Shown piece by piece: positions 1-64,000 of a DNA stretch of 64,000 nt. This stretch comes from Cohnella laeviribosi DSM 21336 (GTDB taxonomy: Bacteria; Bacillota; Bacilli; Paenibacillales; Paenibacillaceae). Each line of letters begins with the position of its first letter. The stretch's first letter is position 1. The stretch spans positions 1-64,000 of the forward strand of contig NZ_KB899817.1 in NCBI RefSeq assembly GCF_000378425.1, given 5' to 3'. The position numbers and the translations under genes are program-made. The notes below the pieces were generated by a model. It did no database searches, was not told the DNA's origin, and saw nothing but the letters and a program-made list of their open reading frames with translations.

Positions 1-76
1 AAGGTCCGCTCGACTTGCATGTATTAGGCACGCCGCCAGCGTTCGTCCTGAGCCAGGATCAAACTCTCCATAAAAG
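1..76 (-). rRNA. rrs: 16S ribosomal RNA, 5' end (partial)
   Basis: Read on the minus strand, positions 76 to 1 hold the conserved start of 16S rRNA, including the universal 27F priming site (AGAGTTTGATCCTGGCTCAG), then the conserved stretch ending in ACATGCAAGTCGAGCGGAC. Transcription runs leftwards out of the window, so only the first 75 or so bases are present. The leader and promoter lie at 77-281. The exact mature 5' end is estimated, not read. Confidence 0.97.
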
Positions 77-177
77 GTCCAACGGACCGGTTTATCGAAG
101 AGCCGTTTGGCTCCAATTCATTCTGGCTTGTCTCGCAAGAAAAACTCTTGCTTGACGGTGTTTTGAATTACGCTCGA

Positions 178-197
178 TGTTCAGTTTTCAAGGAGCA
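178..197 (-). promoter_or_regulatory. rrn leader boxA-like antitermination site
   Basis: On the minus strand this reads TGCTCCTTGAAAACTGAACA, the boxA-containing sequence usual in Bacillales rRNA leaders, where NusB/S10 antitermination factors bind. It lies between the rrn promoter at 253-281 and the 16S start near 76, the expected order. Confidence 0.7.
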
Positions 198-252
198 ATC
201 GCTTGGCCCGAAGGCCTTGTCGACGTCTTCTCACCAGAGCCGACATCAACCG

Positions 253-281
253 ATTATATCGGCTTCTCAAAAGAATGTCAA
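253..281 (-). promoter_or_regulatory. rrn operon sigma-A promoter
   Basis: Minus-strand TTGACA (281-276) and TATAAT (258-253) are perfect consensus hexamers with a 17-base spacer. It lies about 180 bases upstream of the 16S 5' end, as expected for a strong rRNA promoter. A weaker candidate (TTGCAA, then a TAAATT-like -10) lies farther upstream near 350-380 and could be a second rrn promoter. The stretch 300-480 otherwise shows no gene. Confidence 0.9.
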
Positions 282-419
282 CACTTTTTTTTCGAAGCCT
301 TAAACATGTTTGTTTCGCTTTGCCTTGTCCGCTCTTTCGAAGCGGCGAAAACTAATTTAGCACGAATCGTCCCCCGCTTGCAAGGTCCTTTTTTATCCAA
401 TCCAAATTTGCTTATTATC

Positions 420-448
420 TTGACTTATTAAATGCCGATGGGTTAAGT
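420..448 (+). promoter_or_regulatory. possible promoter of the DUF4395 gene
   Basis: TTGACT at 420-425 is followed after 17 bases by a poor -10 (TTAAGT, 443-448), about 45 bases before the start codon at 494. The -35 is good and the -10 weak, so this is only a candidate. Confidence 0.3.
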
Positions 449-493
449 TGGTTTTAACGGTTCCATTTTTATTCGTGAAATGGAGGTAGGCCT

Positions 494-907
494 ATGCGGG
501 AAATTCCGATGCCTTACGTTAAAGCCAATCAGGTCGGCATCGTTCTGTTCGTCGTTGTGTCCATCGCTTTGCAGACGCCTTGGCTGCTGGCCGTATTATG
601 GGCGATTCAAGTGGCCGGGCTGCTTACGCGAGGGCGCTTCAATTTGTTTGTACGGATCGCCAAGCCCTTCCTCCGGACGGAAGGGAAAGAAACGCAGGCG
701 GAAGTGCTGCAACGTTTTAACAATACGCTTGCGGTCATCTTCCTGACGCTGTCGCTCATCTCATTCGCGCTGGGCTGGACCGCGGCCGGCACCGTATTTG
801 CCGTTCTGCTGCTGGCTGCGGCGGGAGTCGCGCTGCTCGGATATTGCATCGGCTGCACGATGTACTATCAGTACAAGCGCATCACCCATAAGCTGAGACA
901 CGGCTGA
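494..907 (+). CDS. DUF4395 family membrane protein
   Basis: This 137-residue protein has four hydrophobic stretches (about residues 13-30, 31-45, 75-95 and 98-118) and a central basic loop. It resembles the DUF4395 family of small integral membrane proteins, whose biochemical role is not established. The start at 494 follows a GGAGG site at 482-486 with suitable spacing; an upstream start in another frame has no such support. The gene stands alone between the divergent rRNA operon and the convergent pcrBA-ligA operon and ends in a strong hairpin terminator. Its length and hydrophobic pattern fit the family, and I see no truncation. Confidence 0.8.
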   Translation: MREIPMPYVKANQVGIVLFVVVSIALQTPWLLAVLWAIQVAGLLTRGRFNLFVRIAKPFLRTEGKETQAEVLQRFNNTLAVIFLTLSLISFALGWTAAGTVFAVLLLAAAGVALLGYCIGCTMYYQYKRITHKLRHG

Positions 908-924
908 ATCGCCGAAGGGAAAAC

Positions 925-971
925 AAAGAACCGTCTCCTGGCAATCATCGCCTTGGAGACGGTTCTTTTTT
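925..971 (+). terminator. rho-independent terminator after the DUF4395 gene
   Basis: A 13-bp perfect stem (AAGAACCGTCTCC with GGAGACGGTTCTT) with a 16-base loop is followed by a T run. It lies between convergent genes and could also slow transcripts leaving ligA, which ends at 983 on the other strand. Confidence 0.85.
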
Positions 972-982
972 GGTTGCGGCGG

Positions 983-3121
<2,139 letters not shown>

Positions 3122-5530
3122 TTAGACCTTGGTAACCGGCGCGAACGCGGCCAGCAGCCGTTTGATGCCGACCGGCGCGGGAAAAGCGATTTGCAGCTCG
3201 GTATCCTTCCCCGAGCCCTTGACGGCGATGACCGTGCCGACGCCCCACTTGGCGTGCCGCACCTTGTCGCCGGCCGCCAGCGGCTCTCCCGCCGCCCCGC
3301 CGGGCTGCGGCGCGGCGCCGGCTCCCGGCGCGGTTCCCGCCGCGCCGAAACGTCCGGGCGCGCCCGCAGGCCGCGCGCCGAACGTGCCGCCCGCACCCGC
3401 CTGCGGGCGGCTGCCAAATCCTCCGGCGGGCGCGGAACCGGCCCCGCCGCCAAAGCGGGCGCCGCCGGGCCGCAAGCCGAAGCCGCCGGGCCGCAAGCCG
3501 AAGCCGCCGCCCGCGCCGTAGCGCCCGCCGAACGAGCCGGCCGTCTCCTTCAGCTCGTCGGGAATCTCCTCCAAAAACCGCGAGGGCGCGTTGCTGCTTG
3601 TACGGCCGTAAAGCATCCGCATCCGCGCGCAGGTCAGGTAAAGCTTTTTCTCCGCGCGCGTGATGCCGACGTACGCCAGCCGCCGCTCCTCCTCCAATTC
3701 TTCGTTGTCCATGAACGCCCGGCTTCCGGGGAACACGCCTTCCTCCATCCCGATGATGAACACGACCGGGAACTCCAGCCCTTTGGCGCTGTGCATCGTC
3801 ATCAGCACGACCGCGTCGTCGGCCGCTTCCGGATCGTCGTTCATCGAATCGATGTCGGCGATGAGCGCCAGATCGGTCAGAAAGGCGAGCAGCGATTTGT
3901 CGTCGTTGCGCTTCTCGAAATCCTGCGTAACCGACAGAAACTCGTCGATGTTTTCCAGCCGCGCTTTGGACTCGAGCGTATTTTCCCGCTGCAGTTCCAT
4001 CCGGTAACCGGTCATTTCCAGCACTTTTTCCGTCAGTTCCGTCACCGACAAATAATCCGCCATCGCGCTGAGGTTCGCGATCAGGTTGCGGAATTCGGAC
4101 AGCGCCGCTTTCGCCCGCGGCGTGATGTCGAGCTGGTACAGACCGTCGAGCAGCCCGTCCCCTTCGCTCAGCAGCCGGTACACCGAGACGCCCCTGCGTC
4201 CCGCTTCCTCCAGCACTTTCGCCATCGTCGTCTCGCCGATCGACCGCTTCGGCACATTGATGATCCGGGTCAGGCTGATGTCGTCGTCCGGATTGGAAAT
4301 CAGCCGCAAATACGCGAGAATGTCCTTGATTTCCTTCCGGTCGTAGAACTTGATGCCGCCGACGATCTGATACGGAATTTCCGATTTGATCAGCACTTCT
4401 TCGATGACGCGCGACATCGCGTTGGTGCGGTACAAAATCGCATGATCCCCGTAGCGCATGCCCTTCTCGCGGTTGCTGCGGATTTCCTGCGCGACGAAGT
4501 ACCCTTCATCGTGCTCCGAATCGGCCTGGTAGACGGTGATCTTGTCTCCGCCCTTTTTGTCGGTCCACAGATTTTTCGCCTTGCGGCCCTGATTGTGCTG
4601 AATGACGCCGTTGGCCGCGTCCAGAATGTTCGAGGTCGAGCGGTAATTTTGTTCCAGCAAAATCGTCTGCGCTTCCGGATAATCCTTTTCGAAGTTCAAA
4701 ATGTTCGTAATGTCCGCTCCGCGCCAGCGGTAAATCGACTGGTCGCTGTCGCCCACGACGCAAATGTTGTGGTGCTTGTCCGCCAGCATCCGGCACAGCA
4801 CGTACTGCGCGCGGTTCGTATCCTGGTATTCGTCCACGTGAATGTAGCGGAATTTGTTCTGATAAAAGTCCAGCACTTCCGGAACGTCCTTGAACAGTTG
4901 AATCGTCAACATGATCAAGTCGTCGAAATCCAGCGAGTTGTTCGCCTTCAGCCGCTTTTGATATTCGCTGTATATCTTCGCGACGATCGTCTGAAAATAA
5001 TCCCCGACCCGCGATTCGTACTGCTGCGGAGCGATCAGCTCGTTTTTGGCCGAACTGATGACCGCCTGCACCGCCTTCGGATCGAACTTCTTCGTGTCGA
5101 TATTTTGCTCCTTCATGATGCCGCGTATGACGGACAGCTGGTCGCCCGAATCCAAAATGCTGAAGTTGGAGCCGTAGCCGATCCGCTCGATATCTTTGCG
5201 CAAAATCCGCACGCACATCGAGTGGAACGTGCTGACCCAGATGTCGCGGCCTTCCGGTCCGACCAGCTTGGATACCCGTTCCTGCATTTCGCGGGCGGCT
5301 TTGTTGGTGAAGGTGATCGCCAGGATGCTCCAGGGCGCCGCCAGCCGCTTGGCGATCAGGTAGGCGATGCGGTGCGTGAGCACCCTCGTCTTGCCGCTGC
5401 CTGCGCCGGCCATGACGAGCAGCGGGCCGCTGGTCGCCAGAACGGCTTCCCGCTGCTTCGCGTTGAGGCGCTGGATCGCCTCGTCTATATTTACCGACTC
5501 CATTTCGGGTTGTACCGGTTCAAAAAACAT
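3122..5530 (-). CDS. pcrA: ATP-dependent DNA helicase PcrA (UvrD/Rep family)
   Basis: This 802-residue superfamily-1 3'-5' helicase acts in repair, RecA removal and resolution of transcription-replication conflicts. It shows the Walker A motif GAGSGKTR (residues 42-49), the Walker B-type DEYQDTN near residue 230, QNYRS, and [11 protein letters not shown] in the last third. The start at 5530 has AAAGGAG 7 bases upstream and overlaps the end of pcrB by 11 bp. Unusually, between the helicase core and the C-terminal [12 protein letters not shown] domain lies a linker of about 75 residues rich in Gly, Ala, Pro and Arg, containing a 7-residue tandem repeat (GFGLRPG). PcrA linkers are normally shorter and less biased. 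Confidence 0.97.
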
Positions 5531-6239
5531 GGTCTTGCTCCTTTGCGCTGTTAATCACGGCTTCGACCGTGGAAAGTGCCGCCTCCAGATCGTCGTAGAC
5601 GACATTGCCGACAACGACCGTATGCGCCGAAAGCGCCGCCTGCCTCGCCTGCTCTGCGGTGCGGATGCCGCCGCCGTAAAACAGCCGGGCCTGCGTCAGC
5701 TCGCTGCGCACCCGGCGGACCGCCGCCATGTCCCCGAACGTTCCGCTATATTCCAGATACAGCACCGGCGCCCGCCACAGCCTGTCCGCCACCTGGCTGT
5801 AAGCTGCAATCTCGTCCGCGGTCAGATCGGTTTTCGCTTCCGTCAATCGGGCGACCGTCGAATCGGGGTTGAGCACGATGTACGCCTCGCCCGCCACTTG
5901 CTCCCACGGCAGCAGCCGCCCATAATCGCGAAGCGCCTCCGCCTGCCGGCCGGCAATCCAGCCTCCCTGTTCCGTATTCAGCACCATCGGGATGAAATAG
6001 CCGTCAAAGCCGGGAACGCCGCACTCCGCACTCGATAGTTCAAGCGCGCAGGGCGTCTCGAAACGGCGAATGCGCGACAGCAACTCTACCGTATTGTCAA
6101 ACGTAACGCCGCTCGACCCGCCGACGAGGATCGCGTCCGTGCCGGAGAGGCACACCGCCGCCAGCCGGTCGTCGTCGATCGGCCGGTCGGGATCGAGCTT
6201 GAACACATGACGCCAATTGCCGTAAAAAGGGGAACTCAT
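5520..6239 (-). CDS. pcrB: PcrB-type heptaprenylglyceryl phosphate synthase
   Basis: The 239-residue TIM-barrel enzyme joins a polyprenyl diphosphate to sn-glycerol-1-phosphate, making an archaeal-type ether lipid precursor in Firmicutes. Family signatures are [12 protein letters not shown] near residue 38, YIVLNPDS near 120, YLEYSG near 160 and the phosphate-binding FYGGGIRT near 187. The ATG at 6239 follows GGAGG by 5 bases. It heads the pcrB-pcrA-ligA operon: a consensus-like promoter lies just upstream, and pcrB and pcrA overlap by 11 bp, suggesting translational coupling. Confidence 0.95.
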
Positions 6240-6266
6240 GCCATCCTCCGTCGGTCGTTTACCCCT

Positions 6267-6295
6267 AGTCTATGCGTTGCCAAAGAGCGTGTCAA
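6267..6295 (-). promoter_or_regulatory. promoter of pcrB-pcrA-ligA
   Basis: Minus-strand TTGACA (6295-6290) and TAGACT (6272-6267) are separated by 17 bases and lie about 28 bases before the pcrB start codon. The -35 is perfect and the -10 has 4 of 6 consensus bases. Confidence 0.75.
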
Positions 6296-6473
6296 TTTGC
6301 ATTCGCTCTCGTTCGGCTCCCGCTTGTCTGCTTCGTTCCGCTTCCGCATGACGTTGCCGCCCGTTTACGTTTGCAGGTCGTTTGAAAAAACCATAATATT
6401 TCATTCTATCCAATTTACTAAATGTCGCCATTATGTGTGGTACACTTGCTGTACAACGCCCGGTAATTCAATG

Positions 6474-6511
6474 AAAAATCGACAAAACCCCGATTCAGGG
6501 CTTTGCCGATT
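6474..6511 (-). terminator. terminator of the xylonate/xylosidase operon
   Basis: On the minus strand a 14-bp stem with two G-U pairs (AATCGGCAAAGCCC with GGGTTTTGTCGATT) is followed by TTTTT. It sits 10 bases after the stop of the GH43 gene, the last gene of the operon. Confidence 0.85.
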
Positions 6512-6520
6512 TTGCTCGGT

Positions 6521-8101
6521 CTATTCCGTTTCTCTGTACACAAAATAATCGAAATCCGCGTGCTTTTTCGTGCCGCCGAGGTCCTGCGCGCACATCCCGA
6601 CGAACGTGCCCGTAAACCGGATGTACTGCGGATCTTCGTCGCAAAGATGGGTAATGTCGACCGGTCCGCCGACCGCCGTCCAGGGTCCGCCGGCTTCGCC
6701 TTCGCCGTAATAGAACCGGACGGTATCGCGGTCAATCGCCGCCTTGAGCCGGAAGCGTTTCCCCTGCAAGCGGATGTCCCGATCCAGCAACTCGTCGTAG
6801 ACGCCGTGCTTGGACCGGATGATGCCGAGGCCCGCGCCTCCTTCTTCGTGATGCGTCAGGCGCAAATAAACGTAGTCTTTCGTGTCGTAATAGAGAATCA
6901 GGCCCGCCATTTGCTGAAAATGCTCCGGTTCGAATTCGAGACACGTCTCCGCTTCGCACCGGAAGGCTTGCTGTCTGCGGGCGACGAGGCTTTGCCGGTG
7001 CAGCGAGCTCATCGATTCCATGCCCCGCAGCCTCAGGTAGCCGGGACGCTCCGTAAGGCTTAACCAGGATGGGTCCGCCGGAATCCGCAGCGTATTCCAA
7101 TGCGGGCTTAGCTTCGGCTCGTCAAAGTCGTCCCGTTCCGGCTCCTTCCCGAACGGATGCGGCGGAAGGTCCGGCGCCGGAACGTAAAGCTGCGGATGCC
7201 GCGTTCCGCCGGCAAGGCGCAGCCAGCCGTCCTCGGTCCATTCGCAGCGCTGAATCGCCGTTTCCCGGCCGAGGGTGCAGAACCTGTCTTTGACGGGCCG
7301 CCCGCACAGATGAACCATGTACCATTCTCCGGTCTGCGTCTCCACCAGGCTGGCGTGACCCGCTTTTTGCAGCGCCAGATCCGGCCTGCCCGCCGAGGTC
7401 AGGATCGGATTGTGCGGATCGGCCTCGTACGGCCCTTCGATGCTCCGGGAGCGGGCCATCGTCGCCGCATGCCCGTACTGGGTTCCGCCTTCCGCCGTGA
7501 GCAGGTAGTAGTAGCCGTTTCGTTTGTACAGATGAGGGCCTTCCGTCAGCTTCAGTTCCGTTCCTTCGAAAATACGGACGACCGGACCGACCAGCTTCCG
7601 CTGCTCAGCGGAGTACTCCTGAAGAACGATGCCGGCGAATTTGTTGCGCCCTTTGCGGAAGTCCCACAGCATGTTGACCAGCCATTTGCGTCCGTCGTCG
7701 TCGTGGAACAGCGAAGGATCGAAGCCGCTGCTGTTCAGGTACACCGGTTCGGACCAAGGCCCTTCAATATCGGTCGCCGTCACCAAATAGTTATGGGTGT
7801 CCTTGAACGCGCCGATCCGGCTTTTGACATCGGTATAGACCAGGTAGAAGGTTCCGTTGTCATAGCTTAAACAAGGCGCCCAAACGCCGCCCGAATCGAT
7901 GTTGCCCTGCATATCGAGCTGCGATTTCCGCGTCAGGACATGCCCCGCCAGCCGCCAATGGACCAGGTCTTTGGAATGGTGGATCTGCACGCCCGGAAAC
8001 CATTCGAAGGTGGACGTGGCGATGTAATAATCATCTCCCGCCCGGCAGATGGAAGGGTCCGGATTAAAACCGCGCAGAATCGGATTCGTGATCGTGTTCA
8101 T
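6521..8101 (-). CDS. xynB: beta-xylosidase, glycoside hydrolase family 43
   Basis: The 526-residue enzyme matches GH43 beta-xylosidases of the XynB type, which release D-xylose from xylo-oligosaccharides. The N-terminal five-bladed propeller carries the three expected acidic residues: D15 (in NPDPSI), D128 (in GFDPSLF) and E187 (in LTEGPHL). The C-terminal 200 residues fit the concanavalin-like domain usual in this subfamily. There is no signal peptide, so it should act inside the cell on imported oligomers. GGAGG lies 8 bases before the ATG. It is the last gene of the operon, 28 bases after the xylonate dehydratase gene, which suggests the pathway sugar is D-xylose. Confidence 0.92.
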   Translation of the reverse strand: MNTITNPILRGFNPDPSICRAGDDYYIATSTFEWFPGVQIHHSKDLVHWRLAGHVLTRKSQLDMQGNIDSGGVWAPCLSYDNGTFYLVYTDVKSRIGAFKDTHNYLVTATDIEGPWSEPVYLNSSGFDPSLFHDDDGRKWLVNMLWDFRKGRNKFAGIVLQEYSAEQRKLVGPVVRIFEGTELKLTEGPHLYKRNGYYYLLTAEGGTQYGHAATMARSRSIEGPYEADPHNPILTSAGRPDLALQKAGHASLVETQTGEWYMVHLCGRPVKDRFCTLGRETAIQRCEWTEDGWLRLAGGTRHPQLYVPAPDLPPHPFGKEPERDDFDEPKLSPHWNTLRIPADPSWLSLTERPGYLRLRGMESMSSLHRQSLVARRQQAFRCEAETCLEFEPEHFQQMAGLILYYDTKDYVYLRLTHHEEGGAGLGIIRSKHGVYDELLDRDIRLQGKRFRLKAAIDRDTVRFYYGEGEAGGPWTAVGGPVDITHLCDEDPQYIRFTGTFVGMCAQDLGGTKKHADFDYFVYRETE

Positions 8102-8129
8102 AGAAACAACCTCCGTGACAAAGGGGCCT

Positions 8130-10106
8130 TCAAGTCAGGCCCAGCGCTTTTTTCCCCGCTTCGAGGACCGTGACGATCCGCTCCACGTCATAAACGTTGC
8201 CTTTCCACGTCCCGCCGCTGACGGCCTGAAGGGCGGCCCAAAGCTTCGTGTCGTCCGGCAGATCGGGGTCCGGCGCCAGGCCGGGGTGGAAGGGGCGCGC
8301 GGCCAGAACCGCCGCTCCCTCCTCTGGAGAAAGCGCTTCCTCTCCTTCGCCTACGAAATTCACCGTGCCCTCCAGCTTGTGGCGGTCGATGACAATCTCG
8401 ATCATATCGCCGTCTCTCAGCTTGCCGATGGGACCGCCGGCCAACGCTTCCGGGCCGACATGGCCGATGCAGGCGCCGGTGGAAACGCCGGAGAACCGGG
8501 CATCGGTAATGAGCGACACGTATTTGCCGAACGACAGATGCTTCAGCGCCGACGTCAGTTGATACGTCTCCTCCATCCCCGTTCCGGAAGGCCCGCGGCC
8601 GATCAGCACCATGATGTCTCCCGCCCGAATGCCGCCGTTCTTGATCGCCGCGATCGCCTCCCGCTCCGTGGTGAACACTTTGGCTTTGCCTTTGTGGCGA
8701 AAGACGCCGTCCTCGTCCAGCACGGAAGGATCGATCGACGTCGATTTGATGACGGCCCCTTCCGGCGCCAGATTGCCGGTCGGGAACGTCACCGTGGACG
8801 TGATGCCCATTTGCCTGGCCCGGTCCGGGTCCATAATGACGCTGTCCGGATCGACGCCGTCCGCTTCCTGCAACCGCTTTCGAAACATTCGGCGGCGTTC
8901 CGACGATTCCCACCAATCGAGCACGGCGCCCAGCGTTTCGCCCGTGGCCGTCAACACCGATTCGTCCAGCACGCCCAGACGCCGCAGATGCAGCATCACT
9001 TCCGGCACCCCGCCGGCCAGAAACACCCGTACGGTCGGATGATAAATCGGACCGTTCGGGAGCACGCTGACCAGACGCGGCACATCGCGGTTGATGCGGA
9101 TCCAGTCCTGGACCGTCGGCACCGCAAGTCCCGCCGCATGCGCAATGGCCGGAATGTGCAACAGCAAATTCGTCGAACCGCCGAACGCGGCATGAACCGC
9201 CATGGCGTTGCGGATCGCCGCATCCGTCAGCACGTCCCGCATTCGGATGCCTTGCGCCTCCAGGCGCATGACGGCGCGCGCCGACTGCCGGCCCAGTTCC
9301 TCCCACACCGGCTGTCCGGAAGGCGCGAGCGCGGAATGCGGGACCGAAAGGCCCAGCGCTTCGGCCACGACCTGGGAAGTGCCCGCCGTCCCCAGAAACT
9401 GGCACCCCCCGCCGGGGGTGGCGCAGGCGCGGCAGCCGAGATCCGCCGCTTCGTCGAGGGACAATTCCCCGTTCGCGTATCGGGCGCCGATCGTCTGAAT
9501 CTTCCCGGCGTCTTCCCCGGCCGTCGGCGGCAGCGTCACCCCGCCCGGCACGATGACGCCGGGCAGGTCGCGCATGCCCGCAAGCGCGAGCATCATCGCG
9601 GGAAGTCCCTTGTCGCAGGTGGCGACGCCGATTACGCCTTTGCGCGTGGGCAGCGAGCGGATCAGCCGGCGCAGGACGACCGCCGCGTCGTTGCGGTACG
9701 GCAGCGAATCGAACATGCCGGCCGTGCCTTGCGAGCGTCCGTCGCACGGGTCGCTGACATAGCCGGCGAACGGCACGCCGCCCTGCGCGGCGATCTCGGC
9801 GGCGGCCGCCTTCATCAACAGGCCCACTTCCCAATGGCCCGTATGGTAGCCCAGGGCGACGGGCGTGCCGTCGTCCGCCCGGATTCCTCCCTGCGTGCCC
9901 AACAGCAAAAACTGCTTTCCGGTCAGGCGGCTCGGCTTCCATCCCATTCCCACGTTCTGGGTCATGCCGAACAGATCGCCGCTCGGGGCATGGCGCAGCA
10001 GTTCGTCCGTAAGGGGCAGCTTCCCTTCCGGCCCCGCAGCGTGCGTGACCACCCGGTAAAGGCCGGGGGAAGCGTCGCCCATGATTTGCTCAATCGGTTC
10101 GCGCAT
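8130..10106 (-). CDS. yjhG: D-xylonate dehydratase, YjhG/YagF type (IlvD/Edd family)
   Basis: The 658-residue protein follows E. coli YjhG closely over its whole length as I remember that sequence ([38 protein letters not shown]-like, [43 protein letters not shown]-like end). YjhG converts D-xylonate to 2-keto-3-deoxy-D-xylonate with an Fe-S cluster; the family cysteines in SDPCDGR, ATCDKG and GGGCQFLG are present. AGGAGG lies 5 bases before the ATG, and 12 bases separate it from the preceding aldehyde dehydrogenase gene. Related IlvD-family sugar-acid dehydratases can act on other pentonates, so the substrate is inferred from family and from the neighbouring beta-xylosidase. Confidence 0.9.
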
Positions 10107-10118
10107 AGCCGCCTCCTG

Positions 10119-11585
10119 TTACGCCTTGACGAAAACGGTCTTCACCGCAGTGAAAAACTCGATCGCCGCCTGGCCTTGTTCCCGGGAATGCGAGCTGGAC
10201 TGCTTCATGCCGCCGAACGGCGCCTGCAGCTCTACGCCCGCCGTCTCCGCATTCACCCGGACGAGGCCGGCATCCGTCTCCCGGATGAAAGCGAGCATGG
10301 AAGCGATGTCCTTCGTGAAGATGGACGCGCTTAGACCGTATTCGCTGTCGTTGGCCAATTCGATGGCTTCCTCCAGCGAATCGACCGGAATGAGCGCCAG
10401 CACCGGGCCGAAAATTTCCTCTCTGGCGATGGTCATCTCCTTCGTGACGTCCTCAAACACCGTCGGCTGCACAAAGTAGCCTTCCGCCAGGGCGGGATCG
10501 GCCGGCTTGCCTCCGCCGGCGAGCAGCCGCGCGCCTTCCGCAAGCCCTTTCTCGATATAGCCGAGGACGGTTTTCTGCTGCTTTTCGCTTACGCAAGGTC
10601 CCATCCACACGCCCGCTTCCATGCCGTCGCCGACTTTGATGGCCGACACTTTGTCCAGCAGCTTGGCTTTAAAGGCGTCGTACACTTCCCGCATAACCAT
10701 GACGCGGCTGGTCGCCGTACATTTTTGCCCGGTCGATCGCAGACCTCCGCTGACGGTCGCCTCGACCGCCTGATCCAAATCCGCATCCGCCGCGATGATA
10801 ATCGGATTTTTGCCGCCCATCTCCAGTTGGTATTTGGCTCCCCGCGTCAGGGCAATCTGGCCGATTTGCTTGCCGGTCCGATTCGATCCGGTAAACGTAA
10901 TGCCGCTCACGTCCGGATGCTCCGCAAGGGCCTGCCCGACGACGGAACCGTAACCGCCGACCAGATTCAGCACGCCCGCCGGCAGCCCCGCTTCTTCGAA
11001 GCATTCGACGACTTTGGCCGCGGTGACGGAGGCTTCCTCGGACGGCTTCAGCACGACCGTGTTTCCGTAGACGAGAGCCGGGGCCGTCTTCCAGATCGGA
11101 ATCGCGACCGGAAAATTCCACGGGGAAATGATGCCGACGACGCCGAGCGGAACCCGGGTGGTAAACATCAGCGCATCGCGGTCGGTGGAGGGGATCACCT
11201 CGCCGATCTTCCGCATGCCTTCGCCGGCGTAATACCGCAAAATCGCGACGCCGCGCAGCGTCTCTCCCTTGGCCTCCGGAAGCGTTTTGCCCATCTCCCG
11301 GGTCATCGTCTCCGCCACTTCATCCGCGCGCCTTTCCAAAATGGCGGCCGCTTTGAACAACAGATCCCCGCGCTCGGCACCGGACAGCTTCCGCCAGGAA
11401 CGGAAAGCCGCTTTGGCTGCGGCAACGGCGCGGTCAAGGTCTTCCCGGGACGATTCCTGGACGTATCCGACAATCTCTTTCGGATTCGCCGGATTGAGGC
11501 TGGGAATGGTCCTGCCGGTCGAAGCCGCCGTCCATTCCCCGTTCATGTAGTTCAAGTAAACTTGCCCAGCTGCATAAGCACACAT
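10119..11585 (-). CDS. 2-oxoglutarate semialdehyde (2,5-dioxovalerate) dehydrogenase
   Basis: The 488-residue aldehyde dehydrogenase carries the catalytic cysteine C289 (GQKCTATSR), the general base E255 (LEMGGKN) and the NAD(P)-binding [11 protein letters not shown] segment. Length and sequence fit the ketoglutarate-semialdehyde group that includes B. subtilis YcbD. In the Weimberg route this enzyme makes 2-oxoglutarate, the last step before the TCA cycle. AAAGGAG lies 8 bases before the ATG at 11585; an upstream in-frame start at 11627 has no comparable site. It lies between the FAH-family dehydratase and xylonate dehydratase genes, which act just before it in the pathway. Confidence 0.88.
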
Positions 11586-11631
11586 GCGCCATTCTCCTTT
11601 CCCATGCCTTGTACGGGCTCCGTCCAAGCGC

Positions 11632-12528
11632 TCATTCTGCGCTTGCGACAGGGTTAATCAGCTTGCCGATGCCGTCGATTTCGATTTCGATCCGGTCTCC
11701 GCCGGCCAGCGTGAAATCGTTGGGCGGAACGATGCACGTACCGGTCAGCAGCACCGTGCCGTCCAGCACGACGTTGTCCCGTACCAGATACGCGACCAGT
11801 TCATCCAGCTTCCGCTTTAGTTGCTTCGTGCTGGCCGTCCCTTCGAACACCTGCTTCCCGCCGCGGTAAATGCGGCAGGCAATGCCCAGATCGTACGGGT
11901 CCGGCACCGTTTCGGCCAGCCGGATCGCCGGCCCGAGAGCGCAGGATTGCCTCCACACTTTGGCTTGAGGCAGATACAGCGGGTTGTCGCCTTCGATATC
12001 CCGGCAGCTCATGTCGTTGCCGATCGTATACCCCACGATCCGGCCCCGGCCGTCCAGCACGAGCCCAAGCTCCGGTTCCGGGACCTGCCAGCTCGAATCG
12101 CTGCGCAGCCGGACCTCGCCGCCCGGACCGACGGTGCGGGCCGGCGTCGATTTCAGGAACAGCTCCGGACGCTCGGCATCGTAAACCTTGTCGTAAAAAG
12201 TGGAGGCGTCCATCTTGCCGCCGGTCGCTTCATAATTTCGCGCGTCGCGGCTTCGCTCGTAGGTGACTCCGGCGGCCCAGACTTCCGGCGCGTCAACGGG
12301 CGCCAGCAGCGGCAATGCCGTCCATTCGGCGGCAATCGGTTCGGCCCCGGCGACGATCTCTTGAACCAACGCCAGCGGAGAGGCGCCCCTTTCGTCCGCC
12401 GCTTTAACCAGCGACATGAAATCGCCGTACGGAAGTTCGTACCCCTTGCCCTCGTCGGTTACGGCGGCCAGCCGCGGCCCGGTGTCCGGAGCGGCAAATC
12501 GGATTATGTTCACGAGAACATGCACCAC
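11632..12528 (-). CDS. FAH-family hydro-lyase, probable 2-keto-3-deoxy-xylonate dehydratase (XylX-like)
   Basis: The 298-residue protein belongs to the fumarylacetoacetate hydrolase superfamily. The acidic metal ligands appear in VPEPELGLV and in [14 protein letters not shown], followed by the family segment with [12 protein letters not shown]. In oxidative pentose routes, such proteins remove water from 2-keto-3-deoxy-pentonate to give 2-oxoglutarate semialdehyde, the substrate of the next gene in this operon. It is the first gene after the 17-bp palindrome at 12536-12552. The start is uncertain: GTG at 12528 has little ribosome site, while GTG at 12513 has GGGTGG about 11 bases upstream and may be the true start. 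XylX-type activity is inferred from context. Confidence 0.82.
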
Positions 12529-12535
12529 CCAATTT

Positions 12536-12552
12536 GTTTTATATTATAAAAC
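12536..12552 (-). promoter_or_regulatory. IclR-type operator overlapping the operon promoter
   Basis: GTTTTATA and TATAAAAC form a perfect inverted repeat around one central base. The minus-strand TATAAT inside it is the likely -10 of the xylonate operon, with TTGCGC about 19 bases upstream. The same 17-mer, with one change, lies before the iclR gene at 13411-13427, and flanking bases (ACCAAGTTTGTA against ACCAAATTTTGTA) also match. Shared placement on regulator and target points to one repressor binding both. Confidence 0.75.
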
Positions 12553-12571
12553 CAAGTTTGTAATAACGCGC

Positions 12572-12648
12572 AAAAAAGGGCTCCTCGGACGTCATCTGCC
12601 GAAGAAAGCCTTCGGCGCCTGGCGTCTAAGGCCGATAGCCGAGGAGCC
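12572..12648 (-). terminator. terminator after iclR
   Basis: Minus-strand GGCTCCTCGG and CCGAGGAGCC form a 10-bp stem enclosing about 50 bases, which hold a smaller hairpin, followed by TTTTTT. The left arm overlaps the end of the iclR coding sequence. The operon promoter starts just after the T run, so regulator and operon are probably transcribed separately. Confidence 0.65.
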
Positions 12649-13384
12649 GGGAGATGTTCTTCCCTTCCTCTTGAAGCAGAAGGAGATAGCGGCGGAACAG
12701 CCCGTCGTCCACCGCCGAGGTCAAGGTCGAAATGCTCATGGCGGCCGCCACCGCGCCGGTATGGTCGCGGATCGGGGTGGCCCCGCACCTGACGCCGGGC
12801 TCGTTCTCCTGGTTGTCAACGGCATAGCCCTGCTCGCGCACCCGCTCCAGTTCCCGAAGAAGCGTTTCCTTGTCGCGAATCGTGGCCGGCGTCTGCGCGG
12901 TAAAGGCGTAGTCCCGAAGAAGCGCTTCCGTTTCTTCCCGCTTTCCGAACGCCAGCAACACTTTTCCGACCGCGCTGCTGTGCAGGGGAACCCGGCGTCC
13001 GATGCGGGAATACCGAATGGCCGCCTTCTCCCCTTCCACCTTATCGATGTATACGCCTTCCTTGCCGTCGCGTATGACAAGGTGAACGGTCTGCCCCGTC
13101 CGGGCCGACAGCGCTTCCAAATGCTTGCGGGCAACCGTCCGGATATCCATTCTCTTGAGCACAAGTTGGCCTTTCTCCAGCATTTTCAAACCGAGCTTGT
13201 ACTTGCCCGTTTCCTCGTCCTGGTCGATGTATCCATGCAATTGAAGCGTTCTCAACAGCGAGTGAACGGTGCTCTTGTGCAATCCCATCCTGGCGCTGAT
13301 TTCGGTCATTTTCAGTTCCGTCGTGTATTCGTCGAATAAGTCCAAAATTTGCAAAGCCCGGTCCAGCGATTGGATAATCGGCAT
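12626..13384 (-). CDS. IclR-family transcriptional regulator
   Basis: The 252-residue protein has the IclR layout: an N-terminal winged helix (about residues 5-65, with MTEISARMGLHKSTVHSLLR) and a C-terminal effector domain with VHLVIRDGKEGVYIDKVEG, the LHSSAVGKVLLA helix and the GVRCGATPI strand. IclR proteins often control catabolism of sugar acids (KdgR type) by binding a small metabolite. AGGAGA lies 5 bases before the ATG at 13384. Palindromes of the same sequence precede both this gene and the xylonate operon, so it probably represses itself and the operon until a pathway intermediate accumulates. The effector cannot be read from sequence. Confidence 0.9.
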   Translation of the reverse strand: MPIIQSLDRALQILDLFDEYTTELKMTEISARMGLHKSTVHSLLRTLQLHGYIDQDEETGKYKLGLKMLEKGQLVLKRMDIRTVARKHLEALSARTGQTVHLVIRDGKEGVYIDKVEGEKAAIRYSRIGRRVPLHSSAVGKVLLAFGKREETEALLRDYAFTAQTPATIRDKETLLRELERVREQGYAVDNQENEPGVRCGATPIRDHTGAVAAAMSISTLTSAVDDGLFRRYLLLLQEEGKNISRLLGYRP

Positions 13385-13410
13385 GGTTTCTCTCCTAAGC
13401 GGTGCATTTT

Positions 13411-13427
13411 GTTCTATATTATAAAAC
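13411..13427 (-). promoter_or_regulatory. second IclR-type operator, upstream of iclR
   Basis: On the plus strand GTTCTATA and TATAAAAC flank one central base; only one position differs from the perfect palindrome at 12536-12552. A minus-strand TATAAT lies inside it, about 30 bases before the iclR start codon, so a bound repressor would cover the -10 and give autoregulation. Confidence 0.72.
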
Positions 13428-13502
13428 CAAATTTTGTATTGTACACCATTATCATAATCCGCCGCTTTCCTTTTTTCAATCCCCGCTTTCTTTCTTTTCC
13501 AA

Positions 13503-13546
13503 AAATGAAAATAGGGCCCTCCAAGTCGCGGAACTTGGAGCGCCCC
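13503..13546 (-). terminator. terminator of ugd-galU
   Basis: A stem of CTCCAAGT with ACTTGGAG, extended by GGGC/GCCC, lies 12 bases after the galU stop and is followed on the minus strand by the T-rich TATTTTCATTTTT. Confidence 0.6.
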
Positions 13547-13557
13547 TTCGCTTATTC

Positions 13558-14433
13558 CTATTCGCCCAGCTTTTCTTTGAGGTACGCCCGCACGTCCTTG
13601 GCCAAATCGGGACGCTCAAGCGCAAAATCGATGATCGTCTTCAAATAGCCCAGCTTCTCCCCGGTATCGTAACGCCGTCCTTCAAAGTCGTAGGCGTAAA
13701 CCGGTTCGCTTTGCATCAGCCGGTAAATCGCGTCGGTCAGTTGAATTTCCCCGCCCGCTCCGGTCGTCTGCGTTTCCAACAGCTCGAAGATCGTCGGCGT
13801 CAGGATGTAACGGCCCATGATGGCGATATTGGACGGCGCCGATTCCCTGGAAGGCTTCTCCACGACGCCCCGCACCCGGATCACCGCGTCCTCGTCGGAC
13901 GTTCCCGGAACGGGATCGACGATGCCGTAGCGGGACACTTCGTCATCCGGCACGCGCTTGACGGCGAGCACGCTTCCGTGCACCTTTTCGAACACGTCCA
14001 TCATCTGCTTAAGGCACGGAACTTCGCTCTTGACGATGTCGTCGCCAAGCAGCACCGCAAACGGTTCGTTACCGATAAACTTGCGCGCGCACCAGATGGC
14101 GTGGCCGAGCCCCTTGGGCTCCTTCTGCCGGATGTAGTGAATGTCCGTCAGCTCGGTCGCCCTTTGCACCTCGGACAGCAGTTCGTATTTTCCTTTCGTG
14201 AGCAAATTTTGCTCAAGCTCAAAGGAACTGTCGAAATGGTCCTCGATGGCGCGCTTGCTCTTCCCCGTCACGATAATGATGTCCTCGATGCCCGATGCCA
14301 CCGCTTCTTCCACGATGTATTGAATTCCCGGCTTGTCGATGATCGGCAGCATTTCCTTGGGCATGGCTTTGGTCGCGGGCAGGAAACGGGTTCCAAGTCC
14401 TGCCGCCGGAATAATGGCTTTACGAATTTTCAT
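13558..14433 (-). CDS. galU: UTP-glucose-1-phosphate uridylyltransferase
   Basis: GalU makes UDP-glucose from UTP and glucose-1-phosphate for wall polymers, glycolipids and UDP-glucuronate. The 291-residue protein shows the nucleotide-binding [23 protein letters not shown] near the N-terminus, a later VLLGDDIV metal-binding motif and GVVEKPS. The ATG at 14433 is used here; the TTG immediately before it, at 14436, is slightly better spaced from GAGAGG. It lies 14-17 bases after ugd, whose product uses UDP-glucose, so the two genes are probably one operon. Confidence 0.95.
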
Positions 14434-14449
14434 CAAACGGATAACCTCT

Positions 14450-15811
14450 CTACGACAATAATGACGACCGGTCAGTCTCCGCCCCGCAGGACTCGGAAGC
14501 CGCGCCGGGCAGTCTTCCGGTTCCGATGCAGACGACGCCCTGCGCGTTCAGCGCGGCAGCGTCCAGCAGGTTGCGTCCATCTAGTATTATCGCTCGTTTC
14601 ATCCGTTTTTTAAAGACGTTTGCTGGAATTTGACGGAATTCCGGCCAATCTGTCGCAATAATGGCGGCATCCGTTCCGTGCAGCGCCTCCTCGGCCGAAT
14701 CGCAAAGGCGGACGGCGCCCGGCAGCAGGCGCTTTGCCATCCGGCCGGCGGCTGGATCGTACGCCGTCAGCGTGATGCCCGGATGGCGCCGCAGCAACTC
14801 GGCCGCCAGCCGGAGCGAAGGGGCCTCGCGGAGATCGTCGGTGCCGGGCTTGAACGCGAGCCCGAGCAAGGCGACCTTGCGCCGCGGCAGATCGGACAGC
14901 GCGGCCTCCAGTTTGCGCACCATGCGCAGCGGTAGCAGCGCATTCGCCCGAATGGCCGCAGACACAAGCGTCTGCGGGGCGCCGGCCTCGTCCGCGAGCC
15001 GGACGAGCCCGCGGGCATCCTTCGGCAGGCAGGAACCGCCGAAGCCAAGCCCCGCGCCGAGAAAATGCGGCCCGATCCGGGGATCGAGGCCCATCGCCCG
15101 CGCGATGGCCGGGTAGTCCGCGCCCGTCTGCTCGGCGAGCGCCGCGATCTCGTTGGCGAACGACAGCTTGACGGCCAGCGCCGCGTTGGAAGCGAGCTTG
15201 GCCAATTCCGCGCTTCGGCGGTCCATATGAACGACGGGGCCGGACAACGCGCCGTGCAGCTGTTCAAGCCGCGAAGCCGCCTCCGGATTCGCGGCTCCGA
15301 TAACGATGCGCGACGGCTCGAAGAAATCCCGGACCGCATGCCCTTCCCGCATAAACTCGGGCACCGAAGCGACATGGACGGGGCAATGCGCGGGCAAGCG
15401 GCTTCTCAGTCGCGACTCCAGCCGTTCGGCCGTCCCGACCGGAACGGTGCTCTTGATGACGACGATTCGGGCGTTGCCGTCCGGCCACTCCCCTATCCGA
15501 TCGGCCGCTTCCCACAAATAGGAAAGCCGAAGCTGCCCGTCGGCGGCGGAAGGCGTGCCCACCGCCATAAATATCACGTCCGCCTCCAACGGCAGGCGCT
15601 CCGGATTGCAGCCGAAACGCAGGCGGCCGGCCTCGACGTTTCGGGCTACGAGCGCCTCCAGGTCCGGCTCGTAGTAAGGCACCCGGCCCCGCATCAATTG
15701 TTTGATTTTCCCCGCATCCACATCGTAACAATCCACTTGGTGCCCCAATTCCGCAAATCCCGCGCCCGTCGTTAACCCAACGATTCCCGCGCCGATTACC
15801 GCCAATCGCAT
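14450..15811 (-). CDS. ugd: UDP-glucose 6-dehydrogenase
   Basis: The 453-residue protein oxidises UDP-glucose twice with NAD+ to UDP-glucuronate, a precursor of acidic wall or capsular polysaccharide (TuaD/Ugd family). It begins with the Rossmann motif [13 protein letters not shown], carries the catalytic cysteine in [14 protein letters not shown] and ends with a second Rossmann-like UDP-binding domain ([19 protein letters not shown]). AAGGAGG lies 8 bases before the ATG at 15811; longer readings of the frame upstream lack a ribosome site. Followed by galU. Confidence 0.95.
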
Positions 15812-15923
15812 CGTTCCCGCCTCCTTCGACGCTCTTGCTTGCTTCGGTAACGTCGATGATAGCACGGTGGCCGCAACGCATTTCTTTGTTTTTGTAAGGG
15901 GAACGTTAACTTTTCGGAGGAAG

Positions 15924-15961
15924 AAAAACGGCCCGGGATTCCGGATCGAATCCGCGGGCCG
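15924..15961 (-). terminator. terminator after the U32 gene
   Basis: Minus-strand CGGCCCG-c-GGATTC pairs with GAATCC-c-GGGCCG (one mismatch) around a 5-base loop and is followed by TTTTTC. It begins about 10 bases after the stop at 15973. Confidence 0.8.
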
Positions 15962-15972
15962 CATGTTTACTT

Positions 15973-18486
15973 TTATTTGACCAGTTGTCCGCGCGTTACG
16001 CCAAGCTGATTCGTCGCTTTCAGCTTCCGCCACACTTCGCTGCCGGCGATCCGGCCGTCGATGGCGGCCCGGTACAGCGACAGCACCTCGCGCACCTTGT
16101 CCGCGCTCTCTTCGAGAAACTCCACGCGGTACGATTCGAGCCCCAGCTCCATAAAATGGCTCAAATACTCCGCGCCCGACTGCTCGATCGCGTTGTATAC
16201 CGTGTTCCGGCAGCCTTCGTCCACGCGGACCGGATGCGACATGCCGATGCGGTCCCTGAGCGCGGCGCGATGCTGCTCGCACGGCCGGCCGCAGTTCGTA
16301 TAGTCGGTCCCCTCGCTCAAAAACGTGCAGTAGACGCAGTGCTCGGTATGGAACATCGGCAGATGCTGGTGGATGACCAGCTCGAGCCTCGACGTGTCGG
16401 ACTCGCGCAGCAGATCGACCATCTGCTGGATGTTCAGATCGTAGGACGGGGTCAGCCAGTCGACGCCCGCTTCGCGGAACAGCTCGATCGTCTTGTGATT
16501 GGCCACATTCAGCGAAAAATCGCCGATCAGAAGCGGATGGCGCTCTCCCGGCTTCTCCGCACGCTCCTTCAAATAATAGTACAGCGCGCCCGTATTGCGG
16601 ACGAGCACCGCATCCGGCTGCAGCCTCAGAATGTTGCGGTGGTAGCCGTTCTCCCCGGGCATATGGATGCGCGGCGTCGCCAGCGCGATCGGCTTGCCGG
16701 CTTCGCGGCAGATGGCGATCGCGTCCGGAAACTGCTTGATAAACTCAAAGTCGGCGTAAATCATCGCCACATCCGTTTCCGCCGCCGCACGCACCTGCTC
16801 CAGCGTGCGGCAAAGCGCAGTCAGCCGGGTGCTTTCGGGACGGGCCGGCCGCTTCGGCGCCGCTGCCGCCCGCGGCGGCGGCGTCCGCTTCACGTACCGC
16901 GGCGGCTGCTCGCGCAGTCGTTCCAGCTGCTCCGCGGCCAGACGCCGGATGCGGTTCAGCTCGCTTTTCGGGACGATGACGTCCCCTTCAAGCGCTATGT
17001 TCAGCCCCTCGAGCCGGAACAGCGTGCCGCCGAGGCGGCCGAACTGCTCCTCGAGCACCTCGCGGCCGAGCGGGCGCTTTTCCGCGCGTGCAAGCGGCAT
17101 TTCCGACTGCACGACCACGGTTGTTCCCCGCGCCGTATCCGTCCAGATCGTCCGGAGATTCGTCCCTTCGCGGCCTTCGACCGTGACCGACACCGGGAAC
17201 GTGCGGTACGGTTTATCCGTCTCGAACGTAGCGCGCAGCCGCTTGTCGAGCGCCGGGTCGTTTGTTTTCCAGATCCGGTCGCCTTCGTGCACGCGGTGCA
17301 GATCGACGTCGCCCCGGCCCATGACGATTTCGACACGGCTGCCCTCCGCGGCCTCGCCTTCGAGCCGCACGCCGGAGCTGCGCAGATCGTAGACGCGCCC
17401 GCCCTCTTCCTTCTTCGTCGGGTCCCCGGCGTCGAAGACGATGCCGTCCCCCCGCTTCAGCGGGGATTCGATGATGCACACGACGCCGTCCTTCGTCACC
17501 TTCTCGACGCGTCCGAGATAGACGCCCCGGCTTTTCGGAAACGTTCCGTCCACGAGCTGCTTGTTGTTCGTTCCTTTCAAGAAGCCGTGCGTAAAGCCGC
17601 GAGAAAAGCTCTGCTGCAGCTCCCGGATGTCCTCGCGGGAAGGTTTGCTGTCTTTGCCCTCGAAATACAGGTCGATGGCTCGGCGGTATTTGCTCACGAC
17701 ATTGGCCACGTATTCGGGAGATTTCAGGCGCCCTTCGATCTTGAAGGACGTCACGCCCGCTTCGATCAGCTCCGGCATAATGTCGATCGCCGCAAGATCC
17801 TTGGGCGACAGCAAATAGGCGATATTGCCCATCGGCTTCTGCACGCCGTCGACGATCAAATCGTACGGCAGCCGGCAAGCCTGCGCGCATTCGCCCCGGT
17901 TCGCCGAGCGGCCTCCCCATACTTCCGAGGTCAGGCATTGCCCGGAATAAGAGACGCAGAGAGCGCCATGAACGAATACCTCCATCGGCAGCTTCGCCTG
18001 TTCGCCGATCTGGCGGATCTGCTTCAGGTTGTTTTCGCGGCCGAGCACGACGCGTTCGAGGTTGAACGGCTTCGTAAACTCGACCGCTTCCGGGGACGTG
18101 ATGGTCATTTGCGTCGAACCGTGAATCGGAAAGTCCGGCGACAGCTCGCGAATCAGCTTCACCAGTCCCAAATCCTGCACGATGACGGCGTCCACGCCGG
18201 CATCGATGCACGCTTCGACCAGCCTTCTCGCCTCTTCAAGCTCGTCCTCGAAAACGAGAATATTAAAAGTAAGGAATCCCTTTACCCCGTACCGGCGCAA
18301 AAACGCCATAATCTCCGGAAGCTCGTCCATCCGGAAGTTGTTCGCGCGCGCCCGCGCGTTAAACTTTTCCACGCCGAAGTAGACCGCGTCGGCTCCGTTC
18401 GCAACCGCGGCCCGCATGCATTCCCAGTCCCCCGCCGGGGCCAGCAATTCGATATCTTCACGCCGTATTGCGGCTTTTTCCGTCAT
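15973..18486 (-). CDS. U32 family protein with DUF3656 domain (RlhA-like)
   Basis: The 837-residue protein opens with the U32 signature ELLAPAGDWECMRAAVANGADAVYFG, then IVQDLGLV, GSTQMTITS and a cysteine-rich centre (GALCVSYSGQC and RGECAQACRLPYD). The middle holds a DUF3656-type region; the C-terminal third is another U32-like segment with cysteines (HCVYCTFLS ... CGRPCEQH). U32 proteins were first called collagenase-like peptidases, but several (RlhA, TrhP) are now linked to RNA cytidine or uridine hydroxylation. The long form with DUF3656 resembles RlhA, so a role in rRNA modification is possible but unproven. GGAGG lies 10 bases before the ATG at 18486. Confidence 0.82.
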   Translation of the reverse strand: MTEKAAIRREDIELLAPAGDWECMRAAVANGADAVYFGVEKFNARARANNFRMDELPEIMAFLRRYGVKGFLTFNILVFEDELEEARRLVEACIDAGVDAVIVQDLGLVKLIRELSPDFPIHGSTQMTITSPEAVEFTKPFNLERVVLGRENNLKQIRQIGEQAKLPMEVFVHGALCVSYSGQCLTSEVWGGRSANRGECAQACRLPYDLIVDGVQKPMGNIAYLLSPKDLAAIDIMPELIEAGVTSFKIEGRLKSPEYVANVVSKYRRAIDLYFEGKDSKPSREDIRELQQSFSRGFTHGFLKGTNNKQLVDGTFPKSRGVYLGRVEKVTKDGVVCIIESPLKRGDGIVFDAGDPTKKEEGGRVYDLRSSGVRLEGEAAEGSRVEIVMGRGDVDLHRVHEGDRIWKTNDPALDKRLRATFETDKPYRTFPVSVTVEGREGTNLRTIWTDTARGTTVVVQSEMPLARAEKRPLGREVLEEQFGRLGGTLFRLEGLNIALEGDVIVPKSELNRIRRLAAEQLERLREQPPRYVKRTPPPRAAAAPKRPARPESTRLTALCRTLEQVRAAAETDVAMIYADFEFIKQFPDAIAICREAGKPIALATPRIHMPGENGYHRNILRLQPDAVLVRNTGALYYYLKERAEKPGERHPLLIGDFSLNVANHKTIELFREAGVDWLTPSYDLNIQQMVDLLRESDTSRLELVIHQHLPMFHTEHCVYCTFLSEGTDYTNCGRPCEQHRAALRDRIGMSHPVRVDEGCRNTVYNAIEQSGAEYLSHFMELGLESYRVEFLEESADKVREVLSLYRAAIDGRIAGSEVWRKLKATNQLGVTRGQLVK

Positions 18487-18589
18487 CTTTTCCAATCCTC
18501 CACGACTCTCTAAAGCCATCCATGATTCCCAGTATACCAAACCGGTCAAGGCGGAGCCAAAAGAAAATGAACCTTTTGCGCCCCAAACG

Positions 18590-18627
18590 AAAAACGGGCT
18601 GAAGAGCCGCGCTCTCTCGCCCGTTTT
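18590..18627 (-). terminator. terminator after the small membrane protein gene
   Basis: AAAACGGGC and GCCCGTTTT bracket an inner paired segment; on the minus strand the right arm runs into a T run (CCCGTTTTTC). It lies 25 bases after the stop at 18652. The outer arms are symmetric, so it may also act on the other strand. Confidence 0.7.
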
Positions 18628-18651
18628 ACACCCCTCTTATAGCTTTAACCG

Positions 18652-18870
18652 TTACCAGCCGCTGACCATCTTTGCGTCCGCGATCAGGAACACGATCAGC
18701 GCAACGATCGTAAAGCCGATGGCGAACAGGTTTTTCTTCGGCTTTTCCATCAGCAGGCGCACGAGTCCGATCACGATCAGCAGCGTAAAAATAACCATAA
18801 ATATGTCGAACGGAGTAAACAAGCTGGCCGATTCCTCCGCCGCATTTGCTGCGTTTGAAGCCAGGAACAT
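18652..18870 (-). CDS. small two-helix membrane protein (DUF2759-like)
   Basis: A 72-residue protein with two hydrophobic segments (about residues 22-40 and 48-66) joined by a basic loop (MEKPKKN). Size and pattern recall the DUF2759 proteins of Bacillales, but this rests on memory of the layout, not on a diagnostic motif. AAAGGAGGT lies 7 bases before the ATG and a terminator follows, so it is a real single-gene unit. Function unknown. Confidence 0.7.
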   Translation of the reverse strand: MFLASNAANAAEESASLFTPFDIFMVIFTLLIVIGLVRLLMEKPKKNLFAIGFTIVALIVFLIADAKMVSGW

Positions 18871-19082
18871 TGGGGGGACCTCCTTTTGTTCATAACATTC
18901 CCATTATCCTCTATGTTATCCGCAAAAGTCGGGGGTTGCAAGTCCGAACTTGCGCGCGTAACAACTTTGTCACAGGATGGAAATCCTCCAAATCTTTCGA
19001 TTGCGAATGGCCGCCGGTTGCTATATAACGAACCGTTAACGTTGCCATCAGGAAGTTTTATAAACCGATTTCCCCGCACGCA

Positions 19083-19111
19083 TTGTCGGCTCTATATAAA
19101 TATGATACGAT
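19083..19111 (+). promoter_or_regulatory. promoter of the nitrite/sulfite reductase gene
   Basis: TTGTCG (19083-19088) and TACGAT (19106-19111) are 17 bases apart, about 60 bases before the start codon. The -10 overlaps an imperfect inverted repeat (TATGAT, 8 bases, ATCATA at 19101-19120), a possible regulator site. The 300-base gap from 18871 shows nothing else. Confidence 0.55.
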
Positions 19112-19174
19112 CAAATCATACCGGTCATATCGGAATTAGGCGGCCGACTTGAGTTTTACAAGGGGGACGATCGT

Positions 19175-20794
19175 ATGGCATACGAAGCGGTATGGATGAA
19201 AAATCCGGAAAAGCTGAACAAATTCGAATTTCATAAAATTCAAAAAGACGGTCTCGATATTATTCGCGACATTCTAGATAAATATTCCAAGGAAGGCTAC
19301 GACTCGATTCCGGAAGAAGACTTCAACCTGTTCAAATGGGCCGGCGTTTACCGGCAAAAGCCGAACAACGGCCATTTTATGATGCGGATCCGGATTCCGG
19401 GCGGCATTCTGACCAGCGCGCAAGCCCGTGTGCTGGCTTCGATCGGCCGCGATTACGGCCGGGGTCTCATCGACGTCACGACCCGTCAAGCGGTTCAGTT
19501 CCACTGGCTCCAAATCGAGAACTTCCCGGACATTTTCGACCGTCTCGCCTCCGTCGGCATGTCCTCGATCGAAGCCTGCGGCGACTGCCCGCGCACGATC
19601 GTCGGCAACCCGCTTGCCGGCATCGATCCGGACGAACTCATGGATACGGCCCCGATCGTCCGGCAGCTTGAAGCGTTTTTCGTCAACAACCGCGACTTTT
19701 CGAATTTGCCGCGTAAATACAAAATGTCCATTTCGGCCAACATTTACAACAACGCCAGCGCCGAAATCCAGTGCCTCGGCTTCGTCCCGGCTTCCAAAGT
19801 GATCGACGGCGAGGAAGTGATCGGCTTCCATGCGCTGGTCGGCGGCGGCCTTTCGGCCAAACCGCATCTGGGCAAGCAATTGGATATGTTTATCCGGCCG
19901 GAAGAAGTGCTCAAAGTCGCCATCGGCGTCACGACGCTGTTCCGCGACCACGGCTACCGCGAGAAACGCCACTATGCGCGCCTGAAATATTTGGTGGCCG
20001 ACTGGGGCGTCGAAAAATTCCAGGAAGAGCTCGTGAAACTGATCGGACCGATGCCGCCCCGCGGCGAAAACCGGGTCGTCGGCTGGAACGGTTCCTACTT
20101 CGACGGCGTTCACAAGCAAAAGCAGGAAGGCCTGAACTATATCGGCCTGAACGTGCCGGTCGGCCGGACCAGCAGCGACGAGTTCGAGCAGCTTGCGGAC
20201 ATCGCCGACAAGTACGGCAACGGCGAGATTCGCACGACGATCTCCCAAAACGTGATCCTCACCGGCATTCCGGACGACAAGGTGGAGGAAGTGCTGAAGC
20301 ATCCGCTGCTTGAACGCCTGTCGCCGAACCCGAACCGGTTTATGAGCCGCACGGTATCCTGCACGGGGAACGAATTCTGCAACCTGGCCATCGTCGAGAC
20401 GAAGGAGCGCGCCCGCCGCGTGGCGCAATATCTGGACGAACACGTGAAGCTGGATCAGCCGGTGCGCATTCACTTCATCGGCTGCCCGAACGGCTGCGGC
20501 CAGAAGCACGTGGCGGACATCGGTCTGCAGGGCTCCCTGATCAAGACGCCGGAAGGCATGGTCGACGCGTTCGACATCGCCGTCGGCGGCACGCTCGGGC
20601 CGGGCGCCAAATTCAACACCGTGCTCAAAGGTCGCGTCAAAGGCGAGGAAGTGCACAAGGTGTTGGCGCAGTTGATCGAATTCTACAAAGAACAGCGGAC
20701 TTCCAGCGACGAATCGTTCCACGATTTCGTACACCGCGTAGGCATCCCCGTTCTGCAGGAAAAGCTGACGGAAATTTTGGCGGTTGCATCCTGA
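19175..20794 (+). CDS. ferredoxin-dependent nitrite/sulfite reductase (siroheme, 4Fe-4S)
   Basis: The 539-residue protein belongs to the ferredoxin-type nitrite/sulfite reductase family, which carries out six-electron reduction of nitrite to ammonia or sulfite to sulfide. The four cysteines that hold the 4Fe-4S/siroheme pair are visible as C396 and C402 (SCTGNEFC) and C437 and C441 (GCPNGCG). The duplicated ferredoxin-like half (RIPGGILTSAQARVLASI; NVPVGRTSSDEFEQLADIA) is also clear. AAGGGGG precedes the ATG. It stands alone with its own promoter and terminator, with no siroheme or sulfate genes nearby, so sequence alone does not settle nitrite against sulfite. Confidence 0.9.
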   Translation: MAYEAVWMKNPEKLNKFEFHKIQKDGLDIIRDILDKYSKEGYDSIPEEDFNLFKWAGVYRQKPNNGHFMMRIRIPGGILTSAQARVLASIGRDYGRGLIDVTTRQAVQFHWLQIENFPDIFDRLASVGMSSIEACGDCPRTIVGNPLAGIDPDELMDTAPIVRQLEAFFVNNRDFSNLPRKYKMSISANIYNNASAEIQCLGFVPASKVIDGEEVIGFHALVGGGLSAKPHLGKQLDMFIRPEEVLKVAIGVTTLFRDHGYREKRHYARLKYLVADWGVEKFQEELVKLIGPMPPRGENRVVGWNGSYFDGVHKQKQEGLNYIGLNVPVGRTSSDEFEQLADIADKYGNGEIRTTISQNVILTGIPDDKVEEVLKHPLLERLSPNPNRFMSRTVSCTGNEFCNLAIVETKERARRVAQYLDEHVKLDQPVRIHFIGCPNGCGQKHVADIGLQGSLIKTPEGMVDAFDIAVGGTLGPGAKFNTVLKGRVKGEEVHKVLAQLIEFYKEQRTSSDESFHDFVHRVGIPVLQEKLTEILAVAS

Positions 20795-20811
20795 CCGACC
20801 GGCCTTTTGCC

Positions 20812-20852
20812 ATCCCCTTCGTTGCGGCCTGGCCGCGGCGGAGGGGATTTTG
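20812..20852 (+). terminator. terminator of the nitrite/sulfite reductase gene
   Basis: A stem of up to 18 bp including G-U pairs (starting ATCCCCTTCG, ending GGAGGGGAT) is followed by TTTTGGTTTT, 18 bases after the stop codon. Confidence 0.75.
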
Positions 20853-20930
20853 GTTTTCGGGCGGCTATACTCGCCCCATCCGGCATCGACCCAGCAGTCC
20901 AGGCGGAGCCCGGCACGCGCGCGTCACGGA

Positions 20931-21004
20931 CCGGTCTATCGCGAGCACGTCATGAACCGGACTATCGGAACAGCTACAAACCGTTTTATCGCGAACAGCC
21001 ACGA
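20931..21004. repeat. three degenerate ~25-bp tandem units
   Basis: Units of 26, 24 and 24 bp, each starting CCG and containing TATCG (at 20937, 20963 and 20987), then GAACAGC-like and CNACNA-like sequence. They run directly into inverted-repeat array A, whose first TATATTGG lies in the next 25-bp register. Confidence 0.55.
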
Positions 21005-21014
21005 CCCGCTCTAT

Positions 21015-21195
21015 ATTGGATTTCATCCAACAAAATCGACCACTCCGTTCCATTTTCTCGTCTATATTGGATAATTCCAGCCTCGTTCACCCATTCAAGC
21101 TCAAAAGAGCTCCAATTAGACAAATATATTGGATAAATTCCAGTATAGCTGTCCATCTTCCGCGCATTTGGATTATACATTGGATAGTTTCCAAC
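21015..21195. repeat. four-hairpin array A (ATTGGA/TCCAA type)
   Basis: Four inverted repeats with ATTGGAT as left arm and TCCAA or TCCAG as right arm, separated by 3-5 bases, start at 21015, 21066, 21128 and 21179. The steps are 51, 62 and 51 bp. The first and last copies are perfect in their 5-6 bp arms. The geometry equals that of arrays B, C and D although the arm sequence differs. It lies 200 bp upstream of the intact endonuclease-wHTH promoter. The rest of 20853-21378 shows no gene. Confidence 0.75.
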
Positions 21196-21378
21196 ATAGA
21201 CACCTATGCGTCTTACAGTGCCAGCAAAGCCCGATAGGTCTGCACCAGAAGAAGAAGATCTGCGTCGCAACCTCCGGAACCGACGATTTCACGCGCCAGC
21301 AACCGAATGTGTCCAAATAAACGTAGCACGATACAACAGCATTCCCCCCGGGAAACGCAACGTGTCCCGAATTGCTCC

Positions 21379-21407
21379 TTGTCCGCATCGCGCCTGAACG
21401 GTATACT
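21379..21407 (+). promoter_or_regulatory. promoter of the endonuclease-wHTH gene
   Basis: TTGTCC (21379-21384) and TATACT (21402-21407) with a 17-base spacer. Transcription should begin near 21414, only about 10 bases before the terminator-like hairpin at 21423. Confidence 0.65.
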
Positions 21408-21422
21408 GAGGTTAAGACGAAG

Positions 21423-21463
21423 AACGTCCCGAAGCCTGCGAAGGTTTGGGGACGTTTCTTTTT
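21423..21463 (+). terminator. terminator-like leader hairpin before the endonuclease-wHTH gene
   Basis: AACGTCCC-G-AAGCC pairs with GGTTT-G-GGGACGTT (13 bp with one G-G mismatch, loop TGCGAA), followed by TCTTTTTT and then at once by the AGGAGG ribosome site. The promoter lies upstream of it, so the hairpin is inside the mRNA leader and could act as an attenuator. The paralogous gene at 53957 has the same arrangement. Confidence 0.7.
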
Positions 21464-21480
21464 TAGGAGGAATGGAAACG

Positions 21481-22152
21481 ATGGCAAACTTCGATCAGGC
21501 GCTTCAGGCATTTATGGAATGGCATGCATCCCGTCGCCAAGGGGAACGTAGAGGGCGATTGCGAAGAGGAAACCGGTATGCCGAGGAATTGTTTCTCCGA
21601 AACGTGTGGTGGCCGCTGTTCGGACACTTTGACCACTTGCACCCGGAATACGAAGTATACGATTGGAACCGCAAGTCCCAATTTCTCGACTTTGCCTTCC
21701 TTCCTCCTTTCGGCCGATTCGGCATCGAATGCGACGGCTTCCAGGCGCACGTTAAAGATATGGATCGCGAAAAATTCAGCTACAGCCTGAACCGCGACAA
21801 CTTTTTGACGGGGCTTGGATGGAAAATGCTCCATTTCTCCTTTGACGATGTGCAAACCCGCCCCGAAGTTTGCCGCACGCTTCTGCAGCTTGCAATCGGA
21901 CAAAATATGCTTCGTTTCTCTAACGGAGAATCGGCTGCTTCTTATATGGAAAAGGAAATCCTTCATTTCGCCTGGAGGCTCGGGCGCCCGGTGCGTCCCA
22001 AAGACGTGTCCGAACAATTCGAGCTGGACTTTCGGACCGCCCGTAAGCATTTGCGCGCTATGTGCGCTAAAGGCATGCTCCGCCCCGCATCCAAAGGGAA
22101 TACGGTCCGCTACTACGAGTTGGATGAAATGTCGCTCGAGCGTCTGCTATAA
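21481..22152 (+). CDS. Vsr/DUF559-like endonuclease domain with C-terminal winged helix
   Basis: A 223-residue protein. Residues about 15-140 look like the very-short-patch-repair/DUF559 branch of the PD-(D/E)XK fold: a conserved Glu in RYAEEL, Asp in FLDFAF and the ExDG motif in FGIECDGFQAH. Residues 160-223 look like a winged helix (RPVRPKDVSEQFELDFRTARKHL). The gene at 53957 is a paralogue sharing SRRQGE, WWP-FGHF-HLHPEYEV and the catalytic motifs. AGGAGG lies 10 bases before the ATG at 21481; an ATG 9 bases earlier is too close to it. No methylase or other restriction gene is nearby. Function unknown; array A lies just upstream. Confidence 0.72.
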   Translation: MANFDQALQAFMEWHASRRQGERRGRLRRGNRYAEELFLRNVWWPLFGHFDHLHPEYEVYDWNRKSQFLDFAFLPPFGRFGIECDGFQAHVKDMDREKFSYSLNRDNFLTGLGWKMLHFSFDDVQTRPEVCRTLLQLAIGQNMLRFSNGESAASYMEKEILHFAWRLGRPVRPKDVSEQFELDFRTARKHLRAMCAKGMLRPASKGNTVRYYELDEMSLERLL

Positions 22153-22353
22153 ACCGTCCGCAAGCCGGACACCGCGAACGGTTGGAAAAAGAGCTAAGCC
22201 GCCAAGTCAAACAACTGCCCGCTGCCATCGGCTAGCCCTGTCGGACCGCCGTTGCGGGGCCATAGCCGCCAAGCTCTTGCGGACGCAAACAAAACCGCTC
22301 GCCATCCTTGTCCGGAGCGCACCCGTTTTAGCGGAGATGATTCAGAAAAAGAA

Positions 22354-22398
22354 CAAAAAAGCCCCCGGAACACCGCAACAAAGGCGGCGCCCGGAGAC
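22354..22398 (-). terminator. terminator of pyk
   Basis: On the minus strand a long stem with several G-U pairs (GTCTCCGGGCGCCGC with GCGGTGTTCCGGGGGC, loop of 7) is followed by TTTTTTG. It lies 40 bases after the pyruvate kinase stop. The rest of 22153-22437 shows no gene. Confidence 0.8.
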
Positions 22399-22437
22399 CG
22401 TATTCTTTTCGCCGTATATGATTAAGGGCCTAAAACA

Positions 22438-23853
22438 TTAAACCTGCTGAACCTTAATCAGGTTGGTCGTACCGGATTGGCCGAACGGCACGCCGGCGGA
22501 GATGACGATCGTGTCGCCCGACTGCACAAGACCCGTCTTCAGCGCGCCGCGTACAGCGGAATCGAACAATTCGTCGGTTGTCGTCACGGGTTCCCCTTTG
22601 ACCGGGATCACGCCCGACAGCAGGCTCATCTTCGACAGCACTTCCTCATGCTGCGAAATCGCGATGATCGGCGCCTTCGGCCGATACTTGGATACCATGC
22701 GCGCGGTAAAGCCGCTTTCCGTTGCGGTGACAATGGCTGCGGCATTCAGCTCAAGGGAAGCGCTGACCGCGCTCTGGCTGACGATCTCCGTCGTGTTGGT
22801 CGCGTGGTGGGCGATTTTCTTGAGGAACTGTTCCTTGTAATCGATCATGCCCTCCGCTTTTTTGGCGATCGTCGCCATCGTCCGGACGGATTGGACGGGA
22901 TACTTCCCGGCGGCCGACTCGCCGGACAGCATGACCACGTCCGCTCCCTGCAGCACCGCGTTGGATACGTCGCTAACCTCGGCTCTTGTCGGCCGCGGGT
23001 TGACCTGCATCGACTCCAGCATGTGCGTGGCGACGATAACCGGCTTGCCGGCGAGGTTGCACTTCTCGATCATTTCCCTTTGAATAAGCGGCACTTCTTC
23101 AATCGGCACTTCTACGCCCAGGTCGCCGCGGGCAACCATGATGCCGTCGGACGCCTCGATAATCGCGTCGAGATTCGCCACGCCCTCTTCGTTCTCGATT
23201 TTGGAAATAATCTGAACGTGTCCGGCGCCGTTCTCTTCCAAAATGCGGCGGATTTCCAAAATATCCTCGGCCTTGCGGACGAAGGATGCGGCGATCATCT
23301 CGACGCCATGCTGAAGCCCGAAATAAATATGCTGCACGTCCCGCTCCGTCACCCCGGGAAGCGACGTCTTGATGCCGGGCAGGTTGACGCCTTTTCGCGG
23401 CTTCAACGTCCCGCCGTTTACGATCGTACAGCGGATTTCCGTTCCTTCCACCGCCCGCACCGTCAGTTCGACAAGCCCGTCGTCGATCAAAATCCGGTCG
23501 CCCGGCTTGACGTCTTTCGGCAGATCCGGATAGTTCACCGGCAGGCGGGACGCATCCCCCAGCACATCCTCCGTCGTCAATACCAGCTCTTCGCCGGCTT
23601 TCAGCTCGCACGACGCTTCCTTCAGCTTGCCGATCCGCACCTCCGGACCTTTGATGTCCATCATGATCGGAACAAACGTGTTCAGTTCCCGGGCGGCCTG
23701 ACGAATTTTCGCGATGCGCCCGGCATGGTCTTCCAGCTCTCCGTGAGCCATATTTAAACGGGCAACCGTCATTCCCGCCAAAATCATTTCCTTCAAAATG
23801 CCTACGTCCTCGCACGCGGGTCCCATGGTACAAATGATTTTCGTTTTGCGCAT
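22438..23853 (-). CDS. pyk: pyruvate kinase, short divergent form
   Basis: The 471-residue protein converts phosphoenolpyruvate and ADP to pyruvate and ATP. It keeps the barrel signatures MDIKGPEVRIG, the lysine motif ISKIENEEG, MVARGDLGVE and NPRPTRAEVSDV. It differs from usual Bacillales PykA in two ways. It lacks the C-terminal PEP-utiliser extension (about 110 residues), and core motifs are altered: NMAHGE for NFSHG, THMLESM for TQMLDSM and SGESAAGKYP for SGETAAGKYP. It may be a second isozyme rather than the main glycolytic enzyme. AGGAGG lies 7 bases before the ATG. Divergent from the AraC regulator gene, with a 104-base shared upstream region. Confidence 0.9.
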   Translation of the reverse strand: MRKTKIICTMGPACEDVGILKEMILAGMTVARLNMAHGELEDHAGRIAKIRQAARELNTFVPIMMDIKGPEVRIGKLKEASCELKAGEELVLTTEDVLGDASRLPVNYPDLPKDVKPGDRILIDDGLVELTVRAVEGTEIRCTIVNGGTLKPRKGVNLPGIKTSLPGVTERDVQHIYFGLQHGVEMIAASFVRKAEDILEIRRILEENGAGHVQIISKIENEEGVANLDAIIEASDGIMVARGDLGVEVPIEEVPLIQREMIEKCNLAGKPVIVATHMLESMQVNPRPTRAEVSDVSNAVLQGADVVMLSGESAAGKYPVQSVRTMATIAKKAEGMIDYKEQFLKKIAHHATNTTEIVSQSAVSASLELNAAAIVTATESGFTARMVSKYRPKAPIIAISQHEEVLSKMSLLSGVIPVKGEPVTTTDELFDSAVRGALKTGLVQSGDTIVISAGVPFGQSGTTNLIKVQQV

Positions 23854-23957
23854 GTCCAGTCCTCCTCGTCTTACGTCTATTTTACGACGAAAAAACGGAA
23901 GGAACTATGAAATATAGTATAATGAATGCAATATAGTACGATACGGGAGAGAAAAGA

Positions 23958-24740
23958 ATGGTAGAAATCGCGGAAGTCCGCCAGGACAGCGGATTTGACT
24001 GGTATCAGGAAGGGAACGCGGACCGGGAAACCTATTATCTCGGCCTGGCAACGTACGGCAAATGCCTCTATAGAGCCGATCGGGACAAATACATCTTGGA
24101 AAAAGGAGAGCTTCTTCTCATTCCGCCGCATATCCCGTTTTACGGCAAAAGCATCCCTTCCGTGCTGCATACCAAATTCGGCCTTCTGTTCAAGGCATCA
24201 AGTGCGCGCTCCGCCCTTCCCATCCTGAACCTGCAAAAACCGCTCAAGCTGAAACTGGGCGGCTACGATCTGATCCACGAACGCATCAAAGCCGCATGGA
24301 ACCAGTGGCAGGAGCGGCCGCCCTACTACCGGACGATGGCGGAAGCGCTGATGACGGAAGCGCTCGTCTATGCCAACCGCGAATGGGACCGGGGCGCCAT
24401 CCCGGCGGAGAAGCTGCGCCATGTGGAGAACATGAAGCAGTACATTCAAAAGCACCACCGGGAAAAAGTAACGAAGCGGGAACTGGGCGAAGCGATTCAA
24501 AAAACCCCCAACTATGCGGCGGCGCTGTTCCGGTCCGTCACCGGGCAGACCATCAGCGAATACGTGCACGGCCAGCGGATCAAGACCGCCATCTACATGC
24601 TGACCGAATCCCGGCTTTCCATCAGCGAAATAGCGGCTTTCGTCGGCTACAGCGACGTTTCTTATTTCCATCGCCTGTTCAAGCGGATGACCGGAAAGTC
24701 GCCTTCCGAATTTACGGACGAGCGGCCGCCGACCCCATAA
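23958..24740 (+). CDS. AraC-family transcriptional regulator
   Basis: The 260-residue protein has an N-terminal cupin-like sensor (ILEKGELLLIPPHIPFYG near residue 47) and a C-terminal AraC/XylS domain with two helix-turn-helix motifs (KRELGEAIQKTPNYAAALFRSVTG and SISEIAAFVGYSDVSYFHRLFKRMTGKSPSEF). Members usually activate sugar or surface genes in response to a ligand. GGGAGAG lies 6 bases before the ATG. The AT-rich gap shared with pyk holds TATAAT at 23918-23923, but no clear -35 is visible. The target is unknown; divergent pyk is one candidate. Confidence 0.88.
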   Translation: MVEIAEVRQDSGFDWYQEGNADRETYYLGLATYGKCLYRADRDKYILEKGELLLIPPHIPFYGKSIPSVLHTKFGLLFKASSARSALPILNLQKPLKLKLGGYDLIHERIKAAWNQWQERPPYYRTMAEALMTEALVYANREWDRGAIPAEKLRHVENMKQYIQKHHREKVTKRELGEAIQKTPNYAAALFRSVTGQTISEYVHGQRIKTAIYMLTESRLSISEIAAFVGYSDVSYFHRLFKRMTGKSPSEFTDERPPTP

Positions 24741-24792
24741 CGGCGGCGTTTCGGGATCATCCCCGCAGCGGGGAAACGGCACGGGCCGGGGA

Positions 24793-25467
24793 CTAAGCGT
24801 TTAAGACTTCGACCGTGCCGTCGCGATGGCCGATGAAGACCGCCGAGGTCATGCGCACGAACAGGCCGTTTTCCACGACGCCCGGAATTTGGTTCAGCAG
24901 CACGGTCAGCCTTTCCGGGTCCGCGATGGAACCGAACCGGCAGTCGGCAATATAGTTGCCGTTGTCCGTCCGGTAAGGCTGCTCGCCATCGAGGCGAATG
25001 GCGGGTTTGCAGCCCAGTTCCTTGAGCCGGTTAAGCGTCAGCCGCGTCGCAAACGGAACGATCTCAACCGGAAGGGGAAATCGCCCCAGCGTCTCCACCC
25101 GTTTGGACTCGTCGGCCACGATCAGGAGCTTGCCGCTGCTTGAGGCAAGCACTTTTTCCCGCAGCAGCGCGCCTCCCCCGCCTTTGATCAAATGAAACTC
25201 GGGACCGATCTCGTCCGCCCCGTCGATCGTCACGTCGATCCGGTCGATTTCCTCGATGCCGATGAGCGGGATGCCCCACTCGGCCGCCAAACGTTCGGAG
25301 CGCACGGAGCTTGCGACGGCCTTGATGTCGAGCCCTTCCCGCACGCGCTCCGCGATTCGTTTGATCGCCCAATAGGCGGTCGAACCGGTGCCCAGTCCGA
25401 CGATCATGCCGTCCTCCAGCCATTCCACCGCTTTTTCCGCCGCCAGTTTTTTCATGTTCGGTTCCAT
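24793..25467 (-). CDS. rpiA: ribose-5-phosphate isomerase A
   Basis: The 224-residue RpiA interconverts ribose-5-phosphate and ribulose-5-phosphate in the pentose phosphate pathway. Signatures are MIVGLGTGSTAYWAI near the N-terminus, VTIDGADEIGPEFHLIKGGGGALLREK and IVADESKRV. The ATG at 25467 has AGGGGGC 8-9 bases upstream and gives the normal length; a longer start at 25506 would add 13 unconserved, arginine-rich residues. It is a single gene convergent with the AraC regulator, separated by 52 bases. Confidence 0.95.
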   Translation of the reverse strand: MEPNMKKLAAEKAVEWLEDGMIVGLGTGSTAYWAIKRIAERVREGLDIKAVASSVRSERLAAEWGIPLIGIEEIDRIDVTIDGADEIGPEFHLIKGGGGALLREKVLASSSGKLLIVADESKRVETLGRFPLPVEIVPFATRLTLNRLKELGCKPAIRLDGEQPYRTDNGNYIADCRFGSIADPERLTVLLNQIPGVVENGLFVRMTSAVFIGHRDGTVEVLNA

Positions 25468-25504
25468 CCGTTTACGCCCCCTGTTCGTTCTCCTGCGCCA
25501 AAGC

Positions 25505-25565
25505 AAAAAAAAACCGCGCGATGCGCAAGAAGACGAAGCCGCTCCGGCAAGAGCGCTCCGTCTTC
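25505..25565 (-). terminator. terminator of uvrA
   Basis: On the minus strand GAAGACG...CGTCTTC forms an outer stem with further inner pairing, then GCG-CATCG-CGC forms a small second hairpin that runs into nine T residues. It lies 12 bases after the uvrA stop. Confidence 0.65.
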
Positions 25566-25577
25566 ATTCTGTTCCGC

Positions 25578-28436
25578 TTATACTTTTGCCATCGCCGCTT
25601 CGGTGCGCGCGCGGTCCCGTTCCAAAATCGGGGCGAGGTACTTGCCCGTGTACGAATTTGGATTGGCCGCAAGCTCCTCCGGCGTGCCTGTGCCGACGAT
25701 GGTTCCGCCTCCGCTGCCGCCTTCCGGGCCGAGGTCGATCAAATAGTCCGCCGTCTTGATGACGTCGAGATTGTGTTCGATGACCAGCACGGTCTCGCCG
25801 GAGTCGACCAGCCGCTGCAGCACCTGCAGCAGGCGGGCGATGTCGTCGGCGTGCAAGCCTGTCGTCGGCTCGTCGAGAATGTACAGCGTCTTCCCGGTGC
25901 TGCGGCGGTACAGCTCGGCCGCCAGCTTCACCCGCTGCGCTTCCCCGCCGGACATCGTGGTGGACGGCTGACCCAGCGTCATATAGCCCAATCCCACGTC
26001 AAGCAGCGTTTGCAGCTTGCGGTGAATACGGGGAATGTTCTGGAAAAACACCGTTGCGTCCTCGATCGTCATCTCCAGCACTTCGGAAATGTTTTTCCCT
26101 TTATATTTGACTTCCAGCGTCTCGCGGTTGTAGCGTTTGCCCTTGCAGACCTCGCACGGAACGTATACGTCCGGCAGGAAGTGCATCTCGATCTTGATGA
26201 TGCCGTCGCCTTTGCAGGCTTCGCAGCGTCCTCCCTTGACGTTGAAGCTGAAACGGCCTTTCTTGTAGCCGCGGACTTTGGCTTCGTTCGTCATGGCGAA
26301 GACGTCGCGGATGTCGTCGAACAGCCCGGTGTACGTCGCCGGATTGGAACGGGGCGTGCGGCCGATCGGCGACTGGTCGATGTCGATGACCTTCTCCAGA
26401 TGCTCGAGCCCTTTCAGTTCCTTGAACTCTCCCGGACGCGTCTTCGCCTTGTTCAGATCGCGGGCAAGCGCCTTGTATAAAATCTCGTTGACCAGCGTCG
26501 ACTTGCCGGAACCGGACACACCGGTCACGGCCGTGAACACGCCCAGCGGGATTTTGACGTTCAGGTTTTTCAGGTTGTTGGCCTTTGCGCCCCTGATTTC
26601 CAGCCAATTGCCGTTCGGCTTGCGCCGCTCCAGCGGCACGGGAATGAACTTGCGCCCGCTCAGGTACGCCCCGGTCAACGATTTCTCGTTGGCCATCACT
26701 TCCTGCGGCGTCCCCTGGGCGACCACGGTCCCCCCGTGAATGCCCGCTCCCGGCCCGATATCGATCAGATAATCCGCCGCCAGCATCGTGTCCTCGTCGT
26801 GCTCGACCACGATGAGCGTATTGCCAAGATCCCGCATATGCTCCAGCGCCTTGATGAGCCGGTCGTTATCGCGCTGGTGAAGGCCGATGCTCGGTTCGTC
26901 GAGAATGTAGAGGACGCCCATCAGGCTGGAACCGATCTGCGTCGCCAGCCGGATGCGCTGCGCCTCGCCCCCCGACAGCGTGCCCGCCGCACGCGACAGC
27001 GTCAGGTAATCGAGCCCCACGTTCACGAGAAAGCCGAGCCTGCTGTTGATTTCTTTCAAAATCAAATTCGCGATCGCTTTCTCCTTGTCGTTCAGCTTCA
27101 GCTCGGAGAAAAACGACTGCGCCTCCCCGATCGACAGCGAAGTCACGTAGGAGATGTTTTTCCCGCCGACCGTAACCGCGAGCGACTCCTTCCGCAAACG
27201 GTGGCCTTTGCAGGTTTCGCAAGGCCTGGAGCTCATATACTGCTCGACGAACTCGCGGATGAAATCGGACGCCGTCTCGCGGTAACGCCGCTCCAGATTG
27301 TTGACGATCCCTTCGAAGGGAACCATGGCGTCGCGCGTATGGCCGAACTCGTTCTCGTAGCGGAAACGGATCTTCTCCCCGCCGGTTCCGTACAGGATCA
27401 TGTTCATCTGCCGGTCGCTGAGCTCGGAGACGGGAACGTCCATCGGAATGCCGTAATGCGCGCAGACCGCCGCCAGAAATTGCGGGTAGTACGTGGAGGC
27501 GCCGCCCGCCCAGGCGTCGAACGCGCCCTCTTCGATGCTCTTGGTGCGGTCGGGCACGAGCAGGTCCGGGTCGACGACCATCTTGACGCCCAAGCCGTCG
27601 CAATCGGGACAAGCCCCGAAGGGCGAGTTGAACGAGAACATCCGCGGCGTCAGCTCGTCCATGGAGAACCCGCAAATCGGGCAAGCGAGCTTGGAGCTGA
27701 ACATCAGCTCCTCCTTGTCGATGACGTCCACGATGACCTTGCCGTCCGCCAGCTTCAGCGCCGTCTCCAGCGAATCCGCCAGCCGGGCCGCCACATCCTC
27801 CTTGATGACGATGCGGTCGACGACCACTTCGATGGAATGCTTCTTGTTTTTCTCCAGTTCGATCTTCTCGGCCAGATCGCGGATTTCCCCGTTTACGCGC
27901 ACGCGGACAAAACCCTGCTTCTGCACGTCGGCCAGCAGCTTGCTGTGCTCGCCTTTGCGCCCGGATACGACAGGCGCGAGAATCTGCAGGCGGGTGCGCT
28001 CGGGATATTCCATAATGCGGTCGACCATTTGCTCCACCGTTTGCGAGGCGATCTCCACGCCGTGCGTCGGGCAATGCGGCCGGCCGATCCGCGCGTACAA
28101 CAACCGCAAATAGTCGTAAATCTCGGTGACGGTCCCGACCGTCGAACGCGGGTTGCGGCTGGTTGTCTTCTGGTCGATGGAAATGGCCGGCGACAGCCCT
28201 TCGATCGAATCGACGTCCGGTTTGTCCATCTGGCCCAAAAACTGGCGGGCGTACGCGGACAGGGATTCCACGTAGCGCCGCTGTCCTTCCGCGTAGATGG
28301 TGTCGAACGCCAGCGAGGATTTGCCGGAGCCGCTAAGCCCCGTCAGCACGACAAACTTGTCCCTGGGAATGGTCACGTCAATATTTTTTAAATTGTGGGC
28401 GCGAGCGCCCTTAATGACGATATTCTCGTTGGCCAA
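25578..28436 (-). CDS. uvrA: excinuclease ABC subunit A
   Basis: UvrA recognises bulky DNA damage and loads UvrB. The 952-residue protein has two ABC ATPase halves ([35 protein letters not shown]), both ABC signature regions ([26 protein letters not shown]) and three cysteine clusters (CPICGF...[21 protein letters not shown]...CEVCKGKR). The start is a TTG at 28436 with AAAGGGG 8 bases upstream; it gives the conserved beginning [19 protein letters not shown]. A longer reading from 28520 would run back across the LexA-like box. The promoter and LexA-like box lie immediately upstream. Confidence 0.96.
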
Positions 28437-28504
28437 CGATTTAGCCCCTTTCGCTTTACGGGCAAGGCGGGGCTTCGCAATCGCCCACAGTTGTCCGTAC
28501 ATAA

Positions 28505-28516
28505 GAATATGTGTTC
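28505..28516 (-). promoter_or_regulatory. LexA (SOS) box-like site of uvrA
   Basis: Minus-strand GAACACATATTC fits the Bacillus LexA pattern GAAC-N4-GTTC with one change. It lies just downstream of the uvrA -10, where bound LexA would block initiation. The identical 12-mer sits at the same place before uvrB (31388-31399). Confidence 0.72.
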
Positions 28517-28522
28517 CCATTT

Positions 28523-28551
28523 ATTATAGCGAAGCCGGAATTAGGATGCAA
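28523..28551 (-). promoter_or_regulatory. promoter of uvrA
   Basis: Minus-strand TTGCAT (28551-28546) and a perfect TATAAT (28528-28523) with a 17-base spacer, followed at once by the LexA-like box. The leader to the TTG start is about 80 bases. Confidence 0.8.
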
Positions 28552-28614
28552 ATGGAAATGAAAACCTTGCCGCGTCTGTTTTTTTGCCATTATCGCTTCG
28601 GAAAATGCCGCCGG

Positions 28615-28643
28615 TTGTCCGGCGCGGGGGAGCGCGGTACAAT
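28615..28643 (+). promoter_or_regulatory. promoter of the GNAT gene
   Basis: TTGTCC (28615-28620) and TACAAT (28638-28643), 17 bases apart, with the start codon 43 bases further on. Confidence 0.65.
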
Positions 28644-28685
28644 CAGAACAGGTTGATTGGAGTCGGACGGAAGGGACGTGGAAAC

Positions 28686-29219
28686 GTGGAGAATCCCGGA
28701 ACGTTGGAGATTGCGTTTGCCCGGCTGGAAGATTTGCCGGCCATTGTCGACATTTACAACAGCACGATCGCGGGAAGAAGAGCAACCGCCGATCTGGAGC
28801 CGGTTACGGTGGAAAGCCGGCTGCCATGGTTCAAGGCGCATACGCCGGACCGCCGGCCGCTGTGGGTGGCCAAGCAAGGGGAAACCGTCGTCGGTTGGGC
28901 GAGTCTGAGCGACTTCTACGGCCGCCCCGCTTATAACGGAACGGCGGAAATCAGCATTTACGTAAGCGAGGCCTGCCGCGGCTCCGGGGTGGGCAGCCTG
29001 CTGGTGGAGCATGCGATCGCGGAGTGCCCGAGGCTTGGCGTGAACACGCTGCTCGGCTTCGTCTTCGCGCACAACGAGCCCAGCCTGCGCTTGCTGCGCA
29101 AGTTCGGCTTCGAAGCCTGGGGCCATTATCCGAAGGTAGCCGTGCTCGACGGGGTCGAGCGCGATCTGACGGTGCTGGGCAAGCGCTTGGGGGGACCGGT
29201 CCCGCCGGCAATCGGTTAG
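28686..29219 (+). CDS. GNAT N-acetyltransferase, phosphinothricin acetyltransferase-like
   Basis: The 177-residue protein is a GCN5-related acetyltransferase. The acetyl-CoA loop appears as [15 protein letters not shown] near residue 98, preceded by a strand with AEISIYV and followed by [27 protein letters not shown], as in the phosphinothricin/methionine-sulfone acetyltransferase group. The GTG at 28686 has GGAAGGG about 10 bases upstream; an earlier in-frame start at 28584 would lie upstream of the predicted promoter. It lies alone between divergent uvrA and convergent uvrB. The natural substrate cannot be read; members act on amino-acid-like molecules. Confidence 0.85.
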
Positions 29220-29283
29220 TGGATGGACCGAAGGCTTACCTGGAATTTCGGCCTGTATGGACGCCTCGAATCCGCCCCGAATC

Positions 29284-29302
29284 CGCCCCGATAACCGGGG
29301 CG
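29284..29302. terminator. GC-rich hairpin between the GNAT gene and uvrB
   Basis: CGCCCCG and CGGGGCG form a 7-bp stem with a 5-base loop between convergent genes. No T run follows on either strand, so terminator activity is doubtful. It is preceded by a direct repeat of GAATCCGCCCC. Confidence 0.3.
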
Positions 29303-29356
29303 ATTCGCAGTCCCTCCCTATTCGCTTTGCCTTTCCCCGCTGCGTTCCCTTTCGGC

Positions 29357-31357
<2,001 letters not shown>

Positions 31358-31387
31358 CGCAGGTACACCCCCATATGTTCCGAAACA

Positions 31388-31399
31388 GAATATGTGTTC
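31388..31399 (-). promoter_or_regulatory. LexA (SOS) box-like site of uvrB
   Basis: Minus-strand GAACACATATTC is identical to the uvrA site and sits just after the uvrB -10. A further GGAACATATG half-match lies about 20 bases downstream (around 31372-31381), perhaps a second weaker site. Confidence 0.74.
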
Positions 31400-31406
31400 C
31401 CGTACC

Positions 31407-31435
31407 ATTATAAAGGTTTCGTTTTCCCCCGTCAA
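31407..31435 (-). promoter_or_regulatory. promoter of uvrB
   Basis: Minus-strand TTGACG (31435-31430) and a perfect TATAAT (31412-31407) with a 17-base spacer, with the LexA-like box directly downstream. Confidence 0.85.
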
Positions 31436-31558
31436 AACCGCCCTCCCTTGGTTCGTTCGCCGCCGGTTTCGCCAATCGAAGGACGATAGGCAAATCCGGT
31501 ATTCAGGATCAGGAATTGTAAAGTATAATAGGTTTATGGGAATAAAGGAGGCCGGAGC

Positions 31559-32620
31559 ATGGGGCTTTTTTCGTTTTTTCGGGGTCAATTTGTCGAAGTC
31601 GTTGAATGGCGGGAAGACACGAACGCGATGGTGTACCGTTTCCCCGCATACGATAGCGCGATCAAGATGGGGGCGAAGCTGATCGTTCGCGAAGGGCAGG
31701 CCGCCGTCTTCGTCAACGAGGGGCAGCTGGCGGACGTGTACGGGCCGGGCACCTATACGCTGAATACGCAAAACATGCCGCTGTTGACCGCCCTGAAGTC
31801 CTGGAAGCACAAGTTCGACTCCCCTTTCAAGGCGGACGTCTACTTCGTCAATATGACGAACTATACCAACCAGAAATGGGGCACGGCCAATCCGGTCATC
31901 ATGCGGGATGCGGAATTCGGGCTCGTCCGGATTCGCGGCTTCGGCAGCTACTCGTTCCGGGTGAAAGATCCGGCGCTGTTCCTCCGCGAGATTTTCGGCA
32001 TGAGAGAAGAGTTTACGGCCGAAGGAATAACCGCGCACCTGAAATCGGCGATCGTCTCCGGCATCAGCGACTTGCTGGCCGAATCGAACATTCCGGTGGC
32101 CGACCTTGCTTCCAGCTACGAGGAGCTTGGGCTTAGCGCCGCCGAACGGCTGCAAAAGCATTTCGAAGCGATGGGACTGGCGCTGTCGTCGCTGACGATC
32201 GAAAACATCTCGCTCCCCGAAGAAGTGGAAAAAGCGATTGACCGCCGCTCGTCGATGAGCATTGCCGGCAATCTCGAGCGGTATACCCGGTACCAGGCGG
32301 CGGAAGCGATTCGCGAAGCCGCGGGCGGCGCGGAATCGGCGATGGCCGCCGGCGCCGGGCTCGGAGCCGGGATGGCCATGGGGCAAATGCTGCAGCAAGC
32401 GCTGAACCCGTCGCCTCAGCCGCACCATTCCGGCGCGGCGGATGCCGCCGGCGTGGAGCCCGACGCCGCCTGCGGCGAATGCGGGCACCGGCTGAAGCCG
32501 GCGGAGAAATTTTGCCCGCAGTGCGGTACGGCGCGTCCCTACGCCCGCTTCTGTTCGGAATGCGGCGAGCCGGTCGCCGCAAGCGCCAAATTCTGCTCCG
32601 CCTGCGGAACGAAGGTGTAG
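31559..32620 (+). CDS. ydjI: SPFH-domain protein with C-terminal zinc ribbons (YdjI-like)
   Basis: The 353-residue protein has an N-terminal SPFH/flotillin-like region (about residues 30-240, with [29 protein letters not shown]), an Ala/Gly-rich linker (residues 255-290) and paired zinc ribbons near the end (CGECGH...CPQCG and CSECGE...CSACG). This layout is that of B. subtilis YdjI, which helps place the PspA-like protein YdjF at the membrane together with YdjG and YdjH. AAAGGAGG lies 7 bases before the ATG, and TATAAT occurs about 30 bases upstream with a weak -35. It is followed after 6 bases by ydjG. No ydjF or ydjH is in the window. Confidence 0.85.
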
Positions 32621-32626
32621 CCGGCG

Positions 32627-33736
32627 ATGACAGTGGAAGCGAAAGCAAAAGCGGAGCCGACCGGGTTCCCCTGCCCGGCATGCGGCGGGTCGTTGGCCTT
32701 CGATTCGGAAAGCCAAAATCTGAAGTGCCGGTATTGCGGGCGGGAAGAAACGATCGAGCATTTGCTGGAAACGCCGGCCGAGCATGCGCTTGATCTAAAC
32801 GACGGGCAAGACGACGAGCGACTGGACTGGGGACTTGCGCAGCAAGCGATCCGCTGCGAAAGCTGCGGCGGCGAAACCCTCATTCCGGCGCACCGGACCG
32901 CGGGGGAATGCGCGTTTTGCGGATCGCCGAAGGTCCTCGCGCAAGACGATGCGAGAAGCATACGCCCCGAATCGGTCATCCCCTTCCAAATCTCCAAGGA
33001 AGAAGCCGCCGCCTCGTTCAAAAAGTGGAAGCGCAAGCGCTGGTTCGTGCCGAACGCGTTCAAACGGCGGGACGTCCGCTCCGAGCTGACCGGCATTTAC
33101 ATCCCCTTCTGGACGTACGATGCCGATACGGTTTCCGCGTACCGCGCGGAACGGGGAGACTATCACTACCGGACGGAAACGCGCACGCGCGTCGTCGACG
33201 GGAAGACGGAGACCTATACCGAGACCGTTCGCTATACGGTGTGGCGATGGACCCGCGGCACTTACGGCCGCGCGTTTGACGACATCCTCGTTCCGGCATC
33301 GAAACAGCATGAGGGCAAACTGCTGGAACGCCTCTCCCGCTTCGATCTGAGCCGGCTTGTCGGCTATCGGCCGGAATATTTGAGCGGCTTTATCGCGGAG
33401 CGCTACACCGTTTCCCGCAGCGAAGGCTGGAGATCGGCGCAGGAACGGATGGACGATCAGCTTCGGCGCGAAATCATCCGGGAAATCGGCGGGGACGAGG
33501 TGCGGAATTTAAGCATCTATACCGCCTATTCCTCCGTAACGTACAAACACATTCTGCTCCCGGTCTGGAATGCCAGCTATACGTACAAAAACAAGCTTTA
33601 CCGCTACATGGTCAACGGACAAACCGGGCTCGTCACGGGCCGCGTCCCCCGCAGCCCCGTCAAAATCGCCCTGTTTGTTCTGTTCTGCCTGACGATCGCG
33701 CTTTTGGCTTTATATCTATTGGGATCGACCGAGTAG
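32627..33736 (+). CDS. ydjG: zinc-ribbon membrane protein (YdjG-like)
   Basis: The 369-residue protein starts with two CxxC zinc-ribbon pairs (CPACGG...CRYCG, then CESCGG...CAFCG), has a beta-rich middle with [13 protein letters not shown] and [25 protein letters not shown], and ends in one membrane helix ([20 protein letters not shown]). This matches B. subtilis YdjG, a membrane partner in the YdjFGHI envelope-stress system. It starts 6 bases after ydjI, with only a weak ribosome site (GAAGGTG), consistent with coupled translation. Confidence 0.82.
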
Positions 33737-33743
33737 CGCCGCC

Positions 33744-33807
33744 GCGCCGCAGGAAGAGGAAAGATGCTGTCCCACAAGTAGCCAAAACAACTGCGGGGCG
33801 CTTTTTT
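33744..33807 (+). terminator. probable terminator of ydjI-ydjG
   Basis: GCGCCGCAG pairs with CTGCGGGGCGC (two-base bulge) across a loop of about 38 bases, followed by TTTTTT. It lies directly after the ydjG stop. Confidence 0.5.
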
Positions 33808-33900
33808 GTTGAGGGCAATAAGCAACTGCAACTCCGCCCGGCCGGTCCGACGAGCCGAATGTCCGATCTCTTGCTTTTGGCGCCGGAATCGGTTATTCTT

Positions 33901-33922
33901 TATTTAGACAATTGACTAAATA
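33901..33922 (+). promoter_or_regulatory. SdpR-type operator
   Basis: A 22-bp near-perfect palindrome: TATTTAG, one base, CAATTG, one base, CTAAATA; only the two single bases break the symmetry. It lies about 46 bases before sdpR and overlaps the likely -10 of a promoter with TTGGCG at 33877-33882. SdpR/ArsR repressors bind AT-rich palindromes of this size and control their own operons. Confidence 0.7.
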
Positions 33923-33968
33923 TCAAAATTAAACCCGGCATTGAACGGAAAGAAGGAGGTTCTTCCCT

Positions 33969-34244
33969 GTGAACGACGCGTTTAAGGCGCTGTCCGATCC
34001 CACTCGCCGGCAGATCATCCAGCTGCTGAAGGAACGCGATTTGTCCGCCGGGGAGATTGCCGAGCATTTCAACATTTCCAAGCCAAGCATCTCGCACCAC
34101 CTGAACATTCTGAAACACGCGCATCTCATTCAGGATGTCCGGCACGGACAAAACATCATTTATTCACTCAACCTGACCGTCGTGCAGGAAACGCTGAACT
34201 GGTTTCTCAACCTGATCGGCACGAAAGGAGACGATGAAACATGA
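33969..34244 (+). CDS. sdpR: ArsR-family repressor (SdpR-like)
   Basis: The 91-residue protein is a single winged-helix domain with LSDPTRRQIIQLLKERDLSAGEIAEHFNISKPSISHHLNILK, typical of the SdpR branch of ArsR regulators, and no metal-binding cysteine motif. In B. subtilis, SdpR represses sdpRI until SdpI senses the SdpC toxin. The GTG start at 33969 follows AAGGAGG by 9 bases. Its stop overlaps the start of sdpI by 4 bp (ATGA), and a palindromic operator lies upstream. Confidence 0.92.
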   Translation: MNDAFKALSDPTRRQIIQLLKERDLSAGEIAEHFNISKPSISHHLNILKHAHLIQDVRHGQNIIYSLNLTVVQETLNWFLNLIGTKGDDET

Positions 34245-34921
34245 CGCAACAGCCGCAAAACGAAACCAACAAGAAATGGACCAAAGACATATGGGCATTG
34301 CTCATCGTCAATTTCGCCATTTTCGCAGCCGCCTTTCTGGTCTTCGACCGTCAATTGCCCGACGTCATGCCTTCCCACTTCGACATGAACGGCAATCAGG
34401 ACGGGTCGATGCCGAAGTGGCAATTCTGGCTTTTCTACGGCGGCTTGGGCGTACTGCTCCCGCCCGCGGTCGCCGCCATGCGCTTTATCGATCCCCGCAA
34501 AGAGAACTATGCCCGTTTCGAAGGCTTCTACAAGCTGTTGCGCTGGGTGATCAGCCTGTTTCTGCAAGGTTTGTTCATCACGATCATCCTTCACGGCCTG
34601 GGCCATTCCATCCCCGTCCACAAAGTGATCGCAGGCGCGCTCGGGGTGCTGTGGGTTGTCATCGGTAACCGGATGGGGCAAGTGCGCAGCAACTTCTTTA
34701 TCGGCATCCGCACCCCTTGGACGCTCGTCGACGAAAACAACTGGAACCGGACGCACCGGCTGGCTGCCAAGCTGTGGGTGCTCGCGGGATTGATCATGTT
34801 CGTCATGGCCTGGTTTGCGACCGGGACCTGGGTTACCGTTCTCATTTTGGTTTGCGTACTGGGCAGCTCGATCGTGCCGGTGGTTTACTCCTACCTTCTG
34901 CATCGGCGCGCGAACCCTTAA
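34241..34921 (+). CDS. sdpI: SdpI-family membrane immunity protein
   Basis: The 226-residue protein has six hydrophobic segments. Its N-terminal half carries the DUF1648 pattern (LPDVMPSHFDMNGNQDGSMPKWQFWLF), and the C-terminal half carries the SdpI signature (GNRMGQVRSNFFIGIRTPWTL...NRTHRLAAKLWVLAGL). SdpI protects the cell from the cannibalism toxin SdpC and signals to SdpR. No toxin gene (sdpC) or processing genes are present here, so this is an orphan immunity/sensor pair, common in Firmicutes. Its stop codon overlaps the stop of the convergent SMR gene. Confidence 0.92.
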   Translation: MTQQPQNETNKKWTKDIWALLIVNFAIFAAAFLVFDRQLPDVMPSHFDMNGNQDGSMPKWQFWLFYGGLGVLLPPAVAAMRFIDPRKENYARFEGFYKLLRWVISLFLQGLFITIILHGLGHSIPVHKVIAGALGVLWVVIGNRMGQVRSNFFIGIRTPWTLVDENNWNRTHRLAAKLWVLAGLIMFVMAWFATGTWVTVLILVCVLGSSIVPVVYSYLLHRRANP

Positions 34922-35235
34922 TGGCCGAGCAGCTTTAAACCGACCGCGGCGGAAATGACGAGAGCCAGGAAAAAGATCCGGCGAAGCTGGCGCGACTCCC
35001 CGTAGAAGATCATTCCGATCAGCGTCGCGCCGACCGATCCGATCGCGGTCCAGACCGCATAGGCCGTGCCCATGGAAAGGGACTTCATCGCCATGCTGAG
35101 CAACATAAAGCTGGCGGCAAAGCCGAGAATCATGATCAGAAACGACCTCGTGTCGCGCCGCTTGTTCAGCAGGTTAAGCCCGGTGACGCCGACCACCTCG
35201 CCGAGACCCGCCAGAATCAGCCATACCCATGCCAT
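34918..35235 (-). CDS. SMR-family efflux subunit, second of a pair
   Basis: A 105-residue small multidrug resistance protein with four membrane helices, the conserved membrane Glu in LAGLGEVVGVTGL (E13) and GTAYAVWTAIGSVGATLIGMIFYGES. Paired SMR proteins (YkkCD, GdnCD/EbrAB types) form heterodimers that export guanidinium or cationic drugs. AAGGAGG lies 10 bases before the ATG at 35235, which overlaps the stop of the first subunit in TAATG. It ends against sdpI on the other strand with overlapping stop codons. Confidence 0.9.
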   Translation of the reverse strand: MAWVWLILAGLGEVVGVTGLNLLNKRRDTRSFLIMILGFAASFMLLSMAMKSLSMGTAYAVWTAIGSVGATLIGMIFYGESRQLRRIFFLALVISAAVGLKLLGH

Positions 35236-35579
35236 TACGAATCCGCCTCCTTCTCCTGCTCCGGATGTCCAGTCGTCATCTTCAAGCCGGCGATCCCGAT
35301 CACCATCAGGATGACAAGCGCTAGCTTCCCGGCATCCAGCTCCACGCCAAAGAAGATCGATTCGCATAGCACCGTTCCGGCCGCCCCGATGCCGGTGAAG
35401 ACCGCATAAGCCGTGCCGACAGGCAAGGCGCGGGATACGGCCATCAGGCCTGCGAAGCTCAGCCCGATCGCGATCACGGTCAGCAGCCACGTCAGCCAGC
35501 CGTCGGCATACTTAAGGCCCGTTACCCAGCCGACCTCGCAAATCCCGGCTCCTACGAGCAACAGCCAGTATCGATTCAT
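35235..35579 (-). CDS. SMR-family efflux subunit, first of a pair
   Basis: A 114-residue SMR protein with four helices, the conserved Glu in VGAGICEVGWVTGLKYADGW and GTAYAVFTGIGAAGTVLCESIFFG. It has a short hydrophilic C-terminal tail that the partner lacks, a common asymmetry in paired SMRs. AAGGAGG lies 9 bases before the ATG at 35579. I looked for the guanidine-I (ykkC) riboswitch core in the 170-base leader and did not find it, so the substrate is left open. Confidence 0.9.
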   Translation of the reverse strand: MNRYWLLLVGAGICEVGWVTGLKYADGWLTWLLTVIAIGLSFAGLMAVSRALPVGTAYAVFTGIGAAGTVLCESIFFGVELDAGKLALVILMVIGIAGLKMTTGHPEQEKEADS

Positions 35580-35645
35580 ATCCAATGTCCTCCTTCAATT
35601 CGAGTCTAGACTTTGTCGCCGTATGCCGTTCCATTCGAAAAAGCG

Positions 35646-35732
35646 CAAAAAAACCGGGAGCGCGCGCATGGCGTCCGAAGAACCGGCGGCTTGCGCCGCC
35701 GCAGCCTTTCGGTGATGCACGCGAAACTCCCG
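35646..35732 (-). terminator. long structured hairpin ending in T run, between minJ and the SMR pair
   Basis: Minus-strand CCGGGAG pairs with CTCCCGG, CGCGTGCAT inside it pairs with ATGCGCGCG, and a further GC-rich hairpin (GGCGGC...GCCGCC) fills the loop. Seven T residues follow. It begins about 18 bases after the minJ stop, so the simplest role is terminator; its size and its position before the SMR genes also allow a regulatory leader. Confidence 0.65.
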
Positions 35733-35749
35733 GGTACATGAGAAGGATA

Positions 35750-37240
35750 TCAGGACAACGGCTTTCTTGACCGCCTCGGCGGCAAACCGGCTTCTTCCGG
35801 CGCCGGATTGGCGCTTGTGCCCAAGCCGGACGATGCCGCCGCGCGTTCTTCGGCCAAGCGGCCCGCCTCCGGCTCCGCGGCTTCGATGCCCGCCGCAGCC
35901 GCAGCCAATTCCCCGGACGCGCCGGAAGCTTCTCTCAGCGCTTCGTCTGGGCGCGCGGCGTGCGCCGGTTCCGCGCCCCTGCGGCGCCTCGCGCCCGCCT
36001 GCCGAAGCCCCCGCCAAATCGAGGCCGAGCGGGGAGCGGCGACGACGTCGGCGTCCTCGTCCGGGGCCAAAATGATCCCGAGCTGATAATGTTCCCCGGC
36101 GTAACGGGCGCGCTGAACGAATTTCACATGGCCTTCGCGGTTGACGACTTCCAGCTTCGAGAACGCCGACTGCAGCTGCAGCGCATCGTGCAACTGTTCT
36201 TTCGTCCGGACCTTCATGCCGTTCACCCGCGTGATCCGCTCGCCCGCCTGCAGTCCCATCTCCGCAGCCGGGGTGCCCGGAAGCGTCGCCAGCACCGTCA
36301 GCCCTCGGCCGTCCTGCGCGTAGACCGGCTGACGGCCGCTTTCCCGCCAGCGGCCGAGCAGCAGCACGCCTTCGTGCATCGCGAAGGCGCCGAGCGCCGC
36401 AACGGGCGCGAGCGGCTCCCAGAAGGCGGCTCCCGCCGCCAGCACGGCCACCGCGAGGCCATACAGCATGAGCGTATTGCCGGATTCGCGAGCCTTGTCT
36501 TCGGGCCACCGCGTCTTCGTCCGATCGGTAAAGCCGATCAACACCGGGAAAGCCAGCAGACTCCATCCGGCCGCGTCCGAACTCGAGAACAGCGGGGTCC
36601 AGGGCAGCGCCAATCCGTCCGTCCCTCCCGCCGGAACCAGCCACAGCAGCGGAACCGGCCATAGGCCGGACAGCGAGTAAGCGCCGATCGGCTTGCCTCT
36701 TTTTCCTTCGAGAAACAACGGCACCGCCTGCTTCGCTCCTTGCAGCCGAACGAGCGCGCCTTCCGCCACATGCAGCAGGCCGGCCAAAAACAGCAAGCCC
36801 GGCACGTCGATTTGAAGCAGCGCCCGAATAGCTGGGCCCGCCGCACCCGCCGCATCGCCGCTCCACCCCGTCCAGGACAGAACGGCCTGAACGAGGCCGA
36901 GCGCGCCCGCGGCATAGGCCAGGCAAATATATCGAAGCCGAAACAGCGCAAGAACCGCCATCGCGAGCCAGACGCACAGCAGCGTCTCGTTCGTCAGTTG
37001 CGCCCCCGCGCCCAATCCGATCAGGGAAAGGCAAAGACCCGCGCCCAAACCGGCCAGCGTCCGGCTGATCAGCAGCGAAAGCGATCCGTACATCCGGACA
37101 TGAAACATTTGGCGCTGGAGCACGACGCTGTTCCGCGCATGCCACCAGGCAAACAGAACCGCTATATAGAAATAAGGCAACGTAAACAAGCCCGCTGCGG
37201 CGCGTCCCGCTTCCCGCAGCCAGTCAAGATAAGGGTCCAT
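35750..37240 (-). CDS. minJ: PDZ-domain polytopic membrane protein (MinJ-like)
   Basis: The 496-residue protein has about eight membrane helices in its first 300 residues, then a PDZ domain (about 312-390: VLATLPGTPAAEMGLQAGERITRVNGMKV). In B. subtilis, minJ (yvjD) lies directly after ctpB (yvjB), as here. MinJ links DivIVA to MinCD and positions the division septum. The C-terminal 95 residues after the PDZ are rich in Ala, Arg and Glu and look disordered; B. subtilis MinJ is nearly 100 residues shorter. AAAGGGG lies about 10 bases before the ATG. Identity rests on domain order and neighbourhood; membrane PDZ proteins diverge fast. Confidence 0.78.
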   Translation of the reverse strand: MDPYLDWLREAGRAAAGLFTLPYFYIAVLFAWWHARNSVVLQRQMFHVRMYGSLSLLISRTLAGLGAGLCLSLIGLGAGAQLTNETLLCVWLAMAVLALFRLRYICLAYAAGALGLVQAVLSWTGWSGDAAGAAGPAIRALLQIDVPGLLFLAGLLHVAEGALVRLQGAKQAVPLFLEGKRGKPIGAYSLSGLWPVPLLWLVPAGGTDGLALPWTPLFSSSDAAGWSLLAFPVLIGFTDRTKTRWPEDKARESGNTLMLYGLAVAVLAAGAAFWEPLAPVAALGAFAMHEGVLLLGRWRESGRQPVYAQDGRGLTVLATLPGTPAAEMGLQAGERITRVNGMKVRTKEQLHDALQLQSAFSKLEVVNREGHVKFVQRARYAGEHYQLGIILAPDEDADVVAAPRSASIWRGLRQAGARRRRGAEPAHAARPDEALREASGASGELAAAAAGIEAAEPEAGRLAEERAAASSGLGTSANPAPEEAGLPPRRSRKPLS

Positions 37241-37302
37241 CCCTTTCCGTCCCCTTTCGCACGGTATCCGTATCTACATTCGACGGGGGAGACGAAATTC
37301 CT

Positions 37303-38784
37303 TTAGCCGATTTTTTCCGCCATCCGCAGCGCAATGTCATGCGCCGCCGACCACTGCGCATCCCGAGCCGGATCCTGAAGCGCCATGAAAAACGCCTCCT
37401 CCAGCCGTTCCGCCGTCCGCTCGTCGACTATTCCGGTTTCCGGCAGCTTAGCCGCTTGCTGAAACCGTTTGACGGCCTCCTCCGTCGCCTTGCTGTAATA
37501 GCCGTCCGTCCGGTCGGCCGCAACGCCGACGCCTTCGAGCATCAGTTGCAGGTTCCGAACGTCTTCGCCCGTCTCGTCCGGCTTCAGGACGCGGTCTCGG
37601 GGCAGGCGGGAAGCGGAAAAATAGTCCGGCTGGCTCACGGCGACGTCCGGCGCGAGGCCCTTGGCGTCGATCCAGCTGCCGTCGGGCAGCAGCCACTTGG
37701 ATACGGTCAGCTTCACCAGGCTCCCGTCGTCCAGCCCTTTTTCGAAGCTGATCTGCACCGTTCCTTTCCCGTAGGTCGTCTCCCCGAGAAGCGCCGCCCC
37801 GGCCGACTGCTTGAGCGCGCCGGCCAGGATTTCCGCAGCGCTGGCGCTTCCCTTGTCGATGAGCACGACAATCGGATACGGCTTCACCGTCCGCAAGCTT
37901 CCTTCCGAAAGCTCGGTCTTCCGGTTTCCGTTCCCGTCCTCCGTGATAACGACCGGCTTTCCGCTCGGAACGAACAGCTCGGCCACTTCAACCGCCGTCT
38001 GCATAACCCCGCCCGGATTGCCGCGCAGATCGACGACCAGCGCCTTCATCCCCCGGCCTTCCATCTCCGTCAAGGCTTCGACCGCTTTTTTCGCGGTATC
38101 GAACGAGAACTGGACAATCCGCAGCTTGCCGACGCCGTCGCCGCCGAGTTCCCCGACCGCCGTCGCCTCCGCAATGCGGTCGCGGACAAGCTCCAGCTCG
38201 AGCGTCTTGTCCGCACCCGGACGCTGCACCCGCAGCTTGGCTTTCGTGCCTTTGGGCCCGCGGATCTTGGCGACGGCTTCGCGCAGGCTCAGTCCCTCCA
38301 GAGAAGTTCCGTTCACGGACAGCAAAATATCCTTCGCCTGAAGGCCGGCCCGCTCCGCCGGAGTGCCTTCCAGAACCTGACGGACGACAACCTCGCCGTC
38401 CTGAACCTCGAGCCTTGCGCCGATGCCGGTGAACGTCCCTTCGACAGCGTCGGTAAATCGGTCGGCTTCATCCCGCGTCATGTAGACGGAATACGGGTCG
38501 CCAAGCGCCCCCACCATTCCCCGGATCGCTCCGTCCAGCAGCTCTTCCCGGTTTACCGGGCGCATATATTGCTGCTCGATCAACGCATAAACGCGACGCA
38601 GCTTGTCGAGCTCCTTCTCCGTGAAACCGCCTGAAACGCCGCCCTCGGAAGCGCCTGCGGCGAGACCGGAAGAGGACGGACGGAAGGTTTTTCCGGAAGC
38701 GTTCAGAATGCCGATCGTCGCGACGCACGCCAGCAGCGCCGTGCATGCGGCAATGGCCAACACCGTGCGGCCCCGAAACACCAT
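37303..38784 (-). CDS. ctpB: S41 carboxyl-terminal processing protease
   Basis: The 493-residue exported protease has an N-terminal membrane anchor (about residues 7-28), a PDZ domain (about 110-190, with GTPAERAGLQAKDILLSVNG), the S41 core with nucleophile Ser in DKGSASAAEILAGALK and Lys in TTYGKGTVQ, and a C-terminal peptidoglycan-binding domain (VRNLQLMLEGVGVAADRTDGYYSKATEEAVKRFQ). CtpB-type proteases cut signalling proteins; in B. subtilis CtpB acts in sporulation. The ATG at 38784 is chosen, with GAGGGTG just upstream; a GTG 9 bases earlier is possible. Followed by minJ after 62 bases. Confidence 0.92.
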   Translation of the reverse strand: MVFRGRTVLAIAACTALLACVATIGILNASGKTFRPSSSGLAAGASEGGVSGGFTEKELDKLRRVYALIEQQYMRPVNREELLDGAIRGMVGALGDPYSVYMTRDEADRFTDAVEGTFTGIGARLEVQDGEVVVRQVLEGTPAERAGLQAKDILLSVNGTSLEGLSLREAVAKIRGPKGTKAKLRVQRPGADKTLELELVRDRIAEATAVGELGGDGVGKLRIVQFSFDTAKKAVEALTEMEGRGMKALVVDLRGNPGGVMQTAVEVAELFVPSGKPVVITEDGNGNRKTELSEGSLRTVKPYPIVVLIDKGSASAAEILAGALKQSAGAALLGETTYGKGTVQISFEKGLDDGSLVKLTVSKWLLPDGSWIDAKGLAPDVAVSQPDYFSASRLPRDRVLKPDETGEDVRNLQLMLEGVGVAADRTDGYYSKATEEAVKRFQQAAKLPETGIVDERTAERLEEAFFMALQDPARDAQWSAAHDIALRMAEKIG

Positions 38785-38908
38785 CGTCCCCACCCTCTTT
38801 CGTTCATCTTCATATTCCTATGACCTGAACGTTCGGCTTATCCCGGCGCGAAGCCGCCCGCCGCTCCCGAAAAGCCAAAAACAGCCGCCCCTCCGCGCCT
38901 CTTCCGTC

Positions 38909-38941
38909 AAAAACAGAAGAAAGAGGCCGGAGGAACCGGCC
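38909..38941 (-). terminator. possible terminator between the EnvC-like gene and ctpB
   Basis: GGCCGG, 5 bases, CCGGCC on the minus strand is followed by a pyrimidine stretch (TCTTTCTTCTGTTTTT). The T run is about 10 bases from the stem, so termination may be partial. It lies in the 183-base gap before ctpB. Confidence 0.4.
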
Positions 38942-38967
38942 GGATGACGACGGCTGCGCCGTCTTTC

Positions 38968-40143
38968 TTATTTCAGGTAAGGCGCCGGATCGACCGGATT
39001 GCCGTTCTTGCGCACTTCAAAGTGCAGATGGTAGCCGGTCGCGGTTCCGGTCTTGCCGACAAGCCCGATTTTTTCGCCGCGTTTGACCGTTTGGCCTTTT
39101 TCGACCAGGATGCCGCCCGGTTTCAAATGGCCGTACAGCGTCCACAGCCCGTTCCCGTGGTTGATGACGATCGTATTGCCGTACCCGCTCCACGTCTGGG
39201 CGACGATCACGACGCCGGATTCGGCCGCGTAAACGGGCGTGCCCTCAGGAACGGCCATATCGATTCCGGTGTGCAGCTTCCTCTTTCCCGTAACCGGGTG
39301 TATCCGGTAGCCGAACGGCGAGGACAGCCGGTATTCCCGCTTGAGCGGAAGCCCGAGCTTGCCGCCCGTATAATAATTGCGGATCTTTTTCTTCTTCTCC
39401 AAAAGCTCGGAATATTTCTGGCCGAACTCCATGAGCGCCTTCTCGGCTTCCTCGCTGATCTCCTCGGTTTCCTCGATCTTCTCGTTAAGCTGCGCGATCA
39501 GAACTTCCTTTTGCCGCTCCTTAAGCTCCAGATTCGCTTTGCGGGTGGCCATCTCGGCGTAGAGGTTCCGCACCTCTCCGAGCTCGGCTTCGACCTGCGC
39601 TTTTTTCTCGGCGACGAACGCCTCGTATTGCTTGCTCTGCTCCAGCACGGACTTGTCCTGCTGCATAATGAGCTTCATGGCGTTGAAGCGCGTCAGAAAA
39701 TCGTCGAAGCTGGTCGAGCTGAGCAGCACGTCAAGGTAAGAGACCGCGCCGTTCATATAGATCATGCGGATGCGCTTTTGCAAAAGCTCGTCGCGGCTTT
39801 CGCGCTGCTCCTCGGCGGCTTCCAGCTCTTTGGTCGTCCTCATCAGCCGCTCCTCGGCGGCGTCGATTTTCGCCTGGGTGGCAACCAGTTCCTCGCCGGC
39901 TTTGGCGATTTCGTTCATCAGCCGGACGATGTCCTCCTTCGTCGCCGCTTTTTGCGCGGACAACTGCCGGACGTTTTGCTCGGCCTGCTTCTTTTCCTGC
40001 GCCGCCTTGTTCATTTGCTGCTGAATCTTTCGGATCTCTTTCTCGATTTTCTGGACTTCGGTTTCCGCGCGACTATCGTAAGGCTGCCCGAGAAACATAA
40101 TGACGACAAATATCGCGAGGACCGGTAGCAGCTTCTTTCTCAC
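38968..40143 (-). CDS. M23 peptidase with coiled coil (EnvC-like, FtsEX partner)
   Basis: The 391-residue protein has a signal peptide (residues 1-26), a long coiled coil (about 30-245) and a C-terminal M23 endopeptidase domain with the zinc ligands in HTGIDM and HLHFEV. The coiled coil followed by LytM/M23 is the plan of EnvC-type murein hydrolase activators or hydrolases controlled by FtsEX. Both M23 histidine motifs are intact, so it may be an active hydrolase rather than only an activator. The start is GTG at 40143, with AAGGAGG 6 bases upstream, 16 bases after ftsX. Confidence 0.9.
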   Translation of the reverse strand: MRKKLLPVLAIFVVIMFLGQPYDSRAETEVQKIEKEIRKIQQQMNKAAQEKKQAEQNVRQLSAQKAATKEDIVRLMNEIAKAGEELVATQAKIDAAEERLMRTTKELEAAEEQRESRDELLQKRIRMIYMNGAVSYLDVLLSSTSFDDFLTRFNAMKLIMQQDKSVLEQSKQYEAFVAEKKAQVEAELGEVRNLYAEMATRKANLELKERQKEVLIAQLNEKIEETEEISEEAEKALMEFGQKYSELLEKKKKIRNYYTGGKLGLPLKREYRLSSPFGYRIHPVTGKRKLHTGIDMAVPEGTPVYAAESGVVIVAQTWSGYGNTIVINHGNGLWTLYGHLKPGGILVEKGQTVKRGEKIGLVGKTGTATGYHLHFEVRKNGNPVDPAPYLK

Positions 40144-40159
40144 GGTCGTCCTCCTTATT

Positions 40160-41077
40160 TCAGACCTTTAGATATTTCCGGACGGAGACGGTGCTGCCCC
40201 AAATGCCGAGCAGCGCGCCCAGCGACAGCAGCGTCGCGGCGATAAAGCCGGATACTTCGTCCACGCTGGAGAGCTGAATCATCATCAGCCCGAGATCGTA
40301 TTGCGTCGTCTTCAGGAGCTGCGAATAACCGTAAAGCAGGATCGCGGTCGTGATGGCCGAGCCGCCTAGCCCGATCAGAACGCCTTCCACAAAAAACGGC
40401 CACCGAATGAAGCTGTTTGTGGCCCCTACCAGCTTCATAATCGCGATTTCGCGGCGGCGGGCCAAAATCGTCATCTTGATCGTCGTCGAGATCAGGAACA
40501 TGGCCATGACGGCAAGCCCCGCCACGATGACCAGGCCGATATTCCGCACCGCGTTGGTGATGCGGAACAGCTTCTCGACGGTGCCCTGGCCGTAATAGAC
40601 CCCGTAAATGGGCTTGTCCGGGTCGGTTTCGTTAAACGCCTTAATTTGCTTGGCCACATACGCGACCTTCTGGGGATCGAACACCTCGACATCGAAGCCG
40701 TCCGGCAGCGGATTGTGCTCGTTCTCGTAGCCGTCGAGCGCGCTTCTGGCGTCGTCGTCCAAGCTTTGGCGCAGCCGCTCGAGTCCTTCTTCCTTGGATA
40801 CAAAGGTGACCTTTTTCACTTCCGGGATGCGGCCGATCTTCCGGTTGACCTCTTCGATCTTCGCCTTGTCGGCGTTCAAATCCATATAAACGCGGATTTC
40901 GACCTGGCTTTCGATCTGGTCCGCCAGCTTGTTGACATTGAGCGCAAGCAGCATGAACACGCCGAGGATAAACAGCGATACGACGATGGAGCCCATCGAC
41001 GCGAACGACATCCAGCCGTTGCGGAAGACGTTTTTGACTCCTTCACGCAGATGGCGCACGTAGGTTCTAACTGTCAT
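40160..41077 (-). CDS. ftsX: cell division ABC transporter permease FtsX
   Basis: The 305-residue protein has four membrane helices (one near residue 25-47, three in the last 140 residues) and an extracellular domain of about 110 residues (EIRVYMDLNADKAKIEEVNRKI onward), typical of FtsX. With FtsE it couples ATP hydrolysis inside the cell to peptidoglycan hydrolase activity outside. It overlaps ftsE by 11 bp and is followed by the coiled-coil M23 gene, its expected partner. Confidence 0.95.
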   Translation of the reverse strand: MTVRTYVRHLREGVKNVFRNGWMSFASMGSIVVSLFILGVFMLLALNVNKLADQIESQVEIRVYMDLNADKAKIEEVNRKIGRIPEVKKVTFVSKEEGLERLRQSLDDDARSALDGYENEHNPLPDGFDVEVFDPQKVAYVAKQIKAFNETDPDKPIYGVYYGQGTVEKLFRITNAVRNIGLVIVAGLAVMAMFLISTTIKMTILARRREIAIMKLVGATNSFIRWPFFVEGVLIGLGGSAITTAILLYGYSQLLKTTQYDLGLMMIQLSSVDEVSGFIAATLLSLGALLGIWGSTVSVRKYLKV

Positions 41078-41753
41078 AGCCGTATTCCCCTTTCGGCTCG
41101 TCGCGAACGATGGTTCCCCGTTCGATTGCGATGACGCGCTTGCGCAGGGTGTTCACGATGTCCTTGTTGTGGGTAGCCATGACGATGGTCGTACCGCGAA
41201 AATTGATTTCCTCCAGCAGCTTCATGATCCCCCAGGACGTTTCGGGGTCGAGATTGCCCGTCGGCTCGTCGGCGACGATGACGGCGGGATTGTTGACGAT
41301 TGCGCGGGCGATGGCGACCCGCTGTTGCTCCCCGCCCGAAAGCTGGGCCGGCAGGCTGCTTGCCTTATGCTTCAGGCCGACCAGTTCGAGCGCTTCCATC
41401 GTCCGGCGGCGGATGACCTTTTTCGGCGCCTCGATGACTTCCATCGCAAAAGCGACATTCTCGTATGCGGATAATTTCGGGAGCAGACGGAAATCTTGGA
41501 AGATGACGCCGATGTTGCGGCGGATGAACGGAATTTTGCGCTGTTTCAGCTTGCCGATATTGAACCCGTTGACGAACAGTTGCCCTTTGGTCGGGACTTC
41601 CTCCCGATAGATCAGCTTCATGAACGTCGATTTGCCGGCCCCGGAAGGACCGACGATATATACGAACTCGTTGCGGTCGATCACAACGTTGATTCCGCTT
41701 AGGGCGGTAGTTCCGTCCGGGTATGTCTTGGCTACATCGTGCATTTCAATCAC
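41067..41753 (-). CDS. ftsE: cell division ATP-binding protein FtsE
   Basis: The 228-residue ABC ATPase shows Walker [19 protein letters not shown], the signature [19 protein letters not shown], Walker [17 protein letters not shown] and the H-loop MATHNK. The start is GTG at 41753 (the usual FtsE beginning, [15 protein letters not shown]), with only a weak AAGGTG upstream. It leads the ftsE-ftsX-envC-like series. The 226-base gap to the divergent vanW gene is AT-rich; I could not define a firm promoter in it. Confidence 0.95.
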
Positions 41754-41979
41754 TTGGAATCACACCTTGTTTGAATTCGGACTTTTGATACTTCGACATT
41801 GTGCCTAAAAATCCTTTATTTGTCGACTCGTCTTGGGTAAAGCGCACGAATTTTTGTCGCCGCAAAGCGTTGGCCGCCATGGGACTTGGGAAATTTTTAA
41901 AAGTTTTTTAATCTGTCGGGTCCGCGCTCGCGCGATGGAATGTTCAGGATTTCCAGAAACAATTTAGGGAGGAAGTGCG

Positions 41980-43293
41980 GTGCGAAAAGGTTGGATGGGG
42001 CCGGTCGCCATCGCGGCGGCTCTGGGAATCGGCGCCGGTACGGCGCTTGGCTGTGCTATGCATGACGGAGACGGGAAATGGGCGCTGAGCTTGTCCGCAG
42101 GCGGGCATCGAGAGCGATGGGGCGAGACGGCGGAGGCGCTGCCTCTAGCGGCGGCCGTCCCGGGCGGGGCGGAGACGAGGCAGACGCCCGTCGCTGCGGG
42201 TGCGGCGGACGCGCTGCTTGCAGCGGTGCGCCGGCAGGCGACCCTCGCAGCGGGCGGCGAGCGGCCGGACGCGCGGCCCCTGGCGGGGGCGGCGGAGATG
42301 CTGCCGGCCGGTCTGTCTCTGGCGGCAGCCGTACCGGACGCGGCGAAGACGATGCCAGCCGGTCTACCTCTGGCGGCGGTAGTACCAGGCGCGGCGGAGA
42401 AGCTACCGGCCGATCTGTCTTCGGCAGCGGCCGCCACCAGTGCTCCGGAGCAGAAGCATCGGGACGAAGAACGCCCGCGCAAAATCGCGGCGTTTTCCAC
42501 CTCCTTTTCGGCAAGCGACGAAGGCCGCTCACATAACATCGAGGCTGTGGCACAAGCGCTTGACAACACGCTGCTGATGCCGGGCGACGTGTTCGATTTC
42601 GGCAGCATCGTCGCCAAGGCGGAACGGGAACGCGGCTTCAAGGAAGCGCCTGTCATCGTGAGCGGCAAGCTGAAGCCCGGGATCGGCGGCGGCATTTGCC
42701 AGGTCAGCAGCACCCTTTACAACGCCGTGCTGCGCGCGGACGGCATCGACATCGTGGAGCGGCGGAACCATTCGCTCCCGGTCGGCTATTTGCCTGTCGG
42801 CCTGGACGCCACCTTCGCGGACGGCTTCATCAACTTCCGCTTTCGCAACGCCACGGGCAAACCGCTTCGGATCAAGACGGAAGTCCGGAACAAAACCGTG
42901 ACCGTCAAACTGCTCGGAGCCATGAACGAAAACGTGGAGTACCGGATCGAAACGGTGATGCAATACATCATCGCGCCCAAAATCGTTTACGTGGCGGACC
43001 CGCATCTGGCCGAAGGCCAAAGCAAGACGCTGCGTCCAGGCGCGGAAGGCTACGTCGTCGACACATACCGCGTGAAGCTGGTCAACGGGGAATTCGCGAA
43101 ACGGGTCCGTATTTCGCACGACACGTACCGCTCGCAGGATGCGCTCGTCGCCGTCCATCCGGACGATCCGCGTCTGGAGCCTTCTGCTGCCAAACAGCCG
43201 GCTCCGCATGGGCTTCCCTCTTCGGATTCCTCTGCGCCGGAATCGCACGCTCCGGTCCCTCTTCACGGCGGCGTGCCGGTCGAACCGTTGTAA
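41980..43293 (+). CDS. VanW-family exported protein
   Basis: The 437-residue protein has an N-terminal signal or anchor (residues 5-25), an Ala/Pro-rich region (35-160) and a VanW domain (about 165-340: FSTSFSASDEGRSHNIEAVAQALDNTLLMPGDVFDFG...GGGICQVSSTLYNAVL), then a Pro/Ser-rich tail. VanW domains occur in surface proteins of Gram-positives and in some vancomycin-resistance clusters; their activity is unknown. The Ala/Pro region includes about 2.5 copies of a 17-residue repeat (PAGLSLAAAVPDAAKTM type, 51-bp period), likely a flexible spacer. The start is GTG with GGGAGG 7 bases upstream. A hairpin terminator follows. Confidence 0.85.
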   Translation: MRKGWMGPVAIAAALGIGAGTALGCAMHDGDGKWALSLSAGGHRERWGETAEALPLAAAVPGGAETRQTPVAAGAADALLAAVRRQATLAAGGERPDARPLAGAAEMLPAGLSLAAAVPDAAKTMPAGLPLAAVVPGAAEKLPADLSSAAAATSAPEQKHRDEERPRKIAAFSTSFSASDEGRSHNIEAVAQALDNTLLMPGDVFDFGSIVAKAERERGFKEAPVIVSGKLKPGIGGGICQVSSTLYNAVLRADGIDIVERRNHSLPVGYLPVGLDATFADGFINFRFRNATGKPLRIKTEVRNKTVTVKLLGAMNENVEYRIETVMQYIIAPKIVYVADPHLAEGQSKTLRPGAEGYVVDTYRVKLVNGEFAKRVRISHDTYRSQDALVAVHPDDPRLEPSAAKQPAPHGLPSSDSSAPESHAPVPLHGGVPVEPL

Positions 43294-43318
43294 AAGCGGG
43301 GTTGGAGCCCCGCCTTTT
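43292..43318 (+). terminator. terminator of the vanW gene
   Basis: AAAGCGGGG and CCCCGC (6-base loop) followed by CTTTTCC, overlapping the stop codon region. Confidence 0.75.
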
Positions 43319-43458
43319 CCCGGTATCCCGTCCCTCGGGCTCGCCCTTTCCACATCCTCTGCTTTCCGGTAACAGCCTCATCCTTGCCTTTCGGGTACCG
43401 GATCGCCCTCCACTCCTTTGCCCCCTAAATTCGTTCTCCTGTACGGTGGCCCCGAAAC

Positions 43459-43664
43459 GAAACTGTAGTTGCACAAATAGCAATTGCACGACTGTTTTCC
43501 GCTTTTTCGCGTTTGCAGTTGCTATTACGGCAATTCGACGGCCCGACACCTCGTTCGGAGACCGAAATCGAAACTGTAGTTGCACAAATAGCAATTGCAC
43601 GGCTGTTTTCCGTTTTTTCGCGTTTGCAATTGCTATTACGGCAATTCGACGGCCCGACACCTCG
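43459..43664. repeat. four-hairpin array B: two near-identical 95-bp units (period 111 bp)
   Basis: Units at 43459-43553 and 43570-43664 differ at only about three positions. Each contains two inverted repeats, AGTTGC...GCAATT and R-RTTGC...GCAATT; these start at 43467, 43517, 43578 and 43628 (steps 50, 61, 50). Between the first and second motif of each unit is CCG-YTTTTTCGCG. Farther right, GGATGAA recurs at 43699, 43814 and 43865 (last step 51), perhaps a decayed array. The 43294-44040 gap otherwise shows no supported gene. Confidence 0.88.
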
Positions 43665-43954
43665 TAAGGCGACCCGCTGCTCAAGCGTGAGCCCTCGGGG
43701 ATGAACGCGGGCTGCGGAACGGAAACGGCAGGCAGCCGCAATGTTGCGTAGATAATGTTGCGAGGGCAAACGATCTGCTCGATGGATGTAGGTGGCGGTA
43801 AAGGCGCCCTGGGGGATGAAGCGGAATTTGGAGAACATGCGGAAGCCAATGCAGGCGCACTCCCGGATGAACGTCCTGCATGCAAGGAGCCAATAACGGC
43901 GATTGAGCGGCAGGCAGGCAAAAAGGTACGGCGGAGCTTCGGATTCCGGGAGGC

Positions 43955-43992
43955 TAAAAATGCAGCAAACCGCCGGGCATCGCGCCCGGCGG
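43955..43992 (-). terminator. possible terminator of the arginine operon
   Basis: CCGCCGGGC and GCCCGGCGG form a 9-bp stem with a 5-base loop, 49 bases after the argH stop. The minus-strand T tract is broken (TTTGCTGCATTTTT). Confidence 0.45.
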
Positions 43993-44040
43993 CGTTGCAC
44001 AAAACGGAGCCTGATGAACTCCGCGCTTGCGGCCCTTCGC

Positions 44041-45456
44041 TTATTTGCACTTTTCGGCGTACTCCGCCGTCCAGGCGTGAACGCGCGCGAGCTCGGCTTC
44101 CGCCCGTTCGATCGCGGCGGCTACCTGTTCCGTCGCCGTGCCGCCGTAAACGTTGCGCGCGTTGACGACGTTTTCCGGCTTCAGCACTTCGTAGATCCGG
44201 TCGTCGAACAGCGACGAGAATTGCTTGAATTCGTCCAGCGTCAGGTCCAGCAGGAACTTGTTGTTCTGGATGCAGTACAGCACCGTCTTGCCGATCACTT
44301 CGTGCGCCTGGCGGAACGGCATCCCTTTGCCGACCAGGAAGTCGGCGATGTCCGTCGCGTTGGAGAAGTCGCGGTCGACGGCCCGGCGCATTTGCTCCTT
44401 GCGGACCTTCATCGTCGCGATCATCGGCGCAAACAGCTGCAGAGCGCCCTGGAGCGTCTTGACCGTATCGAACATGCCTTCCTTGTCTTCCTGCATGTCC
44501 TTGTTGTACGCGAGCGGCAGCGACTTCAGCACCGTCAGCAGGCCGACGAGATGGCCGTACACCCGCCCCGTTTTGCCGCGCACAAGCTCGGGCACGTCCG
44601 GGTTCTTCTTCTGCGGCATGATGCTCGATCCGGTGCAGAACGCGTCGTCCAGCTCGATAAATTGGAACTCCGTGCTGGACCACAGCACCAGCTCTTCGCT
44701 AAGCCGCGACAAATGCGTCATAATCAGCGAGGCGTTGGCCAGAAACTCGACGATAAAATCGCGGTCGCTGACGGCGTCCAGACTGTTTTCGTACACCCGC
44801 CCGAAATTGAGCAGCTTCGCCGTGTACAGGCGGTCGATCGCAAACGTCGTGCCGGCCAGCGCGCCCGCGCCGAGCGGCAGCGTGTCGATGCGCTTGTAGC
44901 TGTCCTGCAGACGCTCGATATCGCGTCCGAACATGGAGACGTAGGCCATCAGATGATGCGCGAACAAAATCGGCTGCGCCCGCTGAAGATGCGTGTAGCC
45001 CGGCACGATCGTGTCCAGGTTGGCTTTGGCCTGCCCGATCAGCGCCTCCTGCAGCTTCGCGAGCAGATCGACGAATTCGACGACCCTTTTGCGCAAGTAC
45101 AGGTGCATGTCCGTCGCCACCTGGTCGTTGCGGCTGCGTCCCGTATGCAGCTTGCCCCCGACCGGCCCGATCTCGTCGATGAGCGCCTTTTCGATGTTCA
45201 TGTGAATGTCTTCGTCGGCGATCGAGAACTCCTGCTCGCCCCGCTGGATGCGGTTGCGCACCTTCAGCAAGCCTTCCTTGATTTTTTCGACGTCGTCCGC
45301 AGGCAGGACGCCGCAATGGCCCAACATCGAGACATGCGCGAGGCTGCCCTGGATATCCTCTTCGGCCAGCTCTTTGTCGAACGTAATCGACGCCGTGTAT
45401 TCCTCCACCAGTTGGTCGGTTTTTTTCGTAAACCGGCCTCCCCAAAGCTTGCTCAT
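44041..45456 (-). CDS. argH: argininosuccinate lyase
   Basis: The 471-residue enzyme splits argininosuccinate into arginine and fumarate, the last step of arginine synthesis. Signatures include [15 protein letters not shown], the catalytic-region [13 protein letters not shown]-like segment and the flexible [20 protein letters not shown] loop with the catalytic serine. The ATG at 45456 has AAGGGAG about 11 bases upstream. A 326-base gap with two terminators separates it from argG, so it may depend on its own promoter (TATAAT at 45632-45627 on the minus strand, -35 unclear). Confidence 0.96.
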
Positions 45457-45665
45457 ATCCTTCGTGACTCCCTTCGTATCTTCAGCCGGCGATCGGCCCG
45501 GTCCCGTTCCGCGCCGCTGCGAAAGCGCACCGCTCCGATCCCGAAGGCAAAACCGCCAAAAAACGCCGGCTGCAAGCTGAAACTGCCGGAACGCATGGCG
45601 TCCATGTTCCGTGCAAGCACTTTCCCATTATACATGATACAAGCCAACCGGGCCCGTTGCACAAG

Positions 45666-45689
45666 AAAAAGAACTGCGGTGCGCAGTTC
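45666..45689 (-). terminator. terminator 2 downstream of argG
   Basis: A perfect 8-bp hairpin, GAACTGCG-CAC-CGCAGTTC, followed by TTTTTC on the minus strand. It is the second of two tandem terminators in the argG-argH gap. Confidence 0.85.
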
Positions 45690-45705
45690 ATCGGTACAGA
45701 TCGGG

Positions 45706-45755
45706 AAAAAGGGCCCGGGAGCGCCGCCGGCGTCCAAAGACCGTGCGCCGCTCCC
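45706..45755 (-). terminator. terminator 1 downstream of argG
   Basis: Minus-strand GGGAGCG pairs with CGCTCCC, with further inner G-C pairs, followed by GGGCCC and TTTTT. It lies 28 bases after the argG stop. Confidence 0.7.
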
Positions 45756-45782
45756 TTTCCGATGCGTTCGTGCCCCTCCCGT

Positions 45783-47030
45783 TTACCCGTTGTTCAGGCC
45801 GGAAGCGCCGTTTACGCCGGCCGAAACTTTCAGGCGCAGCGCGTTCAGGCGGATGAAGCCGGTCGCGTCGCTTTGATCGTAAGCCTGCGTCGGGTCCGCC
45901 TCCATCGTCGCGATGTGCGGGTTGTACAGGCTGACCGGACTTTTCAGCCCCGCCGCCATCACGTTGCCTTTATACAGCTTCAGGCGAACGGTGCCGGTCA
46001 CGTTCTTCTGGCTTTCGGTGACGAGCGCTTGAATGGCGAGGCGCTCCGGCGCGAACCAGAAGCCGTTGTATACGAGCGAAGCGTACTTCGGAATGAGCGA
46101 GTCGCGCAGGTGCATGACGTCGCGGTCCATCGTCAGCGACTCCATTTTGCGGTGCGCCGTGAACAGGATGGTGCCGCCCGGCGTCTCGTATACGCCGCGG
46201 CTCTTCATGCCGACAAAACGGTTCTCGACCATGTCGACGCGGCCGATGCCGTGCTTGCCGCCGAGCTCGTTCAGCTTTTCCATCACGCCCAGCGGGCTCA
46301 GCTTCTCGCCGTTCACCGCCACGCAGTTGCCGGCTTCGAACTCAAGCTCCACGTATTCGGGCTGATCCGGCGCCTGCTCCGGCGATACGCTCAGCACGTA
46401 CATGTCCTGCGCCTCCGGCGCGCTCGAATCGTACCACGGGTCCTCCAGCACGCCGCTCTCGAAGCTGATGTGCAGCAAATTGCGGTCCATCGAATACGGC
46501 TTGGCCGCCGACGCCTGAACCGGGATGCCGTGCTTCTCGGCGTAGGCGATCATTTCGGCGCGGCCCGGGAACGCTTTGCGGAACGCCTCGTCGCGCCAGG
46601 GCGCGATCACCTTGATGTCCGGCGCCAGCGCCGCGGCCGTCAGCTCAAAGCGCACCTGGTCGTTGCCTTTGCCGGTGGCGCCGTGCGCGATCGCCGTCGC
46701 GCCTTCGGCGCGGGCGATTTCGACCATGCGTTTGGCGATCAGCGGACGCGCGATGCTCGTGCCGAGCAGGTACTGCCCTTCGTACAGCGCTCCCGCCTGG
46801 AACATCGGGAAAATAAAATCTTTGGCGAACTCTTCCCGGAGGTCGTCGATGTAAACTTTGGACGCGCCGGTTTTGATCGCTTTTTCCTCGAGTCCGTCGA
46901 GTTCTTCCTTCTGGCCGATGTCGGCGGTGAAGGTGATGATTTCGGCATCGTACGTCTCTTTCAGCCAGGTCAGGATGACGGACGTATCGAGCCCGCCGGA
47001 ATATGCCAACACGATTTTTTCTTTGGCCAT
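45783..47030 (-). CDS. argG: argininosuccinate synthase
   Basis: The 415-residue enzyme joins citrulline and aspartate with ATP. The N-terminal PP-loop [12 protein letters not shown], the citrulline/aspartate-binding region [13 protein letters not shown] and the later [24 protein letters not shown] are intact. The ATG at 47030 has AAGGAG 10 bases upstream; an earlier TTG (MPIM...) is too close to that site. It follows argF after 101 bases and is followed by tandem terminators before argH. Confidence 0.97.
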
Positions 47031-47131
47031 GATGGGCAACGCTCCTTCTTTTTTTCTGAACATCATTCCGCACAATGGAAGCCGCCGGACTCGGCCGTAT
47101 CGCCCGAACCCGACGGCGTCCGCGTTTCAGG

Positions 47132-48091
47132 TTACATGATGGCGGCCATGATCGCTTTTTGCGCGTGCAGCCGGTTTTCCGCCTCGTCGAAAATGACGGA
47201 ATGCGGACCGTCGATCACGCCCTCGGTCACTTCTTCTCCGCGGTGAGCCGGCAAACAGTGCATGAACAGGAAATCCGGCTTGGCGTATTGAACGAGCTGC
47301 TCGTTGACCTGGTAATTTTGGAAGGCGCGCTCCCGTTCCTTCTGCTCTTCTTCAAAGCCCATGCTTGCCCATACGTCGGTATAGACGACGTCCGCGCCTT
47401 CGATCGCTTCGCGGGGGTCGCGCAAAATGTCGATCCGGCTGCCGCTTTCCCTTGCGAAGTCGCGCGCCAGCTTGACCTGCTCCGCGTCCGGCTCGTAGCC
47501 TTCCGGGGACGCGCTCGCAAAGTGAATCCCGAGCTTGCTCGCGCCGATCATCAGCGAATGCAGCATGTTGTTGCCGTCGCCGATGTAGGCGACCTTCAAG
47601 CCTTCGAGACGTCCTTTTTTCTCCAAAATCGTCTGATAGTCCGCCAGCGCCTGACACGGATGGGATTGATCCGACAGCGCGTTGATGACCGGCACGGTCG
47701 CGCTGCGGGCCAGCTCCACGACATTGCGGTGGCCGAACGTCCGAATGATGATGCCGTCTAGGTAGCGGGACAGCGTCATCGCCGTATCGCGGATCGTCTC
47801 GCCGCGTCCCATCTGGATATCGTTGCGGCTCAGAAACAGCGCTTGGCCGCCCAATTGGTACATGCCGACCTCGAACGAAACGCGGGTGCGGGTCGACGAT
47901 TTTTCAAAAATCATGCCGAGCGACTTGCCTTTGAGCGGCTGATACACTTCCCCGGCTTTGAGCTTGCGCTTCAATTCGATGGCCAGATCGATCAAGTAGC
48001 GAATCTCTTCGGACGAGTAATCGACAAGCCCCAGAAAATCCCGGCCCTTCAGTCTTGCGGCCAATTCTTCCGCTTTTGCGGCTGGTTGCAC
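47132..48091 (-). CDS. argF: ornithine carbamoyltransferase
   Basis: The 319-residue enzyme makes citrulline from ornithine and carbamoyl phosphate. The carbamoyl-phosphate loop SSTRTR, the HPCQALAD motif and the ornithine-side FMHCLPAHRG are present. The start is GTG at 48091, with AAGGAGG 7 bases upstream. Carbamoyl phosphate synthase genes (carAB), which sit in this operon in B. subtilis, are absent here. Confidence 0.97.
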   Translation of the reverse strand: MQPAAKAEELAARLKGRDFLGLVDYSSEEIRYLIDLAIELKRKLKAGEVYQPLKGKSLGMIFEKSSTRTRVSFEVGMYQLGGQALFLSRNDIQMGRGETIRDTAMTLSRYLDGIIIRTFGHRNVVELARSATVPVINALSDQSHPCQALADYQTILEKKGRLEGLKVAYIGDGNNMLHSLMIGASKLGIHFASASPEGYEPDAEQVKLARDFARESGSRIDILRDPREAIEGADVVYTDVWASMGFEEEQKERERAFQNYQVNEQLVQYAKPDFLFMHCLPAHRGEEVTEGVIDGPHSVIFDEAENRLHAQKAIMAAIM

Positions 48092-48212
48092 GACAACCCC
48101 TCCTTCACGATCGTAAAATTCCGTCCCGGAAAGCCTCTCCCGGGCTTTATCTTAACATCTGTCGGGTTCCGTGCTTTCGGATTCCGACGTTATTCCGACG
48201 TTACTCCGACGG

Positions 48213-49397
48213 TTATTCCGCCGGCGTTCGAACCGCCGCCCGCTCCTTCAGCACGGCAGCGATCAGGCCGACCGCTTCGTCGATCTCCTCGCCGGTGACG
48301 AGCAGATTCGGCAGCAGGCGAATGACATTCGGCCCGGCCACCACGACGAGCAGGCCGCGGCGGTACAGCTCGGCAACGGCGTCGGCGACGGGTTCGTCGC
48401 AGACGATGCCGACCAGCAGGCCTTTGCCGCGGACTTCGAGCACGCCGGGCACGCCGTCAAGCGCTTCGCGCAGCTTGCCGATCAGCCGCTCGCCCGCTTC
48501 GGCGGCACGCTCCGGGGCCTGCTCGATCAGCAGCGTCTCGATCGTCGCGGCGACCGCCGCCATCGCGATCGGCGTGCCGCCGAACGTGGAGCCGTGCGAG
48601 CCGGCGGAGAACGCCGGCACAAGCGGCGCCTTGGCCAGCATCGCGCCGACCGGAAAGCCGCTGCCCAGGCCTTTGGCCAGCGTGAAAATATCCGGTTCCA
48701 CGTCGTAATGCTGGTACGAGAACAGCTTGCCCGTGCGGCCCATGCCGGTCTGGATTTCGTCGATGATCAGCAGCAGCCCGTGGCGGTCGCAAAGCTCCCG
48801 CACGGCGCGCAGAAACGCCGGATCGACCGGAATGACGCCGCCTTCCGCCTGCACCGTCTCGAGCATGACGGCGGCGGTCCGCTCGTTAACGGCGGCCTCC
48901 AGCGCCGGCAAATCATGCAGCGGCACGTGTACGAAGCCTTGCGGCAAGGGCAGGAAGCCTTCCTTGACCTTGTCCTGTCCGGTCGCGGTCAGCGTCGCGA
49001 GCGTCCGGCCGTGGAACGATTGCGTAAAGGTAATGATCTCATGGCGCCCGTTCCCGAGCACCTTCTGATGATAGCGGCGGGCCAGCTTGATCGCCGCTTC
49101 GTTCGCCTCCGCGCCGCTGTTGCAGAAAAAGACGGCGTCGGCGCAACTGTTATCCGTCAGCAGCTTGGCCGCTTTCTCCTGACCCGGTATCTGAAACAGG
49201 TTCGACACATGCCACAGCTGGTCGAGCTGGGCCACCAGCGCCGACTTGACCCGATCCGGAACGTGTCCGAGGTTGGTGACGGCAAGGCCGCTCATAAAAT
49301 CGAGATACTCCTTGCCCTGATCGTCCCACAGGCGGCTTCCCTTGCCCTTCACGATCGTGATCGGGTAACGCCCGTATGTCGGGAACAAATGGCTCAT
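48213..49397 (-). CDS. argD: acetylornithine aminotransferase
   Basis: The 394-residue PLP enzyme converts N-acetylglutamate semialdehyde to N-acetylornithine. It has [18 protein letters not shown], the [13 protein letters not shown] segment, [13 protein letters not shown] and the PLP-binding lysine in [15 protein letters not shown]. The ATG at 49397 has AAGGGAG 8 bases upstream. The 121-base gap to argF includes short direct repeats of ATTCCGACG. Confidence 0.96.
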
Positions 49398-49423
49398 GCA
49401 GAACACTCCCTTCGCTTCTATGG

Positions 49424-50209
49424 TTATTCGCGCACGATCCGGGTGCCGATGCCGCCCTCGCGGACCGCCCTGCTCAGCACGCGGGGCTCCGCGCCGTCGA
49501 CGATCAGCACTTCCCGCACGTTGCCGTGCAGGCATTTCATGGCTGCGCGCACCTTCGGAATCATGCCGCCGTAAATCTCCCCGCTCGCGATCATCTCCTC
49601 GATGTCCGCGAACGTCGCCTGCGGCATCACCTGCTTCACGCCGTCCCGCGTCCGCATAATGCCGGGCACGTCGGTGACGACAATCATCGTCTCGACGCCC
49701 AGCTTCGACGCCACCGCGCCGGCCGCCGTATCCGCGTTGATGTTGAACCGCTGGCCTTGATCGTTGATGCCGATCGGGGCGATCACGGGCACATATCCGA
49801 GCGCGATCACGCCCTCGATCAGTTCGGCGTTCACGTCGGTCACGTCGCCGACAAAGCCGATCTCGTCCGCATTGGCAACCGGCTCGGCCCGAATCAGCAG
49901 CCCGTCCGTGCCGGACAGGCCGAGCGCCTTGGCGCCGCTTTGCTGCAGCTTGCGCACGATCTCCTTGTTGATGCGGCCGGCAAGCACCATCTCCACGACG
50001 TCCAGCGTCGCTTCGTCCGTCACTCTCAGGCCGTTTGCGAACCGGCTCTCGATGCCGAGCTTGCCCAGCGTTTCATTGATGGCCGGCCCGCCTCCGTGCA
50101 CGATAACCGGCTGCGTTCCGCTTTCCTGCAATTCCCGCAAATCCTGAAAAAAAGCGTCCGGCAGCGCCGCAAGCGTGCTGCCTCCGCACTTCATCACAAA
50201 CCGCGCCAT
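49424..50209 (-). CDS. argB: acetylglutamate kinase
   Basis: The 261-residue kinase phosphorylates N-acetylglutamate. It shows the N-terminal FVMKCGG, the substrate loop VIVHGGGPAINE, GLRVTDEATLDVVEMVLAG and the metal-site lysine in GGMIPKVRAAM. It lacks the N-terminal helix of arginine-inhibited hexameric forms, so feedback inhibition may instead fall elsewhere in the pathway. GGGAGG lies 6 bases before the ATG. Confidence 0.96.
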   Translation of the reverse strand: MARFVMKCGGSTLAALPDAFFQDLRELQESGTQPVIVHGGGPAINETLGKLGIESRFANGLRVTDEATLDVVEMVLAGRINKEIVRKLQQSGAKALGLSGTDGLLIRAEPVANADEIGFVGDVTDVNAELIEGVIALGYVPVIAPIGINDQGQRFNINADTAAGAVASKLGVETMIVVTDVPGIMRTRDGVKQVMPQATFADIEEMIASGEIYGGMIPKVRAAMKCLHGNVREVLIVDGAEPRVLSRAVREGGIGTRIVRE

Positions 50210-50322
50210 ATCCGTCCTCCCGCAAAACCGGCGAATTTTTCAGCCGCCGGCCGATTCCGCCCGGGCCAGGCGAGATGCGCCCACCGCAACCGGCTTCCGC
50301 CGCGAAGCCGTCCCGGAACGGA

Positions 50323-51549
50323 TTACGTCCGGTACGCCGCGTTGATCCGCACGTAGTCGTAGGTCAGATCGCAGCCCCAGGCGACGGCCCGGCCGCTGCC
50401 CATGTTGAGGTCGACATGAATGGCGACCGTGTCGCCCTTCAAATATTCCAACGCGGCCTCTTCGTCAAACGCAACCGGCCGCGACTGCTCCAGAACGGAA
50501 ATGTCGCCGAGCCGGATGTCGACCGTATGCACGTTGAGCGGCACGCCCGCGCGTCCGGCGGCGGCGATAATCCGCCCCCAGTTGGCGTCGGCGCCGAACA
50601 TCGCCGATTTCACAAGGCTGGAGCCGATGATCGTCTTGGCGATCGCCCGGGCCGCTTCGTCGCTCTCCGCGCCGGTGACCGTCGTCTCGATCAGCTTCGT
50701 CGCCCCTTCCCCGTCGCGGGCGATCGCCTTCGCCAGTTCCCGGCACACGTAGCGGAACCCGTCCGCAAACGCGGTCCAATCCGCATGATCGCGTGACAGC
50801 TCGCGGTTGCCCGCAAGCCCGCTCGCCATCGCGATCACCATGTCGTTCGTAGACGTATCGCCGTCCACCGTAATCATATTAAACGTGACGTCCGTCGCTT
50901 CCCGCAGCAGCTCCTGCAGCAGCGCGGCGGAAATCGCGGCATCCGTCGTGATAAAGCCGAGCATCGTCGCCATGTTCGGGTGAATCATCCCGGAGCCCTT
51001 GGCCGCTCCGGCGATCGTCACGGTCTTCCCGTCGACGTCCAGACGCACGCAAGCCGTCTTCTTCACCAGGTCCGTCGTCAAAATCGCCTGGCAGAAATCG
51101 TCCGAGCCCTGCGCGTCGCCGCGCAGCTTCGCGGGAAGCTGCGCAATGCCGGAGGACACCCGGTCCATTTTGAGCAATTCCCCGATTACGCCCGTCGACG
51201 CCACCGCGACCTGATGCTTCGGAACGCCGAGCGCCTCCGCCAGCTCCGCACGCATCGTGCGGGCGTCTTCTTCGCCCTGCTTCCCGGTGCATGCGTTGGC
51301 GTTGCCGCTGTTGACCAGCACCGCGCGCAGCACGCTCTCCTCGGCAAGGCTCTCGCGGGTCACCTGAAGCGGCGCCGCCTGAAACAGATTCGTCGTGTAC
51401 ACCGCCGCAGCCGCCGCCGGAACCTCGCACACGATCGCTCCCAAATCGTGGCGGTCCGTTTTCTTCAGCCCGCAATGAAGGCCGCCGGCCTTGAATCCTT
51501 TCGGCGCCGTAATGCCGCCTTCCGGAACAATCTCATACGTTTTCCCCAT
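50323..51549 (-). CDS. argJ: bifunctional ornithine acetyltransferase / N-acetylglutamate synthase
   Basis: The 408-residue ArgJ transfers acetyl from N-acetylornithine to glutamate and recycles the acetyl group. It is made as a precursor that cuts itself before the threonine in KGSGMIHPNMATMLGF (about residue 190); this motif is intact. GGAGG lies about 13 bases before the ATG. It follows argC after 26 bases. With ArgJ present the cell can use the cyclic arginine pathway and needs no ArgE. Confidence 0.96.
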   Translation of the reverse strand: MGKTYEIVPEGGITAPKGFKAGGLHCGLKKTDRHDLGAIVCEVPAAAAAVYTTNLFQAAPLQVTRESLAEESVLRAVLVNSGNANACTGKQGEEDARTMRAELAEALGVPKHQVAVASTGVIGELLKMDRVSSGIAQLPAKLRGDAQGSDDFCQAILTTDLVKKTACVRLDVDGKTVTIAGAAKGSGMIHPNMATMLGFITTDAAISAALLQELLREATDVTFNMITVDGDTSTNDMVIAMASGLAGNRELSRDHADWTAFADGFRYVCRELAKAIARDGEGATKLIETTVTGAESDEAARAIAKTIIGSSLVKSAMFGADANWGRIIAAAGRAGVPLNVHTVDIRLGDISVLEQSRPVAFDEEAALEYLKGDTVAIHVDLNMGSGRAVAWGCDLTYDYVRINAAYRT

Positions 51550-51575
51550 GTCGCTTCTTGCGCCTCCGAATACCG

Positions 51576-52634
51576 TTACGGATATACCGGGGTGAATTCA
51601 AGCCCCAGCGTTTCGTCCCAGCCCATGATGAGATTCAAGTTTTGGATCGCTTGCCCGGCCGCTCCCTTGACCAGGTTGTCGATGACCGAAATGATCGTAA
51701 TCCGGCCCGTCCGCTCGTCCACCGAAACGCCGATATCGCAGTAGTTCGAGCCGTACACTTCCTTGGTCGCCGGATAAATGCCGGTCTCCCGCACCCGCAC
51801 GAATTTCCGCCCCTCGTAGAACTCGCGGTACAGCCGCGTAAAATCCGCGCTCGTCCGGCTTCGATCCGTCAGCTTCGCGTACATCGTGCTCATAATTCCC
51901 CGCGTCATCGGCGCAAGATGGGTCGTGAACGTCACCGCTACCGGCCGCCCGGCCGCGCGCTCCAGCACCATCTCGATTTCGGGCGTATGCTGATGCTGGT
52001 TGACCTTGTACGCCTTTAAATTTTCGTTCACTTCTGAAAAATGCGAGCCCAGGCTGAGGCCGCGCCCCGCTCCGGAAACGCCCGTCTTCGCGTCGATCAC
52101 GATCGTATCCGGATCGATCCAGCCCGCCTGCACCGCCGGGTAAAGGCCGAGCGCCGTCGCCGTCGGAAAGCAGCCCGGGTTGGAAATGAAATCCGCTCCC
52201 GCCGCTTCCTGCCCGAACAGCTCGCACATGCCGTACACCGCGCGGTCCAGATAAGCTTGATCGGGCGCTTCCTTTTTATACCACTGCCGGTAAACCTCCG
52301 GGTTCTTCAGCCGGAAATCGCCGGACAGGTCGATGACCTTCAAGCCCGCCTCGAGAAACTGGGGCGCGAGCTTCGCGCTGACGCCGTGCGGCGTGGCGAG
52401 AAATACGACATCCGCCTTGCCGCGGATGAGCGCGGGATCGACCGCGTCGAGCTTGTCGGTCACGATTTCCGTCAAATGCGGAAAACCTTCCGCAAACGAA
52501 GTCCCGGCGCTGGACGACGAAACGACCGAGGACACGGACACCTTCGGATGCGCAGCCAGAAGACGGATCAGCTCGACGCCGCCGTAGCCCGTCGAACCGA
52601 CGATGGCGGCGCGGACCGCTACAGATTGTGACAT
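51576..52634 (-). CDS. argC: N-acetyl-gamma-glutamyl-phosphate reductase
   Basis: The 352-residue NADPH enzyme begins with a Rossmann motif (AAIVGSTGYGGVELIRLLAAHP) and has the catalytic cysteine in FISNPGCFPTATALGL, then the VSGAGRG segment. The ATG at 52634 has AAAGGGAG 9 bases upstream; a longer start upstream at 52841 would run through the promoter. It is the first gene of argCJBDFGH. No clear ArgR/AhrC box was recognised, though the promoter region is AT-rich. Confidence 0.96.
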   Translation of the reverse strand: MSQSVAVRAAIVGSTGYGGVELIRLLAAHPKVSVSSVVSSSSAGTSFAEGFPHLTEIVTDKLDAVDPALIRGKADVVFLATPHGVSAKLAPQFLEAGLKVIDLSGDFRLKNPEVYRQWYKKEAPDQAYLDRAVYGMCELFGQEAAGADFISNPGCFPTATALGLYPAVQAGWIDPDTIVIDAKTGVSGAGRGLSLGSHFSEVNENLKAYKVNQHQHTPEIEMVLERAAGRPVAVTFTTHLAPMTRGIMSTMYAKLTDRSRTSADFTRLYREFYEGRKFVRVRETGIYPATKEVYGSNYCDIGVSVDERTGRITIISVIDNLVKGAAGQAIQNLNLIMGWDETLGLEFTPVYP

Positions 52635-52656
52635 GGCGAAAATCTCCCTTTTTCCT

Positions 52657-52684
52657 TGTATAAAGTAAAAATCATGCACGTCAT
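52657..52684 (-). promoter_or_regulatory. promoter of the arginine operon
   Basis: Minus-strand ATGACG (52684-52679) and TATACA (52662-52657) with a 16-base spacer, about 23 bases before the argC start codon. Confidence 0.55.
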
Positions 52685-52794
52685 GCTCGGAAAAGCGGAT
52701 TCGAAACGCCGGTGCGGAAATGCCGAAGCCGAATCCCGAAGGCCGGTTCCTGCGCGCCGACTCCCAAGTGCCGATTTCGAAGCGACGTTTTCCA

Positions 52795-52846
52795 AATGGC
52801 GTTTTTTCATCTTCGCAATGGCGTTTTCTCGTTTTTCGCAATGGCG
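52795..52846. repeat. three degenerate ~23-bp direct repeats
   Basis: AATGGCG recurs at 52795, 52817 and 52840, followed by T-rich and TTCGC sequence in the first two units. It is part of a 1.3-kb gene-free stretch between argC and the second endonuclease gene, made almost entirely of short degenerate repeats. Confidence 0.5.
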
Positions 52847-52897
52847 TGTTCTCAAGTGCCGCAATACCGCTTCCTTAATGCGCCGCCCCGACTGAGG

Positions 52898-53079
52898 AGT
52901 TGCCTAAAAAGCACTTATTTTGCCCTTAGTCTTCACAAGAGGGGATCTAGTTGCCTTTATCGCAATTAAAAAGCCGGATGACGCCGATTTCGAATCGAAA
53001 GCGAACGTTAGTTGCCAAAAAAGCACTTAAACAGAAGCCTCTAACGGAGAAAGCCGTTCCAATTGCAAAAATGTCACTT
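52898..53079. repeat. four-hairpin array C (AGTTGCC/GCAMTTA type)
   Basis: Motifs start at 52898, 52949, 53010 and 53061 (steps 51, 61, 51): three copies of AGTTGCC-N6-GCAMTTA and one looser AATTGC...TCACTT. Arms are 5-6 bp. ACGGAGAAA between the last two motifs recurs in array D. No open reading frame runs through with a ribosome site. Confidence 0.82.
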
Positions 53080-53348
53080 CAATCCGACAATTGCGACGAA
53101 ACGCGGTCAGTCCGTACCGAATCCGGGGCGCCTGAAAGCTGCGCTAACGGTTCAGCATGCCGAAAGCCGGCATTTGACGGCAGGAGCGTCGAAAGCTAAC
53201 CTTAGGGCCGGCACAGTGCCAGCTTTACTCGCAACCGATACCCGAAGGCGACACCGGCATGTGCGCTCGGAAACGCAAAGCTCCAGCACCTTTGCACCCG
53301 TCTTTTGCGGACCCGTTCGTCCAACTCAAAAACCATCCCCATTGTACC

Positions 53349-53412
53349 TAATTCAGGAAGGGATGTAAAAGCAAAACCGCTCTTTCCGTGCCTGCTTTTC
53401 ATTCCTGAATTA
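53349..53412. repeat. large two-tier inverted repeat
   Basis: TAATTCAGGA (53349-53358) pairs with TCCTGAATTA (53403-53412). Inside, AAAAGCA pairs with TGCTTTT around an 18-base loop. The outer arms are AT-rich in a GC-rich region. It could be a mobile-element end, a small RNA or a terminator; nothing else identifies it. Confidence 0.5.
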
Positions 53413-53436
53413 TTATACATAGAAATGAGTTTTTAT

Positions 53437-53684
53437 TCAATGGTTTCCGCCGAATAATTGCGCGGGCTCAGCCAAATAATCGGCATTCGTTAAGCCCTCC
53501 TTCGCCGCTCCTATTTTCGCGTAAAAAGCTTCGTATGCGGGGGATTTCTCCGAAGCCATTTCCTGCTTCCATTTGCTGCATTAAATATTTCCTATGCTCA
53601 TTTTTTCTGTCCTCAAGCTTTTTCCTGTACAAGCTTTCCTAGACCGGTGGCGAATAAACCGAAATAGGTGAAAATGGAAATCAT
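53437..53684 (-). pseudogene. possible decayed small membrane-protein gene
   Basis: Read on the minus strand with two frame changes, this gives a protein-like sequence: a hydrophobic segment (MISIFTYFGLFATGLGKLV), a charged stretch (KKLEDRKNEHRKYLMQQME) and a tail (EKSPAYEAFYAKIGAAKEGL ... LFGGNH, stop). No single frame is open throughout, and no good ribosome site precedes it. The AT content differs from nearby genes. This is a suggestion only. Confidence 0.25.
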
Positions 53685-53726
53685 GAATGAATTTGCCGCC
53701 AAACCGCAACTTGTCACAGAACCGCG

Positions 53727-53865
53727 ACTTGAAGCGCGAACTGCATTTGATCCGTTATTGAGGCGTAAGCTGAAAATGGCGGTATGACTGCAATTGAGGT
53801 GCGAACCGCGATTGAGACCCGCAGATGAGGCGCGCACGAAAAATGAAAACGCGATTGCAGCTTGA
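53727..53865. repeat. five degenerate TTGARGYGYRARCYG repeats
   Basis: Units near 53728, 53756, 53791, 53809 and 53850 share YTTGARG followed by a GCGAACTG-like end. Spacing is irregular (18-41 bp). They lie directly upstream of the leader hairpin of the second endonuclease gene. Confidence 0.4.
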
Positions 53866-53889
53866 AGCTGAACTGCCGACGCAAAGCAT

Positions 53890-53936
53890 GCGCCGTTCTT
53901 CCGGATAAGCCGGTTGGGCGGCGCTTTTTATTTTTT
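53890..53936 (+). terminator. terminator-like leader hairpin before the second endonuclease gene
   Basis: GCGCCG (53890-53895) pairs with CGGCGC (53919-53924), and CCGG-ATAAG-CCGG pairs inside, followed by TTTTTATTTTTT. Five bases later comes AAGGAGG. The order hairpin, T run, ribosome site, start codon is the same as at 21423-21481. Confidence 0.65.
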
Positions 53937-53956
53937 CCCTAAGGAGGATGCAGGAC

Positions 53957-54632
53957 ATGACGACAGGGTTCGAATTCAAACATGCCGAGTGGCTGGAACG
54001 GCACTTGTCCCGGCGGCAAGGCGAGGCGCTGCGCAGACTGAAAGTCGGCCACGCCCATGCGGAACAGGCGATGCTCAAGCATATTTGGTGGCCGGCGTTC
54101 GGGCATTTTCGGCATTTGCATCCCGAATACGAGGTAACCGATTTTCTGGAGGGACGCCGCTACTTGGATTTCGCGTATATTCGCTCCGGCATCCGCATCG
54201 CGATCGAAGTGGACGGCTACGGCCCTCACTATCGCAGCTTGTCGCGAAAAGAATTTTGCGATCAATGGGTTCGCCAGATGCATCTGATCAATGACAACTG
54301 GATCGTGGTCCGGATCGGTTATGACGACGTGATCGAGCGTCCGCGCATGTGGCAGCAGTTGCTTCAGCAGATGATCGGAACGTTGTTCGGCAACGATGAC
54401 TCGCAGTCTTCCTCGCTCACGGTCCGGGAACGGGAGCGTAAAGCTGTCGCTTCGCATGGACAGGCCGATCAAGCTATCGGACGTAAAGACGCTTCTTCAT
54501 TGCCAGTATCGCAGCGCCCGATCGCATCTGCAGCGCTTGCAGGAGAAGGGCTGGCTCATTCCCGACGGCACGGGGAAAACGCGCACGCACTTCTGGCGGC
54601 CGAATCCGGAGCGAAAATTCAATTGGCTGTAG
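53957..54632 (+). pseudogene. endonuclease-wHTH paralogue with a +1 frameshift
   Basis: From the ATG at 53957 (AAGGAGG 9 bases upstream) the frame encodes the Vsr/DUF559-like domain: SRRQGE, HAEQAML, IWWPAFGHFRHLHPEYEV, YLDFAY and IAIEVDGYGPHY. Near 54428-54442 homology to the paralogue at 21481 jumps to another frame, which gives the winged helix (MDRPIKLSDVKTLLHCQYRSARSHL) and stops at 54632. The length of 676 bases equals 225 codons plus one extra base; removing one base would give 224 residues against 223 in the intact paralogue. The nuclease motifs are upstream of the shift and intact. It could be a recent mutation, a sequencing error or, less likely, programmed frameshifting. Confidence 0.72.
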
Positions 54633-54744
54633 AAACGAACAACGGAATCGGAATCCCGCGGTTGCAAAAAAAGCAGGCAGGCTTGTTCCTTGCTCCTTCC
54701 GGCAGCATGCTCGCTCATTGCGATCCCGGCGGTACGTTTCGGCT

Positions 54745-54925
54745 AGTTGCCTCAAAAGCAATTATTTTGTTGTCCTACCGTTTTTTCGTACATGCAGTTG
54801 CATTTACAGCAATTAAAAGGCCAAACCACGGAGAAATTTGCACGCACAACGGTTTTAATTGCTTTTACAGCACTTCCTCGCGGCTGCTCACAGAAGATGA
54901 CGTTGCAATTGCCAAAAAAGCAATT
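54745..54925. repeat. four-hairpin array D (RRTTGC/GCAMTT type)
   Basis: Motifs start at 54745, 54796, 54857 and 54907 (steps 51, 61, 50): AGTTGCCTCAAAAGCAATTA, AGTTGCATTTACAGCAATTA, AATTGCTTTTACAGCACTT and AATTGCCAAAAAAGCAATT. CCGTTTTTTCG precedes the second motif, as in array B. It begins 113 bases after the second endonuclease gene, in a 427-base gap with no gene of its own. Confidence 0.85.
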
Positions 54926-55020
54926 CTATCGCTGGCTCAGTCCAGAAGACGGCTCCGCTATTTTCGTTTCATGAAAACGCGCCGAAGAAGGCGAAGAGAG
55001 CAGCTCGCCCGTAAAGCCCG

Positions 55021-55045
55021 AAAAGGGCCCTCGACGGGCCCCTTT
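55021..55045 (-). terminator. terminator of the amylopullulanase gene
   Basis: On the minus strand AAAGGGGCCC and GGGCCCTTTT (one G-U pair, 5-base loop) form a stem 15 bases after the stop, ending in TTTTC. Confidence 0.75.
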
Positions 55046-55059
55046 CCGCGAAAATCCGT

Positions 55060-58000
55060 TCACTTGTCGATAAACGCCAACGTCTCCAGCAGGCGCTTCA
55101 GCATCACGACCGCCTGCGCTCGCGTCGCGCCTTCGGACGGCGCGAGCCGGCCGCCGCTGCCGCCCTGCATGAGGCCGGCCTGCACGGTCCGGGCGACGGC
55201 ATCCCGCGCCCAGGCGCTGACGGCCGCGCCGTCGGCGAACGCGGCAAGCGTTTCGCCCGCCTGCGGCGCTCCGCCCGCAGCTGGTTTGCCGGCGAAGGCG
55301 AGCGCCTTCGCGGTCATGACGGCCATCTGCTCCCGCGTGATGCCGTCGCCGGGACGGAACGAGCCGTCTTCCGTTCCGTTCACAAGCCCCGCTTTCGCCG
55401 CTGCCGCCACGGCGCCTGCAAACCAATCGTCCGGCCGGACGTCGCGGAATCCGCCGGTTCCGTCCGCTTCGGCCATGCCGAGCGAGCGGACAAGCAGCGA
55501 CGCGAACTCCGCGCGCGTGATGCGCCGGTCGGGAGCGAACAAGCCGTCCTGGACGCCTTGGACGATGCCCTTGTTGGCAAGGAGCAGGATATCCGGCCGC
55601 GCCCAATGATCCGCGACATCCGCAAAGTCGCGTTCCGAGGAAGCGACAATGTAGACGCTGTTGCCCGGCCGCTTGAACGCGACGGCGGTTTGCCCGTTGC
55701 CGGCCGCCGTAAACAAAGCGGGCACGAAGCTCAGCTTGTTCGCCTCGTCGTCAACCCGGAACACCGAGGCATGCCGCGGATCGACGACGCCCTTCAGCGT
55801 CATGCTCCGCTCCGCGTAAACGGAACCGAAGCTCGCCAGCTCCGTTTCGCGTTCGCCGGCCGAGGCGACGACCGTATACGCGATCGGACCGCCCAGCACT
55901 TTCGCGCCCGCCGCCTCGACGAGCGCTTGCGCCCGCTCGGCTTCCGCTCCTGTTAGCACGCTTATGCTCACCGTAAGCGTGACGTCTTCGACGGAAACGC
56001 CCAGCTTTTTCGCAAGCTCCTCCGGGTCGAGGACGGACAGCGGCAACGCATAGCTGCCGTCTGCGGTCGCCAAGCGAACGGCTGCGGCCGGAGACGCGGC
56101 TTTCCCCGCAGCCGCCGCTTTCAGCGGAATCGCGAACCGGACGCTGTCCTTCGTATCCGGAAGCCGGATCTCGACCTCGCCTTTGCCGTCCTTCAAAGCG
56201 GCGATGGCCGCCGCCAGCTTCTCGCCGTCCACTGTCGCGACGGTAACCGTGTTGCCCTGCCCATCCGTTTCGGTGTCCCGTCGGGCCACAAGCGATCCGG
56301 AAGGAGCGGAGGGCAAAGGAACGATGACAACCGGAGTGCCGGGACCGTCGCCCCCATTGCCGCCGTCACCGCCATTACCGCCATCTCCTCCGTTACCGCC
56401 GTCTCCGCCGCCACCACCGTTACCGCCATCTCCGTCGTCCCCACCGCCGCCGTCTCCGGCGGTTCTCGTAATGCGTAGCGCAATCGACTTGGTCGCCTGG
56501 CCTTTGCGGCCTTGATCCTTATACCATTCCTGCGCCAGCGTCTCCGCCGTCGGTTCGATATGGAGGATGAACGTATTCTCGCCCGGCTTCAGCGGAATTT
56601 TTTCCACGTAGACGTTGCCCCGGTCGTCCATGGCGCCTTTCGGCAGCGGCTGGCCGTTGATCGTGAACGCGACGCCGTACGGAACGTTCGCCTTCAGATC
56701 GAAGGCGCTGTCGGACGTGGCGAACGCGATATCCTCGCCGTACGAAATCCGCGGCATCGTGACGATCATCGGCATATCCGCCCAGCGCAGCACGTAGTCG
56801 TCGACGATCATTTTGCCGCCGCCCTGATTGCGGATCGTCAGCTTCATATTGGTTTTTTCGTCGCTGTACGCGTAGTTGCTCACATCCGTCGTATCGTTCG
56901 GGACCCGCGCATGGCTGGTCAGCGCCTCCGTCGCCCATGTGCCGCGCGTGTACTTGTATTCGATCGTCTTGCCGGCCATCATCTTGAAGGCATATTGGAC
57001 GACGCTGCGGCCGGTCGCGCCGCTCGGCACGGTCAGCTTGCCGCCGCTCGCGTTCCAGTTGTTCAAGGTTCCCGCAATATAAATCGAGTCCGTCGCTGGC
57101 GTGTAATCCGGCAAATGCAGCCGCAGCGTCACGTCGACCATCACCAGTTGCGGCGTAACGGTCTGCTCGTTCGACCAGCCCCGGTTGTAAGCCGCGTCGA
57201 AGGCCGCGATTTTGTACGTGTAGGAAGTGCCGTTCGTCACCGTGTAATCGATATAGGAAGTGGCCGTCCGCAGCGTGGCCAGCTTGCGGAACGTCGCTTC
57301 CCCCGCCGCCTTCCGGTACACCTCGTAGCCCGACGTCTCTTCTCCCGCCGGCGTCCAGTTCAGCGCCGCCTGGCCGGATTCGACCGTGATTTCGCTTAAG
57401 ATAGGCGCCTCGGGTCCCGACGTATCGTTCGGGTCCGCAAACGCCTCGAACGAAGCCGTCGCCGAATCCGTAAACGTCTCTTCGTTATCCGTCGACACCC
57501 GGACGAAATAGTTGTATACGCCCGCTTCGGTCGGCTCGAACTTGGCCGCGTACCGCTTGGCGTCTCCTTCGTCCGCCTTGTACGCCATCGAAAGCTCGGC
57601 AACAGGTTCCGAAGCGTCCGACTTGGCCACGATCAGCTTCACGCTCAATCGCGGCGCTTCCCGCCCGGCAAGCGAAGGGTCGTCCGTCAAGCCCGCAACC
57701 GTGACCGCCACGCCGATGTCGGCCGAGTTGCCGACGCCGATCGTCATGTTTTCCGCCTGGGTCGGGTTCCCGACGGCCGTTACCGGAAAAGCGGGGATCG
57801 CCGCGACCATCTCCTGCAGCGGGCTTTCGCCGGCCCCGTCCGCCGTCGTACGGACCGCCGTTACCCCATAATAATACTTCACGCCGTTGGTGACCGAAGT
57901 ATCCGTGAACTGCGTTTCCGCAACCGTTCCGAGCAGCGTCGCTTCGCCGCCCTCCACCAGCGACCGGTAAACGCGGTACGCCTGTGCATCCGCCACCCCG

Positions 58001-61000
58001 TTCCAGCTAAGCGCCACGCTGCCGTTTCCGGCTTGCGCCTTCAAGCCGTCCGGCGAATCGACCGAAATCAGCGCGCCGTCGGACAGCATCATGAGTCCGG
58101 TCAGCGCCGGGACGGACAGGGCAATGCGGCCGTTCTCGACGGTGCCGGAAATGCCGCTGCCAAGCTGGTCGCTCAGCTTCGTCCCGTCCGGCAAAAATCC
58201 GGCCACATCCGCCGTCATCTCGGCCGTCTCGCCGCCGCTGTTGATGACGACAAGCGCGCCTTTCGCCGCATTTTTCCGGGCGTAAGCGATCGTGTCTCCC
58301 TGCGCGTAGACGAGCTTGAGCTCCCCGGTCGCGAAGACGTCGTTTGCGGCCCGCGTGGCTGCGGCCTTTTTGTACGTCTCATACAATTCCGCATAACGTC
58401 CGGCCGCCTTGTAGGAGCCGCCGGAGCTTTCGATCCGCTCCCACGGGAACGTCCTGCGCGAATCCGGGTCCTTCGTGCCGGTTACGCCGACTTCGTCGCC
58501 GTAATAAATCGTCGGGGCGCCCGGATAACCCATTTGGAATATCGCGATTAGCGCCTGCTGCTTCAACGCCTTGTCGCTCGCTTCCGGCGCGATCTTCAGT
58601 TTCTCTTCTTCCCACGACGGATAATCCAGCTTCGTCAGCGAGCGAACGGTATCGTGGGAATCGACGAGGTTCAGCATGACCTTCCACGCTTCCTCCGGAT
58701 AATCCTCGCGGATCCGTTCGAGGGCTTCGTGGAACGCCTGCGCGTTGTTCCCGCCCTTGCCGCCGCCGATGATGAAGTTTTGCACGGCTTCGCGGAACCG
58801 GTAGTTCATGACCGAGTCAAACTGGTCCCCGAGCAAATAATGCGTTGCCACGCCCCACTCTTCGCCGAGAATGACCGGATCGTCGATCGGCTTGCCGTTT
58901 GCGTCCGTTCGTCCCGCCGCGGATTTGACCGCCTCGCGGAATTTCCGCCATGTGCCTGCCGACACGTCCGGCGCCACGTCGAGACGCCAGCCGCTCGAGC
59001 CCATCCACAGCCATCGCTGCGACGCCGTGTTTTGCATCGCTGCGGACGCTTCGGCCTCCGATTTGCCGCGCAGATCGTACCCGATAACATGATTGCGGTA
59101 GTCGATATTGTTCCATTCGTGAACGCCTTCGAGCGCGTCTTTATCGCCCGGCTGCGGTTCCTTGGCGTCCATGGCGGGCAGCGAGTCGAATCCCCACCAG
59201 GCGTCGTAGCTGTAACGGGTATTGTCCGCCATATTTTCGCCGATCGTAAACCACGTGGTGAAGCCGAAATCGTCCGGATATTGGTAATGCCGCCCGGTTG
59301 CCGGATTGATTTGGCTCGTGTACGAAGCGATGACGCGCTGCTCGGCCTCCTCGCGGGTCATGCCCGGATGTTCGGCCTTCGTCTTCCACACCTTCGACCA
59401 ATACTCGTAGGCGCCGATTTCCGGATATTTCTCGTAACGGTCGAAATAAATGGAGTCGTCCCCGACATGGTTGAACACGCCGTCGTTGATGATCCGAATC
59501 CCGGCCTCGGCTGCCGCCTTGGCGAATTTCCGGTACACTTCGTCCGACTTTTTCCGGGTCTCCTCGTAATTCAATCCGGAAGACGGGTCGCCGGGCGTGT
59601 TGTATACCGGTTCGCCGAACATCGGATCGAGATGCTTGTAGTCGGTCGCATCGTATTTATGGTTGGAAGCCGCCCAGGCGACGGGATTGAGGTAAATCGC
59701 CGTGACGCCAAGCTGCTTCAGATAGTCGAGCTTCTGCTCGATGCCCTGAATGTCCCCGCCGTAAAACTCGTTCGTCCAGATGCCGTCCGATTTGGCGTCC
59801 GGATAATAAGGCTTGTTTTCCGGCTTGGTGCGGTCCGGGTTCTCCGGCGGGTCGTTCCAATCGCCCCATACCTGCGAAGGAGCCGGATCGTTCGCTACGC
59901 CCCCGTCGAAATATTGCAGCTCCTGTTTGCCGATGCGCCCGGATTGTTCCCCGGTCTCGCTGCGAACGCCCCGGTATCCGTCGGCCAGCTTCGCGCGGTT
60001 GTTGTCCGGATTGCCGTCAAAGAAGCGGTCGGGAAAAATCTGATACACGACGGCCGTTTTCATCCAATCCGGCGTTTTGTAGTCCGCCGCGTACACCGTC
60101 AGGTTAAACGGAACCGCGCCGTCCGCCACCGCCTCGCCCGAGCCGCCGCTGAGACTGTCGTCGCCGTATTCGACCTTCGCCGCCCCGTCGATCAGCACGA
60201 ATTTATAACCCCAGATGCCAATGCCGGCAAAAACGCTTTTCGGAATGACCGCTTCGTAATAATCGCGATCCCCGACCGTCGTCGTTTTACGCATCACATA
60301 GTTGGTCGCCGCGCCATGGGCGTCGGTCAGCTCCACCCGGGCCATCTGCACGTCGTCGCGTTTGACGGCGATGCGCAGCGTCAAGTCCTGCTCGCCTTGC
60401 TTGATGGCGCCGAACGGCTTTTTGAACGTTGCCTGCCGGCTGTCGAACGCAATCGCGCCCGCATCGATTTTGCCGTCATACTTGCCGTCTCCGACCGCGT
60501 AATCGACCGTGAGTTTCCTCTCAGCCGCCGAATTGTCGAAGGAAAAGGTCACATCCGCGGCGTCCGGGAGTCTGAACGCGGCGTTGGCGTTTCCGTTTCC
60601 GAAGTTGTTGCCGTCCGCCCAATCCGCGCCCAGCACGACCTTCGCCTCGTACGAGCCTGCCGGAAGCGAGCGCTGAAGCTTATACACGGTATTGTTGAAG
60701 TTATAATCGACAAAAAACTGCTTGGCCTCTCCCGGCGACCATTCGGGCTCGCCGAACAGCGGCTGCAACGAACCGACCAGACGCGGCCACTTATCCGCGG
60801 ACAAAATCGGGTTGTACGTCCGGATACCGCTCGCGGTCGATCCCTCCGGCAGCGGCGATATTCTGGCTTCTTGCGTGTCCCCGTTTACATAAAAATTCAC
60901 CTTGGCGGCCTGGCTGAGCGTCAGCTTCAAATTTTCCCCGTCTCCCGGAATGCCGAACGCGTAGCTGCCGTTCTTGGTCAGCTTGAATTCGTAGCTGCCC

Positions 61001-61851
61001 GCGTCCAGCACGGCGGAAAAGGCATAAAACTCGCCGGCCAAATGCTTCATCCGAGTCGCCGTCCCGTCCGGAACCCAGTTGCCGGATTCGCCAAGCGCTT
61101 GCTGAAAGCTGCCGGCAATGACCCATTTGGCCCCGCCCCCGGGCTGCTCCTCGAAAACGTCCGGCGTCAAGCCTTGATCCGCTTCGCCCACCGTTATTTT
61201 GTTGTTGCCGTTCGAAGCCAATTGGCCGTTGGTAGGATCGTTAAAATAATACTCCTGCACGGAAGCGTCCGGATACGCTACGCGGACGACGTATTTGTAT
61301 TCGTACGTTCCGTCCGGCAGCGCGCCCGTCGCATACCGGAACGCGCCGTCCGTCGGCACCATCTCCCGCTTCGGATTCCAGCCGGGCTCGAAGCTGCCGG
61401 CCACGAGCACCTTAAAGGGAAGCAGCAGCGTCCCCAGCGCGTCCGCCCGTGCGGTCAGATTGTTTCCATCCATCCAATTCCCGCCGACGAGCAGCTTATA
61501 TTCGTATTCGAAGCCTGCCGTCAAACCGTCAATTCGGACAAACGCTTCATTGGAATCGCTTACATAAACGCTCTGATGAACGCTCGCTCCGCCCCATTCG
61601 TTAAACGTTCCGTTCGCGGTCACGTTCAACCGATCAAGCGGCAAAGCAAAAGTCACGCTGCGATCCGCATTTACCTGCGTAACCGCGCTCCCGGCGGCTT
61701 CGGCATCCAAGGCGGCATCTTCCGCCTCGGCATAAGCCGCCCCCGCACCGGCGGTTGTCCACAACTGAATAACCAGCGCCAAACTGAGCAGAACGCTCCA
61801 CATTTGCCGACTCCGCCATCCGGACCTCTCGTTTCCCCGTCCTGATTTCAT
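55060..61851 (-). CDS. S-layer-anchored amylopullulanase (GH13)
   Basis: The 2263-residue secreted enzyme has a signal peptide (about residues 15-42, ending AYAEA), N-terminal starch-binding-type beta modules (about 60-480), and a GH13 domain (about 480-1230) with nucleophile D958 (GWRLDVAPD), acid/base E997 (ILGEEWG) and D1067 (LVDSHDT). Fibronectin-III-like repeats and a CBM20-like module follow (near 1574, IYIAGTLNNWNAS). A Gly/Asp/Asn linker (about 1797-1837) then leads to a DUF-like region and three SLH domains at the C-terminus (about 2075-2255). It should degrade starch or pullulan while held on the S-layer. GAGGGAGG lies just before the ATG. No transporter gene is adjacent. Confidence 0.93.
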   Translation of the reverse strand: MKSGRGNERSGWRSRQMWSVLLSLALVIQLWTTAGAGAAYAEAEDAALDAEAAGSAVTQVNADRSVTFALPLDRLNVTANGTFNEWGGASVHQSVYVSDSNEAFVRIDGLTAGFEYEYKLLVGGNWMDGNNLTARADALGTLLLPFKVLVAGSFEPGWNPKREMVPTDGAFRYATGALPDGTYEYKYVVRVAYPDASVQEYYFNDPTNGQLASNGNNKITVGEADQGLTPDVFEEQPGGGAKWVIAGSFQQALGESGNWVPDGTATRMKHLAGEFYAFSAVLDAGSYEFKLTKNGSYAFGIPGDGENLKLTLSQAAKVNFYVNGDTQEARISPLPEGSTASGIRTYNPILSADKWPRLVGSLQPLFGEPEWSPGEAKQFFVDYNFNNTVYKLQRSLPAGSYEAKVVLGADWADGNNFGNGNANAAFRLPDAADVTFSFDNSAAERKLTVDYAVGDGKYDGKIDAGAIAFDSRQATFKKPFGAIKQGEQDLTLRIAVKRDDVQMARVELTDAHGAATNYVMRKTTTVGDRDYYEAVIPKSVFAGIGIWGYKFVLIDGAAKVEYGDDSLSGGSGEAVADGAVPFNLTVYAADYKTPDWMKTAVVYQIFPDRFFDGNPDNNRAKLADGYRGVRSETGEQSGRIGKQELQYFDGGVANDPAPSQVWGDWNDPPENPDRTKPENKPYYPDAKSDGIWTNEFYGGDIQGIEQKLDYLKQLGVTAIYLNPVAWAASNHKYDATDYKHLDPMFGEPVYNTPGDPSSGLNYEETRKKSDEVYRKFAKAAAEAGIRIINDGVFNHVGDDSIYFDRYEKYPEIGAYEYWSKVWKTKAEHPGMTREEAEQRVIASYTSQINPATGRHYQYPDDFGFTTWFTIGENMADNTRYSYDAWWGFDSLPAMDAKEPQPGDKDALEGVHEWNNIDYRNHVIGYDLRGKSEAEASAAMQNTASQRWLWMGSSGWRLDVAPDVSAGTWRKFREAVKSAAGRTDANGKPIDDPVILGEEWGVATHYLLGDQFDSVMNYRFREAVQNFIIGGGKGGNNAQAFHEALERIREDYPEEAWKVMLNLVDSHDTVRSLTKLDYPSWEEEKLKIAPEASDKALKQQALIAIFQMGYPGAPTIYYGDEVGVTGTKDPDSRRTFPWERIESSGGSYKAAGRYAELYETYKKAAATRAANDVFATGELKLVYAQGDTIAYARKNAAKGALVVINSGGETAEMTADVAGFLPDGTKLSDQLGSGISGTVENGRIALSVPALTGLMMLSDGALISVDSPDGLKAQAGNGSVALSWNGVADAQAYRVYRSLVEGGEATLLGTVAETQFTDTSVTNGVKYYYGVTAVRTTADGAGESPLQEMVAAIPAFPVTAVGNPTQAENMTIGVGNSADIGVAVTVAGLTDDPSLAGREAPRLSVKLIVAKSDASEPVAELSMAYKADEGDAKRYAAKFEPTEAGVYNYFVRVSTDNEETFTDSATASFEAFADPNDTSGPEAPILSEITVESGQAALNWTPAGEETSGYEVYRKAAGEATFRKLATLRTATSYIDYTVTNGTSYTYKIAAFDAAYNRGWSNEQTVTPQLVMVDVTLRLHLPDYTPATDSIYIAGTLNNWNASGGKLTVPSGATGRSVVQYAFKMMAGKTIEYKYTRGTWATEALTSHARVPNDTTDVSNYAYSDEKTNMKLTIRNQGGGKMIVDDYVLRWADMPMIVTMPRISYGEDIAFATSDSAFDLKANVPYGVAFTINGQPLPKGAMDDRGNVYVEKIPLKPGENTFILHIEPTAETLAQEWYKDQGRKGQATKSIALRITRTAGDGGGGDDGDGGNGGGGGDGGNGGDGGNGGDGGNGGDGPGTPVVIVPLPSAPSGSLVARRDTETDGQGNTVTVATVDGEKLAAAIAALKDGKGEVEIRLPDTKDSVRFAIPLKAAAAGKAASPAAAVRLATADGSYALPLSVLDPEELAKKLGVSVEDVTLTVSISVLTGAEAERAQALVEAAGAKVLGGPIAYTVVASAGERETELASFGSVYAERSMTLKGVVDPRHASVFRVDDEANKLSFVPALFTAAGNGQTAVAFKRPGNSVYIVASSERDFADVADHWARPDILLLANKGIVQGVQDGLFAPDRRITRAEFASLLVRSLGMAEADGTGGFRDVRPDDWFAGAVAAAAKAGLVNGTEDGSFRPGDGITREQMAVMTAKALAFAGKPAAGGAPQAGETLAAFADGAAVSAWARDAVARTVQAGLMQGGSGGRLAPSEGATRAQAVVMLKRLLETLAFIDK

Positions 61852-61898
61852 ACCCGTCCTCCCTCGTTTTGATGATGTTGCCGCATACGAACACCCGG

Positions 61899-61918
61899 TT
61901 GAGCAAACGTTTGCACAA
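61899..61918 (-). promoter_or_regulatory. LacI/GalR-family operator
   Basis: GCAAACGTTTGC (61903-61914) is a perfect 12-bp palindrome with a central CG, inside a wider TTGWGCAAACGTTTGCWCAA frame, the classic site of LacI-family regulators such as MalR. It lies about 50-65 bases before the amylopullulanase start, where it would control transcription in response to maltodextrins. Confidence 0.7.
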
Positions 61919-61940
61919 GCAGACGAAAAATCCGTGAAAT

Positions 61941-61950
61941 AAAGCGCTTA
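61941..61950 (-). promoter_or_regulatory. possible CcpA cre site
   Basis: AAAGCGCTTA with the central AAGCGCTT palindrome resembles the core of catabolite-responsive elements (TGWAANCGNTNWCA). It lies 26 bases upstream of the LacI-type operator, fitting glucose repression of a starch-degrading enzyme. The outer bases are imperfect. Confidence 0.5.
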
Positions 61951-62197
61951 CTTCACTTCTCATCCTATCATCCATTTTCCTTTGATGTCAATGGATTCCA
62001 TTGTCCTCTTTTGTATCCACCTTCATTTTTTTATTTGTACTGCGCTTTTATGGTGGAATGGCAAATACTGAATTGCCGACATTTAAGCAAACGGTTGCGC
62101 ATTCACGGCCCGATTCGGAATGGTTTCGCGTGAATCCATCGAATTGCAAGATCAAAAGACGGCGCTTCAAAAGGACGATCGGAAGCCAAAAGATAGA

Positions 62198-62455
62198 TGT
62201 GAACGTTGTGGACAGTCCTGTGAATGAATTGTTGACAAACCGATTGGCAGTCAATATCCCCTGTGAATACTGTGGGTATTGGGGATAAATCTAACCATTT
62301 TGATTTCGGTAAACTGAATTGCGTGAAAAATCAGAGCGATTGCTCACAATTTTCGCTGTTTTTTTGTGGACAATGTGGATGTTGTGGATGAACGCCTGAG
62401 CGTCCCAAATGGAGCTGAGGATTCTTCTGTGGATATTGTGGAGAAATGTGGGTAA
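62198..62455. other. cluster of DnaA-box-like 9-mers
   Basis: Eleven plus-strand TGTGRRNRN 9-mers resemble the DnaA box (TGTGGATAA): at 62198, 62207, 62219, 62262, 62271, 62365, 62374, 62383, 62428, 62437 and 62447. Several are directly abutting at 9-bp steps (three in a row at 62365-62391). The best, TGTGGATAT at 62428, matches 8 of 9. All point the same way. No dnaA or dnaN is near, so this would be a secondary DnaA-binding cluster, not oriC. The gap 61852-62603 otherwise holds only the amylopullulanase operators and the next promoter. Confidence 0.5.
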
Positions 62456-62511
62456 ATATGCGGAGTCCTTGAAAATGCTTGACTTTCTCGAAATATGGCT
62501 GATTTGTTTCG

Positions 62512-62540
62512 GTTACAGCTCTGTACCAATATGTTACACT
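62512..62540 (+). promoter_or_regulatory. promoter of the glycosyltransferase gene
   Basis: GTTACA (62512-62517) and TACACT (62535-62540) with a 17-base spacer, about 63 bases before the start codon. Both hexamers match 4 or more of 6 consensus bases. Confidence 0.5.
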
Positions 62541-62603
62541 AAGAATATGACAAGCTTGTATTCAGCTTGAATAGCCATGGTACGCTAATAAAGGGAGACA
62601 AAA

Positions 62604-63764
62604 ATGGATAAAAGAAGGGTTCTGCTATTTAAAGGGCAAAGTCAATACGATGTTCTTCGCTTTTTTACCGACGAATTGAATTCCGCGTTTCAAAAGTTAG
62701 GATTACCTACCGTAGTGATCGATCTACTTTCCCCGAATTTTAATCAACAGCTGTTATCTGTTCTGCAAGAAGGGAACTTACTTTTCGCTCTAGGGTTTAA
62801 TGCTGTCGGTCAAGAACTGCAAGTAGAGGGGAAACCGCTATATGACCTGATGAAGGTACCCTATGTCGCGTTTTACGTCGACCATCCGGTGTATCAAATC
62901 CCTCGAATTCAGTATTCCATGAGATATAAGATATCTTCATTTGTTGATAAAGGACATTTGGATTTTGTCAAAAAATACATATCTCCTAAATTGTTTACCG
63001 TCTTCATCCCTCATGGCGGGTCAGTCGCAGCAACGGACAAAAACTCGATTTTACCGTTGAGCAAACGCACGGTGCCTTTATTTTTTGCGGGATCGTATCG
63101 AGATCCCGATGAGTATCTCCAATCGTTGAATATTTCCGAGGATATTGCCCTATTTATTCGATCCATTGCGGAAATCATGCTTGCCAACGAAAAATGCAAT
63201 ATTCAAACCGCATTGGAATTATATTGCAACACAATTGGAGTTGAACTGACAACTGATTATTTCCCATTAATACAAGTAGCGGATTATTATTTTCGTTTAG
63301 TTAAACGAAAACTAATAATCCTTTCACTGGAAGAGGTCGGGCTTATCGTGTGCGGAAACGGTTGGGAACAACTAAAAAGTAGAAAAACCAAGCTACAGAT
63401 CATGCCTCCCAAATCCTATTCCGATATTTTGCACATCATGGGCAATACCAAACTCTTTTTGTCCATTGTTCCCACTTTTACAAAAGGTTCTCACGAGCGT
63501 GTATTTTCAACGATGTTATCCGGGGCGGTTAGCTTGGCGGACAAGAGCGAATACATGGAGCAGACCTTTATAAGCGGTACCCACTATTTAGGATATGACT
63601 CGTCTGTTGCGCTTCCGGACTTGGTTGCTAAAACACTGGAGCAAGATGCGTATCTCGAAAAAATAGCAATGGCCGGCCAAACACTAGCAGAGACTCAACA
63701 CCGCTGGGAAAATCGGGCTGTTGATATTCTTAAAGCCGTTAATCAGTTTTTGCAGCAAATATAA
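62604..63764 (+). CDS. CgeB-like glycosyltransferase family protein
   Basis: The 386-residue protein lacks a signal peptide. Its C-terminal part has the pattern of the Glyco_trans_1_2/CgeB group: SYSDILHIMGNTKLFLSIVPTFTKGSHERVFSTMLSGAVSLADKSEY, where the Arg and Gly are the conserved nucleotide-sugar-site positions. The N-terminal half (LFALGFNAVGQEL, VPYVAFYVDHPV) fits a GT-B domain. Relatives glycosylate spore surface or flagellar proteins. AAAGGGAG lies 6 bases before the ATG. The gene is clearly AT-richer than its neighbours, suggesting acquisition by transfer. It stands alone, followed by a strong two-way terminator. Confidence 0.72.
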   Translation: MDKRRVLLFKGQSQYDVLRFFTDELNSAFQKLGLPTVVIDLLSPNFNQQLLSVLQEGNLLFALGFNAVGQELQVEGKPLYDLMKVPYVAFYVDHPVYQIPRIQYSMRYKISSFVDKGHLDFVKKYISPKLFTVFIPHGGSVAATDKNSILPLSKRTVPLFFAGSYRDPDEYLQSLNISEDIALFIRSIAEIMLANEKCNIQTALELYCNTIGVELTTDYFPLIQVADYYFRLVKRKLIILSLEEVGLIVCGNGWEQLKSRKTKLQIMPPKSYSDILHIMGNTKLFLSIVPTFTKGSHERVFSTMLSGAVSLADKSEYMEQTFISGTHYLGYDSSVALPDLVAKTLEQDAYLEKIAMAGQTLAETQHRWENRAVDILKAVNQFLQQI

Positions 63765-63784
63765 TTATGCAAGTCGGTTAAACG

Positions 63785-63820
63785 GAAAGCTTCCGCCGCT
63801 TAGCGGCGGAAGCTTTCTAT
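63785..63820. terminator. bidirectional terminator between the glycosyltransferase gene and prfB
   Basis: A perfect 15-bp stem, GAAAGCTTCCGCCGC with GCGGCGGAAGCTTTC, around a 3-base loop between convergent genes. T tracts are short on both sides, but the stem is very strong. Confidence 0.8.
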
Positions 63821-63829
63821 TTGCACCCT

Positions 63830-64000
63830 TTATTCCACAGGCTTTTGAATCTGGCTGCGCAGGTAGCCATCGATGAAGGCGTCGATCTCGCCGTCCATGA
63901 CAGCCTGGACGTTCCCGGTCTCGACATTGGTGCGATGGTCCTTGACCATGCTGTACGGGTGAAAAACGTAAGAGCGAATTTGGCTGCCCCAGGCGATATC
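63830..64000 (-). CDS. prfB: peptide chain release factor 2, C-terminal end (partial)
   Basis: The last 57 codons are in the window. Read on the minus strand they give [25 protein letters not shown] followed by [24 protein letters not shown] and a stop at 63832-63830, which matches the end of bacterial RF2. RF2 recognises UGA and UAA stop codons. The start, and the usual programmed frameshift site near codon 26, lie outside the window. Confidence 0.95.

What the first reader, a model, noticed from the sequence alone, without database searches (positions are those of the whole stretch)
21015..54925. Four intergenic elements share one geometry: four small inverted repeats at 50-51 / 61-62 / 50-51 bp
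Seen: start positions are 21015, 21066, 21128, 21179 (A); 43467, 43517, 43578, 43628 (B); 52898, 52949, 53010, 53061 (C); 54745, 54796, 54857, 54907 (D). B, C and D use RRTTGC/GCAMTT arms; A uses ATTGGA/TCCAA. Geometry is kept while arm sequence changes, which simple duplication does not explain; it suggests selection on spacing, with binding specificity free to vary. Steps are close to whole numbers of helical turns (about 5, 6, 5), so a protein could bind one DNA face. Inference: these are binding arrays or folded RNA units of an undescribed repeat family.
Basis: seen in the sequence. Interest (0 to 1): 0.9.

Follow-up and report, generated by a model that had tools for sequence, protein, structure and literature searches.

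The report
Helix-phased palindrome arrays between genes
Between the genes of these soil bacteria lie many short DNA arrays whose repeated motifs sit whole turns of the double helix apart, and sister species keep the spacing while using different sequences, which points to a DNA-packaging or supercoil-handling site.

Summary
The four elements are where stated and belong to a dispersed family in this genome (29 exact-match steps of 60-61 bp at 26 loci, backward controls 1+1). The usual unit is four palindromes (TNNARTTGC-N7-GCAAYTNNA) at 51/61/51 bp. In 13 such elements the best next site, sought anywhere 25-80 bp away, lies at 50-51 or 60-61 in 39 of 39 cases, while spacer identity is only 37-55%. 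Other species of the genus (inferred Cohnella) carry arrays of other sequence at the same pitch: 18 of 28 non-coding tandem arrays in 100-kb samples of 12 genomes have a 51-52-bp unit or a multiple, against 0 of 11 in 61 more distant named loci. A+T content peaks five times per unit (26 units from 14 genomes, 0 of 1000 shuffles); element A, with unrelated arms, shows it strongly. The arrays lie outside called genes and are scarce in divergent gaps. Mismatch counts do not support RNA hairpins. Best reading: DNA sites held in helical register for a protein that wraps DNA or lines up on one face. No protein is identified; gyrase, selfish-repeat and slippage readings remain open.

The parts
21015..21194 (.). 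Element A: four palindromes with TTGG/CCAA or CCAG arms, steps 51/62/51; A+T content strongly periodic at 10.2 bp
   Evidence: power 15.2 at 10.2 bp, at most 2.7 at the nine other periods tested
21015..21030 (.). palindrome A1 ATTGG-ATTTCAT-CCAA
21066..21080 (.). palindrome A2 ATTGG-ATAATT-CCAG (centre 6 bases)
21128..21143 (.). palindrome A3 ATTGG-ATAAATT-CCAG
21179..21194 (.). palindrome A4 ATTGG-ATAGTTT-CCAA
43452..43665 (.). Element B: 111-bp unit x1.9, palindromes at 43467, 43517, 43578, 43628; convergent gap between the VanW-like gene and argH
43467..43485 (.). palindrome B1 AGTTGCACAAATAGCAATT
43517..43535 (.). palindrome B2 AGTTGCTATTACGGCAATT
43578..43596 (.). palindrome B3 AGTTGCACAAATAGCAATT
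43628..43646 (.). palindrome B4 AATTGCTATTACGGCAATT
52898..53079 (.). Element C: palindromes at 52898, 52949, 53010, 53061 (51/61/51); 5' of an argC-like gene (named by eye)
54745..54925 (.). Element D: palindromes at 54745, 54796, 54857, 54907 (51/61/50); homology with other loci runs from 0 to 185 relative to the element start

Best explanation
These are dispersed, non-coding, DNA-level architectural elements. Each is a set of (usually four) dyad-symmetric sites held in one helical register: 5, 6 and 5 turns at about 10.2 bp per turn, with A+T-rich stretches phased with the helix. Shown here: the fixed step, the loose spacer sequence, the five-fold A+T phase of the units, the position outside called genes in convergent and tandem gaps, and turnover of the site sequence between species of the genus with the pitch kept. 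Inferred: a protein (a nucleoid protein, or gyrase-like wrapping) lines up on or wraps the array, and selection acts on register more than on letters. A pitch of about 10.2 bp, shorter than the 10.5 bp of free B-DNA (recalled value), would fit a left-handed wrap that holds negative supercoils, and a place beyond gene ends fits a topological buffer or insulator between transcription units. The binding protein is not identified.
For: Free search for the next site (25-80 bp): 39 of 39 steps of 13 elements at 50-51 or 60-61, and 18 of 18 of six type I elements at 51 or 61 (the loci were chosen for having such sites). Spacer identity 0.45/0.37/0.55 against 0.25-0.27 shuffled, arms 0.83-0.90. Genome-wide counts with controls. 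Same pitch with other sequences: (G007 AATGCCG-N7-CGGCATT: 62 pairs per strand, control 0, G000 0; listed steps 52 except one 51 and one 53). A+T five times per unit: harmonic 5 mean relative power 2.36-2.38 over 26 units of 14 genomes, the other eleven 0.49-1.63, 0 of 1000 shuffles. Offset 8 varies almost independently on the two sides (66 WC against 56.3 expected of 116), more like protein half-sites than a stem. No G-U preference. Position: 14 convergent, 15 tandem, 2 divergent, 1 unresolved of 32; relatives 16, 6 and 0 for tandem, convergent and divergent in 22 array gaps; divergent 2 of 53 against 174 of 947 other gaps, p 0.005.
Against: No protein or footprint. A significant palindrome was found in only 10 of 28 array units tested one by one, so the dyad site is not general even if the pitch is. 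Single own spacers peak nearer 9 than 10.2 bp. Arms within a genome are so uniform that copying could explain part of it. Offsets 10, 11, 16 and 17 are coupled (z 4.1-4.8), which a hairpin would also give, while 1, 2, 18 and 19 are anti-coupled. The gyrase core is not clearly enriched (28 against 21.0, sd 4.4). Five of the 12 sampled genomes showed no such array in 100 kb.
Confidence: 0.5

Rival explanations
1. Strong DNA-gyrase wrapping sites, the working analogue of E. coli BIME-2: palindromes plus phased G/C content attract gyrase beyond gene ends and between convergent genes.
For: The E. coli gyrase motif is 130 bp with phased G/C content, and BIME-2 elements are enriched in gyrase cleavage sites (PMC6379681, passages seen); the gyrases tested in PMC12324340 (E. 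coli, B. anthracis, M. tuberculosis) show a 10-11-bp periodic GC preference (passages). Our arrays have phased A+T and lie mostly in convergent and tandem gaps.
Against: The core pattern is not clearly enriched (28 against 21.0, sd 4.4); the own elements peak at 10.15 bp with little power at 10.7, the pitch used in the gyrase model, although the comb of fixed steps weighs on that figure; loose gyrase specificity does not explain uniform arms within a genome.
Confidence: 0.17
2. Selfish palindromic repeats like REP/BIME, spread by an unseen transposase or by gene conversion; spacing is inherited from an ancestral element.
For: Dispersed; several copies are discrete units whose homology starts and stops at the outer palindromes; arms uniform in a genome and different between species; gap preference like REPs (PMC3733652, passages).
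Against: One Y1 transposase gene in the genome, with no motif pair at 48-53 or 58-64 bp in the 3.4 kb around it; end tags were not scored; inheritance alone does not keep 42-bp spacers at 37% identity free of indels; several unrelated families with the same pitch are not explained.
Confidence: 0.13
3. Neutral minisatellites made by replication slippage whose unit length is set by a mechanism (for example slippage over a DNA-protein loop of five turns).
For: Many arrays in relatives are near-identical tandem copies with variable copy number.
Against: Non-tandem elements (C, D, L036, L043, L057; G020 downstream of argH) keep the pitch with unlike spacers; the 51/61 alternation; five-fold A+T phase inside units.
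Confidence: 0.12
4. Transcribed hairpin arrays acting as RNA (3' end protection, attenuation or small RNA).
For: Palindromes with centres of about 7 bases; position 3' of genes; good stems in some species (G007, G049, Fredinandcohnia); partner coupling at offsets 10, 11, 16, 17.
Against: 22 G-T against 31 A-C mismatches on the coding strand and 35 of 118 arms fully paired; whole-turn spacing is a DNA property; 19 of 43 gene ends facing an array have a terminator-like site before it (31 of 32 elements scanned); no Rfam match over the elements at gathering score.
Confidence: 0.08

Closest known systems
STAR elements of staphylococci (PMC3532100, abstract, outline and passages seen)
   Same: Intergenic motif-spacer arrays, about 50-nt tandem units, spacers alike within a locus and distinct between loci, loci differ between species, function unknown.
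   Different: STAR: one 14-bp GC-rich motif shared across staphylococci, with 40-44-bp spacers at the gapR locus, so 54-58 bp, not a whole number of turns. Here the motif changes from species to species and the pitch is 51-52 (or 51/61).
REP/BIME of enterobacteria and relatives (PMC3733652, PMC6379681, passages)
   Same: Short palindromes in dispersed intergenic sets, mainly in unidirectional and convergent gaps; alternating spacers in BIMEs (recalled).
   Different: No flanking Y1 transposase seen here; strict whole-turn pitch; sequence turnover with pitch kept.
E. coli gyrase motif / strong gyrase sites (PMC6379681, PMC12324340, passages)
   Same: Phased A+T/G+C content over more than 100 bp; sites beyond transcription units.
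   Different: Core motif not clearly enriched; pitch nearer 10.2 than 10.7; arms strongly conserved within a genome.
CRISPR arrays
   Same: Palindromic repeat alternating with spacer.
   Different: Spacers nearly identical within the tandem arrays read; dozens of dispersed loci. cas genes were not searched.

Membership tests
STAR element | intergenic arrays of a short motif with about 40-bp recurring spacers | tested here: met
   motif of about 19-25 bp with 31-42-bp spacers between 19-mers:
STAR element | signature T(G/A/T)TGTTG(G/T)GGCCC(C/A) | tested here: not met
   0 in 231,222 bp of own stretches and 0 in every locus fetched
STAR element | 54-58-bp period (14 + 40-44) | tested here: not met
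   50-52 and 60-61; 51-52 in relatives
REP/BIME | dispersed intergenic palindromes, few in divergent gaps | tested here: met
REP/BIME | cognate Y1 transposase (RAYT) flanked by the repeat | tested here: not met
   one PF01797 gene, no motif pair in its 3.4-kb locus L059
REP/BIME | GTAG or CGTC end tag | not tested
   not scored; B1 happens to follow GT, giving GTAG at its edge
strong gyrase site | phased G/C content at helical pitch | tested here: met
strong gyrase site | cleavage core motif | tested here: inconclusive
   28 against 21.0, sd 4.4
strong gyrase site | gyrase binding or cleavage | not testable with these tools
   needs Topo-Seq
structured RNA | stem kept through compensatory or G-U changes on the transcribed strand | tested here: not met
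   no G-U preference; coupling only at some outer offsets
CRISPR | diverse spacers within an array | tested here: not met
   near-identical spacers in the tandem arrays
Rfam families | score above gathering threshold | tested here: not met
   the window's only match is a 16S fragment at 1-74

The most novel reading that the evidence does not exclude
A class of chromosomal element defined by helical geometry instead of sequence: arrays tuned to about 10.2 bp per turn (five turns per unit, sometimes six) that wrap DNA in a nucleosome-like, left-handed path beyond gene ends, with each species of the lineage using its own recognition sequence and its own fast-evolving partner.
Probability: 0.27. 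Interest if true: 0.92.

Novelty: new variant of a known kind. Interest (0 to 1): 0.72.

Why it matters
Bacterial intergenic repeats are usually filed by sequence. Here spacing and helical phase are kept while sequence is not, which gives a direct handle on what such repeats do: a half-turn insertion should break them. If the arrays hold wrapped DNA, they would be a bacterial counterpart of positioned nucleosomes or topological insulators. Six searches of the held library aimed at such repeats in this lineage showed no description of them.

Tried and rejected
Y1/RAYT link: one gene, no motif pair near it. Strict any-arm palindrome search (6-bp perfect arms): no clear peak in the own window, and a weak peak at 51 summed over 12 samples (odd centres 11 pairs against a mean of 3.3 per distance); the arms are too imperfect for it. 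Larger mobile unit around the arrays: homology ends at the array, and A, C and L038 have no repeat segment by that test at all. Common gene function of the flanks: 10 proteins scanned, varied functions, one without a family. Same-site conservation: downstream of argH, 5 of 30 loci read hold such an array (G000, G035, G007, G024, and G020 by eye at 52/51/51); G015 has a unit near 101, and weak 50-bp repeats in G008 and G010 were not examined; downstream of ppx, 2 of 30. Each gene was found in 36 of 37 genomes; no base rate for matched gaps. Four-turn (41-43 bp) arrays in other Bacillales: A+T phase in 2 of 7. Static curvature: not general. The first A+T tests used composite units that inflate the power (27 arrays); one search takes one 51-52-bp unit per array, drops G005a and G006d and adds G007. 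One search placed sites only within 1 bp of 51/61/51, so its spacer lengths are partly by construction; one search repeats the placement with a free 25-80-bp search. Papers: six searches aimed at this lineage found nothing fitting; two of them matched 3,380 and 196 papers of which 15 and 12 were listed and none opened. Searches looked for STAR, BIME and gyrase work. The library lacks most subscription journals.
Full report
What is there. The commoner arm type is a dyad TNNARTTGC-N7-GCAAYTNNA (118 palindromes, 116 distinct windows). In the 28 fetched stretches of the same genome plus the window, 19 of 31 TTGC-type loci have exactly four palindromes, 6 have two, 2 have six, 2 have five, one has three and one is split by an assembly gap (counted, whose rules can miss degenerate sites). 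These stretches were picked because they hold a pair. Genome-wide there are 29 distinct exact-match steps of 60-61 bp at 26 loci (counted; 20+18 matches against 1+1 in the backward control), and all but three of the listed pairs step 50-52 or 60-61 although 34-64 was allowed.

Spacing is constrained, sequence is not. For 13 four-palindrome elements the best next site anywhere 25-80 bp on lies at 51 (20), 50 (6), 61 (11) or 60 (2), with no ties; for six type I elements, 18 of 18 at 51 or 61. In the 13, spacer identity between loci is 0.45, 0.37 and 0.55 (shuffled 0.25-0.27), arms 0.83-0.90 (there sites were placed within 1 bp of 51/61/51 and only equal-length spacers were compared). With the distance left open in all stretches, 57 pairs fall at 50-52, 28 at 60-61 and 9 elsewhere (36, 55, 57, 68, 71, 73); the reversed sequence gives one pair. 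Some copies (D, L031, L036, L045, L057) are discrete units whose homology begins and ends at the outer palindromes. B is a 111-bp duplication and type I loci are tandem 112-bp units, so duplication plays a part, but not in C or D.

Other species. Sister species have arrays with other arms at the same pitch: G007 AATGCCG-N7-CGGCATT, step 52; G035 TTGAGT-N7-ACTCAT, 52/52; G020, four unlike copies at 52/51/51 (by eye); G006, several at 51 and one 112-bp unit with sites 51 and 61 apart; G041 and G049 of other families, 51-52. In 100-kb samples of 12 Cohnella genomes (182 kb called non-coding; positions chosen without regard to arrays, though some of the genomes were known to hold arrays elsewhere) there are 28 non-coding tandem arrays with a unit of 20 or more, and 18 have a unit of 51-52 or a multiple (102-104, 152-154, 207), in 7 of the 12 genomes. 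Several of the other 10 look like missed coding repeats. The same method gives 1 of 5 arrays in ten named Paenibacillaceae loci, 1 of 6 in nine other Bacillales loci, and 0 of 11 in 61 further named loci, which range from Listeria and Staphylococcus to proteobacteria. 18 of 28 against 0 of 11: p 0.0002; against all named loci, 2 of 22: p 0.0001.

Helical register. 51 and 61 differ by about one turn. Over one unit from each of 26 arrays (14 genomes) the A+T content has its strongest mean component at one fifth of the unit (2.36; the other eleven harmonics 0.49-1.63; 0 of 1000 shuffles reach the mean; for the 15 simple units 2.51 against 1.01). Arrays of one genome are not independent, and two arrays of the earlier list were left out (G005a, G006d). 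In single 51-bp windows on 117 own palindromes the mean relative power at 10.2 is 2.27, but single own spacers peak nearer 9 bp, so the phase in the own genome rests partly on the palindromes. The long-element spectrum peaks at 10.15 bp (23 elements), a figure to which the comb of fixed steps adds. Element A, whose arms are unrelated, has power 15.2 at 10.2 and at most 2.7 at the nine other periods tested there. Static curvature is not raised in the own elements, so the phase looks like bendability or protein-facing grooves more than a fixed bend.

DNA or RNA. On the coding strand of 52 palindromes in tandem gaps there are 22 G-T and 31 A-C mismatches (p 0.27), where an RNA stem would favour G-U; 35 of 118 six-base arm pairs are fully Watson-Crick. 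Offset 8 keeps purine against pyrimidine with little coupling (z 1.9). Against this, offsets 10, 11, 16 and 17 are coupled (z 4.1-4.8, probably through type I copies), while 1, 2, 18 and 19 are anti-coupled; and some species have good stems.

Place. With a simple codon-based gene finder, 32 of 32 own elements lie outside called genes: 14 convergent, 15 tandem, 2 divergent, 1 unresolved. Other gaps in the same stretches, by subtraction, are 12, 72 and 19 (convergent excess p 0.0001, divergent lack p 0.16). In relatives 22 array gaps are 6 convergent, 16 tandem, 0 divergent against 126, 563 and 155; there the convergent excess is not significant (p 0.13) and the divergent lack is (p 0.02). Of 43 gene ends facing an array, 19 have a terminator-like site before it.

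Reading. A species-specific set of sites, in one helical register, beyond gene ends: best explained as a nucleoprotein site that wraps or bridges DNA. Which protein is unknown. Gyrase is the best-documented candidate by analogy (BIME-2 and phased G/C content, PMC6379681), but the core motif and the pitch do not clearly fit. STAR elements are the nearest described repeat kind (PMC3532100) and differ in motif (0 matches to the signature), in pitch and in between-species behaviour.

Noticed in passing
window 20930-21015: Repeats stepping by 25 and 50 bp (CTATCG/TTATCG) lead directly into element A.
   Followed up: no
window 52788-52865: A 23-bp tandem repeat (about 3 copies) lies just before element C.
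   Followed up: no
window 42289-42420: A 51-bp tandem repeat inside the coding sequence of the VanW/G5 gene; the same length as the intergenic pitch, perhaps by chance.
   Followed up: no
window 44041-52679: Elements B and C bracket a run of genes with argH at one end and an argC-like gene at the other (by eye).
   Followed up: no
L032, L037, L050 (about 456, 205 and 114 bases before the arrays): A second short dispersed repeat (about GGGGTTAYCCCTGCATCGYCG followed by a T run) lies near several type I arrays.
   Followed up: no
L110:4025-4188: A 67-bp tandem array in relative G006 that looks like CRISPR repeats by eye.
   Followed up: no
L221:13834-13943, L224:15671-15779: 41- and 42-bp arrays in Bacillus methanolicus and Pontibacillus with A+T components near 10.2-10.5 bp, possibly a four-turn version; five other 41-43-bp arrays lack it.
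   Followed up: partly
L036, L052, L057 and window C (last palindrome), L038 (third palindrome): The right arm reads GTCACTT or GACACTT, a recurrent asymmetry within the four-site unit.
   Followed up: no
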